From positions 16,426,245 to 16,490,244 of the forward strand of contig CM040761.1 of the NCBI GenBank assembly GCA_022829145.1: a DNA stretch of 64,000 bases. Direction: 5' to 3'. Every line of letters begins with the position of its first letter. The first letter of the stretch is position 1. The notes beneath the pieces are model-generated. The model was given only the letters and a program-made list of their open reading frames with translations. It did not search any database and had not been told where the DNA came from. The position numbers and the translations under genes are program-made. Below are positions 1-64,000 of the stretch, piece by piece. The DNA comes from Albula goreensis (Eukaryota > Chordata > Actinopteri > Albuliformes > Albulidae).

Positions 1-3000
1 GGTCCAGCATGTGATACTGGATTATCAGAGGGACCTGATTGGCCAGTCGGTCAGAAGCAATCTGCATTGGGCACAAACACACATACACACACAAATAAGA
101 ACTTCCTAAAGAGTTGACACTTTCTTTTAAAGATTAAAATTCTGGGCAAGCATACCATGTAAAGCATATCTACAACCTGCTAAAAAGAGCCACTGGTCTT
201 TTCCCTTCAAATATTTCCATCCAAAATATTCTCCGAAATGAAACCATTTTGTTTTGTTCCTGAATCTCCTGCCATTGACATATTAATGTAAAATGATTTT
301 GTGATTTTTTTTTCATTCTTACATAAATATCAATTGAAGGGACAGATTCACTGCACTTCTCTTTTTATCTATATGCTGTTATCTATGCTTATTTTGGCAG
401 TAATCTAACCAAATACAGTTTGACAAATATAGTTTCACTTCATATAACACAGGAGCAAGGTTCCCCTAGCTCACGCCCTACAGCCTGATTTGTCTGAATT
501 TTAAAGCCTTCTCTCGTTAGATAGGACATAACATGTATTGTTCAGGTTCAACTTGGATGCAAACTGGGTTCACTTCTACATTTCCATGGATAAGCCCAAC
601 TACCCATACACTCACTAACAATGATGTCATATTTACCTTAAAATATGCACTGACATGCTGGGCCATCTCTTTGAGGTCTGCATTCATACCAAAGGGACTG
701 CCTCTCTGTTTGACAGCACTTAGCTGGTAGCTGTACAGACAGTCCTGGGAGTACACTGTCTGCTCCATGCTGAATTGTGACCGCAGTTTCTTCTCTGCCT
801 TCCCATTCTCCTGCTCTCTCAGATCCTCCATGTGGGTCTTGGTGACTCTCAGCAGATGAGAAAACATCTCAAAATGAGAGCCAGCGATCTTGTTCATGCT
901 GTTCCTTACAATCTCTGTTTTTGTAATTAAAAAGAGAGAGAAGGTACAGTACAACAGTTGGAAGAATGAGATATGTGTGCATGTGTAATTACAAAAACCT
1001 GAACACTGGGGGAGTGATAAGGTCCATTTGGGTATTTTAAGTCAGACACTGTATATGAACAGAGTGGAGGTGGTGGAAAACTTGTTGAAAGCAATGCTAA
1101 AACACACCAGCTTGATCAATTTGACATACATTCGTACACTACAATTACCTCATAGTCAGCTTGTGCAAAAGATCCCTCAGGACCAGCTAAATGAGGGAGA
1201 CTCCCTTGCCTCACCTGTGACGTTCCTCAGGACCAAAACAGATGGCTCTTCCATGTCCTGGATGTGCTGCTTGACGATGCCCTCAAAGGTTTTGTAGTTG
1301 ACGAATCCAGGCAGCTCCTTCCCTCTGCGGGTCCTGGAGTACTCATCAACCTCGTCTCTAAGGTGCTCCTCCACTGCAAGTAAAGAAAGGGACAAACATG
1401 AGAGTCTGTTAGTGTTGTGTTTGACAACACTAAAGTTGGATTTGGCAAGAAGCTGTCACAAAGTGATAGAGTGATGCTGAGACAACATGTTGAAATGATA
1501 AAGACGATGATGACACAGTTGATGATTATGGCTGTCACCGTGTACTGAATCCATTCACTAAAAATGGTTGGTGCTGTAGTTAAAGTTGAAACTTGACTTT
1601 CACTGATGTACAGCAAATTAGTACAGACCTAGTTCAACAGTATGAACTGAAGCAAATGATTGACTAACACTTGTTGGCCTTCATGTCAAGCTGTATCTTC
1701 CAGTTGCTGAATTCAGTTCTGATTTTGGTGAAAACCCTGGTGTCACCTTCCTCCACAACTTCCTCGGCCCGGACCACTTCCAAAAGGACATTGTTAAACT
1801 TGTTTACTTTCTGCGAAATATAAAAGACAAGACTCACTTCCAGGAGATGTTGTAAAGATGAGTGAAAACCGATTGATGTTCTTCTGTTCACACACTCTTC
1901 TTCAGCATTGCCAGTCTTACCTCAATCAGAAAGTTAGTTCTCTGTGTCTGATCCGCAGGAACTCCATTTCCCAGGTCCCTCAGCTTTTTGGCATTTATCT
2001 CCAGCTTCTGGTTAATCTGTTTCTCTAACTGTGGGAGGGATTTCTGAAAATCCCCATGAAGGTCCAGGAAAATGTAACAAAATGATCATTCGAGTGTTGT
2101 GAGTCAAGAAATAAAGGGCAAAGGAACACATCGGAACAAAAATAATTTGGAGGGCTCTGTTTTGACTATGAATATACTGTGTCTGCTGCTGTCTTGGCCC
2201 CCATGTCCATGACCTAAATAGAAGCATTCCTGGTAACATGAAGATTGATAAATAAAATATTAATGAAAATGTGAAGAAATTATTCTTGAATAATTTCACG
2301 AAAATGCTGATTCCAAAGTAGTCAGGACAAAAAAAGAACAGTAATCACTTGGAGATTGTGGGGGATACAAAAATGCATGCTCACACTAATGTGCTCCACA
2401 AGCTCCTTAGTCAGCTTCTCTGCCAGGCAGGGGATGGAGGCCTTCCCATTATCCAGTAGAGTCCTGGGACATCAGAGGACACCAAATATATCGCCAGGTC
2501 ACGGGAGGTGTGATAAAACAGTAAGGTATGAGAAAAACAGTCGCCAAGAGTAGAAATGATCACAAGTGATTTCTAGTGAGGGTGATCACTTAAAGATGGA
2601 TGAAGAAACAGTTTCTTAGTGAGAATGGTCTCTGTGAAACTGATTTAAACATATACACCTGAAGTGGGGGTGGTCTTCAAAGAAAGCCCTCTCTTTCTGA
2701 ATGGCCTTGTCCAGGGTCATGTTATCATTGATGTCCTGCTGGCCTCTGCACTTGACTACCATGTAGCCTTTCTTCAGATTGATCACCAGGTTGTTGACTG
2801 TGTTCACTACTGTCCCCTCCGCCCCTCTGTCCACCAGGTCTGGCTTGGTCAGAACACCTACAGCAGAATTAAGGTCAAAGAACATATCAACTGCTTAAGT
2901 TCATTTTAAAGCAGGTGATTGGAAAAAAAATGTTGCATAAGATCTTCAGAAATATAAAGGCAATCACATGTGCAGGAGTTATATTTGTATAATTATCCAA

Positions 3001-5183
3001 GAGGAGACAAATTTAGCAAAATATGGTGTTGCGGTTACCATTTATATATATTTGGAATATGTTTTTCCTTAATATTTATTATGCATCTAGAAGTCTTTTT
3101 GCATTTGTATGCAGTGTTATGGTACATTATACTCAATTACCCAGAGTTCTCTGTCCACTTGGGTCAACTTCCTTAGCCATTTTTAGAGCTTCAGTTGTGG
3201 CAATGTCAATATTGGCTGGGACAACCACTAAGCTGATTGTAGCCTGTCTTTTAATGAAGTTACGAATCATTTTTTTAATCTGCAAGGAGGAAAACAGAAC
3301 AGTTTAAATGTTCAATATAATTAGGGATTGGAGTTAACAGGAACATTGGCATGACCCCCTACTTTTCAGAATATAAAAGTTTTAAAAACAAGGGAGTCCA
3401 CATGATGGCAACTGTCAAATGATACAGTTTACCAGCTTCAGAATTGTATGTATCCCCCACCTCTCTAATTAGATAAGGTTTTGATGTAAGCAAGCCTTAT
3501 GTTCTCACTCCTCTCACCTGATCACCAATATCACTTGGCTGATTCCCCACGGCCACCCTGGCAATCCCTGGTAGATCAATGAGCGTCAGGTCAGGAACCT
3601 CCGGGGACTCTATCTCCAGTGTGATCATGTCATTGCTGATGGCCTGTCCCTTTCCAGCAATTGCCTCCTGAGCTGCAGTAGACAAACATATGAGCATACG
3701 TATATTAGAACATGCATTCATACAACAGCCTCATCAACCCCAAGAGCTGCAACTGAGCAATGATGTAAGCAGAACCCTTCTGATTGAAGCACTCTCTTTT
3801 GGAGACGCTATGCAATTCAAATATACATCAAATATGCAAATATGATAAACTCCTACTTATAAAGGGCACTTTAATGATCACTGGACATATAATTTATTCA
3901 CTAAGAATATCATTCAGGATACCCCAATTGTGAGTCCCTGTTTTCTCTCTGTGTCCGTGTTTGAGTGTGCATTTGTGTGTATGTGCCCAAAGTTGGTAAT
4001 TAAATATTGAGATCTTGCTGTCAATTTCTGATCCATAAGACCAAAACAAAAGGCTTTGTTTTGATTTTCATATCATAATACTGAGTCATAGGTAATATCT
4101 GATAGCTCAAACCTTGGAGGGTTTGTGATGCCTTGCTCTCCTAGTGTCTGAATGTCAAGTAGTTGAGGTACAAACCAAGTTCTACTGCCTCTCCAACTTT
4201 CTCTGGACTTTTCAGTGTCCATTTTACGGTATTGTTGTTTTGTTTAAAGGTCATCAATCCTGTCCAAGGCTTTCCCCTCTTCACCTTCTTCAGCTTCAGG
4301 ATCAGAGGACAACGGGTCACAATTCCTATTTGCCAAAAATCCATCTGTTATTTCTTCACTGTGACAATACTTACATACAACAGCTTGGCCATTGAGTACA
4401 TAACATAGAGCCAGACCAGCAACCTTTCCTATCCAGGTATCACACTGTATCAACCATAACACAACTCAGCCTGCTTTTGTACGAGACACAACACCCTCAT
4501 TCCCATATTGTTGAAACACGGTTGAAAGACTTGTTTTCTTGTGAGTTCAAATGACGCAGGGTGGATTTTAAGCAGACTCAGCATCTCCTTTTATGGGCTA
4601 TGCTATTCAAAGATACTCTGGATTCAATCAAATCGGCCATAAGCATGACACATTCTACCTTATGCTCATAAGAATCAGCTTTATCCAAATATTATCTGAA
4701 AAGCCAGGAAACAGGAAGGTTGAGGCCGGAAACCTTACATGCCCAAATCAAATCAATTTCATTGTCACACTACTTAACACAGGTGTGTAGGTGAGTGAAA
4801 GAATCTGTCAGAGAGGGAGCAAGTGAAGTCTGCAAGTATTTGGGCAGAAACAAATTTTTTGCATTCAATGACTGCCTGGGCTCTACAACCCATTGTCAGA
4901 ACTATACACACGGTATGTGTGCTGGTAATCCTTTCTATCATCTTTAATTATGACTTTTTAATGATTGTGCCATGAGTTTAGCCTAATAAATCCCTAACTG
5001 CATGTGTCTATTTGATTTAATCCTGGCTTTAGTGCGGTGACAAATGGCAGAAAAAACTACATGTCAGTCCTATCCAGAGCTACTCTAAAGTGAGGGCATT
5101 CATTCATTCCAGTGTGACAGTGTGTCTCATTGTTCAGTCTGTGAAGGCAAAGTGTGTTTTGTGTACATGTGAGACTGTGCTCT

Positions 5184-5224
<41 letters not shown>

Positions 5225-5639
5225 ACACTTACCGCTCCCCCTGGGCAGTGCCACCCCAGACAGGGCCTCCAGTACAGAACTCTTTCCAGAGCTCTGGTCT
5301 CCAATCACTGCGATAGCCGGTAGATCCAGGTCCTTCTCCACCCCAAGGGAGCTCAGGGAGTCAATCAGGTCAATGCAGGGACGCACCTTCTCCTCATAGT
5401 GCTGATCTAGATATGAACTGCCCTTTGTATGATGAGGAAACAGGACCCACGTTAATCTCACCAGTACAGCCATAAACTCAAAGTAGAACTGAAAAAGAAC
5501 ATTCCATCCTTATTATTTTTAAGAGTAGCTGACAAATACTTACTCTTGAATTGTCTGAATTTGACCTTCGTTCCGCAGCAGTACTTTGTGCTGTCGCTCC
5601 ATTCACTTGTGTCAAGTCACTGCGCTTAGAATGTTTCAT
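1..5639 (-). CDS. mx: Mx gene 1: interferon-induced dynamin-like GTPase (3' end outside window)
   Basis: Antiviral dynamin-family GTPase of the cytoplasm (or nucleus in some fish Mx). Coding exons in order: 5544-5639, 5233-5422, 4176-4325, 3518-3672, 3141-3279, 2659-2857, 2385-2463, 1921-2043, 1669-1810, 1215-1373, 637-914, 1-61 (cut by the window edge). All junctions are GT-AG and in frame, giving about 590 residues. Visible motifs are P-loop [16 protein letters not shown] and the dynamin signature LPRGSGIVTR across the second junction. The start is an ATG at 5639 encoding a basic 32-residue leader; an acceptor just upstream implies a 5'UTR intron. The second exon could begin 66 nt earlier in frame, but the shorter form matches the paralogues. 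The 637-914 exon fuses two exons that are separate in the other four genes. This is the most divergent copy. It shows no disruption; only the carboxy terminus is missing, because of the window boundary. Confidence 0.9.
5186..5221. repeat. GT/CA microsatellite in Mx gene 1 intron 2
   Basis: About 18 uninterrupted TG units on the plus strand (CA on the coding strand), starting a few bases inside the intron after the P-loop exon. Equivalent repeats sit at the same place in Mx genes 3, 4 and 5. Confidence 0.95.
5227..5232 (-). other. 5' splice site of Mx gene 1 P-loop exon
   Basis: GTAAGT donor ending the P-loop exon. It is followed within about six bases by the intronic CA repeat (read on the coding strand), the same layout as in Mx genes 3, 4 and 5. 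Confidence 0.85.
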
Positions 5640-5912
5640 ATTGGCTGCCACACTCGTTAACTGTGTAGAAGTGAAAGTCTTGTATGTAAAGTGTAAGATT
5701 AAATCTCATACAACAGAAACACAAACAACTTTCACCCAGCCTCTTACTTAATATTTCAGGATAAATGTTCATATTCATATATAAAGTTAAAGTCCTCTTA
5801 TTATCAATATCATCTTGCCAAATAGGTGTGGCCTCACTATAGTTCCTTTATTTCTGCCATTTCATCCATATTCAATGTCTACGCATATCTTCTTGTGTAG
5901 ATATGTAATATC

Positions 5913-7282
5913 CAGGGGCGTCATGCAAGCCAAAATTCTGGGGGGCGGGTTGGCAATTACAGCGGGGGGCACAGGGTCCTTCTACACTGCTGCCACTTTT
6001 CTTGAAAAACAGCTAAATCTTGTCTGCTTCACCCAAAAATTTCAAGGGGCATAAATTCACATAAAAACACTATATCCACAATGCAAATTAATTTAGAGAA
6101 CATAGATAATAACATAGATAACTTCTCTGTCAGCCTGAATGTCTGAGAAAAACCCTATTTAGATCTTGTGAAATTCCTTACATAATGCTAATTGCTAAAA
6201 TTTGTTTTGTGGCTTTCATTTATCAAACCATTTCATTTTGTTCACTTACCACCAAACGGCTAATTGACTGCCTCTTACACAGTACTTTGACAACATTATT
6301 ATTAGCTGTTGTCATTGTCATCATGTTGTTGTTGTGAGAATCATCATTAGGCTATTCACTTATCTTTACCTGCTTCACACAGATCAGCAACTTTAACTGC
6401 CTGATCATCATCACCATTCCTTGATTGGTCTGAAATGGTCATTTGAAAGAGGCAACAAATCTTTCAGTTAAATCTGCATATATTTCCATGAAGGAAAAAC
6501 AGCCTATCACTATAAATCTCAGCTATGATAACCTACCTCTTGCACTATCAACATACTGACTGAGGACAGGGCTGAGGCTTTCTGTCGTTTTTTTAAACAA
6601 TGACGAAATTTTCCTCTGCATCTTAACCTGGAGATATGAAATGGAATTCAGTGTTTTGCTAAATATAACCTATGATAGTGGTGGTAAATACGATCAGCTA
6701 ACACAGCTTTCCTTTACCAATATTAAACAGGATGCTATGCTATCACGAGTCACGAACAGCTAGGGAGCCAGAAGGCTAAACAACCGGATTAAGGGATGGT
6801 TACTAACTTTAGCTAGCACTTGCCAACTATCTTGCAAAGCAAACTATACCTATACTTCTCAAACGCAATTAAGTGTGTACAACTAATTGCATTTCATTTT
6901 CACACATTTGAAAACGGGATTGATGCTCTACTAACCACTTCAGCAACACACAATTAAGCCGTACCCTACATTTCCACTAGTACTAATACACAACCGAATG
7001 CTGTCTGCGTCCGTACTTGCTGTTGGGAACTGATTTCATCCAGCAACTTCTGAAAGAAACCAATACCATACGGAAAAGGGGTTGTGACTTTGCGGTATGA
7101 TCTATGACATAATTAGTCAAGAATACGCTTGACTCATAATATAAAATTATAATAACTATATTATATATTCATAAAAATAATAGTAATAAAACAAAATAAA
7201 AATAAAAAAAAATCCAAATATCAAGAATCTGGTGGGGTACGTGTCCCCCCAGCCCACCCCTTGAATGGGCATGACGCGTCTG
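5913..7282 (-). mobile_element. hAT-like DNA transposon, internally deleted, in Mx gene 1 5' intron
   Basis: The ends are inverted: CAGGGGCGTCATGC at 5913 and, reading inward on the other strand from 7282, CAGACGCGTCATGC (12 of 14 match). The flanks are GTAATATC (5905-5912) and GTGATATC (7283-7290), an 8-bp duplication with one mismatch; 8 bp is the hAT hallmark. The 1.37-kb body carries a short two-exon coding remnant but is too small for a full transposase. It lies between the inferred gene 1 promoter and the first coding exon. The family name is inferred from ends and duplication length only. Confidence 0.7.
6370..6621 (-). pseudogene. Putative transposase amino-terminal remnant inside hAT-like element
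   Basis: An ATG at 6621 opens 28 codons (basic, with K/R-rich and FKK residues) ending at donor GTAGG after 6537. A second 60-nt exon, 6429-6370, continues in phase and ends at a GTAAAG donor. Both lie inside the element bounded by inverted ends. The remnant resembles the start of hAT transposase genes in placement and composition. No zinc-finger or dimerisation domain follows, so it is at best a fragment. It could alternatively be a spurious pair of spliceable segments. Confidence 0.4.
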
Positions 7283-7867
7283 GTGATATCTCCACCCCAC
7301 CACCGGGATTTTGCCACCAAATCTATCAAACTTGCAACATCCGGTAACTGAGGAGAACACCCTCCGTCAATATTTAAATGTTGGAATACAAACAAGAACA
7401 TATGAGTTGATATTTTACAAAGCATGTAGATTATAGCCATAGATGACAACAACAACAGCAGCAACAACCTACATCATCATCATTATACATGTCAGTGATA
7501 AAATGTATAGTAAATCTAACAACTCAACATGTGTATGCACAATTTGTCATTCGAAATTTCTTACACTCTAAATTCTGAAACTAACAACAGATCTAATAAA
7601 TAAAACCTTACCTCTAAGCGTATCACATTATTCGTATATGTGTTAAGAATTTAAATATACTAGAGGACTGAAACTTTTTACAGGTACATTGTCGCATATG
7701 GATACATTCGTATCAACTCAGCAAATGCGAATATAATTCACAAATTCAATGTTACACAAACGTATAGCTTTAAACTCACTGTATGTCCAGCGATTATGCA
7801 TTTGTGAAGGTATTCCACTTTGTCTGTTGAGCTCTTACGCAGACTGCACCTTAATTGAGACCAACAT

Positions 7868-7928
7868 CCCTTTAAATATACTCTTGAACAACAATGAAAC
7901 TACCGTCGGTAGGTTTCGTTTTTCAAGA
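7868..7928 (-). promoter_or_regulatory. Inferred interferon-responsive promoter of Mx gene 1
   Basis: Two ISRE-like blocks face each other: the segment 7882-7904 (contains AATGAAACT) and the segment 7908-7928 (AACGAAACC on the minus strand) form an imperfect palindrome. An AT-rich TATA-like TATATTTAAA follows at 7880-7871 on the minus strand. A plausible donor GTAAGA near 7833 would end a noncoding first exon and splice to the acceptor just upstream of the ATG at 5639. The motif type is established for Mx promoters; assigning it to gene 1 is inference from position. Confidence 0.6.
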
Positions 7929-8329
7929 ACGAAAGAGACACGCTGCGTCCCCCTTCAGTTCACGATTTACATAGACATAGATTATTTACATACTTTTTGA
8001 TTGCGAACCTATTCCTTGTATAAGCATAATTACGTACATTATATATCAGTATGTTACCCATACATTCAGTGGATTTATTTGTACCCTTGGCGAAAATGAA
8101 CAGCAAACGTTGGCTACTGAATAAATAAATTGATGCCCCAGTTTTACCGACTGTTGTAGACTCTACTGGCAAGATAAAGGCACTGAGCCTTTTCCTACAT
8201 TTCATAAGATTGAGAGGGATCTTGGACCGTTCCTGTATGCAAAACCATTTGAGGTCTGTGATGACCTTAGGTCTACACGTATGTTCTGATCTCTTAGGTT
8301 CAGCCCTCTTCCACCCTATTCCACAGCAA

Positions 8330-9110
8330 GTATGAGTGCCAGGCTTCAGTATGAACTCAAGCACAGACAGGAGTAAAATAAACCAAAGCTTACGGTAAAT
8401 AAAGGGCAGGTCCAAAAACATAGTCAAAAACAGTAGAGGCAAAACCAGAACACAGCAATCAGGGCAAAAACAGAGTGCACAAATGAAGTCAAAAAACAGG
8501 CAAAGTTCAAACCAGGCAGGAATCTAATAATAGATTTTTAAACATGGTTGATGTAACTAAATGTCAGGGCTCAGGTAGGACTCAGATGTGGATGTAAATG
8601 TTAACAGTTTTATTATCAGAAGCCAAAGTCCAAAATCCAGAAACATAGTTAAAAAACAGGCAATGGTCATAACCGGGAGTCTCAGCAAAAGCGCAAAACA
8701 CAATCCAAGAGAATGGTCAAAAGTCAGGCAGGTGAAGTTCATAAACTGGAAGGCACAGCAACGGTACAAAAACACAAGGCAAAGAATCAAAAACCAAAAA
8801 ACAAACAGGGCAACAACAGGCAGGCAGAACAGGAACAAAAGGCTCGTAGCACACACATGGACACACACACAGAAACAGAAGTAACTGAGACGAGCTCGCA
8901 ACAAACAAGAGACACAGGTGCACAACAGGGCAGGTGAAACGAATGAGTAATCACAGGGCAGGTAATAAGGTGGGCGGAGCAACACAGAATGAAAACTAAA
9001 GCACATGGACAGGGAACAGAAAACAAAAACACAGAAACAACCAAACACAACTGACAGTGAGAACAGAAACAATAAAACATATCAGACAGGAATACTGACA
9101 CTAAACTCTG
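8330..9110. repeat. Interspersed repeat of transposon style, family unknown
   Basis: A purine-biased stretch with recurring motifs such as AAACAGGCA, GGCAGG and AGTTCA. It contains two loosely similar direct segments (about 8350-8540 and 8575-8790). This composition is typical of non-autonomous DNA transposons common in fish genomes. Long open frames in it are low-complexity and show no domain. I could not fix its ends or name a family. Confidence 0.45.
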
Positions 9111-10147
9111 CAGTTCTCTAACTGCCAACCTCTTTTGTGCCTCCCCCACCCTCTTCTTCTCTGTGAGTTGGAAGGAAGATGAAATTGCATCCACTCCTTG
9201 GCAAGCTGACAATTATTCTAGTGGATTTCAACTTTTCTTTTGGTGGTAAGTGGTACACACAACTTTTTGTGCATTTTAGTTTCCATTACTCAATGTGTGA
9301 AGACAAATAACCATTTGTATCTTGATTGGTCAGTTCTTGCCGTTCTTCATGGAGATGGATGACATAATGACATAAAGGTTTTGCAGTCAAGATGTTACAT
9401 ACCTCATGTTTATTCCCTGATGAAACAGGAACATTCTGGAAGGCCAAAATACCATTTCCCATGATCAAAAAGAACTATTGTGTATCATTTTTTTATTTTA
9501 ATCAAATGGCTCTTCAGAAGTGCAAATAATTTTGACACCTATACTGTTATACATAAAAAAATAGTATTGTGCATTATAAAACATGTTCCAAACAATTGTA
9601 TTAGAGCAAAATATAGGTAATTATCTGTGTTGGCTAGTTTGTGCATCCTTTTTTGGGGCCAATAATTCTGGAGTCTACTGTATCTTACCTCCTCATCCCA
9701 CATCAGTACCCAATAATTCAATTATAAGTCCCAGTTATCCACTCTGGGGATTGTAAATGAATTAGGCTACAGTGAAGCAAACAATGACAACTTTTCAGAA
9801 TCTCAGGATTGCGTCCTTTTCTGATCCAGCCATTGTTTTAGTTTGTTTGATGCAAAAGTTCTTTGTCATGTCAAATTGTGAGAGGCATACTCTCCCTGAG
9901 TACCTTATGTTTTTAAACTCAGGTTTGAATGAGACTGATACCATCATGCACATGCTAAGGGAATGGCGTTGTGATGCCATTTCGTAAATTTCTCAAACGC
10001 ATGTGTGACTGTGCCTCTTCCCCCATGGATGCATTTTTAGGAAAATATCCATATTTTGTTACATTTACTGTGAATTTATTTTCTTTACATATTTATTTTT
10101 CAGTTCATCCTCTTGATCAAAAACGTGATACAGAATATATTATGCAC

Positions 10148-10279
10148 CAGGGTTTCCCAAACTGTCACCTCAAGACCCACAATGCCCATTCTGCTGTTGG
10201 GGAACAGTGCTTTTGCTGCGGACCCCTGGGACAGCTTCTTATACCCAAACGCCCTTGGGTGCCACTTTGGAAACCCCTG
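10148..10279. mobile_element. Short hAT/Charlie-like MITE
   Basis: A 132-bp segment with inverted ends: CAGGGTTTCCCAAACTG on the left and, on the opposite strand from the right end, CAGGGGTTTCCAAAGTG. Ends beginning CAGGGGTTTCC are typical of non-autonomous hAT elements. The flanking octamers (10140-10147 and 10280-10287) match only partly, so the target duplication is degraded or absent. There is no coding capacity. Confidence 0.5.
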
Positions 10280-10671
10280 CCTTGAACAATGCAACATCCA
10301 ATCACAAATTTGATTTGACAATCATATATTACAACCATAAAATAAAGCTAATCTGAAATGAAAGGAAAAGGAGGAAATGTTTAGGTGTACATATGATGCT
10401 CAATATTTCATAACAGATAAAATATTATATAAAATTTTGTCCTAACATCTTCTATTTGTGCTGACATGAGTCCATTCTTTCTCAGTACTAAAAACAACAG
10501 ACATGTACATTATAAAAAAAAATTGTCCAAATGCAAACAATTTCAGAAAACAACATACTGTGCCATAAACTGTGATACAAAGACCATAACAAGACAGTTC
10601 ATTCAAGTGCACTGACTAAATGAATGCCTTTGGCACAGAGTATGTAATGGGTTTGGGGAAGGGCATTGAGT

Positions 10672-12416
10672 TTAGAACTTGATGAGGTAGCTGCGTGCCT
10701 GTGTCAGGCGCTTGAGGCGGCTCTGCAGACCAGCTCTCTTGGTGCCGATGTCAAAGTCTTCCTTCAGCAGCAGCTCCACGTTCTCCTTGTCCTGCAGCAT
10801 CTGCAGCATCTCCCTCTGCAGCTGCACAGCCGACTCCTGCAGTATCAGGTAGCGGATGACCAGGGGGATTTGGTCAGCCAGGCGCTGGCTTGCAATCTGG
10901 AATGGGAAGCGCACAGGGAGAGGTCATGTGACAGAATGTGGATTGAAAAGTTTGGGAATTTGAAAGTTATACTCGGAATCTGAAGGCAGATAGACCACAG
11001 GAGTTGTTGATGCATGAACTATGAACTGCTACATAACAGAATAAATGACATAATGTCAGTCTCTCTTTAGCCCATTTCAATGTGTTCTTATACTTTTGTT
11101 TTATAAGTAGCTACTGATAAGAGTGACTACATGGGTGGTAATATGACTGGATCAGAACTTGGCACATGAACAGTGCTGACTCTTCTTACCTTGTAGTAAG
11201 ACTTAAGATGGACCATCATTTCCTGCAGAGTGGCATGATTGTCTGTGCTATAGACTATGCTCCTATTTCTGAATCCATCATCTTCCATTTCATCAAGTTC
11301 CACCCTCCTAATCTCCTCCAGGTTGTAGCTGTAGGTGCTGTCCTGGGTGTAAACGATCAGCTCCATCTTGAACTGGGTTCTCAGCATGGACTCTGCTGTT
11401 GACTCCTTCTCCTGCTTGATGGCCTCCATCTTGGTCTGGGTGTCAGGAAATCAAATGGTTATGCTCCTGAACCTATGCTGAGGGCAATCTAACCCAGTGG
11501 CAGAATAGCATTTTATGGTTAGTTTAGAGTAGAGAGTGGCCGGCTACAGTCCTGGCTGGCTACGGGGTCTGAGGGCCATTCTTTTCACATGAAAACTGGC
11601 GACCTATTTAGATCAAAAAGATCAAGTAAGGTAACCAACTAATCGGGTTATCAACTGCTTAAGTTAATAAATGATGTCCTTGTAACAACGAAAACAAACA
11701 TAACCTGTGCTTCACTAGGAACAAGGTTGGCCAATCCTGGATTGGATTGTAGATATACAACTGATATTGAAGGATTTTATTGAACAATTGAAAGATGCAG
11801 TAAAGACAGAGAGAAAATAAAAACCAAGGTCAATCCAGAGTGTGTGTCTGTGTCTTTTTTATTTTGAGCAACACAATTAAACATGTACTTTATTCTCATT
11901 TTTAATATCAGCAAGAAGAGTTCTGTGCCTGAGGTACTTGTAAAGCTTAAAGATATTTAAAAAAATCACCTTTGCAGTTTTGAGGAGGTTTGGGAACCCC
12001 ATCAGGTTGTTTTGAGCCAGCTGAATGAATGCCTTCCTCACAATGTCTGTGGAAAACCAAGGAGAGAGTTATTTTCCATTTTTATCTTGTCTTTTGCAAA
12101 GTGAGTTCTGCCTGCTGTCTTGGTTTTCATCACCAGTTCAGCTGCAAAGTCACTTGGAGGAGCATACTTTGATAAATGGCACACGACACACCAGGGCAGT
12201 CAATAGTGCATGACAAGCTGAAGATCCTCTCAGCAAATATCTCTTTGAGTGATGCAACCCATATAAATAAAAAACATGTATTTCATGTGTATTTTTATTT
12301 ACATATAACTAAAGTACACTGTAAAATGTATTACTCCATTCATCTTCAAAGTCAGAAACAGTTGACTTTTTATTCAACCAAAAAGGCTGGAAAATATATG
12401 TAAATACATACAAATG

Positions 12417-12448
<32 letters not shown>

Positions 12449-15400
12449 CGTCCTGCTTGGCTGTGGGCCAGAGTTGGCACTGACATGGTCAGCATTCAAT
12501 GCCAGGAAATATGGACCAGCATACTGGGAGGATGTGCTGATTGGCAATGTGCTTAAAACTTTCTAAGTAACTATAGAAATAGGGCTGAACCACTCAACCA
12601 TTTTGACCATTTTGAAACCCTTTTGACATTTTGGTATTTGAGGATACCCTTGTGATCAGCAATGTTCACCTGTGACCTCCCTGAGCTTCTTCACAGCTGG
12701 CTCCTCCAGCAGCTTGAGCTGGTCCTTCACCAGCACCTCGAAGGTCTTGTAGTTGATGAAACCTGGAAGCTCCCTTCCACGGTATTTAACCTCGTATTCA
12801 GCCACCTCCTTCTCAATCTTCCTGTTGACTACAGAGACAGTTAACAGCACATATGAGTCTTTATTCAGGACCAACAACAGTTTTAAAAACCATTTTGTGA
12901 ATAGTACACAGTGATCCAGAAATACAGCTTCATTTCTCATTATTTACTAAAGTAGTTATTAACACACATACAGATTTGCCAGCTATTTGTGTATTTTGGC
13001 CCCTTATACATTAAGAGGCCAATGTATAAGGTGTTTATAGGTATTGTAACAAACATTACAAAAGGATTGAGGGTAGCAGACCTGCTGTAGGCTTCTCCAC
13101 CTATTGTAGAGCCAGCTACAGAAGAAATGATGCAAAGCTCTACTGGTGTTTTTTGCTATAGATAGTTCATATAACACTACTCCTACTGAATCATCATCAT
13201 CATTCTAAAACCAATATTCTTATTATCTCAATCCTGGATGAATTAATGCTATTTTATTAACTATTAAATCAAGAGGAAAATGTAACACTTACAGTTGTCT
13301 CCAGAACGGTCGAGATGTGCCTTCCACTTCCCGAACTCAGTCCTCAGCTTGGAAAAGAGGTTCAGCTTGTACCCGTTCCTCAGCTCCTCACCAATAGTCA
13401 GGTTGATGATGTCATGGGTGAACGCTGTCACTTTCTGTGGAAATATGCAGATTCTGACAGGTCAGTTCTATCCACATCACAGGCTGACAACATTAGACAC
13501 TCTGCTTTTTTTTTTAGACACTCACATCGATCAGGAAGACCATCCTCTCCGCGGGCCCATCTGGAGGCCCGGATCCATATTTCTCCAGTTCTGCCTGGGT
13601 CTCACCCAGTCTAGCCTCGATCTGCTCCTCCAGCCGAGGCAGAGATTTCTAAAGGCAGAATAACCACACCTCAACAGTCTCCTCATTTACCATAATGACA
13701 AACTGAGCACATTGTGTAAATGTTAATGTTTTACCATAGCTTTACATTCTTAAGAGACATTCTTAAGCAGCGTACAAAAAAGTGTGGTCATAATGGATAG
13801 GCCACTAGTGCAGTAGTATCACATTCAGATGATTCAAACCATTTGACATATTCAGCAAAATCAGTTATTCAGAACTTACAATTCAGTACTACAACTCAGT
13901 ATATACTAACTTTGTTCCATATTGTGGTTATTTTACCATTCTGCAAATGAAAATAAAGGCGCAAGTAATTCAGTTTAATGTACATTGGGAAGACAAAAGG
14001 AGAATATGGTACAGGTGGTAATTGGGAGAAGTGAGGGCTTGTGAATAGGAGATTGCAGGCTAGTGGTGAATGTGCCCCTTACCTCAATGTGATGCACCAG
14101 CTCCAGTGTCAGTTTCTCTGCTAGTTTTGGGATGGTGGCAAAGCCTTCATCCAGCAGGGTACTTAAGAAAAGACCACCATTATTACAAAAATGTTTGCAC
14201 TTAACAGTTTAGAGCAATACCTTAACAGTTTCATGTCACAGTATGCTAACATTGCTTCTGCTTTCAAATGTAAAAACATATCAGACCATGCTAATCTCAT
14301 TGCCTAATGCTTATACATAGCCTAGCTCATTATGTTACCATGCTCTCACACAGAGAAGGAAAGATCAACTCTCACAGGGATCATATGACCTCTGCTTTGT
14401 CTTAAGGCGATAGAGGAAAATATGAACTCAGTGTGACACAAGAGTACTTTTTTCAAAGCTTTTCAGAGAGAGGGTAATTCAGACTTCTGGCTCATGCTAG
14501 AAAGTGGATGATAACTAATATTATCCCAGACAATACTCTGAAGAAACAAAGTTTGATGTTACATTTATGAGACTGTGTTTTGTTTACTGAGTTGCCCAGA
14601 TTCTTAAATTTACAAAGGCAACTGAAAGTGAATCCTTAGCGCTGTATGACCCTCCCAGAACACACACTGCAGAACCCCATCTATGAATCTACCCTTTAGA
14701 TGCAGTAAGAATGTGGTGATAATTTTGATGTTCACCTTAGCAGGCTAATCATAGCTCTTATTGTGTAGGGCAGCCAGTTGAGGCTATGGTTTAAAATAGC
14801 AGACCTACTCTCATTACAAACACTACAATGAATTCTGAATGAACTCCAGTCTTAAGATAAGGGGGACCACTTTAATGGTGCACCTGAAGTGGGGGTGGTC
14901 CTGGAAGAAGGCCTTCTCCCTGTTGGTGGCTTCGCTCAGGGACACCTTATCTTGAATCTCCTTCTGGCCCCGGCACTTGACGAGCATGTAGCCCTTGGTC
15001 AGGTGGATGACTTCGTTATGGATGATGTCCACCACTGTCTCCTCTGTGCCCTTGTCTACCAGGTCTGGCTTTGTCAGGATACCTGCCCACATTTGTGATT
15101 ACAATTGCAGAGGTTATTTTTCATTTACTGATGCAAATTCTATCTATGTATATATCTATTGTATATATGTCTTCATGATTGGAGTGCTGCCTTTTTTATC
15201 TAATAATAGATTCATGGGTGGAGCAAGCTGTAGTCATAATACAAGATTAAACTGAAGATAAGTTAGTTTATATTGATCTCAGAAAATCAGCTGGGTGGAA
15301 CTATATCTGTAATTACAGCAATGACAGATAGTCAAATAAATGTTTTATTACCCAGAGTTCTCTCCCCATCAGGGTCCGCTATCTGTGCCATCTGTAAGGC

Positions 15401-17819
15401 CTCTGTTGTTGCTATGTCGACATTGCATGGTACCACTACCAGATTAATGGTCTCATCCTTCCTGACAAATTTATTGATCAGCCTTTTTATCTGTAAAAAC
15501 AGATCATTTGTTCACACAGCTTCTCTTATCAGCTTAGACAGAGGAAAAACCTCCTGATATAAAATGAATGTGTCACATGCACTAAAAATCATTTGCAACA
15601 GTATTTCTTTAATTGCTTTCCTTAATTGCTACACACAGTATCAGAAATTAATCACTTTGTGCATGCCATATTTGTGAGGAGGACACCACTGTTAATCTGC
15701 AAACACGGCTGATGTGGGTCCAGATGAAGTCCAGATGAAGTAGTCAGAACACTCGCCTGATCCCCAATGTTCTCAGGCTGACCCTTCACTGCGACTCTGG
15801 CGATGCCCGGCAGGTCGATGAGCGTGAGGTCAGGGACGTCGGGAGAAGAGATCTGCAAAGTGATGAGTTCATCGCTGATCCCAACACCAACTCCTGCCAT
15901 CTCGTCCTGAGCTGAAAGATAATTTTGGGGATGGGGGGTCAATAGGTTATCGTACATTGCCTTTATTAAGAGTGTTTTATCCCTAAGTGCCCAATAAAAT
16001 TTAAACATTCTGTTTTAGGGCGAGAATGCTTTATGTCTGAATGCTGTGTGTCTGTATGCCTTTCTGACTCTGGGAGTGGGGGGTTATCAAAGAGGCATAA
16101 ATACGTATTTCAGTTTCAGGGTATTCAATTCCTTGACCAATCTTATGGAATTTCAATATATCTGCTGGACAATTAATGGACAGTTAATGGCTGATTAACT
16201 ATGCCACTGGAGAAATACAGAGTCAGCATACCGGTATATTCAGTTCATGACCCAGTAGGTGCTCAGCAAGCTGGGAGAGGCCACCAGAATGTGATGATTT
16301 TAACCAGCTTACCCCTTATTTTTCCCAAATGAGGCTCAGCCACTTGTTGCCTTGCCAACATACACCTCCAGCCATAGCAGATAATGCCAGTGATGGGCAA
16401 CTGGACAACTGCACCACCGACATGTGCCTTTTCCACCATGAGCAATTGGATAGTATTTTTTTAAATTAATCAACAGAGAGGAAAGATCAGTGAGAAGTGA
16501 GCCAGTAGCCCTTACCTTCTCTGATCCATTTATCCACATCAGCTGGGTCAGTAATATCTTCCTCTTTGCCATTGAAACTGATTTTCCCATGCCAGACATC
16601 ATCTTCCTTCGTTCTCTTCATCTTCAGCTCCAGAGGACATCTTGTCACAATACCTGCAGAGAGATAAGGGATGGGGGGAGGGACAATACTGCTTTCAATG
16701 CCAAACATTCCTGTAATTTTTCAAAAAGAATTGCACAAAAACTCTTGGGGTTAAAAAGTCCATAAACTAGTCCACCTCTTCATTAAAACAGTTAAGCGCT
16801 TTTGAATAGATGTCTATGAAATGCAAATAGACAAACACAGAAAACACCTATCAACCACATTGTTGACAAAAACATAGTTTAACTGTTTAGACGCTTGTTG
16901 GCTCACAGCTGCACGGTGCCACCATTTCATTCTCTTGGATAATAAAATTTTGGCGTCAGGATAATTCAGTCATCTCATAATCTCAAAGTTGAGGCAACGT
17001 CATATTGTTCGTGTATCAAACATATGAAGCATGTAAGCAACTATGTTCGCGCAGACCGGGAATGGCAGACCGGGTAAGCGCATTACCGTGAGCGTGAATG
17101 TGTGTTGGCGAGCGTCTATGCATGCTTACCGCTTCCTCTTGGTAGCGCCACTCCAGACAAAGCCTCTAATACGGAGCTCTTTCCCGAGCTCTGGTCCCCA
17201 ATCACAGCGATAGCCGGTAAAGCCAAGTCCTTCTCCACCCCAAGGGAGCGCAGGGAGTCAATCAGGTCGATGCAGGGACGCACCTTCTCCTCATAGTGCT
17301 GGTTCAGGGTGTTGCTCATTTTATCTAGTAAATGCAATGTTAATACAGGAGGTCCTCGGGTTACGACGGTCTCGAGTTACGTCGTTTCGTGATTACGACG
17401 CACTCTCATAAATTACTTAAAAAACCTAGTTTAGACCTAGGCGGTTTGTTTCGCAAATACGACCACAGAAATAAAGATGAGAAATTGTTCTCTCTTTTTT
17501 ATTACTGTTTCATTTAATTACTGTGTTTTTATTACTGTTTCATGTGTTGTGTGTACAGTGTGAGTGACTTCAGGTGTTAATTTAGGTAAAATTTAGGTAT
17601 AAATTCCGGCTTACGTCGAAAATCGGCTTATGACAATGGCTGTTGACGTTACGAACGTTGAAACATTAACAAGTCGCCAATATTAACCACAAATATATTT
17701 CAAATGGCAAAACATCTCTTACATAAATCAATTCGAATTAAACAAAGAAATCGACAAGAATAATGCAAGTATGCCATACCTTTTTCAGATTCCAGTATCT
17801 CCAAACTGGAGTCGGCCAT
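10672..17819 (-). CDS. mx: Mx gene 2: interferon-induced dynamin-like GTPase, complete
   Basis: Thirteen coding exons: 17780-17819, 17130-17324, 16516-16653, 15757-15911, 15352-15490, 14884-15082, 14083-14161, 13526-13648, 13293-13434, 12670-12828, 11970-12046, 11190-11435, 10672-10896. Together they give 1917 nt, 638 residues, with no stop or frameshift. Domains in order: short leader, GTPase domain (P-loop GDQSSGKS near residue 47; DLPG; TKPD), bundle-signalling elements and helical stalk, hypervariable L4 loop, and a carboxy-terminal GTPase effector/stalk region ending in KF. The first exon encodes a 13-residue leader joined to the common [12 protein letters not shown] start. The intron after 15757 begins with GC instead of GT. 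A strong ISRE lies about 110 bp above the ATG. The nearest relative here is gene 3. Expected role: an interferon-induced oligomeric GTPase that restricts RNA viruses. Confidence 0.93.
12419..12447. repeat. GT microsatellite in Mx gene 2 intron
   Basis: About 14 GT units inside the intron between exons 12670-12828 and 11970-12046. It is not placed beside a splice site. Confidence 0.95.
15755..15756 (-). other. GC-type 5' splice donor in Mx gene 2
   Basis: The exon ends in GATCAG and the intron starts GCGAGT. The four paralogues have GTGAG at this site. GC-AG introns are a known functional minority class, usually with a strong surrounding consensus as seen here. Confidence 0.8.
17345..17665. 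mobile_element. Degenerate Tc1/mariner (pogo/Tigger)-like MITE in Mx gene 2 intron 1
   Basis: The left part contains CCTCGGGTTACGACGG and the right part contains GGCTTACGTCG, CGGCTTATGAC and GTTACGAACG. The repeated TTACGA/TTACGTCG theme at both ends resembles Tigger-type terminal repeats. There is no transposase. The exact ends and TA duplication could not be fixed. It lies between exon 17780-17819 and exon 17130-17324. Confidence 0.4.
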
Positions 17820-17928
17820 AATTCATTCTATTGCGTGCTGATACTGGGAAGCTTGTTCTCTGTTGAATGGACTTACTTTGCGGCAGCATCACTGTAGAGG
17901 AGGAGGAGGGTGTTGCGTCTGGAAAAAC

Positions 17929-17940
17929 GAAAATGAAACT
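17929..17940. promoter_or_regulatory. ISRE of Mx gene 2
   Basis: GAAAATGAAACT is a full match to the ISRE core GAAANNGAAA. It lies 110 bp above the ATG at 17819. An additional AAAACGAAAA directly abuts it. This is the expected site for ISGF3/IRF binding and interferon induction. Confidence 0.8.
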
Positions 17941-18373
17941 CCTGTAGCCAAGTTTCGATTCCATGTAAACTGCAGAAAGGACCGGTCTGTCTTCTCTTTC
18001 CGGACATGGACACGCGATACCTTGTTCAGTATTCGCAGCGGTAGGACATTACTCAGATTTCAAAATGCAGGCATTGCAATCGCCGTAAATCACTCCCATA
18101 TACCCTTCTGACTGAAATGATGTACTTAAAACCTCATACCCTAACCTCTAAAATGACTTGTGTCGATAAAAACTTTAGTTTTGAGGACTGATGCATATTT
18201 CTGCGGTTTAACATGCAATTTCAAAGTGCTGCTGTGGACGTCAGCTTTTAACTTTACCGAGGCGTGAGAGCCCCCTCTACTGGCTAAAAGAACTTGACAG
18301 AATGAAACAATAACTGGCCGCGAGTAATGCATGCTATAAAAGCAAATACAGCAGGACCCATATTACCATCAGC

Positions 18374-19265
18374 CAGTGACGTGCGGTCAGGGGAGGCAGG
18401 TGAGGCAGTGCCTCACCAGCCATCATGGAAAGAAAGAAAATATATAATAATAAAATAATTTAAATTGTTATATTCATCCGGTGGTTTGTACTAAAAATAT
18501 TTATTTTTCATTTAGCTTCACCAATTTCGATTATTCTTTCTTCAAAATCTGAATTTTCTTAATTTCCCATTCAAATGCTTGGAAGCGATGCCGGTGAGGC
18601 AGCAGCGAGCTCAGCCTCACCTTGGATTGCGCAACCCCTGGCTAACTGCGCTGGCTGCTAAGCGGAGAGAGCATGTTGCTGTACGGCGTCAATAAAATGG
18701 TTTAAACACATTTAATATGTAAACTGATTTTCAATAATTTAGCTTATGTATATAATGTACAGTGCTTTTTGTCACCAACTGTGTTTGTGTAACGTGTTTC
18801 GTGTGCTGAGCGATTATAAACGGCAGAGAACAGGTTGGAGGTGAGGCAGGCAGTTCTCTTGCCTCATGGCAGGGGGCGCTCAAGATCCCAGACATTCGTC
18901 TTGTCACTCCACAACTGCAGAGTAAGTGACAGCGAGCTAGGCTAAACGATACGGTAAGCAAGTCAAGTGCAGCGATAGATTATTAGAGATAGAGATTATT
19001 TTTTTTCCTCTCGCCTATCCCGACTTTCAACATGGATGACTACATTTCGACACTAAAACAGTTTTCTCAAGTGGACTTTCAATCGAAGCAGGAGATAATA
19101 ACTAAAGGAAGACCAACGCCGGAGCTGAAAGGATTGCTTGTATGTGTAAAGGATGCAGAAGTGAAACATAACCTGTAAACTGCTGTCAATCTATGCATCT
19201 ATTTGCAAATCTGATTCTGATGACGTCAGTGCCTCACCAGCTATGAACCTCACCGCACGTCACTG
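18374..19265 (+). mobile_element. hAT DNA transposon, internally deleted, with intact target duplication
   Basis: The ends are CAGTGACGTGCGGTCAGG (left) and its inverted partner CAGTGACGTGCGGTGAGG (right, minus strand). A perfect 8-bp duplication CCATCAGC flanks it (18366-18373 and 19266-19273). A further inverted segment, GTGCCTCACC, recurs near each end. The length is 892 bp, too short for a full transposase. The perfect duplication suggests a fairly young insertion. It sits between the Mx gene 2 promoter and the gene 3 terminus. Confidence 0.85.
19032..19178 (+). pseudogene. hAT transposase amino-terminal fragment
   Basis: An ATG-initiated 48-codon frame inside the 18374-19265 element. 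It begins MDDYISTLKQFSQ and contains KGRPTPELKG, then meets a TAA. The GRPTP-E-L-type motif and the leading position agree with the start of a hAT-type transposase; the rest of the gene is deleted. The assignment rests on context and motif flavour, not a database match. Confidence 0.5.
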
Positions 19266-20434
19266 CCATCAGCTTATTATGAACTAAAACCATAGTCTTA
19301 AAACCAAAGTCGTACTTTGAGATGCTTCTTGAATATGTGCTCAGATATCACTCAAGAAAACATGAGGTTAACATACTCATCTGAACAAATTATTTAAACC
19401 ATTTGATTATTGGAAAAGTGGAATGACCACTCCCTGTGCGGTGCTCAAAGAACCACATAATGGCCAGCCTGCCAGCCTTGTTTATTTGGTATGCCTGACC
19501 CATATGAAGACAATATTCTCCACATAGGTGCTGCCCATCAGTGGGAGGATAAGATTCCACTCGTCTTTGACATTATGAAATGGAAGATGCCTTTTCAATG
19601 CCCTCCATCTGCAGTGAAATGTAGAGAATAATTTTCCATGGCAGGACACCAGAGAAATAGAGGAGAGCACTTAACAGCGGTGGTACTCCACCTCCTGAAA
19701 CCTGTCATGTGATGTAGAGCAAGGCGACAAAAGGTCTCTGGCTTTTAACGAGGGTGTCACATTTAACAGAACAGGAATGTCTGTTCTTAGTGAACATCTC
19801 ACAATGTGTCACTGTCTTAAATTATCTGATTTTTTCTTTAGATGTTCAAAAAATTTAAATACTCATGAGTATGATAATAATATGTTCTATTAACATGGCA
19901 AATATGTTCATACAGTTCAGTTGAATGCATAATAATGAAATTTCACATTTACAGTCAGAGAAAGCTGCTATTATCTATGAACAGTATTTGAAAATCTTAA
20001 AACAGCCATTAAAGTGATCAGTTGAAGTAAAACTGTATAACCTGTTAATAGTTTAACAAACAACTGAATGCAGGAGTCGTGTACTCAGTTAAACATGAAC
20101 AGTAAAACATAGGTACATTTAAATCACTGAAACAAAACAGAAAACGTAGGGCTTTAGATATAGTAACCAAAACCAGAATACTGTATGTCCAGGGTGTCAG
20201 ACTCACATTCTGAAGGGCTACAGTGGCAGTTAGTTTTTTTATCTATTTCAGCACTTATGTGATTTGGCCATTGATATAGAGATTCTGCACACCTTGCTTC
20301 CATTGTCTAATATGACTGCTGATCTAAAAATCATAAACATCTGCAGCCTTCTAGGACTTGACTCTGACATCACTGGTGTTTACACTTCATGGTACAGTAA
20401 CAGGTAACTTGACTCCTGGCCGAGATCCAGGTGT

Positions 20435-23400
20435 TTAAAACTCCAGCAGGTAGTTGTGTGCCTGTGTCAGGCGCTTGAGGCGGCTCTGCAGAGCAGCTCT
20501 CTTGGCGCCGATGTCAAAGTCTTCTTTCAGCAGCAGCTCCACGTTCTCCTTGTCCTGCAGCATCTGCAGCATCTCCCTCTGCAGCTGCGCAGCCGACTCC
20601 TGCAGTATCAGGTAGCGGATGACCAGGGGGATTTGGTCAGCCAGGCGCTGGCTTGCAATCTGGAATGGGAAGCGCACAGGGAGAGGTCATGTGACAGAAC
20701 GTTGGCAGGAAATTCTGTAGTTCCTAGTCTAGGGTGTTTGATCAGCTTGCATGAGAGAAGCTCTCTAAAATGAAAATATCTTTACAAACACCTACTCTAC
20801 ATAAACCATATTTCAGCCTGAACAGGTAGACAACCCTAAAAATGAAGACAGCAATTTGTGAAGCATTTATACATTGACATGACATTTTTACATACATAAA
20901 TTTTCATTTGGAAAATTCAAAATTTGTGATATTTTGTTGGACAGAGGACTAAATTGGCCACACCCACTCTGTAATAGGCCTTGAGGTGTGATGTCATTTC
21001 CTGCAGGGTGGCATGGTAGTCTGTGCTGTAAACCAGACTGCTTGTGTTCATCACTGCCCTCTCCGTGGCCTTGCTCTGTTTCTCCTCCTCCAGGTTGTAG
21101 CTGTAGGTGCTGTCCTGGGTGTAAACGATCAGCTCCATCTTGAACTGGGTTCTCAGCATGGACTCTGCTGTGGACTCCTTCTCCTGCTTGATGGCCTCCA
21201 GTTTGGTCTAAATGTCAGGAAGTAAAATAGTAAAATGTTACTGAACTCCTTCATCAGGGGCAATCATTCAAGGCCAAGAAGATGTTACATAAGTGTGTAC
21301 AGGTTTTTAAATAGGCAATAGGTAACTAGCCCTGGTCACAAACTTAAAACATAACTTTGTTTTTTCCTACAATTTTTCAATGTAGGAACAGACTGTTTCC
21401 CATGGCTTTGATACATGGAAGAGATTAATTAATGAAACTAATTTGTTTTCACCCTGTAAATCCTGTACCATTACATGTGCAGCACAATTAGTTTAGCATA
21501 CAATTTTAAAAATTATACCTTGGCTGTCTTCAGGAGATTTGGGTATCCTTTCAAATGGTTCTGGGCCACTTGCACAAATGCCCTTCTGACAATATCTGCC
21601 AAAGGAATATAAGTCCATTTTAATTCCAGCTTACACTACAGCGGCTCTGAATTTATATTGCTAAGCCAATATCTAGTTCTGTTGTGTAATCGCACTTTAT
21701 ACTAAGTCTTTTGTCTAAAAGATGTCATGAAACGTGCAATGTTTCCTTAATTGTTTCATGAATCATCAATGTGGAAACGGATGGCAGAACAAATGTGATG
21801 AAAAATGCTTTTCTCAATTGACAGGCCCTTGTCACAAGAAAAATTCTGAGACCAAAAGGTCCTACACACATAATGATTATACAGCTGATAAGCTATGCTA
21901 TCGCAGACAAAGCAAATGATTCATGAATTCTGCATGTATTGTGTCAGAGTAGGTGAGGTCTCCTTGGCTGATGTGCATGTGGTATTACCTGTGACCCCCT
22001 TCAGCTTCTTCACTGCGGGCTCCTCCAGTTGTTTGAGCTGGTCCTTCACCATCACCTCGAAGGTCTTGTAGTTGATGAAACCTGGAAGCTCCCTGCCACG
22101 GTAATTGGCTTCAAAGTCATCTACTTCCTCATCAATCCGCTCTTGAACTGTAAATGTAACAGTGTATAGAGAGGCCCCCACATGCACTTTAAAGGATATA
22201 ATTATTCACAAATACAGTTCAGTATGTTCTGCAAAAACCAAAATTCACTCGCAAAATGTCAATTAAAAAAAAGTACAAATGTTGATTAAATCCAGGTCCG
22301 AGTTTTAAAACATAGCACAGCACTGCCAAAACCACCCCTTCAATGTCTTACACTAATAACTACTGTAAAGAACTAGGCTCATACTCCCTTCACTAGAACC
22401 CGGCAAACTCACAGATGTCTCCAGACTGATCAAGCTGCACCTTCCACTTCCCAAACTCTGTCCTCAGGTCAGAGAAGAGGTTCAGCTTGGTCCCATCCTT
22501 CAGCTCCTCACCAATCGTCAAACTGATGATGTCCTGGGTGACCCCCTCTGTGCAAACTTCACAGAGATGTCTCACAGAGGAAATACATGTACAATCTACA
22601 CAACTGATACACCACGAAAATTAACTTATAAAAATAAATCATATGTTTGCATGTATATGAGAAATTATTTGTTTGCCTCTAGCATTTGTGTATTTGTTTT
22701 TAAAAAAATGTGTATTTTAAATCAATACACATTTTTAGCATGTGCTGTCCATACCTTCCTAGTTTCAGTGAAAATCAATTCCCTGCTTTGAAGGTGCTTG
22801 TATATAATAAACCTAGATTCTGTCTTGTGTAGGACAGACCTTTAGAGCTGGCCACTGTATCTCTGCACAACTCCCCCTTATTTACACTCACGCCACATAG
22901 TAACTTGTTGAGTGAGCAAAAGTATTCCTGAGGAACTAGGACTCACATTGATTAGGAAGTATATCCTCTCTGCAGGGTCTGTGGGAGGCCCCTCTCCATA
23001 CTTCTCCATCTCTGCCTGGGTCTCAGCCAGCTTTGCATCAATCTGCTCTTCCAGCCGAGGCAGAGATTTCTAAAGGCAATGAAAACACACCTGAGTGAAT
23101 GGTTGCCAGCCTTATGTTAATAAGAGCAAAGCTGACACTGTGGTCAGTTTATCCAAGTAAGAAAATAATGTACAGTGGAATGTAGCAGGCTGATCAGGAC
23201 TCAAACAGCTACCACAGTGACCTCTTGTGGAAGTAGTTGGTAGTTGTCATCTCCTGGATGATATTGAGGGTACTCCTTACCTCAATGTGATGCACCAGCT
23301 CCAATGTTAGTTTCTCTGCTAATTTGGGAACGGTGGCAAAGCCTTCATCCAGCAGAGTGCTGCAGAGACAAGACCAACAGATTGAAAAAAAACTGCAGGA

Positions 23401-26400
23401 GACTAGATGAACACTTGACCTTAAAAAGGCTACAATAACCCACAAAAGCAAAAATTTTGATTTTGATGTTCACCTTAGCAGGCTAATCATAGGTCTTATT
23501 GTGTAGGGCAGCCAGTGGAGGCTATGGCTTAAAATAGCAGACCTACTCTCATTACAAACACTACAATGAATTCTGAATGAACTCCAGTCTTAAGATAAGG
23601 GGGACCACTTTAATGGTGCACCTGAAGTGGGGGTGGTCCTGGAAGAAGGCCTTCTCCTTGTCAATGGCTTCAGTCAGGGTCACCCTGTCCGTGATGTCCT
23701 TCTGGCCCCGGCACTTGACGATCATGTAGCCCTTGGTCAGGTGGATGACTTCGTTGTGAACAATGTCCACTACTGTCTCCTCTGTGCCCTTGTCTACCAG
23801 GTCTGGCTTGGTCAGGATACCAGCCCACATTTGACAAGGTTTTAATATTCACAAAAAAGTGCTTTTCTATACTTTTCAGACAAGAACCCCTCAGTAACCC
23901 TTATCCCCCAGATTGATTAAATTGAAGATTTCCCTCTTGTCTTTAACTGCAGATTTACTGTATTTGACAAGGTACATCAACTGGGAGCATAGTTCTCATT
24001 ATCAGTGATGACAAGAGGAATGGAAATGGATGTGTAACTCAGTCAGTCAGTCAGTCAGGTGTAAGGTATGACAGAGTGGCCAGACTGAGTGTCCACTTTG
24101 TGGTCATTTGAAGGCAGTCTGCCGTAGATATTAAAAACAAACAGGAAGCGCTTAGTAGGGGCAGTCAGAGTAATAACTATACCTAGAGTCCTTTCACCAT
24201 CAGGGTCCACCTCCTGTGCCATCTTCAAGGCCTCAGTAGTTGCTATGTCAACATTGCATGGCACTACAACCAAGTTAATGGTCTCCTGCTTTGTGATGAA
24301 CTTCCTGATCAGCCTTTTGATCTGAAAAGATCAAATACAGAATAAGCATGTCTTTTTCACAAAGACATCAATTACAGAAGAAAAACTGGCAAATATTGCC
24401 TCAATCCAGAGATTATTCTTCTTCAGAGCACAAGCATGTGGACAGGTGTACAAATGGAAGGTATAAACATGCATCATTACATCACAAAGACAACTCTAAG
24501 GTTAGCTGAAGGCACAGGTAAAAGGGGCGTTCCCAACATTATAACAACATGAACTCAACCATTGTACACTGGCTGTAAATGCTTTTTGTTCTCAAGTACA
24601 TCTATTTTGCATGCTTCATTGCATGGCCAGACAGTTACACAGTGATGGGAAAATGAGGCTTCATAAACCTCCAAAAGGATATATTTGCACTCACCTGCTC
24701 CCCGATATTCTCAGGCTGACCCTTCACTGCCACTCTGGCGATGCCCGGCAGGTCGATGAGCGTGAGGTCGGGGACATCGGGGGAAGAGATCTCCAGACTG
24801 ATGAGGTCATCACTGATCCCCACTCCAACTCCCGCCATCTCGTCCTGAGCTGAAGGATAATTGGGGGATGGAGGGTCAATAGGCTATCATACAAACAAAC
24901 CACAAATAGATGGAACGGCTACATTTATAATGACTTGTTGTGGATGAATAACTGATATTCAAAGACTTTATTGCCAATGCTATATTGAAAACTTTTTAGT
25001 ACTATAGGAAGTGTGTGTGAATGCTGTTTGTCTGCATTTGATAACTGTACATTACTGCATGTATGTATGGTTAGTAAGTGTGCAGTTAGGCATACTTGGC
25101 GGTACTGTTGTGAGCCGGTGGCAGTGCTGTGGGTCCTGACCAGTTATGTGTCAGTGGTGTGGTTGTAGCCTATCAAGATGACTGCCCCCATCACTCACAG
25201 CTGGCTGGCCTCATAAAATGGCCACCAGGCCCAATCACTGATCCTACCAAGATGGCTACCTGACATGACAGGCTTTATGGTGGCGCACCAGTGTTACTGC
25301 AGGCAACCGCCCGCTTTAATGCAGCTAAACTGGGTCGTAGCCGAGCAGCTCCCTAGGTTACATGTACAGTGTACAGTAGTGTTCATTGTGTTTTTGTGTA
25401 TTTGTGTATTTAGTTAATATGTTTCCTTCTTGTTAGAAAACCACACACACCCTTACCCAAACCCTTAATCTCCCACTCCAATTTCCCCACACCTGTGTGT
25501 ACCCCATCCCAAAAAAGCTCCAGTTCATGGAAACCTGTCTCCATGTTCTAGCCGACACCCCCATGGCGATCACCCTACAGTTTAACCACACCTCAGGAAT
25601 GTGAAGGAGCAGGCACAGTTTGCCGTAGGCACCCTGCCCTTCACTACAGACTGCACTGAATGAAAACATTTTAAAGCTGGAAGTCAATAAACTAACCAAT
25701 CAAGAAAATTATCATATAATTAGCAATCATATATTGCCACAATTACACTAGCCAAGTTAAGAGGAAAATCAAGTTCAATATGCTGAATTTCATGTTGTTC
25801 CGAAGATACTGGAGATCTTGTAAGGAGTCTCTGCAACAGTGGAATATTAACAGAGAATATGAAACAAAATATCTGCAGTGAACCTTGAATCTTTTGGTCA
25901 AGAGCAGTGGATAAGCAGCAAAGATATTCTGTAGCACACATAGTGAGACTATGACATTATATAGCATTAAATACTGGGCCAGAACACAAGAATATCTTTA
26001 TGGTTATGAAAGTGATACTTCACACTTTTAAAACTGTTAAGGAATTTCTCTTCCAGTGAATTCATTTCACATTCATATACTTTCAAGTGATTCATGGAAA
26101 AAATAAGGACTCTATGATTTGATCAAAAAAATAGACAGAAACAGAGCAAATAAGAAAGGAGGATCTCCACCTCCTCTGATCATCTTCTCCACATCAGCAG
26201 GGTCCTTTATGTCCTCCTCTCTGTCACTGTAGCTGATCTTCCCATACCACGGCTCCTCCTCTTTCAGCCTCTTCATCTTCAGCTCCAGAGGACATCTTGT
26301 CACGATGCCTACAAAAACAGACACACATACACACAAAGAAAGAGAATGAGAAAGAAAGAGGGAGCTAGAGAGAAGGAGTAACAAACATTTTACTATTCAA

Positions 26401-26889
26401 TCTTGTAAAAAAAGTGAACTTTTGTTTTGTTTGCACTTTTTCTTATCATTGATTGTTGCTTGTATCTGCTGTGCAATGTGCCAATTTAGCATCTGAATTT
26501 TAATGAATCAAAGACTAACTAACGTCACTGCAAGAGGGGAAGAATCCAGGTTTAATCCTCTTGTGTTCTTGAGGCTTGACTCAACATGCGTATCGATAAT
26601 CAATGAGATGCTCTCCACATTCCAGGTGATGCCATGAACCCACTAGCTCTACCAGATAACCAGTTCAGCCAGTTCACTTCTGTCATGAGGCTGGTCAAAT
26701 GACTCTCCCCCAAAAATATTTGAATGGTATTATCTGATGAGACACATTAAAGGAGACAGAGACATAAGGACAGCAACACAGACAGGAAAATAAGGGCAGA
26801 TAAGGGCTGATTGACAAAACAAATACAGACAACACAGAAATGAAGTAGGGACACAGAGGCAGGGACATACAGACATTAACAAAATAATC

Positions 26890-26967
<78 letters not shown>

Positions 26968-27165
26968 ACACTTACCGCTCCCCCTGGGCAGTGCCACCCC
27001 AGACAGGGCCTCCAGTACAGAACTCTTTCCCGAGCTCTGGTCCCCAATCACAGCGATAGCCGGTAAAGCCAAGTCCTTCTCCACCCCAAGGGATCTCAGG
27101 GAGTCAATCAGGTCGATGCAGGGACGCACCTTCTCCTCATAGTGCTGGTTCAGGGTGTTGCTCAT
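20435..27165 (-). CDS. mx: Mx gene 3: interferon-induced dynamin-like GTPase, with two splice-site irregularities
   Basis: Twelve coding exons: 26976-27165, 26171-26308, 24695-24849, 24183-24321, 23622-23820, 23281-23359, 22947-23069, 22413-22545, 21989-22147, 21519-21595, 20968-21207, 20435-20659. They total 1857 nt, 618 residues, if both irregular sites are used. The start is the ATG of [12 protein letters not shown]; the preceding 39 nt to acceptor 27204 are open but have no ATG, and a noncoding exon ends at 27245. GTPase motifs [12 protein letters not shown] and TKPD are present. Exon 23622-23820 is preceded by TG where gene 2 has AG. Exon 22413-22545 lost bases at its 5' end, and frame is kept only by an acceptor two bases downstream (CAG|AG|). 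Either could make the gene partly or wholly defective, yet no internal stop exists. Its closest relative is gene 2. Confidence 0.85.
23821..23822 (-). other. Mutated 3' splice acceptor (TG for AG) in Mx gene 3
   Basis: The coding strand reads GGGCTG followed by GTATCC; Mx gene 2 reads GGGCAG followed by GTATCC. Exon length and frame fit only if splicing occurs at this TG. The nearest usable downstream AG would remove 18 nt, including the TKP of the GTP-binding TKPD motif. The nearest clear upstream AG adds 46 nt and shifts frame. Confidence 0.75.
24035..24057. repeat. Short CAGT tetranucleotide repeat
   Basis: About five CAGT units in the Mx gene 3 intron upstream of exon 23622-23820. Confidence 0.85.
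26898..26965. repeat. GT/CA microsatellite at Mx gene 3 P-loop-exon donor
   Basis: About 34 TG units. On the coding strand the intron reads GTAAGTGTCTCA and then CA repeats. It matches the arrangement in Mx genes 1, 4 and 5. Confidence 0.95.
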
Positions 27166-27244
27166 TTTGCTCGGGTGATCAGGTGTTTCAGTCTGTTCTT
27201 CTGCCTAACAGCAGAGGGAATGAAATGAAATAATCACTGCTTAC

Positions 27245-27375
27245 CACCTCTCAAGTGAAACTGCTGTGAGCGTTACAGTATCGAAGATGGAATGCTGTAT
27301 GGTGAGCTCAGAGATGCCCCTCCATGCGTGCTTTCAAGAAAACGAAAGTATTGTATGTGTGTTTCGGTTTTGACC
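27245..27375 (-). promoter_or_regulatory. Promoter and noncoding first exon of Mx gene 3, two ISREs
   Basis: GAAAACGAAAGT (27338-27349) fits the ISRE core GAAANNGAAA. A second block, GTTTCGGTTTTG at 27361-27372, reads CAAAACCGAAAC on the coding strand. Downstream, a GTAAGC donor after 27245 would end a noncoding exon that has no ATG and splice to acceptor 27204. The tandem ISREs predict strong interferon induction. Confidence 0.7.
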
Positions 27376-28492
27376 TTGTCGGTTACCGGGAATTGGGAGA
27401 GCGTTAATATCACATCAGTGATTGGCATTAACATCATTAAGGTTAATGAAATAATGTACAGAAAACACGGATTTAGACTGAAAAATTGACTTAGCTACTC
27501 AGCATTAAAGTTGGTTGATACATGCTTCACAATTAATAATGTGTATTTACAAGTTGGTTGAGTGTTTTATATTTTATCAAAAGAATTCGCAGGGTATCTA
27601 CCGACAACACTCAAACAACGGAAACACCTAATATAAACATCTTGCTAATAACGCACAGGAATTGCCTGACCAATTATAAACATTGTGTTCGCGAAATATG
27701 AATTAATACCACATTCAGTTGAAATGGAGGGCTCTTGGGTGTGATATGGCCATTTGTCCCCTAAATTGTTTTTGGAAGCAACAACATGACACGAGTTCAG
27801 CATAGAAACGGACACTTTGTAGTATAAGTACGTGTTTTACATTGATATCGTTAATGAGTTGGTATGTTTTCTTTATTTAAAATAAAAAAAAGAAATTCAT
27901 ATAAAAACACAGAATCTACATAACAATCACGTGGAGTAGAACATGTCAAAATCAACATTGCGATAATAGGTGCACACCTTACATTTTGTTATTTTATGAG
28001 ATTTTATAAAGGCTTTGTGTCTTGTTTCTCACATCTGTAAATAAATGATATTTGAAGATTCTCGATTGAACGATTCTCCTTTCAAAACCTGCAAAACATA
28101 TCACTCTTTCCCACATACATTGGAAATTATTTTATTGCTTGCCAGAATATCCACATTTTTTTGTTGAACAAGATCATTTCATAGGAACAGGTATCAAGAA
28201 ATAAGACTTCCATGGTTAGAAAAAGCTGGACCAAGGGACGCGCTTGGATATCTTCAAACTACACTTCTCAAAATTGACTCTTTCATAAATACTGTTTTTA
28301 CTTAACTGTAACAATTATTCAGGATGTTTAAAGTATGAATTCTAGATATATAATGCTGAAACATTTTTTGTATTTATTTACAACGTTGCTGATACTGTAT
28401 GATTTTGTCAGAAGTTGACTGTACTATTCCTAGCCTTTTACAGATGGCTCCTTAAATTTAAGGTACAAGTGAGCTAGCTCTGCTTATCGTCC
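27376..28492. other. Spacer between Mx gene 3 promoter and Mx gene 4
   Basis: AT-rich, with no gene or repeat recognised. TTTATT at 28373-28378 is a polyadenylation signal AATAAA for Mx gene 4 on the minus strand, 115 bp past its stop codon. Confidence 0.65.
28373..28378 (-). terminator. Polyadenylation signal of Mx gene 4
   Basis: AATAAA on the minus strand, 115 bp downstream of the TGA at 28493-28495. Confidence 0.6.
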
Positions 28493-31400
28493 TCAGAAGA
28501 ACTTGGCGATTTTAGCCTGGGCCAGCGTGAGGCGCTCCACGCGGTTTTGCATATCGATCCTCCGGCGGCTGACATCCGTCTCCTCGCGTAGGATCTCGTT
28601 AACGTTGCCTCCATCCATCAGGTTAAGCATCTCTCGACACAACATCCGGGACGACTCCTTCAGCAAGAAGAAACGGATCAGCATCGGTACCTGGTCAGCT
28701 AGCCGCTGGACGACGATCTGCAAAGGAAGAGGGTAATTACTTACTTTGGAAAAGTATATTGTATGAAAACCTATAACTTCACATTTGATCAAAGTATCAA
28801 TAATGGGATTGAAATCCATGGTAATTTGTGTGGAGAAAAGTAGCTGCTTTAACCACAGGGCTAATGAGAAAGATTTTGAGGTTTATTTATTTACATAATT
28901 TTAAATTATTTTAATGGTCATTGCTTGAAGATAACCAAGTGTGTCACCACCAACCCATTTACCTCATAGTAGGCTCTCAGCATCTCAGGGTATTTGGTCC
29001 GGCTGTCAAAGCCTGCACAGTTGTCCTCTGAGACCTTCTCCCCTGTGCGTCCACACTCGTTTAGGGTTTTGTAGTAGATGCCATCCTGAGTGTAGACCAG
29101 CTGCTCCATTTCAAACTGCTCCAGAATCCTCTCCTGGACCAGGGCCTCTTGATTTGACTGTATGTTGTCTATCTTGTTCTGGGGAGATGGGAGAAAGAGG
29201 AGGAAGGCGCAGTGTTTCAGAGCAGTGTTCTCAGACATTTGCATCTGAGAGTCTCCTAAAATGACTGACATTCTCAATGAAATGGCTCTGAAAACCATGC
29301 TTTAATGCGGTGGCAATTTATCCACCAAACACACAGGAAATATGTCTACATCATATTGCCTTTTTATCCAAGACAGAATATGTTAAGCAGCTGTTTAATT
29401 CAATAAATGCATTCAGTATCTTCTATAGTAACAATTTATCAAGGATGTGTAAACCAGACAAGGTTTATTTTATCTGAAAATATGAAATATGTATTCAACA
29501 TAATGTGCAATATCTTAAAGATTTTTCTCATTTTGATAAGGATCTCCTGGAACACCTTCACTGATCCCACCCTGGGTCAGACATGGTGTTGATTCTTTTT
29601 AGACATATGCTTGAAGTGAGATGATTACATTTTTCCACTGAAGCAGTTTTAATTATTAATTGCATTAACTGATTGGATAAGGGCTGAGTAACAATGGAAA
29701 CCAGCACACCCTGTCTCTCCAGAATAACTCTTAACCCTTTGTTCATATTGATGCAAGTGTCGAAGATGGTGCGTGAATTACCGATGACACACATTGAAGA
29801 AAAGGAAAATGCTGAAAGCAGTTTTTCGCCACATCGGTAAACTGCATCTGGACCATCTCTGAGAAACAAATGGACAGACAGTTCATGCAAATTGAAAGTT
29901 ATACCACACGACCAATCACCAGCAATCTTTTCATGTCTGCAGATATTATGATGTCATGGAGCTCCATTAAGCAGTTAAAACACCACATGATTGAAACCTG
30001 CATTCAGACTTCATTAAATTTTTTTGTAGCATATAAATGTATCTACACTTAAAGCAGGCTAGAAAAAACAGCGTACGCAGGGGTTGCCATGACATAGTTA
30101 TCAATAATTCAGACAGGAGTCCCTGTCTCTGTTACCTCTGATGGTCTTCATTGTCTCCATTGCTGGCTCCCTTAGTTTTGTTACCAGCCTCTGGACAACC
30201 ATCTCAAACACATTGTAGTCACTGAACCCAGGCAGCTCACGGCCTCTGTGTTTGAGGTCATACTCTTTTACCACATCCTGCACTATTGTGTGAACTAAAA
30301 CGACACAGAAAAAAAAACAGTTCATATAAAATTACACAAATAATTCCAATAACAAAATCCAAAACTCTGTATGTCTGGAGGACTCATGAGCTAAGCACGG
30401 GCTCATTAGTAACTGATTCTATAAAAGTAATGTAGAGGCAGGCGTGTTTTACAGAGAAACATCAGCTTCATAACTTAGGATAAAATGACCTATGTGCTGT
30501 CCCATTCAAAATACAGGGGAATTCTGTTTAAAAGGCTTGTAAAATATTTAATAATTAGTATAATGTGTTATATTCCCAGTGTGTGAAAAGCAAGCAGAAG
30601 TTTAAATGAGGTCTGAATTTCATGTCATGGTGTTTTTTTACAGACATGTTATGGTAAACAGACATGCTGTAGATGCAAGGGTACAATGCACTAGAAAAGA
30701 AATGTACAGGTCTTTCTTAATAAATGTATGCACTCTACACGTTTATATAAATATAAGTACTCATTACATGTATCTTTGGTGCTGTCCAGGTGGTCATTCC
30801 ACTTTTTAAATTCAGAACGCAGCTGGATGAACAGGTTTTCGTCGTTGACAACCTCCCCTGTAGACAGCCGCTTAATCTTGTCATTGAAGTGCGTTAGTGT
30901 CTGAGGGGAGTAGAAGAGGACAGAGGGGGTCAGAGGATATGTAACACTCTAAGTTAAGTTCCCTCATATCTTAGGTGTGTACAGAAGTGTAAGTGCACAG
31001 GAAAATTAGATGATAATCATAGTTAAACCAGCTGATTTATACACTATGAAAAAAGGCTTCTCAAGGGTTTATTGCTTGTAATCACGGGAGAAACCTTGAT
31101 ACTATATACTATAACTATTATTGGACCATTAATGAATGATTTGGTGCAACAGAACCATAATTTGGTTCTACAGTATAGAACCATTAACATTTCAATAATA
31201 CCAACTGATTCATAACTGGCTCTATACAGAACCAAAATAGGTTCCTCTCTGATTATAAGTGAGGGCAGAGGTGTGTTAGGGCAGAGGTATGTGAGGGCAG
31301 GGTGTGTTAGGGCAGAGGTGTGTGAGGGCAGAGGTGTGTGAGGGCAGGGGTGTGTGAGGGCAGGGGTGTGTGAGGGCAGGGTGTGTGAGGGCAGGGGTGT

Positions 31401-34400
31401 GTGAGGGCAGGGTGTGTGAGGGCAGGGTGTGCTCACGTCGATGAGGAAGGTCTTCCTCTGTTGGGGCTCCAGGGGGGGTCCCCTCTCACACTGACCCAGG
31501 TCTGTCCTGGTGTCCCACAGCTGTTTCTTAATTTGCTCTGATATGAGAGGCAGGGATTTCTGATGAGGGAAAAGAACATGGCAGTGAGACCGTGACATTT
31601 TATATGAGGTCCATGTTATTTAATGAAAGTGTTGATGAGACATTATAAACATTTATTAATGAAAAATGATTGGTCATTTTATTTTTGGTGTCCTGTCCTT
31701 ACATAAGTCAGCCTTATAACTCAACTATTATACATTTCTTTTGAATGTGCACTGAAAACCACTTATTTGTATGATATCGTCTGCTTCATAGTATATATTA
31801 CAGCAGGAATATGAAGGCAATCAAGTGATCTGTTAAGCGTTTTTGCTAGGTAATTTTTATTTAGTCAATATTTGTCCATAACTTTGACTCACTAACAAAT
31901 CCAAGAATATTTTTCCAAAAACCCAGTTCAATGAAGGCTAAGCACAAATTTAACTCACCTTGATGTGGTCCACCAGGTCCTGTGTCAGCTTTGTAGCAAG
32001 ACATTGTGTTGTCGCTTTCTCCTCATAAAGAAGAGAACTGGAAAAAGTCGTATTTTGTAAAACTTAGCACATCATCCAATACTGTGGATATCTTTTTATT
32101 TCTGTCTATATCTGAACAAACCCAACATACAATGCTCAATCTTCAGCATTCAGGATGACTTCTCAAAATTCATCATCTTTGCTTATGGAGATGAATACCA
32201 AAAATGCAGTGCTGTACTGTTTAATCTCAGGGAAGTGCTGTTTTTTTAACATACCTGAAGTACTCATGGCGTCTAAAGAAATCCCTCTCTATCTTTGTGG
32301 CATCAGAGAGGGAGATTCTATCATTTATCTGCTTCTGGCCGCGACATTTCACGATGATGTAGCCCTTGCTGAGTGGTATCACTTGGTTTCGGACGATGTC
32401 TAGAACATTCTTTTCGGTCCCTTTGTCAACCAGGTCCGGCTTGGTCAGAATGGCTTTTTAGAGCAACAGACAAAATTTGCATGACGTAACTTGCTCATAT
32501 TTTAATATTAACTTGAGTCAGTCACTGATATTTCATAGACACTTTCTGCTAGAACAAAGTAAAGGACACCATGGCACAGTGATATTTTCGTGATTCCCGC
32601 ATTGAGGTGTTGATCTGTACCAATCATGAAGACCCCAAAGAGAAAGCAAGATTCTGCAAATATTCTGAATCATGAATCAGAGCTCTGTGAATGATGAGGC
32701 TGTCCTGCAAATGGAGAAATGTGGTCGCTGAACTTTTTTACCCAGAGTTCTTTTGCCCTCAGGATCCGCTTCCTGTGCCATCCTCAATGCTTCAGTTGTT
32801 GCTATGTCAACATTGCATGGAACCACTACCAATATAATGGTTTCGTTCTTCTCAATAAAATTCAGGATGAGATTTTTTATCTGCAAAGAAAACCATATCA
32901 TTTACAGTTAGCTTTTCTTTCAAATCAGAGAGGACTGTTTTCTTAAAACCGTACACATATTTTACAAAACCATTCCAGATATCTCATTCCAGATCTCATA
33001 ATATAGTAAATAACAGAAACTATTCATTTTTATTTTCTTAACAGTGATTATGCCTATGCATTCTCAGTTTATTTCAATACTTCTTAATACTACTATGGTA
33101 CTTAAGTTTTTCTTCAATGGTGCATGGTACAGCATTCTGAGTTTGCCTGTTGGTTTGACTGAGAAAAATTCCTGGGGAATCCTCCCCATTTTAGGAAACC
33201 AGGAAGGAACTTTACACTCTATGATTCTACACTCACCTGTTCCCCAATGTCCTCTGGCTGGCCTTTTACAGGGACCCTGGCGATCCCGGGGAGATCGATG
33301 AGGGTGAGGTCACATACATCTGGTGCACTGATCTCCAGAGTGATCAGCTCATCACAGATCCCTACCCCTTCCCCTGCCAGCTCATTCTGGGCTGTGAACA
33401 AAGCATCATATTTTTATGGTTTTATTTGATGGATCATACAACAGACCATCAAACTAAACATGAATTTGTTGCATGACACTGCAAAAGGTACCATATTTGA
33501 ACATACTACCATTTAAGCTACACAAAGAAGGGGTAGTTCACAGAATATGCTTTTGCATTAAGAGGGTAATAGGCTCAGGGAAATTTTTAAACTTTTAAAG
33601 GGAAGGGAAGTAGAACTAAACTGGTTTGCCACAGCTTCATTCAACCTAAATAATGCAGAAAGGAGCCAAAAACTCTCATTCAATAATAAGAGGAAGAAGA
33701 ACAAAAACAATAGCTAGGGCATACATGAAAGAGTTTAAAATTAAACAAATCTGCGGACAGAATTAATCAGAACCACTTCCTGTCTGGATTTTGTTTAACA
33801 GAATAATGAAGAATGACATTTGGAAATTTGCCTATTTACTCAAGGTGAACCTTAGAAGTGGGAAATGAAAGTTGCAGTGGCCTTAGAGGCCATCACAGGG
33901 AAAGTACCGGCTAAGAGGGCTGGTGTACAGCACGTGCTCTCAGGGAAAGGTGCAAATTCAGGGAGACTTTTTTCTCCACTTCCTCACACTAATGTGACCA
34001 TCATACTGAAGAACTCTTTTAGATGTAGACTCTTTAATGACATGCTAAACGGCTCACTGTGATGATTAAAGAGACCAAAGCAATTTCTGACAGAGTATGG
34101 ATGTCAGAGTATGGATCCTGGTGTTCCTTCATCTAACTGGCAATGGAAAAAGCTTTGCTATCCTTTGTCACTTCGATCCCCCAGGTCAAAAGTGCAAATG
34201 TGAATTTTGCTATAATTTCACTTATCTGGTCAAATGAAGGTGAGACAAAAATAGCAGTAACCTTTAGCCACATAGCCCTCCACCAGTGATGGGTCATCAA
34301 ACTGGATGAACTCATCCTTGTAGGAGATAACTGCCCTCCACTGGATCCCTCCTCTCAGCTTCCTCAGCTTCAGTTCCAGGGGACACCGTGTGACAATTCC

Positions 34401-34443
34401 TGCAGAAGAAGACAATCTTTGAAACCATATGTAGTAAGTTTAA

Positions 34444-34487
<44 letters not shown>

Positions 34488-34522
34488 CTCTGCTGTGTAA
34501 TATGTTGTGAGTTTGGGTGTGT

Positions 34523-34569
<47 letters not shown>

Positions 34570-35012
34570 TGACTTACCGCTCCCCCTGGGCAGTGCCACC
34601 CCAGACAGGGCCTCCAGTACAGAACTCTTTCCCGAGCTCTGGTCCCCAATCACAGCGATGGCCGGTAGAGCCAAGTCCTTCTCGATGCCGATGACCCTCA
34701 GAGAGTCGATCAGGTCGATGTAAGGCCGCACCCTTTCATCCAGGTGGCTGTGGAAAACTCCTTCCATTGGTTGACTGACATGGCGAGAAAGAAACAGGAA
34801 CATAATGAACACATGATTTACTGAAACTGAAATGACATGATAAGAGAAATGACAAATGAACAGTACTCTTACAATGGCAGCAATAACTGCGGACTAGGAA
34901 AACGTTAGCTTTCTTGTAATGATTTGTAAGAAGGAGAAAGAAACACCCCTCACCTTTCTTCAATTTCAAGTGCAGTACTGACATCTTCAGTGCTGTCTGT
35001 GGGACTATCCAT
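28493..35012 (-). CDS. mx: Mx gene 4: Mx-family dynamin-like GTPase (second subfamily), complete
   Basis: Thirteen coding exons: 34954-35012, 34578-34774, 34262-34399, 33237-33391, 32742-32880, 32255-32453, 31959-32037, 31437-31559, 30768-30900, 30136-30294, 29782-29858, 28963-29178, 28493-28717. They total 1899 nt, 632 residues, all phases consistent. The acidic leader [12 protein letters not shown] is followed by a GTPase domain with [12 protein letters not shown] and TKPD, the stalk, an L4 loop quite unlike genes 2 and 3, and a carboxy end in FF. The stalk segment reads [14 protein letters not shown] where genes 2 and 3 have [14 protein letters not shown]. Gene 5 shares this style, so 4 and 5 form a separate subfamily. 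The donor GTTACT after 34262 is weak. Expected role: an antiviral GTPase, perhaps with different targets or induction. Confidence 0.92.
31258..31432. repeat. G-rich minisatellite in Mx gene 4 intron
   Basis: About ten imperfect copies of a 15-18-bp unit (GTGTGTGAGGGCAGGG type). It ends within five bases of the GTGAGC donor of exon 31437-31559. Open reading frames across it are only repeat artefacts. Confidence 0.9.
34445..34486. repeat. Compound TG/AG microsatellite in Mx gene 4 intron 2
   Basis: About nine TG units followed by about eleven AG units, separate from the longer TG tract next to the donor. Confidence 0.9.
34518..34566. repeat. GT/CA microsatellite at Mx gene 4 P-loop-exon donor
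   Basis: About 24 TG units with one interruption, lying 7 bp inside the intron. The coding strand reads GTAAGTCACACC and then CA repeats. Confidence 0.95.
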
Positions 35013-35501
35013 TGAATACAAAAATCTGAAGGGCAAGATGATTAAAAAACTGCTCTTTTCTCCATTTTATACCAAAAGACATTTTTAGGCATTTCAATGG
35101 TTCTTACTGTACTGGGCTACTGAGGTAAATGGTACAAACTTATGCATCCTCTTATGGCAATTTACAATTAGCTCATTATGAAAACATATCATATTTCCCT
35201 GAGATTCATCAGAAATCAATTGGTGGGGTGTGATGGTCTGCATAATAACACTTTTTTTGTCAAAAAGGATGTAAGAAGAAGCACTTGGGACAAATTTCTG
35301 CAATTGTTTCATTCCACCTCTCTGTCTTTCCCCTGACCAGAAACAGAATGTCAGAAACAAAAATGAAAAAAAAAACATCAAAGACAGTTCTGTGTGAATA
35401 ATGACACCCAATAAAATTGGATATTTAATAATATCAATGCTTGTTATGTAAATGTCATTTACAAAAAAAATCTCCACAAAGTAGCTGAGTTGTGACTTAC
35501 C

Positions 35502-35575
35502 GTGTGATTTGGGAAGTGATGGTTGAGAGCCTGTGTCTTTCAGTGACAGGGAGAGGAAGGTGAGAGTTTTATACT
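35502..35575 (-). promoter_or_regulatory. Inferred core promoter and noncoding exon of Mx gene 4
   Basis: TATAAAA on the minus strand (35567-35573). A candidate 5'UTR exon then ends at CACACG with a GTAAGT donor after 35502, which could splice to an acceptor above the ATG at 35012. I saw GAAACT half-sites near 35620 but no full GAAANNGAAA. Confidence 0.5.
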
Positions 35576-35579
35576 GAGA

Positions 35580-38277
35580 GGAGCAGTGCTCAAAGGCATA
35601 GGTTCAGCCCATGTGGAAACAGGCACAGTTTCAAAAGGTCTTATGGGGAAATACCTCAAAGAATACCCATGATTGCGACATTTCTTCTTCTTCTTAAAAA
35701 AACAGGTTTTAACTTGGAAAACACACACTTCTTTAAAGTCTTATAATGATACCAGATATACAGGAGTCAGTCTTCATATTTGTCATTAACTTTTACTCAA
35801 GATTAAACACAAGTTATGCAATGTTTTATCAAGGTTAGGTAATGCAAAATCACTTGACGCTGTGTATCTGAAGAGAAGATGCATTTGATTGAAAAAACAT
35901 TCCTTTTTAATTTCCTGAAAGTTAAAGATAAGATACATTAACAAGTAAACTGAAAGCTGTCCCCATCCAAACATTCCTATAGCAAAAAAGGCTTTCTTTA
36001 AACCATGGGTGTACTCAAGTCATTACAGGCTGTCTTTTTTCTGTTACAGTGCAGCATTCTTTACCTAGAGTATGAATGACCTTCATAAAATCATAATGTG
36101 GCAAATTCATATTGGCTAAAACATATTCTTTTGTGGCCTTACAATGGAAACTGACTCTTAATATGCTTAACATATTGCAAATATTGGCATTGGAGCACAA
36201 TTATTTTGCTTTCATTCATGTGTCCAAAATGTAAATAAATCCACTTAGATTCAAATCTTCAGACTCTTGTATTACTAATGATTATGTATTTGCTTGTGAA
36301 TTGCCTGTGTCCCAGGATGACTCAAAACATTGATCTGCCTGAGCTTCTGTAAGCTTCCTAATTATGGCAAGGCCTTACTGAGCTTCATTCAGGATGCAAC
36401 AGGGAAAGGTTCAGAGCTGCCCATCCGGCTCAGTCAGGAATAACTGTCATTAGGAGTGCAGGCCGGGAATGGGAAAACAATTGTTAGAATTATTGCACCT
36501 CATGTCAAGTAAACTAAAATGTGTTAAAGTTAAAAAAACTTTGAACACCAGCTTCTTAGTCATGGTTCCATATCTTCATATGAAATGATAATGAATATTT
36601 ATTTTACCAGAAGACCTGGTGCAGGACTGAATCTAATATCTTACCATTAGATTTAGGGCAATTGAATCCTATGTTTGACTATTAATTAAGTGACTGGTAT
36701 AGTCCTATAGACCTAGGTGGACACACAATGGGCTTCCACTGTAGGAAAATGACCTCTGGTGATAAAACTAATGAGACACTCTGAGAATTTCTCATGCAGA
36801 CAGCAATAAACATTTGACTTATAATGTTCACTTGTGAAATAAAAGCAGGTCCCCTTACTGACAGCAGACTAAAGGCACCCCAGGCAAAGGATGAAATAGA
36901 GAATTGAGTCCTAACAGAAAGTGAAAGAGAGCAGGCCTGCTCGTCTGCAGTGGCGAAATGAAGGCATATTTCTGGGATTTCCTTGGGCTCCACGTCCGTC
37001 TCTGTTATGTTCTTTTTTATATTCCTACCCCCACACCATAGACACATCTAGCCAAATGACCACAATGAATTTGCCTTTTCGCAATGTCTTTTTCATAGCC
37101 AGAGAGCTGTGGTTGGAGGAGGGGGGCATTGGGTATTGCTTTCTGGAATTAACCGCTGACTTTGCCTGGCGCCCTAAATTTTCAAGTGCACTCCTTTACA
37201 GGACACAGGAAAGTATGACACTTTTGATTCGCTGCCAGTTGTGATGTGTTTGGCAGTGATCTGATGAAGTCCACAGGTCATTCTGCATCACAAGACCAGC
37301 ATGGCAATTCAAGGCAGCACTTTCTTTTACAGGTTATTTTTAGGGATTTTGTAGGATTTAAGATGCTCTTAAGGATACATGTTCCATTTGTAACACTGTG
37401 CAAAGTTAGCTTGGTGCATTTTACACACATTTTGGCTGTTCTGTAGTCATGTTGTTGTTTGTTTTTACTGTGTTTGTCTTGAGTATTTAAAGTGTCATAC
37501 CATAACTTTCTCTTCATTCAGCTGATGGCAAGGCAGACTAAGCCAAAATTTAAGAGGTCATTTTCACAGTAACATTATAACTCAAGGATTTGAATGTAAA
37601 GGCTGTGCATCTCTGCGTGGTTCAAAGGTACAGTTCACAAACAGCTGTTTATTTATGTATTTATTTATTTATTTATTTATTTACTTACTTACTTACAGTT
37701 CTTTCATTTTAGGGAATTGCAGACAGAATTGATCAGATTTGATTTCATTTTTAAAACACTGATTCTTTAGTCAGTGAGAAGACACAATTCTTTGTAATAC
37801 TTAAAAAATAAAGGATATTGTTTGAATCTTTGCTTGATCACACAAAAATATTAATCTCTATTTTGCTTCATAGTGCACAATAGATCCCTAGTAGATGAAA
37901 TATTTACTGATATTATGTAACTGAATTTTAAACCATAAATGAATTTGTGATTCATCACAGATTAGTCTCAATTGGTTTTGCCTGGTGCTTCAAAACAGTG
38001 GACAGACATTAACTTCCTGTGTGTGAGTGTCCACCCACTGGTGCTTCTTGCTGAATCTCCTGGTGTATTGTACTTGTGAAAGTGAAATGGAAAATCATTA
38101 AACTTTTCAACATTAATAATGAAACACATCAGACAGCTTTTTTCACACATTTCAAAGTCATTAATTACTCCTGTCTGATTCATCTTTTTTTAGTCATTTT
38201 AAAAGTGAGCTGCCAGGCAAAACAGAATCTGATCAAAACCTCTGTGCTGAGCATAATGCTGGCCCAGCAGCACCCCC
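35580..38277. other. Spacer between Mx gene 4 promoter and Mx gene 5
   Basis: AT-rich, with no convincing gene. It holds a TTTA/CTTA tetranucleotide tract at about 37648-37696. The region just below 38278 is probably Mx gene 5 3'UTR. Confidence 0.6.
37648..37696. repeat. TTTA/CTTA tetranucleotide repeat
   Basis: Consecutive TTTA units passing into CTTA units, in the spacer between Mx genes 4 and 5. Confidence 0.9.
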
Positions 38278-41200
38278 TCAGAAGAAGGCGTTGAGCTTCT
38301 CCTGGGCCTTGGTGAGGCGATTCTTGCGGTTGAGCAGCTCTATCCTGCGCCGGCTGAACTCTGACTCCTCCCGCAGCAGCTCAGCCACGCGGGTGGAGTA
38401 CGTGAGCCGTATCACCTCGCTGCTCAGCAACTTGGCCGACTCCCGAAGCATAAAGAGCAGGATCAACATGGGTACCTGGTCCGCTAGGCGCTGGTACACA
38501 ACCTGAGGTAGGATGAGGAAACCAAAAAAGCTCTACGTATAGGGGCAAAATTCATGTTATTTCATTCAAGTCCAATTAACATACACTGTGATGATACGTA
38601 CATGCCATTTAATTACAGTATTCCTAAGTACCAGTGTTCAAAACAATATACGTTTATTTCTATTGTTGAGTAATTAGTGCATGTTGCTTTAAGAAAAAAC
38701 GCAGAAACACAATCTGTCAATCAATAAAACAGGAAGTGTTTTGTGAAGAATAGAGCCGCAAGGCTTGCCGAGTCATGAGTTTAAGGACAAATCATGTACC
38801 AAAGTATACATTTGATTTTGGTTTTTCTGTTTCTGCTGTGCACTTTTTTAGATTTATGGGAATAAATACGTTCCATCACGTGTCAGTCTAAAGGTCCTTT
38901 ATGGCTAGAAGTGGAACTCTAATCGTTTGCGTGTGACAGTTAGCTGGGAAGTGCTGGCACTCTTCGGTCCCCTACCTCATAGTATGATTTCAGAAAATTT
39001 GGATAGTTAGCCCTGCAGTCTTCAGCAGATGCACCAGATGCTTTCTGGACCCTATGGAAGATCCGATCCTGAGTGTAGACCAGCTGCTCCATTTTGAACT
39101 GTTCCATAATTCTCTTCTCTACTTTGGCCTCCTGTTGTGTTTGAATGTTATCTATCTTGCTCTGACATATCAAACCAAGAAAACACATTCCAAAATTAAC
39201 AATTTTTTAATGTACTAAAATTAACCATTAATCACAATTTTGTACTCTGACAGAGTAAAAAAATTTGAGCAACTTTTACTTTTTCCCCGTCTACTTGTAT
39301 ATACACTTTTTACTCTAATACATTTTAGTTGACAACTGTTGTTACTTGTCACTTGTTTCATTTTGCACAGTCAGAAATATACTTATTTTGTTTGTTTTAT
39401 TATGCAGTTGCCAAAGGAAAAGGCATCCCCATGTCTCTATTGGCTATATCACAATCTTTAGCTCTCTACATAAGCGGCTCAGTCCCCGCACACTACGTGC
39501 TATCAGAGCTTGAAAAAACTTTGAGATTTTTAGTTTTTATTTAACATTTTTACATTCGTTTTTCATTTTGTATAGGTATTTTTATTTCACTTTTTAATGT
39601 ATATATCATATCATGTATAATAAAATACATAATAAATATAGATTTTTTACTTGTACTTTTGAAAACGTAAGTAAATGAAAAGCTTAAACTTTAATTCATG
39701 TCATGTTCAACAGGTGTCATGGACTTTACCTTTGTATATTTACTTCAATTCCAGTATAATATCTATACACTTTCACCACCCTTTTTCCAGTCTCACATCA
39801 GAATTTAACTTTACAAAATGTAAAAAATATTAAAAATTACCAAGGCCATATTTCTGAGACAAGGATATTGAAAGAAACATGTTTTGGCCACACTGGTAAA
39901 GGCCTTCTGCACGATTTCTGAAAAATAAAGCAAATATGACACATGACGCAGACACACAGGATTTAGTGAAATGTCTGTTACTTCTGCAAAGCATTAGCTA
40001 ATGTACAGTGCGTGCTAGGGTAGTAAGATAAAATATACGTCTGGTTTTTTTCAGGGTGTCCATGGCTGGCTGCTTGAGCTTCTCTACCAGGTCCTGAACC
40101 ACTGCCTCAAACACGTTGTAATCGCTGAAGTGTGGGAGCTCTCTGCCTCGGAATTGATCCTCATAGCCGTCAACCACGGCCTGCACCGCAGCATCAACTG
40201 AAAGAATGAAGAGAAAAATGGGATGCTCACAGGCCCAGGGAAAAAGCACAACAATTTCCCATCACGGCACATTGTATGTTCTAATTATAATATATATTTT
40301 TTTTTTTACAAATATTAGCATATGTCAGCATGGAAAGTTTCCTCAATTACATACTGTATATGTAGATTAAATCACAAGCACCATTAAGATAATAAGTGAC
40401 ATCCTCTTTCTGTGACTTTGACAGTATTGTACAATACATATGACAATATGTATGGGAAACATTCTCGTGACAAAATCCCAACCTAATGGGTATAGAGGAG
40501 TGAAGTTCCCCAAGGCTATTCAAATGTGTTGTGTTGGCTGGGTACAATGCGATGAGAATGAGCATGATAGTCCTAACAAAAAAATGTTCAAAAATAATGG
40601 AAAACATTTTGGCAAGATAACATCATCTTACATTTTTCTTTGCTTTCATCTAGCTGTGCTTCCCAGGAACTTAACTCAGGCCGCAGATCAGAATACAGGT
40701 TTTCCCGTTTGACACCCCCATGTGTGCACAATGCATTGATCTTCTCATTGAATGCCATGAGGATCTAATGGGAAAGGCAGCAAGCATAAGTTTAGGATTG
40801 TTTAAGGGTGTGGCCTGTAGTCTAGTAGCTACGGTGTATTACTGGCAGCCCTGAGGTTGGTGGTTTAAGCCCCAGTCTAGCCACAGAAAAAAAACACCAT
40901 TGGTCCCAATATGATGTTCTGGACAAGCACCCACTCACATCGCTCAAGTAGTCAGCCATCTTCTCTGGCTCCAGGGGGGGTCCTGAATCATGCTGCTTCA
41001 GTTCTGTAATCACTTCATGCAGCTGCAACTGAATCTGTTCAGACAGGCTTGGCAGTGAGGCCTGTGGGAGAGGATATAACATGTAAAATACAACAAATGT
41101 AATTCAGTCTTTGCTTTTCCATATTTAAAATTATTGTATTAGTATACTACTCTTCATCAATTGTGCTAAGACGTGGTTGGTTATCTATTTATGTCAAAAT

Positions 41201-44123
41201 TTATGTGGAGTTTTTAAATTTATTAAAATGCACCATTAAAATGTAACTTTCAGGTTTGTACCCTTAGGGTCCACATTCCTATCTTAAGCTATTGTACTTG
41301 TGTACTTCACATTGATTCTGAAATATCTGCAGTCTGCATGCACACACTTGAAAATGATGGGCTGCTCTATTTTGGGTCAGTAGAGGGACCAGAATGTGGG
41401 AGTATAACTTATGGGTTGAACGGTTTGTTTTCATTGGTATGTATTTTTATACACTCGATTCAGGTTTGGTTCTCAGGGTCTACTAAAGTGACATTGCATT
41501 GTTTCTTGTTAAATTCTTCATAAAGTCTTACTTTGATTTGATCCACTAGTTCTTCAGTCAGTTTGCTGGCAAGACACTGTGTTGTAGCCTTCTCCTCTCT
41601 GAGAAGATACCTGACATGATAATGGATACTATGGTTAGATAAAATAATTATTCCTCTGCAGATACATTTTCCTCTATTTATTTTTTTTAACACGTGTGCA
41701 CATTTAAAAGGTGCTGCTTAATGTCCCTCAATAAGGTCATACTTGAAGAACTCATGTTGCTCGAAGAATTCTCTCTCCATTAGCGTGACTTCAGCCAGTG
41801 AAACTCTCTCATCAATTTGCCTCTGACCTCGGCATTTCACCAGCAGGTAGCCCTTTCTGAGTGGAATTACTTGATTTCGCACCACGGCTAAAATAGATTG
41901 CTCTGTTCCTCTGTCAACCAGGTCCGGCTTTGTTAGAATTCCTAAGAAGCGAAAAACAAACAAAAAAAAGAACATAAAGATGTTTTATTGTGTAAACTGT
42001 GTCATATTGTAGATTGGAGCACTCTGTGGACTCGCTTAGGTTAAAATTCAGAATGAGGTATTGAGCTCTCTTAAATGTATTGCCATTGAGTATTTTATTT
42101 TCAAGTCTAATGCTATGGCCTGACAAAAATATAACAATATAAGTCATAATCATTTAAAAAAGAAGTACTTCTGTGGTAGTTTTGTACATTATTTCTTCAT
42201 CTCCTCAGGTAAATGCTTACTCTGAGCTATTTTTGGCACAGTGCTTCGTCTGAACTAGTGTGGTGCTTTTTCTGAGGTTGTTTTTACCCAGAGTCCTTTT
42301 CCCCACAGGATCCACCTCCTTTGCCATCTTCAAAGCTTCTGTTGTTGCTATGTCAATGTTGCATGGAACCACAACCAAAATTATAGTCTCATTTCTCCTA
42401 ATGAATTGGGTTATCAGATGCTTAGTCTATCAAAAAATAAAAATAAATCAAAAGATTAGTCCTACCCTTGACCATGAGACTGTCTTGTTTTTCCACTTTG
42501 GTTCGACCATTTCTGCTGCTTCTCAGCCCTTCTTCTCTACCATTCTCCTTTGCCTTCTACTTGACCACTTCAGAGAGATGATCAGAGAGATATAGGCAGC
42601 TCTTTCCATAAATCACTGACCTCCCTTTGCTCCTCTGTTCTGCACTTTCATTGAACCCACCAAAGTCCTTATTTCTCCCAACTTCCCTCCTTTTACAGCT
42701 GATGATATATCTCAGCTACCAACGTCCCACTGCCTAACCACCTGTGGCCTGGATCACATGTGCTGTCCTTACTCATCGAACATCACAGTGGACATACCCC
42801 CATTCACCTCCATGATCAACCCATCACTATCCCTGTCCCCAGCCATCATGAGGTCCTGCTCTGGTCCCCATTACCATTCAGAGTGACCAACCAGTCTTTC
42901 CTCTTCCCATTCTAACAAAAAATATGTTGATGATACTAAGCTTTTCCTCTTTTCCTACATCTGATATTCAGGTATAACAATGCATCTCATCTTGCCTGAG
43001 GCAGATCATGCTGGATGGTGGATCATTGCCTGTCTTGCTCAACTTAGGATAGGACAGAGGACAGTGATGATGCTCTACATCCTCCCCAAGTCCTGCCAAA
43101 CCATCCCTTCCTATTGAAGAAGCCTTGGGGTGAACCCAGATGACAGTGGAGTCACAATGAGTCAGGCCTGCAGATAATGTCAATCTAATGTATGAAGAAT
43201 CCACCACTTCCTCACCACATACATCACTCAGATCCTGGCCCAAGCCCTGGTACTGTAACATCTAGACAACTGTATCTACATTTTTGTTGGTCTCAGCAGA
43301 AGCTCACCTGTTCGCCTATGTTCTCAGGCTGATCTCCTACAGGGACCCTGGCGATCCCGGGGAGATCGATGAGGGTGAGGTCACACACATCTGGTGAGCT
43401 GATCTCCAGAGTGATCAGCTCTTCACAGATCCCTACCCCTTCCCCTGCCAGTGCATTCTGGGCTGTGAACAAAAGTGAAAAAGAAACATCACATTTCAGA
43501 TCATCCATTCCTGCTTCCTTTTAGCAGAATGTCATTCTGTTAGGTTAAAAAGTAACTGCTCTATTCTTCTCTTTAACTACTCTAATCTTTACAACGGGCA
43601 ATTACCTGTTCCAGAAAAAGCTTACCCACCATTTATGATGTGCTTCTCTACCTGTGAAGGATCATGAATGTCAATGCCATCGGTGTCCTTGTAGGAGATC
43701 CTTGCTTTCCACTGTTCCCCTACTCTAAGTGACCGGAGTCTCAGCTGCAGTGGACAGCGAGTTACAATTCCTGAGGAAACAAAAAGTCCGACCTCTATGG
43801 AGCACAATAAAGGTAACATAAAATAGGTGGATACTCTGTGCACTTAAGCATAGAGCATTTAATGAACAATAGGGTTGTGTGTTAGGGCTTTTGAAGGGCA
43901 AACTGGATAGTGTTTGTGCCTGAGTATCTATGTGTGGTTGTTATGTCCATGTTTAAGTATGTGTGTGCATTGTATCTGTTTATGTGTGGACTGTATGTGT
44001 GGTAATATGTAAATGCATGTTCTGTCTGTGTGCATTTAAACTTGTGTACATGTACGTTTATGGGAGAATCTACCTGTGCGTAAATGTTTTTCTGTGTGTT
44101 TTTGATGTTGGTGTGTGTGTGTC

Positions 44124-44202
<79 letters not shown>

Positions 44203-44399
44203 CACTTACCGCTCCCCCTGGGCAGTGCCACCCCAGACAGGGCCTCCAGTACAGAACTCTTTCCCGAGCTCTGGTCTCCAATCACAGCGATGGCCGGTAA
44301 AGCCAAGTCCTCCTCCACCCCAAAGGAGCGTAGAGAGTCAATCAGGTCGATGCAGGGACGCACCTTGTCATCTAGGTGTTTGTGGAACACTCCCTGCAT
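38278..44399 (-). CDS. mx: Mx gene 5: Mx-family dynamin-like GTPase (second subfamily), complete
   Basis: Twelve coding exons: 44210-44399, 43630-43770, 43308-43462, 42288-42426, 41743-41941, 41532-41610, 40939-41061, 40632-40764, 40039-40197, 39841-39917, 38976-39161, 38278-38502. They total 1806 nt, 601 residues, uninterrupted. The start is the ATG of [16 protein letters not shown]. An acceptor lies 9 nt upstream, and a candidate 5'UTR exon ends at 45187. GTPase motifs [12 protein letters not shown] and TKPD are intact. The L4-bearing exon is the shortest among the full copies (186 nt, against 216-246). The protein ends in FF, as in gene 4. The intron after 43308 contains an L2-like LINE fragment on the opposite strand. 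Confidence 0.92.
40805..40895 (+). mobile_element. Possible tRNA-derived SINE fragment
   Basis: GTGGCCTGTAGTCTAGTAGC resembles a pol III A box, and GGTTTAAGCCC about 45 bp on resembles a B box. It lies in the Mx gene 5 intron near exon 40939-41061. There is no tail or target duplication that I could fix. Confidence 0.4.
42595..43300 (+). mobile_element. Degenerate L2-like LINE reverse-transcriptase fragment
   Basis: Reading the plus strand gives Y-V-D-D followed by T-K-L-F-L (about 42920-42955), the catalytic core of LINE reverse transcriptase. LGVNPDDS (about 43125), then [14 protein letters not shown] (about 43205-43250) and a degenerate LDYCNSLLVGL-like tail follow. These are the conserved landmarks of L2/CR1-type LINEs, broken by stops and frameshifts. 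It lies antisense in the Mx gene 5 intron and reaches almost to the donor at 43307. Confidence 0.7.
44109..44201. repeat. GT/CA microsatellite at Mx gene 5 P-loop-exon donor
   Basis: More than 40 TG units with minor interruptions. The coding strand reads GTAAGTGT and then CA repeats, as in Mx genes 1, 3 and 4. Confidence 0.95.
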
Positions 44400-45186
44400 T
44401 TTTCTACTGTGAGAGTACAAAATGGCACTTGACCTTTTCCATGGCTTACTTTCAATCTGTTCATGTTCAAGGGCGCAAGGCACTGCCATTAAATACATTT
44501 TTTATAATGAACGCTTAATTTGTTAATGTCTTGCACAACATCAGATATGTATCAAGCTTTGGATGAGGATAAGGAATGTTCAATTTACAAGAGAATCAAT
44601 CTCAGAAAAGGAAAATTGGACTGAATCAAATTCAATGTTGGGTACCATATTTACTTAATATAATATAAATCCGACCACGTTAAACTGTGTAACTTGGGGG
44701 CCATCAGTTAGGTTAATTTCTCGCTTTTTTTACGTAAAATAATATTCCAAGAGTGCATATCTATTTCTATCAATCGAAATCATCTCAGATTGATTTGAGA
44801 CAGAGGGTGTGATGGTTCAGAGGCTCTGGAATTCCCATCCTCTCTTCCCAGGCTATCACTGTAAATAACTTTTCTTAGCTGACTTACCTGAGAAAATAAC
44901 GGTTAAATAGAGAGGTATTTGCATTGTCCACTATGTTAGGTTCAATGCTCTTTTTCCAAGAGTCTGTGACATTGAAACATTATGACACATCTTGTTTTTG
45001 TTCAAATATTTGTATTTTAATATTTTCTCTCTTATTTAATGAAATACATATTTCATCCATTTATTGATTTATTGCACCTTCCTGAGGTGAATTCAACAAA
45101 ATCTTGTTTATTGTTTTACTTTTTATTTTATTTTTCAATTCTAAACCAATCAAAATCTATTGTTTTTGTACGAAAAGGAAACATAC

Positions 45187-45226
45187 CTTCTAAGATGTAG
45201 GTTCAGCCGTCCATGAAATCTTTACT
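45187..45226 (-). other. Candidate 5'UTR exon of Mx gene 5 with tiny upstream ORF
   Basis: A GTATG donor follows 45187. The exon carries a three-codon upstream ORF (ATG GAC GGC TGA, 45214-45203). In the other phase it is open into the first coding exon but offers no ATG. Its upstream border (an acceptor near 45227 or a transcription start) is unclear. No ISRE with correct spacing was seen in the next 300 bp. Confidence 0.35.
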
Positions 45227-45674
45227 GGAATGAGGAAACACAAAAAAATACAGATTTAAGATCGAAGTTCACCAAGATTTTTATTGGGTACCGTGACGAC
45301 AGATTAGTCCATTATCACGTGCTTTTTTTCTTTCAGTGTCGGACTTTGTTTTTTGAATTAATTAAACTTTCTCACACCATTGTATCACGCATTAAACGTT
45401 TCATACAGTTTACAGGATATATTTCATATTTATTCGATTGTCATCTTTCTGCTGTTTTATTTCTTTTGTATTAGTGAATTTTAGGAACACCGTTTCCTAA
45501 ACATTTTGACACTATCAGATATAAAACAGAGAAAAACAGGCAACACAAGTACATTGCCCTAATATTCTGTGATAAGGCGGCAATCAATTATTTCAATGCG
45601 CCCTCTTGTGGAAAATTGTGTCTTGCATGAATTCCACTCAGTGTCTACAAAGATAATTACATCGACCATTTAGC

Positions 45675-45679
45675 TCTCC

Positions 45680-45710
<31 letters not shown>
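45675..45710. repeat. CT microsatellite
   Basis: An imperfect run of about 17 CT units between Mx gene 5 and hemopexin A. Confidence 0.9.
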
Positions 45711-45790
45711 AAACACATACACTCACTCACAAGAATATTCCAAATCCCCAAAAAAGAGCCAGAGAGGAACTTGATTGGTTGATATGCATC

Positions 45791-45796
45791 TTTATT
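45791..45796 (-). terminator. Polyadenylation signal of hemopexin gene A
   Basis: AATAAA on the minus strand, about 430 bp past the stop codon at 46227. Confidence 0.5.
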
Positions 45797-46128
45797 TGTG
45801 AAGGACCCAAAAGAAAGGTAACTTATTTTGTGATGTCATTTTTTGTAACTTTTGTCCTTTCTTGAGGGGTGCCCTCAGCATTGCCTGCTTATCTCTCAGA
45901 TTTTGGATGCTTTTTTCTGAGAGAATCTCTTCACCTGAGACAGATTACTTCACAGTAGCACAGGAAAGGGAGGGTGGGTGAGTCAGGGAGTTTCCACTGT
46001 AAGCAGAGGAGTTCTGGAGATAGGCATGTACATCTGACCTCTGACCAAAGAGAGAAAACTTGCCACTGTCACTGTGTGAGACCAATTCAGCAGCATGTGT
46101 GTATGTTTATCTGTCTCTATGTGCTTGT

Positions 46129-46158
46129 TTGTATGTGTGTGTGTGTGTGTGTGTGTAT
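46129..46158. repeat. GT microsatellite below hemopexin A
   Basis: About 14 GT units, roughly 70 bp past the hemopexin A stop codon, in its presumed 3'UTR. Confidence 0.9.
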
Positions 46159-46226
46159 GCATGTTTGTACACGTGTGTGTAAGTGTAAGTTGTCTTGTCT
46201 GTGTTCTTCAACAAGAGATCGCCACC

Positions 46227-49200
46227 CTAGTGGTCGCAGCCCAGCAGTTCCGAGGAGATCTTGTGTTGTTCGGGCAGGAGCTTGGAGGCAGCAAAGACCA
46301 TGGGGCTCTCATACTCATAGTAGTGGGATCCCCTCAGAATCTTCAGATCGCTGGGTCCACAAACAGCAGCATCAACGTGGTCGATGGGCAGGGGGACTGC
46401 CTCACCCACCTCAGGGGGGGATTTGGACATGTCGATCTCATGCATGGATTTATCTGAAGGAAAACAGAGAGGGGACCCTTACATCTGGAGTTTCATTTTA
46501 TGTCATCTCATCTCATCTCATGTTATGTTATAGACAAAGACCCTTTGCTCAAAGGAGCTAGACCACTGTCGTACAAGAAGTATGAAACAAAAGGTGTATT
46601 ACAACTTTCCTTACATTTTCGTGTTTTCATAATTTAGATTTCCTATTTTTTTTTGTAGGCTGAGCTCACCACTACAACCTCTGTCAATTCTGGAGAGCGT
46701 AAACAAGTATTTGTTCTTCTCCAACACATGTGATGTCAAGTCACTGCTTCCTCTTACTCCACAGTCCACAGACTGTGGGTACTTTTGTGAGCAGAGGTAG
46801 ATGCTGGTGCATTGTGAGACATGGACCCCCTAACTGACTGAACCCCCCACCCCGCCCGGAGCACCGCAATGGGCAGTTAATGGGGAATTGCCCCCCCCCC
46901 CTCCCAGCAGAACCAAAAGGATAAATGCATTACATATTCTCATTTTTGACATAATAAGAATAGGTTAGCATTTGCACCTAGAATGACATAGACAGAGTCT
47001 CTGCCCCCGCATACAAAGGCAGCATCTACATGGTCTTCAATCCCCAGCACATCCTTCAAGGATTTGGGGTATCCCTCCAACATTGGGTAGCCTTTCTCCT
47101 CTTTGTGGGCATACACCAGCTGGTCCTACAAAATAGAGTTGAGGGATTATATCAGCATGATCACAAGCAGTTTTTAAGTTATTCATCACTATTATTTTTC
47201 AATATATGTCTTTATAGGAAGCCGTCATCATTATGACAGACCATTCTGGGCTATCTTTCAGATATTTTCACCTGTTCTCCTTTGTCTCTGATGTCCATGG
47301 GCTCTGACTCTGACCTACCTTGATCATGTAGATGTCATCCTTGTAGGAGAAAGCAGCATCCACCTCGCTGTGCAGCTCCTTGAAGGCACTCTCAATAGTG
47401 AAGCCCTCCCAGTCATCCGCCAAGTTGTCCCGGTGCAGGAAGTGGTGGCCTAAGCGGGAGAGGGGATTGCAGGCGAGGATATAACATATGATGGAAGAAT
47501 AAGAATAAGAGTATATGTTAAAAAATACCCCTCCCTTCTAACCCACCCCAAGCCAACTTTTCACCCCATCACAGTGACACCCCAACCCCCCTCACTGACT
47601 GGAGAAGGAACCCTTACACAGCTGACCCCCCCAATTTATGTGATGACTAGTCTTCACCCCTTTCCAAATTGCAAATGCATCACAAATGATGTACTGGTCA
47701 TGCTTTCAGAAGAACACACAGTCAGCATATACCTGATTCATGTGAATGCAAATGACCAGGAAAGGTTGCTAGAGAGCAAGGAGCTTGATGATGCTTTGCT
47801 GCCTCCACACACTCACACACAGAGAGATAAAATCCTCACCTCTGAAAACATACATGCTGCCTCCATCATCTGCGGTGACAGCGTCCAGGTGCACGCGGCT
47901 GCACCTCTCCCTCTCTGCGTGGTCAGTACTATCACCTGAAATAATGTCGTATGGTACATAGGTCACATGACTTCCCTATAGTTTTGCTACACAAATACAT
48001 ACACATACTACACATTTTTGTATCCTCATCAACCAGGGAATGTTGATGCTTACTTCAATTTGTTTCTCAAAATAATGTGCAGATTCCAATTAACTGTACG
48101 CTATATTTGAATAAGAACTTCAAATGTGTGCTTTTAGCCCTCAGCCTGTGCCCCCCAACCCCCAACCCTGTCCTGCATACCAAATTTGGAGCATCTCATG
48201 AAGTACTCGCGGGCATCCTTTGGGTACTTTCCAATCACGACTCCTGTGACAGGGTGGAATTTGGTGAAGTCGTGTCCATGGAAACAGTAGTAGTGCTCCA
48301 GCCACCTGAAAGCAGAGGTGCAGTTGGGCAGGTGAGCCCACTCCTTCTCCTCCACCGTCTTCTCCTTAATGTCATAGTGGTACACATCGTCTCCTAGGAA
48401 ACACATATAAATATGATACAGTTGTCATCTGTGCTCCTCTTCACTCACTTGTAATCACATTTGTACTCTGTCATCTCTGATATGGTTATAGGTCATCAGG
48501 AAACACAGCTGTCAGAACACTGGAACAATTCTCACAGAGTTCCAGAGATCTTAAGTTGTCTGTCCCACTGTGATGCAGAAACATTATTTTAAACATAAAA
48601 TCCACTCACCCTTGAAGAAGATCACAGAGTCTTTACCACATTCACTCTTTGGGCACTCAACAGCAGCATCAAGTTGGCTGGGAACTCCAGGGAACACATC
48701 CTGGATGTCTTTAGGGAAGCCATCTTCCAGGGTGTGATTGTAGTAGCTGAAGACCTTGTCATCCTATGATTAAAGCAAAGCAAGGAAAAATGTATCATTT
48801 TTATTGTAATTACGATAAAAATATGACACACAAGAATAACAACATCCTAATAAAAGAGATACATAATGTTCCAAGTCAATTAATTGCTGAATCAGATGTT
48901 ACCTAATTTAAATGAAAACCTCACAGCTCAAAGAGATCTAATTGGTTGCCAAATGCACTGTAAGGTGCTGTGTGGTCACTGGACCACAGCCAGGTTCAGC
49001 TTTCCAAGGCTATGTGCAAATATACCAGGAAGAAAATGATGTGGTCGTGGTGTTCATGATCCTCAGAGTGCAAGCGGAAGGCTGCGTCCACATGCCCCAG
49101 GTGGTGATGGTCGTCCAGTTCTTTGAAGGAGCCATTGTTGAACTCAGCAGCCCCATGGAAGCCCTTCCACAAGTGGTCCTCTGGGAAATGTAGACACAGC

Positions 49201-50212
49201 TGAGACTTGGTTCCCCCAATATCATTAAGTTCTTAAACAATTAGCAATTAATTACTGACAAATTTTTATTTCTTGTTCTTTTTTTATTTGTTGGAAACTT
49301 CTATTCAGTGTAATTTGCATAGTAGGAATGGTGACATATAAAATATAATGTGAAATATAATGCATGTCACAGGTGATGTATTACAAGTACATTAAATATA
49401 AAAATACACTCAATGATAATGCATCAGGCTAACAAACAGTATGAATATATAAGCATGCATGTGTCTATCAGCAATGCTAATTCTCTCCCAGTGCAGGGTG
49501 AGCCATTCAGAGTTTAACAAGCTCATTAGCATATTAGTGGCAGGTCACCAGTAAGTGGGTTCTCCTTCATTCACCAGCACGGTCTTGTCACACAGCTATA
49601 CATTGTGAATGGTATTTAGATAAATTTATGACACAGCCTGGACAAACAGCTGATTCTGCTGGTGGTGCATGGACCATTTATGCCACATGTGAAGTTTCTT
49701 CTAAAAAAAGTTCCATATTAATCTGCCAAAAACATCTTGGCAGCATAAACAAGCATCATAATCTGTTTGTCTCTTCCACCAGAAATTTTCTGGATTTGGT
49801 ATATTTAGTAATATTTAGTATTATTTGCAACTAGTACGGTCTTGAAAGAACAATTTCAATTGTAGTCTTGAATTTTCTCCTCTAACTCTTCTGTTTTCAG
49901 CATTTGTAAATACACCAGCAGGTACTGTAACGTGTAAATGGATATATGTTATGAATACTGGAGGGCACACATTTCTTTTAAAATCTCATTAAACTCCAAA
50001 AATGCTGCTAAAGGGTTAAAGTATTTCAAATACAGTATTTGAGCCAGATGTGTAACACAATGTATACGTATGGCATTTGTTACTGACCTTTGAAGAAGTA
50101 AGGAATGCCCTGCTCGTTGGCGGTGATGGCGTTAAACTCGATCCCCTCACAGCGGTCAGGGGCTTCTCCTGGGTGTCAAATATAAGTCAGTCCCTGTGTT
50201 CTTACTGTCACT

Positions 50213-50273
<61 letters not shown>

Positions 50274-51038
50274 TTTTAGTGATAGTTCTGTTCAGAAATG
50301 GTGAACATGACTACATTGACTGAAAATCTTACTTTTAATGTGTGAACCAGCGCATGGACATTTTTAGACTTTGGTCAACAATTTCATCAAATAAGTTTCT
50401 GTCTTTTTCTTCACAAACATAGTTTCAACCAGTGACAGAATTAAGCCATGAAACAGGTTATACTCATTTCATTACATAGTCACAAAAAATTTTGTAAAAT
50501 AGTGCTTATGGAGGGAAAAATTAGCTGAGGCCTTTTAAGCTAAATCTTCGGTGCCACCATGGTAAGTATTCTTCCTGATTTTGTATTTGCTGAGGGGAAC
50601 TTACCTACATGGTGGTCCCTGTGTGAACAAGAAGAGAAGAGCAACATCAACATCATAAACTCATAACCCATATTATATATATAATTTGAATAAATTGAAT
50701 GCAAAAATAATTCTTACAAAATTAAAAAATAAAATAAGCATTCTATAGAGACCATTGGTGAGGAGAAAGGTAGCATGGTGAAGCAGGAGCTTTCATAGGG
50801 TGGGATAGGACAGATACTGGGTCTGACCTGGGATGGCAAGCTGCAAATAACCAATACCAGTTTCCAGAAGCAATGAGGGAGACAGAGAGGACTTAAATAA
50901 AGGGGAGAGTGAGAAAGGGTGAGAGTGGGAGAGAGAGGCAGAGGAATGGTCTTTACACCCGAGGAGACGCAGTGGTACTCACGAGACAGCACAGCTTAGG
51001 GCCAGAAACAGGCACAGGGTCTGAGTGAGCAGCCTCAT
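46227..51038 (-). CDS. hpx: Hemopexin / Wap65-like secreted haem-binding protein, gene A
   Basis: Ten coding exons: 50983-51038, 50605-50618 (14 nt), 50088-50168, 49026-49180, 48610-48763, 48181-48393, 47840-47935, 47319-47449, 46978-47125, 46227-46453. They total 1275 nt, 424 residues, the usual size of fish Wap65. A hydrophobic signal peptide of about 18 residues opens the protein. Two four-bladed hemopexin propellers follow, marked by recurring D-A-A motifs (HVDAAF, LDAAV, EVDAAF, HVDAAF, VDAAV) at blade starts. Hemopexin binds free haem in plasma and delivers it to the liver; fish versions respond to temperature and immune stress. The second-propeller blade has GHHFLH, keeping a histidine where mammalian hemopexin has GTHYW. 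The linker GHGHR motif seen in gene B is absent. The stop is TAG. Confidence 0.95.
50215..50272. repeat. GT microsatellite in hemopexin A intron
   Basis: About 28 GT units, some 45 bp upstream (in transcription sense) of the exon at 50088-50168. Confidence 0.95.
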
Positions 51039-51112
51039 GCTGAGGGATCCTCTGGTCCAGGTACTGGAGAGAATAGAGCAGGGAAAGGTGCCTGGGCTGG
51101 AGACGGACAGAA

Positions 51113-51142
51113 CCTTTATACCTGAGCTCTGAGTGGGCGGAA
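51113..51142 (-). promoter_or_regulatory. Hemopexin A core promoter
   Basis: TATAAAGG (51113-51120, minus strand), 75 bp above the ATG, with a GC-box-like CCGCCC just upstream. The same layout and almost the same sequence occur before hemopexin B. Confidence 0.75.
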
Positions 51143-51149
51143 CATTGTG

Positions 51150-54100
51150 GCCCGAGGGGAGGAGGGTTAGAATGAACCTGGAAACCTGGCGCTGACCTCC
51201 AAACACCCTCGCCATAGTTTACACAGAGCGGAGGTGGACGTCGGCACAATTTCAGTCTGTGGTCAAGGTAATCAAGGTGATCGACAGCGCATGTCTTTTT
51301 TCAAGGAATTTCATCCCTGCACTGAAAAAGGGATCAATACTTCATAAGCAGCTTAGATGTGCCTTAGCTAAGCATTGTTTGGAGGAGGCTATATCTCCTA
51401 TGGAATAAGGCTATTTCAGGATATTATGTTCACTGATCTTTTACGATAATACAGCACTGCAGCTATTGCCTATCATAATATGTTACATTTGCAAGAAAAT
51501 ATTGTTTTACTAAATGGATTCTATAGCAATGTATGTCAAACTAAACATTCATTAAATTAGTCAACATACATCATCTAGCAAATTGGGCACTGCAGGAGTG
51601 ATTCTGGCCACATTCACATGCATTTACCTGTGGTGGTGTATTACACCTAACTCCACCAACATTTCAGCCATCAATATGTGGTTTACAGTATGATTTTTCA
51701 ATGGAATTTCATCTTGAACTGAACGTGGAACAAATATTAACATTTAAGTTTTATTTCCCATGTAAGGAAAAAACACAAAACACAACACTGTAATTTTTAT
51801 TACATTTATCAGTTAAGTGGATTTTCTTATCTAGCTAAATTTATAGCAGCATGTCATTGTTACACTACTGGCAAAGCATTTAGCAATGTGTAAATTAGAA
51901 TCTTCAACAGCATATTTTCTCTGTCTTCTTTTTTGATTATTGAGATAATTAGTAAATTGGAATCATTCTTAAAGGTGACAAAGGTATAATTTATGATGTT
52001 TTGCAAGGTCTTTACATTACTTTTTGTGTTGTTTGTCTGCTGTTTTATATTGTCTGCCAACATTCCTGGAAGTACCTTACTGTCGGCAGCTGTTGCTCTG
52101 TCAGTGGAGTGCTGAAAACTGCTGAGTTGCTTTTATGTTGATATAGCAACCATTGCTTTCTTTGACAAAGACACAAGAAGGGGCTCTTTCTCTGTTGTAC
52201 AGTCTAAGGACTTCTGCCTCTTTCGCATGTCTCTGAGACGCAGATGCATGCGTGCTTACATAAATGCATATATGATGTGTAGTCTCCCCCCGTTGGGTCT
52301 GTTCTGTTTGATTTCTTGGACATTGCACAGCTATGGCATGAATGCTTCTGATGTCTCGATTTGAGTATTCATATCCCAAAATAAGAGAGAATATCCGTCT
52401 GCACTGTGCAGTTGTTCAGATATTGTTTATATGCAATCAGCTGTAATTGATATACACAGTTGCTTTCATTACATTACATCAAGCTATTACGCAAAAGATA
52501 TTTGAGTTATTAGTTGCCATTCCTGGCTAACTAAGGACAAACAAAAAAAATGTATATTCAACCCATAAAAAGAACTAGACGTGCAAGCAAATTATAATTC
52601 AAAAGAGTAACCACAACCAAAGAACACATTGAAATGTCTAAACAAATGCATCCACGCTTATGTGTTTGTCATCCAAACAAATCTATCTCCATCTACCTGG
52701 AATTGCACAATGCAATGTTTAAACTGTGTGTGGGCAGGTTTCTGCTGCTGTAATCAGGTTGTACTATTTGCACCGTGGGCTAGATTTAAGAAATCCGTGT
52801 TTGTTGAGTCACTACTGATTTGGCACTGCCATTTATGAACCCTGGACATTTGGCAGGGGTCCCCACAGAAAAAAATCCAATACAAATATATTTCACTACT
52901 AAAAAACAGTAACCATGGTAGCATTATAATTGATAATAAAATTTATAGAGATACATATATTGACCTATTGGCCTAACATGTGGAAAATTCACATCATGTG
53001 AGCATACATTAGGATAATATTAGGATTATATTTACATATATATGTGTGTGTGTGTACATATAAATAATACATATATATATTATTTCATATATATATATGA
53101 CCAAATATAACCTTGCAAAAGAAGACAGGCACTAATTTTCAAATTGACAATATTTCACAAATGTGATGTTCAGGTTTAACCAACTTTGGTCAGAATGCTT
53201 AGTTCATGTGTGTTGGTTGAGGTGAACTGGATGAAGTTGTAGATGAGGGTCTGTGGGAGAGTGGGTCCAAAGATCATCACCTCAGGCTACGTAGATAAGT
53301 CAGTAGGTAAAAACTGGAGAGTGTCCGTGCTTAATCACCAAGGCTGTGAAACAGGGGTAAAGGATCATTGCAGATTGAAGGGAAAGAGAAATAAAACAGG
53401 ATATCTTCAGTGTATAAACAGGTAATCAATTCTTCTCTTTTCAAATCTCACGGCATACAGGGATTAAATGCATGTAGACATTGCCAGGGCTAAGACCCTT
53501 ATGGGACAGAAGTCACATTTGTATGAAGTAGGGTTGTCATATTGCTCTCATTTTGACAGAGTGGCCAAAAATGAAAGGAAAAAGGCACCAGGTGAAGCCC
53601 TCCCACTCAGAGTGATGCTGTTTTGGCCAGTGACACACTGTCCTTCTCGGCTGCCAGCCTTAGGTGAGACCGACACGGTCAGGATTCAGTACCAGGCTGT
53701 GGGATGCATCCATATACCTGAACCCAGTGTTATAACACAGTAAGTCCCCTCACCGCCCTCCTCCCCACAGCACAGAATGATAAAGCTTAGCATTACACCT
53801 GGATTCACAGGCTATGAGGACGCAGCTGCTTCTCATGACTGTGAGGAATTTTACTGATGAAATCCATGATATCATTGAGTCTTCTAAAGTAGAGAAATGC
53901 TTTCGGATGAGACCTTTCTAGAATTTTCTATGCTCTAGGACAATCCTTTGACCCATTACCCAATCAAAGCCCGCCCCCGGCTCAAGGTCACAGCCGTCAG
54001 TGCTCTCATTTGAACCGGGATGGGGGCATGTTGATTCTGTATCAAAATCCCTCGTATTGTAATGGTAAACCCGGCTGGTATATTTTGCAGTGTACACTGA

Positions 54101-55862
54101 GATATCTATAGATTATCTGTGTGCTGCGGATTAGGGGGTGGTAGGCAGGCAGGACACTGCAGCAGAGAACATGGGTTCAGTTTCAGCATCACCAGAGCCT
54201 GCAAGCCTCCTTCAGTCCTTCAGAACTTTACTTTACCAGAACTTTAACCTGGCTGATAAAGTTCCATTTCTCATTGCCATTGTTTAACATGTTTACACCT
54301 GCATGTTCATTAAGGAAGAATTTTTGTCCAATGCAGCTCCAATGGCCATAATGAGAAACATCTTTGCAAGCGACCAGGTCAGCTACAAGCACAGGAATTG
54401 AGCTGCTGTAGTGATACAGACATTTTGTAGAAGGGTGATCACCCAGGGCCACTTCACAAATAGGTGAAACTGAATATTAGATGTGCAAGTAGTTGATGCA
54501 ATCCAATTTAGTACTGCTCAAAATAACAAAAAACAGGAGCAGCAATCAGGTACCTGAACAAAGGGAGGGAATGCTACAGCTGTAATTGTAACTTAATCAT
54601 AACTAAAATGAAAGAAACACACCAAAAGAGGTCAGCTCCAATTCAAACAGATTCTTGTGAAACGCCATGAGGGGAATGTAGTTCAATGAGAGTATGATAA
54701 CATGCACAATAGCATTAACGGTTTGTGTGGGCACAATGGTACAATTCCAATAAATCTGCAAACTCAGCAAGAAGCTCAAGGCCGCAGGCCGCTAAACCTA
54801 CACACTATCATCCCTGGAAAGGTATAGCTTCAGCGATGGCACGCAAAAATGTTTACCTGTGGATCTGCAGACTGTTTGCTGTGTAAACCCGACCTGTAGT
54901 ATTGACCCTACTGCTGTCTAGTCAAACGCACGTACTGACGTGTGTTCTCTGTGTTGTTACCATGACCATACACTAGAGGGCACCCTACACTGTGCTCCAG
55001 CACCTACTGCCCTCTCTTCTCAAAATGGGACTCTATGAAGCTGTCAGTGAATGTACAAACAATGGATGGTCTGGGTAGATACAAATACACTTCAATGGAT
55101 ATTTTCAGCCAATGGGGGACCAATGGGAAATCTTCCCACTAAACAATGAGGCCAAATTTATTCCCCTCTGTGTGTGGTGACATTAAGAGGAAGCAATGTG
55201 GGTCTTTTCATGTGATTAAATGAGTTATAAACACTTTTAAGAAAATATTTTATATAGTTTGTTCTTCTAGTTAATTTAGAGCAGCGTTCTTTAAAGGGCT
55301 ATGTGTTGTTTTGAACAATCAGCTCTCCTGGTACATATATCAGCAAATAAAGTAAACGTTTCCATTCTGACAACATAATGATCACAAAAAACATATGTGG
55401 ACCCAAAATTTTATTAATATCTGACAAAACCATGACATCACAGGTGAAGTCAGGTGGAATGAAACCATGGCAACATTTTCTGATTTCTCCTCATTTGTTA
55501 CATTGCGGTTTTAAAAATTTCTGACATGAAAAATGTCTAAACACAGAGTAGGGGGTTGAAATATAAAATGATAAAGCAATGGAAGAAGCTGTTGGACGTA
55601 TGAGATACATTCATCTGGTCAACAAATAAACAAAACACAAGACATGATAAATGAAAAGCTCTGAATGGGCATGTTTATGAATGTCTATTTGCCTCCCTTT
55701 CCACCCCACCTTCCTTTCTATCTGTGGTGACTTCCCAGATCAATGCCTGCGTAACAGCTTTCCACCAGCCTTGGTATTTCTGTACCGAAATCATGCTCTC
55801 TGAAACCAAACATTTAACCTCCCTTCCCCGGCCCCCGGCCCCCTCCAAACAAGTTTGCAACC
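51150..55862. other. Spacer between hemopexin genes A and B
   Basis: 4.7 kb with no gene I can support. AT-rich; it includes an AT/GT microsatellite at about 53035-53100. Short open frames lack domains and paralogues here. The distal part, near 55400-55860, is presumably hemopexin B 3'UTR; TTTATT (AATAAA, minus strand) occurs at 55410. Confidence 0.6.
53035..53100. repeat. AT/GT-rich microsatellite
   Basis: Mixed TA, TG and TA dinucleotide runs with short interruptions, between the hemopexin genes. Confidence 0.85.
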
Positions 55863-58800
55863 CTAGTGGGCACAGCCCAGCATCTGCTGAGGGATCTCGT
55901 GGGGAATCGGGCGGATTTTGCCGGTGGACAGGACCATGGGGCTATCAAACTCAAAGTACTGTGCTCCCACGTACACCTTCACACCCTCAGGGCCACACAT
56001 GGCAGCGTCGATCCCGCTGAAAGGCAGGGAAACCTCCTTGACCAGCGACCGTGGAGTGGCAGACAGATCAATTCTCTTCATTTTCCCCCCTGCAGGAGAT
56101 AGGGGAGAGAAAAATTTAGAGAGAGCATACACAAAATGCAGACACATACTTTCACAAATTTGTAACCAATATTTTTATGTTTTTATTATTATTATTATTA
56201 TTATTACATTTTCTAATACCTGAATAATGTTTACTAATCTAAAACATCTAAAACTGTAAATGGCAGTGTTGATATATTTCAGTAAAGATTTGGTATTCCT
56301 CTATTTGTGTGGGCTGCACAGTTATGCTCATCGTAGTCGTGAGAGCAGGTGTGTACAGTCGTTAATGTAAGATTCAGGTGAATGATGAGAACAGGTGTAC
56401 AGGTGGATGAGGGTCTTGGTTAATGTGTTTACCTTGTATAATGTGGACAATGGCATGACCTTCACACACAAATGCTGCGTCCACTGGGCCCTCGACTCCC
56501 AGTTCCTCCTTTAGGGATTTTGGGTACCCTTCAATAAGAGTGTAGTGTGCTTCTGATTTGTAGATAAAAACCTGGTCACCCTATTAAACCAGACAGTAGA
56601 TTACATACTATTGTAATACATTTACACACCCACATACACATGACACATATGCACACAGGCATACAGCTACATAAACCAACCCACAGTCCCAGACACACCC
56701 TTTCACACACACATTCTTTAAATGCACTCACTTTGATAAAGTAAATCTTCCCATCATAGGAGAAAACTGCGTCCACATCACTGTCCACCTCCTTCCAGAA
56801 TCTGCTGATGTAGAAGGCGTGCCCGCCGTCCCGTTGGGAGTCCAGACGCATGAACAGCTTACCTGAGAGAGAAGTGAATTTCTCAACTGACTTTTTCCAC
56901 ACAAACAACTTCTGTTTGTTGCTCCTTTATCCACCAATAACATGTCAAACTCTCCAAGCCCAGTCACTTCTGTGAGTGAAAGAAACAGCAGTAGCAGTGG
57001 TCACTCACCTCTGAAGGCATATGACTTTCCTTTGTCGTCCATGGTGACTGCGTCCAGGTGAGCGTTAGTGCAGTTTACAGAACCTCTGTGCCCATGACCT
57101 GCAGAATGACAGCAGTGAGTTTTGTTGCTAGCTTCACTTTTCAAGCTCATAATCTTTTGGCCCTGCAAGCCTGACCAGGTCAGCCCTCTTATGGCCAGGT
57201 CATTCTTCTTGAATTAATGAGCAAGGGTGGTGCTCCAAATGCGAACAGCAATTTAAGCAAACACAGACACTGACCAACATAACACTGCCGCAGGTAGAGG
57301 GAGTTTTACAGGGAAACTTCATAAACTTCATTTTAGAGGCTGAGCTAGGTATGAAAATGCTGGAGTTGCAGACACTGGATACTGCATTGCTGTGCAAACA
57401 CCCATATCACATCAGCAGATAAAAGGCTCACATCTTTACAAAATGAGGCTGGTGTGATTGATTGTCTGTTCCTATATATTATTTTCATACATTAAAAAAT
57501 GTACAACTATGTTCGCTTCAGGGGTGAATATGAGGAAATGGATAGATATCTTAACCAGATTTCTCCTTTTCCAATATCAATCAACCAATAAAATCATGCA
57601 CAGCTTCACACTGGATATTTACAGAATGGATAAAGGCTGGGAAAAAAACAATTAGAAGAATTTATAAAAGTATTCCTTGACTGCAGAAAAGGTCAAGTCG
57701 TACATTTAGCCAACTTACCAAAGTTAGGGCACCTCATGAAGTAGTTGCGGGCATCCTTTGGGTAATTGGGCTCCACATCACCTGTGACTGGGTGGAACCT
57801 GGTGAAGTTGTGTCCATGGAAACAGTAGTACTGCTCAAGCCATCGGAAGGCAGAGGTGCACTGGGGAAAGTGAGGCCAATCCCTCTTCTTCACAGTCTTT
57901 GTCTTAATGTCGAAATAATACACTTCATCTCCTTGGAAGCAATGTGGTAAAGCAGATTAGTGCTTGGAACTGGAATTAGGTCTTGAACTCAGCCTGGGTT
58001 GGGATCCATTATATTTCAGTTCGGGAAATATGTTTACACTTCAGTTTATCAAATCTGCAGTGTGATCTATGGGATATCTGGCATTAGTGACATTAACTAA
58101 TTGAACAAGGGGAAACCAGTTCACTAGGAGCAGAACTACACACCGCTGTGTTTTAGCATGGCATTGCTTTTGTGGGTTGTAGAGTATTGATAACATGCCC
58201 TCACCCTTGAAGAATATAACACCATCTGTTTTACACTCTCCTTCAGGGCACTCGATGGCAGCATCTAGGTGGCTGGGAATCCCAGGGAACACATCCTGGA
58301 TATCTTTAGGGAAGCCATCCTCCAGAGTGTGGTTGTAGTAGCTGAAGACCTTGTTATCCTGTTGTGTATACATAAATAAGGCATCAAATGCCATTTACAG
58401 TCAAAATGCTTCATTTCAGTTTTAGCTTTGGACCATACCTCCTCGAATGGCTGAATTTTTATTCCGATTTGATTATTATTTTATATATGCAGTTCCATAG
58501 TTGATCAACTGCACAAATACTCACATTTTTATTTAATTAAACAAAGATAGGGAGAGCAGAGAGCTTGGGCAGAAATGGATTATGGTATGTACCAAGAGGG
58601 AGGTTTGGCTCGGCTGAAAACAGTGCTTATTGAATTAAAGATAAAGCTTCAGCCAGGAAAGTCTGTTCAAGAACCAAGAAAGACTGACAGAGGCAAGCAG
58701 AGTTAACAGAATGAATCAAGAATAGAGGCTGATGGAGTTTTCATGAGGAGAGTCTGACAGGGCGATGAAGTCAGCAATCAGTACCAGGAAGAAAAACATG

Positions 58801-61602
58801 TGGTCGTGGTGTGTGGGGTCATCCTTAGAGTGCATGCGGAAGGCTGCATCCACGTGCCCCAGGTGGTGATGCTCGTCCAGTTCCTTGAAAGAGCCATTAG
58901 ACAACTCAGCAGGCCCAGCGAAGCCCTTCCACAAGTGGTCACCTAGGAAAATTTCACTCATTTCATTGTTTTTTCATTGACACAGATGTGAGAAAAATCT
59001 GTAAATATTATTACTTCAAACATGGTGCAAAAAGCACTTACAGAAAAAACACAGTTACAATAACATGTTAAAAGATGAACACGGAATGAGTTTTCTCAGT
59101 ACCTTTGAAGAAGTATGTGGTCCCCTTTTCATCAGGAGCAATGGCATCAAATTCGATTCCAGCACAGCGGTCTGGGACCGCATCGTGGTGGCCTTCCTCA
59201 CCATGGTGACCCTCATGACCTGTAAGAGCCAATCAGATGCCAAGTAAATCAGTGACCTGACTTGCGCTGGATTCTTTTCATGTTTTCTTGATTCATTTGG
59301 TGAGAATTGTTTGGCCACCCTCTTGTGGCCAATATTTGTATGACATCATTTGTGGCCAAAATATTTATGATGTTACTTTACTCAACAAAATTGACATTTA
59401 CACGAAACACCCCCTCCACCCCATTCTTTTATTACAAATCTTGAAATATAGAAAGATTAAATAAAAAATAATTTAAAAGGAAAAATGAATTGGTGAGCAT
59501 GCATGCATTTATGCATGTATGTATGTGTGACTGTGTATGTGTGAGTGTCTGTGTAATATCATACATTTTGTCAAGTATCGACATCTATATTCACACTCAC
59601 CTGCCATCATGAGATCGTGGTGCCTGTGAAGAAATAAAAAATAATTTGTTCACAATTCAGAGAAGTAAAAGATTCTATTAAATCTCCTTTGAGTTTGCTT
59701 TAATGCAAGAAAAATGCACTCTGCAGAAATAGTCAAATCTACTTTGAGATTTCATTATTGCCTTAGTGAGTACCTGCCATATCTGACATTTTGTAAATTT
59801 CCAAAAAGCAATTCAGACAAAATGCCTTTCTCAAGGGTGCAACAAAACATGTTCCATCTTAAAGAAAACATAAATACCCGCATTACTGCATTGTTCCCAA
59901 AACAATATCCACTGAAGTGTTTCCATCAAACAGGTTCCCTCAACAGGTTCCCATATCTAAATGTTTTTTTAACAACAAAGCCTGCAGACTAGCTCTGTAT
60001 CTCACTGACAGCAGTCAATCATCACGGCTCTCTGAGAACCATCCATCATGAGAGTGCTTTGAGAGGAAGAAAATGATGACATAAATCCATGACCTATCGT
60101 AGAAGAACAGTTTACCAGCTTCAGCTTCCTTACTGTCCATTTTCTGTTCCTTGAAGGCTATGAACACCAACATTATTAACTGCTTCCAGAGAATTGTGAC
60201 AAGAAGGCCTTCTGTGTGACACTTAACACAGAAGGATTCGTGGGGCTGCTGGGTGGCTCATCCCGTTAGAGCCCTTTTGCACTATGTTTTTGAACTCCAT
60301 TATCCGGTATTTAATCCAGACCAGGCCAATGCCAGCTGCTGATGCAACAATGAGAATGGCTTGTGAGTATGATTGGAAATTCAAAGGTTGGGATAAAATG
60401 AGAGAAAAACATAAAATAGCTTAACTAATTAAATGAAATGCATCTGCATAGCAAGTGATGCTGCTGTCATAGCATGTGCGATGAGTGATGTGTGATTGGT
60501 AGTTAGGTTGGAGGTGTGAGTTAAGCGCAGGGTGGACGAGAAGGATTTCATTCAATTCGTGTGGAAACAGAGTCAGGGTTACGTCATCATGAGGGAAGCA
60601 GACAGACACTTATCAGCATAGATTAAAAACCCATGTCCTTAAAGTGTATTCATCATGCTAAGCATTTCTTTGAATGCGAGAAATCCTGTTTCAAATCTAC
60701 ATTATCATGATAATGTTTTCATAGAATCGAGGAGAATATTTCATAAATGTGATTCTATTCAACTGCTTGTTTTCCCTATTTTATGTAATCCTGGATTATA
60801 ACTCACAATCTGAGCAATGCACATCATGGACATTAATTCAGTCTTTTGGGGATGATAAAAGCTTATGAGCAAAATCAACGACAATGCACTTTATAATTAC
60901 ACATTGACGTTACATTTTTGGAATAAAACTTGATTGAACAAATACATCTTCATTTTCAAATACATGCATTTGTTTCTCTTCAAAAACACCGTTTGGAGAT
61001 TTCAAGTTCTTATTTATGCTTTTCCCCTTTTTGTCCCAATTTGGAATGGCCAATCATCACTGTCAATTTGGGAGAGCACAGATATGACCATGTTCTCCTC
61101 CAAACTATGAAAGGTTGCTTCCTTAACATCTTTCCAGTTATAAATCAGAGGTACACATTTCATGTTCTGCTTTGTACAGGCAGACAGACTGCCCAGCTGA
61201 CCTGTGGGGACCACTGGAGAGCACTGAGCCATGGATATTCCCCCTAATGGAGTCTCTTCCTTCCTGGGTGATGCTAAGGTCAGTTATATGTTGCAGTCAG
61301 GATTTGATTCCAGACATTGGGATTATTCCAGTGAGATGAGCCTCCCAGCAGTCCTGAAAGGTCATCCTTGCCCTTGCTAAAATGGGCTTGACAATTAAAT
61401 AAAACTTTCATTTCCCAGCAAGTCAATGTTAAAGGCAAATGTAGATTGAATCCAGGCCAAAGTTAAGGACAAATGTTGATTGAATCCAAGCCATATGCAG
61501 GTAATTATGGGGAGCCTGGGGAGGCATCAGTACTCACGCTGGTGCAGCACGGCTCAAGGCCAGGGCCAGGCACAGGCACAGGGTCTGAGTGAGCAGCCTC
61601 AT
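55863..61602 (-). CDS. hpx: Hemopexin / Wap65-like secreted haem-binding protein, gene B
   Basis: Ten coding exons: 61538-61602, 59601-59623 (23 nt), 59103-59219, 58785-58942, 58205-58358, 57719-57931, 57009-57098, 56732-56862, 56433-56580, 55863-56089. They total 1326 nt, 441 residues. Exon sizes match gene A from the fifth exon on (154, 213, 131, 148, 227), showing tandem duplication. A signal peptide is followed by a histidine-rich stretch (HH, GHEGHHGEEGHH) that is much shorter in gene A, then two hemopexin propellers with D-A-A blade motifs. The linker has FGHGHRG, like the GHGHR segment of mammalian hemopexin. The second-propeller position that carries the other haem-binding histidine in mammals reads GKLFM, with no histidine. 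The stop is TAG. Confidence 0.95.
60238..60350 (+). mobile_element. Possible tRNA-derived SINE fragment in hemopexin B intron 1
   Basis: GGGTGGCTCATCCCGTTAGA fits a pol III A-box region, and GGTATTTAATCC about 50 bp on resembles a B box. Heads of this form are common in fish SINEs. The ends are not defined. Confidence 0.45.
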
Positions 61603-61676
61603 GCTGAGGGATCCTCTGGTCCAGGTACTGGAGAGAATAGAGCAGGGAAAGGTGCCTGGGCAAGAGCCGGACAGAA

Positions 61677-61706
61677 CCTTTATACCTGAGCTCTGAGTGG
61701 GCGGAA
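61677..61706 (-). promoter_or_regulatory. Hemopexin B core promoter
   Basis: TATAAAGG (61677-61684, minus strand), 75 bp above the ATG, followed upstream by a GC-box-like CCGCCC. It lies within a block nearly identical to the hemopexin A promoter. Confidence 0.75.
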
Positions 61707-61709
61707 AAT

Positions 61710-64000
61710 CAAATGCAGTTGAGGTTAGTGGTGGTGGTGGTGGTGAGGGGGTGTTACAGGAAAGAGCTCTCTCTCACTGTTTACACAGAGTTTTTGTTTG
61801 TGAGGGTGACATCAGCTTTGCACTGTTGCACACAAAAATGTAAAAAAAAAAAAAACTTTACTCCCCACAAAAACTATATATCAGATTTCTGACTGCAGTT
61901 TGTGATATTTCAAAATACATCACAAAAACGATTAGCCTTGACTCATCCCAGTGTGACCTATTGCTGAGAACGTCTTTCCCTCAGAGTTCTATGCTGACAC
62001 CTTAGATACTGTTACTTGGGAAACAGCAGAAACAGGTGCTGACTTGGTCACTTCAGCTCCAAAGGTGCCCCAACAATCACTGCTCTTTCAAAGTCACTAA
62101 GGTCTCTTCTAGCAGCAATGCAAACCATAACCATGGGCAACCACAGCTTTCAACATGACCCAATGCATAACACAGACATGCAATTGTTTTGCTGTATGAA
62201 TTGAAATAATTTTGTGACATGTTCATTGAAACTACTATTGCAAAAAACCAATACAAAACCAGATAAATAGAGCAAAGCATTTCACAAGAGTCCATGTCTG
62301 TTTGTTTTACTTTTTTGGCTGCAATGTTTACTGAGCACTTTTAGCCTTGCATCAAAATTGAAACATTTTGGTCAGTTTTACAGGTAGTTCTGCACATCAG
62401 TGCTGTCTCAGCATTAGAGAGTAGGACCCCTGGACCCTGAGTCAAGAGGTAAGAATTAGAGAAGTGCCAGGAGCTGACAACCCCTCCCCTCCCCCTCATT
62501 TACTAGAAATCCTCCAGTTTGGATATTTCCTAATGGTCACACTGCAGGGAACAATCAACATTTGATTATGCTCACTTTTTATTTACCGACACACTTAGGT
62601 GAGTGAAGTAAGCATCACAATTAAAATAAGTGTTAGTGAATCCCAATATCATGATTCAGAACCAGATCTGACTGTGGTGGTGTTATGTCTGTGGTGATGA
62701 AAGCAAGTGTTTGTGTTCTCAGTATATAGTTGCAAGGCACACGTTTAGTGGTCATTGATATTTACAAAAACAAACAAATGAGTAAATGAATAAATAAATA
62801 AATAGTTTTGTCAAAGGAAGAACACTTGAATGGTGTTGTTCCTCTAAGTTAAGAAACAAGTGCCATGAGATTCATGAACATAAACACATTGAATTTCAGC
62901 TGTCACACCATGAAAAGCTGAGCTGTACGTTGCAGTCGGCAGGTTAGTTCATTGTCGGGAAAGGGAGGTCAAATGCCACAATAGTGTCAATATCAAGGGA
63001 GGAGTGGGGAATCCCAGTCTTGCAGGTGATTTGGAAAAGGTATGGTATGTGAAATTGTGTGAAGTCAAGAGTTTCACAATGACTGATTTATATTTAATTC
63101 ATGTTCCTTTTTCTTATAGTAGTAATCCTTATTATGTATTCATGTTCTGATCTAATTCTAATCACACTGAAATTAAAATTTGATCTACTGTCTCATTAAA
63201 ACACATTACAGCATGAACAGATAATGGTTCCATTAATAAGATCACATTAAATAGCTACTGATAGATAATATGGTAGATATTCTCTATTATGTGTTATTAA
63301 CCATGTATTATCATAATTCAAATAGTTATGTAACACATTTTATCAAAATGTGAATAATGTGCTACTCACGGACTATATATATCTGTATATCCCTTACATT
63401 TTATGTGTTCTTCAACTGTCATTTACATGAACCTTAATATTATATTAAATATGTCACCTTCAGAAAAATAAAGTCAATTAAATATTGAACACTAATATTT
63501 GGTAAGGTAAATGAAAATGTACTTTAAATTTATTAAAGGTATTTTAAATTAAAACACAGTTTACTTATCTAAATGTTTCATGAATATAATTTCTATGTCC
63601 AATCTCATATGTCCAATTATTTCTTCTTTAGGCTTATTTATACATTTTATGTACTTTTTGTACAACTTTTACTTTATGCGTTATGACTCCATCTGTCATC
63701 TTACTTGCAGAAATGAGTCACATGACCCATCCAGGGCTTGGCTGCACCCACATCTCTTAATACATGTTTTTGAAATGGTTCTTCGCCCGCAGAATGATAT
63801 TGTTGCTCTTCCTGTGGCAATGCGGCAATGTTCCACCTCTTACAAAATGGCTGCTATTGCTCCTCTGGACTGTGGATTCCTTTTCTGGTTCTGATTGTCC
63901 TTCCTCCCTCTGCAAATGTATATATCAGGAATACCCAGGTTTATGTATTGCAACTAGACTGCTTGAAGTGTTTGCGATTTCACCCTGTCATGAGGGGATT
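61710..64000. other. Region upstream of hemopexin B
   Basis: Contains short GGT (about 61726-61744) and TAAA (about 62785-62803) runs, and is otherwise AT-rich. No gene, RNA or mobile element recognised. Confidence 0.55.

Follow-up and report, generated by a model that had tools for sequence, protein, structure and literature searches.

Probable interlocus gene conversion at the P-loop exon of divergent tandem Mx genes in Albula goreensis

Five genes of Mx, a family of antiviral, interferon-induced GTPases related to dynamin, lie in tandem, all on the minus strand, within the stretch of Albula goreensis DNA analysed here (the window, 64,000 nt), and four of them, genes 1, 3, 4 and 5, share the end of their P-loop exon, which codes for part of the GTP-binding site, almost base for base. 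This identity is very probably the product of interlocus gene conversion among the tandem same-strand genes, which we consider its best explanation on the strength of the sequence comparisons below. Gene conversion was the cause put forward in the original prediction, and it is supported by a silent divergence (pS) of 0.00 in the shared patch versus 0.55-0.77 in ten other exons. The genes are:

Gene 1: 5425 to past the window start, minus strand, about 12 coding exons
Gene 2: 17322-10675, minus strand, about 12 coding exons
Gene 3: 27168-20438, minus strand, about 12 coding exons
Gene 4: 34767-28499, minus strand, about 12 coding exons
Gene 5: 44402-38281, minus strand, about 12 coding exons

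Pfam domains above cut-off were found in gene 3 (PF00350, Dynamin_N, with the P-loop) and in gene 2 (PF01031, Dynamin_M, and PF02212, GED), and the remaining genes align exon by exon with these two. Compared with solved protein chains, the P-loop exon of gene 2 matched Mx1/Mx2 at 6.3e-30 to 1.3e-11 and dynamin-1 at 3.2e-07 at best, which places gene 2 nearer to Mx than to dynamin. A DNA search of the genome (931,924,363 bases, 208 contigs) with the P-loop exon returned at least eight places, namely the five of the cluster and three more Mx genes, C5a, C5b and C5c, which are unlinked to it and lie at 212-261 kb of contig C5. The tree over the ten other exons (2-9, 11 and 12, with exon 10 left out and gene 1 lacking exon 12) was (g1,(g2,g3),((g4,g5),C5 genes)), with a support of 94 for genes 2 and 3, 100 for genes 4 and 5 with the C5 genes, and merely 60 for genes 4 and 5. 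The cluster genes represent three deep lineages, and their earlier assignment to different subfamilies was correct.

Some structural features of the region were also recorded. In gene 1, exon 10 runs in-frame into exon 11 (906-616, minus strand) and the intron of genes 2-5 is absent. Gene 3 has TG at the exon 5 acceptor (23822-23821, minus strand) versus AG in gene 2, which is either a lost splice site or an assembly base error, and exon 3 of gene 2 is followed by GCGAGT (15756-15751, minus strand), a possible GC-AG intron. A minisatellite of 15-16 bp units occupies 31259-31431 directly after the exon 7 donor of gene 4. A second tandem pair (46221-51145 and 55857-61709) adjoins the Mx cluster, with five blocks 75-96% alike and one exon that matches hemopexin (PF00045, 3.9e-07).

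The P-loop exons, which gave 57 whole codons for alignment, are located as follows:

5233..5404, minus strand, P-loop exon of gene 1 (57 whole codons aligned plus a split base; patch 5233-5299)
17130..17301, minus strand, P-loop exon of gene 2 (last 67 bases 17196-17130)
26976..27147, minus strand, P-loop exon of gene 3 (mosaic; last 67 bases 27042-26976)
34578..34749, minus strand, P-loop exon of gene 4 (last 67 bases 34644-34578)
44210..44381, minus strand, P-loop exon of gene 5 (last 67 bases 44276-44210)

Over the final 67 exon bases genes 3, 4 and 5 have zero differences, gene 1 differs from them at 1/67, and gene 2 differs at 12/67, every one of them silent. The coordinates and difference counts first reported for this exon were therefore accurate in the 67-base comparison of the five genes, both for the near-identity over about 65 nt of genes 3, 4 and 5 with gene 1 one base off and for the more than ten, mostly silent, differences of gene 2. 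An uninterrupted stretch of 55 exon and 6 intron bases is common to genes 1, 3, 4 and 5, and genes 3 and 4 are alike over the final 82 exon bases. The protein over the patch is fully identical in all eight genes, five in the cluster and three on C5. The C5 genes have 8 silent differences from the patch (counted for C5a, read off the sequence for C5b and C5c), even though they group with genes 4 and 5. After the patch, gene 2 and the C5 genes have the donor GTAAG or GTAGG. With regard to GC-biased conversion, the patch is apparently richer in silent-site G+C than gene 2, but by reading not richer than the C5 genes.

Silent divergence was calculated as Nei-Gojobori proportions, with the patch defined as codons 41-57 of the 57 aligned (15 synonymous sites). 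Patch pS was 0.00 in 6/6 pairs among genes 1, 3, 4 and 5, while in the ten other exons, where silent divergence is saturated, the six pairs gave 0.66, 0.70, 0.77, 0.66, 0.69 and 0.55. The patch of gene 2 stood at 0.84 from each of genes 1, 3, 4 and 5, and that of C5a at 0.53 from genes 3, 4 and 5. Equal synonymous divergence in neighbouring exons had been named as the observation that would speak against conversion, and the neighbouring exon 2 showed instead a pS of 0.53-0.77 in the six pairs. With zero changes at 15 sites in four lineages, a star-like model bounds the age of the patch at no more than 0.05 substitutions per site per lineage (95%), about one tenth of the value of about 0.5 for genes 4 and 5 (half of their dS of 0.99).

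Chance retention was assessed on codons with the same amino acid in all genes present. Such codons are identical in genes 1, 3, 4 and 5 at 17/17 positions in the patch and at 32/127 outside the exon, where the longest run is 3; a run of 17 arose in 0/200,000 permutations of the pooled codons. Simulations with branch lengths fitted outside the P-loop exon produced 0/20,000 invariant 51-nt windows, with a minimum of 4 variable sites and a mean of 14.1, and pairwise Fisher tests ranged from 8.7e-7 to 7.3e-4. The GENECONV-type check suggested at the outset was carried out as a run test (20,000 permutations, Bonferroni over 28 pairs) and succeeded in part, as 4/6 pairs remained significant (genes 1 and 4 at 0.024; genes 1 and 5, 3 and 4, and 3 and 5 at 0.0014), but genes 1 and 3 (0.20) and genes 4 and 5 (0.074) missed the corrected threshold. 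When restricted to the 51-nt patch, an AU test rejected none of three trees, and it kept the rest-of-gene topology (p 0.35) because zero-length branches fit the patch. The signal of the patch is in branch lengths rather than in topology.

The exon of gene 3 is gene-2-like to about position 27025 and from there identical to genes 1, 4 and 5. Same-amino-acid codons of genes 2 and 3 are alike at 118/148 positions outside the exon and 25/25 in its first 40 codons, but at 6/17 in the patch, a drop with a Fisher probability of 0.00027. Gene 3 is thus a mosaic whose nearest relative switches within the exon. Two histories would give this pattern: conversion replaced gene 3 from roughly the P-loop codons onward, or gene 2 was the one copy to be spared or took its sequence from an unsampled copy. 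Genes 2 and 3 are identical at silent sites in codons 27-40 and have a pS of 0.06 in codons 1-26, so that gene 2, initially presented as the exception to homogenisation, is one in the last 17 codons, whereas the rest of its exon is near-identical to gene 3 at silent sites.

Codons 1-26 may carry an older layer of conversion. In this segment gene 1 stands at a pS of 0.11 from genes 2 and 3 and shares 96% of its amino acids with them, compared with 0.66-0.67 and 51-53% elsewhere, and gene 5 has a pS of 0.21 and 0.27 to genes 2 and 3 and of 0.47 to gene 4 (uncorrected Fisher p 0.003, 0.003, 0.038 and 0.019). AU tests rejected a clade of genes 1, 3, 4 and 5 for codons 1-26 (p 0.044) and kept it for codons 27-40 (p 0.076). 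This layer is less certain than the patch because its Fisher values, 0.003-0.038, are uncorrected.

Further putative conversion tracts were detected within the subfamilies:

14722..15095, minus strand, exon 5 of gene 2 with the first part of intron 5; 93% identity with gene 3
23460..23833, minus strand, matching exon 5/intron 5 tract of gene 3, paired with gene 2 14722..15095
10670..10939, minus strand, final (GED) exon of gene 2 with the last part of intron 11; 95.6% identity with gene 3
20433..20702, minus strand, matching exon 12 tract of gene 3, paired with gene 2 10670..10939
33232..33402, minus strand, exon 3 of gene 4; 91.8% identity with gene 5 43303-43473

Genes 2 and 3 match at 177/180 aligned positions in a tract that covers the end of exon 5 and about 160 nt of intron 5. 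They also match at 40/40 positions at the end of intron 11, just ahead of exon 12, which has a pS of 0.07 versus 0.34 over ten exons. Both tracts stop abruptly, and their entry into introns is as predicted for conversion. Exon 3 of genes 4 and 5, with a pS of 0.19 versus 0.55 and a likeness that fades toward the exon ends, was probably converted as well. These tracts suggest that conversion is general in the cluster. The expectation that excess identity would be confined to the P-loop exon therefore held only for exchange between subfamilies, since the P-loop exon is the only place in the cluster where cross-subfamily conversion was found, but exons 3, 5 and 12 also show tracts. On contig C5, two Mx genes in opposite orientation (C5:232733-261384) show no silent difference over a run of 159 codons with the same amino acid, from exon 2 to exon 6; the run exceeds the expectation from the rest and is likely a conversion tract. 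Homogenisation specific to exon 1 among the C5 genes was considered but is not claimed, as pS was 0-0.07 per segment but 0-0.19 in exons 2-5 too.

Outside the P-loop exon, no likeness was found among the five genes upstream of the ATG or beyond a (CA)n array that follows the exon in four of them. The intron bases shared across subfamilies at this exon number 6-9, plus the array, and intronic support for conversion there is thin because the introns past the array and the sequence 5' of the ATG differ. The arrays are:

5186..5222, gene 1, (GT)n/(CA)n array, beginning 11 nt past the P-loop exon
26898..26965, gene 3, (TG)n/(CA)n array, beginning 11 nt past the P-loop exon
34506..34571, gene 4, interrupted (TG)n/(CA)n array, beginning 7 nt past the P-loop exon
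44111..44201, gene 5, (GT)n/(CA)n array, beginning 9 nt past the P-loop exon

TRF detected no (CA)n array after the P-loop exon donor of gene 2, and the sole further GT array in its list for positions 1-46000 is at 12420-12448. All three C5 genes have CA-rich minisatellites 17-28 nt past the same exon.

The patch could owe its identity to purifying selection on silent sites, maintaining codon usage, an RNA structure or an enhancer of splicing without any copying. It does sit at a splice donor, its protein is completely identical in all eight genes, and CA repeats after donors are known to affect splicing. However, the same 17 codons encode the same protein with 12 silent changes in gene 2 and 8 in the C5 genes, and comparably invariant codons in other exons were not kept (32/127). 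The C5 genes, lacking patch identity by those 8 silent sites, make codon constraint an unlikely cause, and no Rfam family reached its gathering score on either strand of the window. We consider selection of this kind very unlikely to account for the patch. The evidence comes from the assembly of a single genome, which leaves a slight chance of an assembly error.

Two other ways of moving sequence were weighed against gene conversion. A single exon could have been spread among tandem genes on the same strand if it was duplicated recently or shuffled through unequal crossing-over, and the high similarity over the whole exon would agree with this. The identity, however, stops inside the exon at a codon that depends on the pair (55, 67 or 82 exon bases), and both exon flanks are unlike in the five genes, although a single crossover would leave one flank alike; this origin is extremely improbable. 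Much the same can be said of copying through a reverse-transcribed messenger instead of DNA. The missing intron between exons 10 and 11 of gene 1 is in its favour and suggests that cDNA did recombine into the cluster once, but the tract crosses the donor into 6-9 intron bases and the other patches extend into about 160 and 40, and spliced cDNA is intronless. There is very little chance that the patch arose by this route.

With interlocus gene conversion as the preferred explanation, at least five tandem same-strand Mx genes would exchange sequence, and the exon with the start of the bundle signalling element (BSE) and the P-loop would be where conversion crosses subfamily borders. We infer short, repeated and overlapping non-crossover copying during the repair of breaks between misaligned copies. 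The older events would span more of the exon in genes 1, 2, 3 and 5, and the latest would take in the final 17 codons in genes 1, 3, 4 and 5 and skip gene 2. From codon 32 onward the amino-acid sequence does not vary, which may leave the DNA homologous enough for strand exchange to begin, and a tract whose copying alters no amino acid would escape removal by selection.

The CA arrays might add to the conversion explanation if they initiate breaks or strand exchange, which would make the exon a true hotspot beyond mere tolerance. Arrays lie 7-11 nt past the exon in 4/4 homogenised genes and are missing from gene 2, CA-rich minisatellites lie near the same exon in 3/3 C5 genes, and long di-nucleotide arrays occur at about double frequency in the hot intergenic regions of yeast (PMC2267716). 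Against this, the link rests on five non-independent genes of one genome, the array could have travelled along when the exon was copied or could be old and lost from gene 2, the TRF list shows no array adjoining the tracts of exons 3, 5 and 12, and exon 1 pS in the C5 genes is not clearly below that of exons 2-5. An initiating role is possible but rather unlikely, and the array is a speculative candidate only.

Recurrent gene conversion of the BSE/P-loop exon has been described for mammalian MxA/MxB (Mitchell et al. 2015, PMC4687636). The two systems share the family, the BSE/P-loop region, nearby paralogues, a homogenised catalytic part with divergence elsewhere, and tracts that can enter introns. 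Unlike the mammals with their two genes, the Albula cluster has five in tandem, which belong to three deep lineages. Four of them share a patch of 55-67 exon bases that is silent versus gene 2 and omits one gene, and a CA-repeat array lies beside the exon; detection relied here on one genome and there on many species with GARD (PMC4687636). The same paper describes rodent Mx2 as completely converted by Mx1 (PMC4687636), which is likewise interlocus conversion in Mx but covers most of the gene rather than short patches. The Albula cluster is an independent case of the same kind as the mammalian MxA/MxB conversion. Conversion in fish Mx was not found in the open-access literature, searched by titles and abstract starts among the matches listed. 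The expansion of the Mx family in trout has reportedly been the subject of a study.

Our results bear on why this exon is converted, for which Mitchell et al. 2015 offer a hotspot, tolerance or selected escape from viral antagonists, undecided (PMC4687636). The latest tract is silent versus gene 2 and so was not favoured through the protein, which speaks against selected escape here and argues for tolerance or a hotspot. Fish Mx genes can be wrongly placed by N-terminal Mx trees or by P-loop amplicons from conserved primers. Whether the exon is a hotspot becomes testable now that a distant vertebrate provides a second, independent instance at the same exon. It is conceivable, though we hold it doubtful, that the Mx P-loop exon is a vertebrate-wide conversion hotspot sustained by its own invariance and, here, by the CA-rich repeat, in which case Mx would consist of a shared and continually recopied catalytic exon joined to freely diverging antiviral parts.
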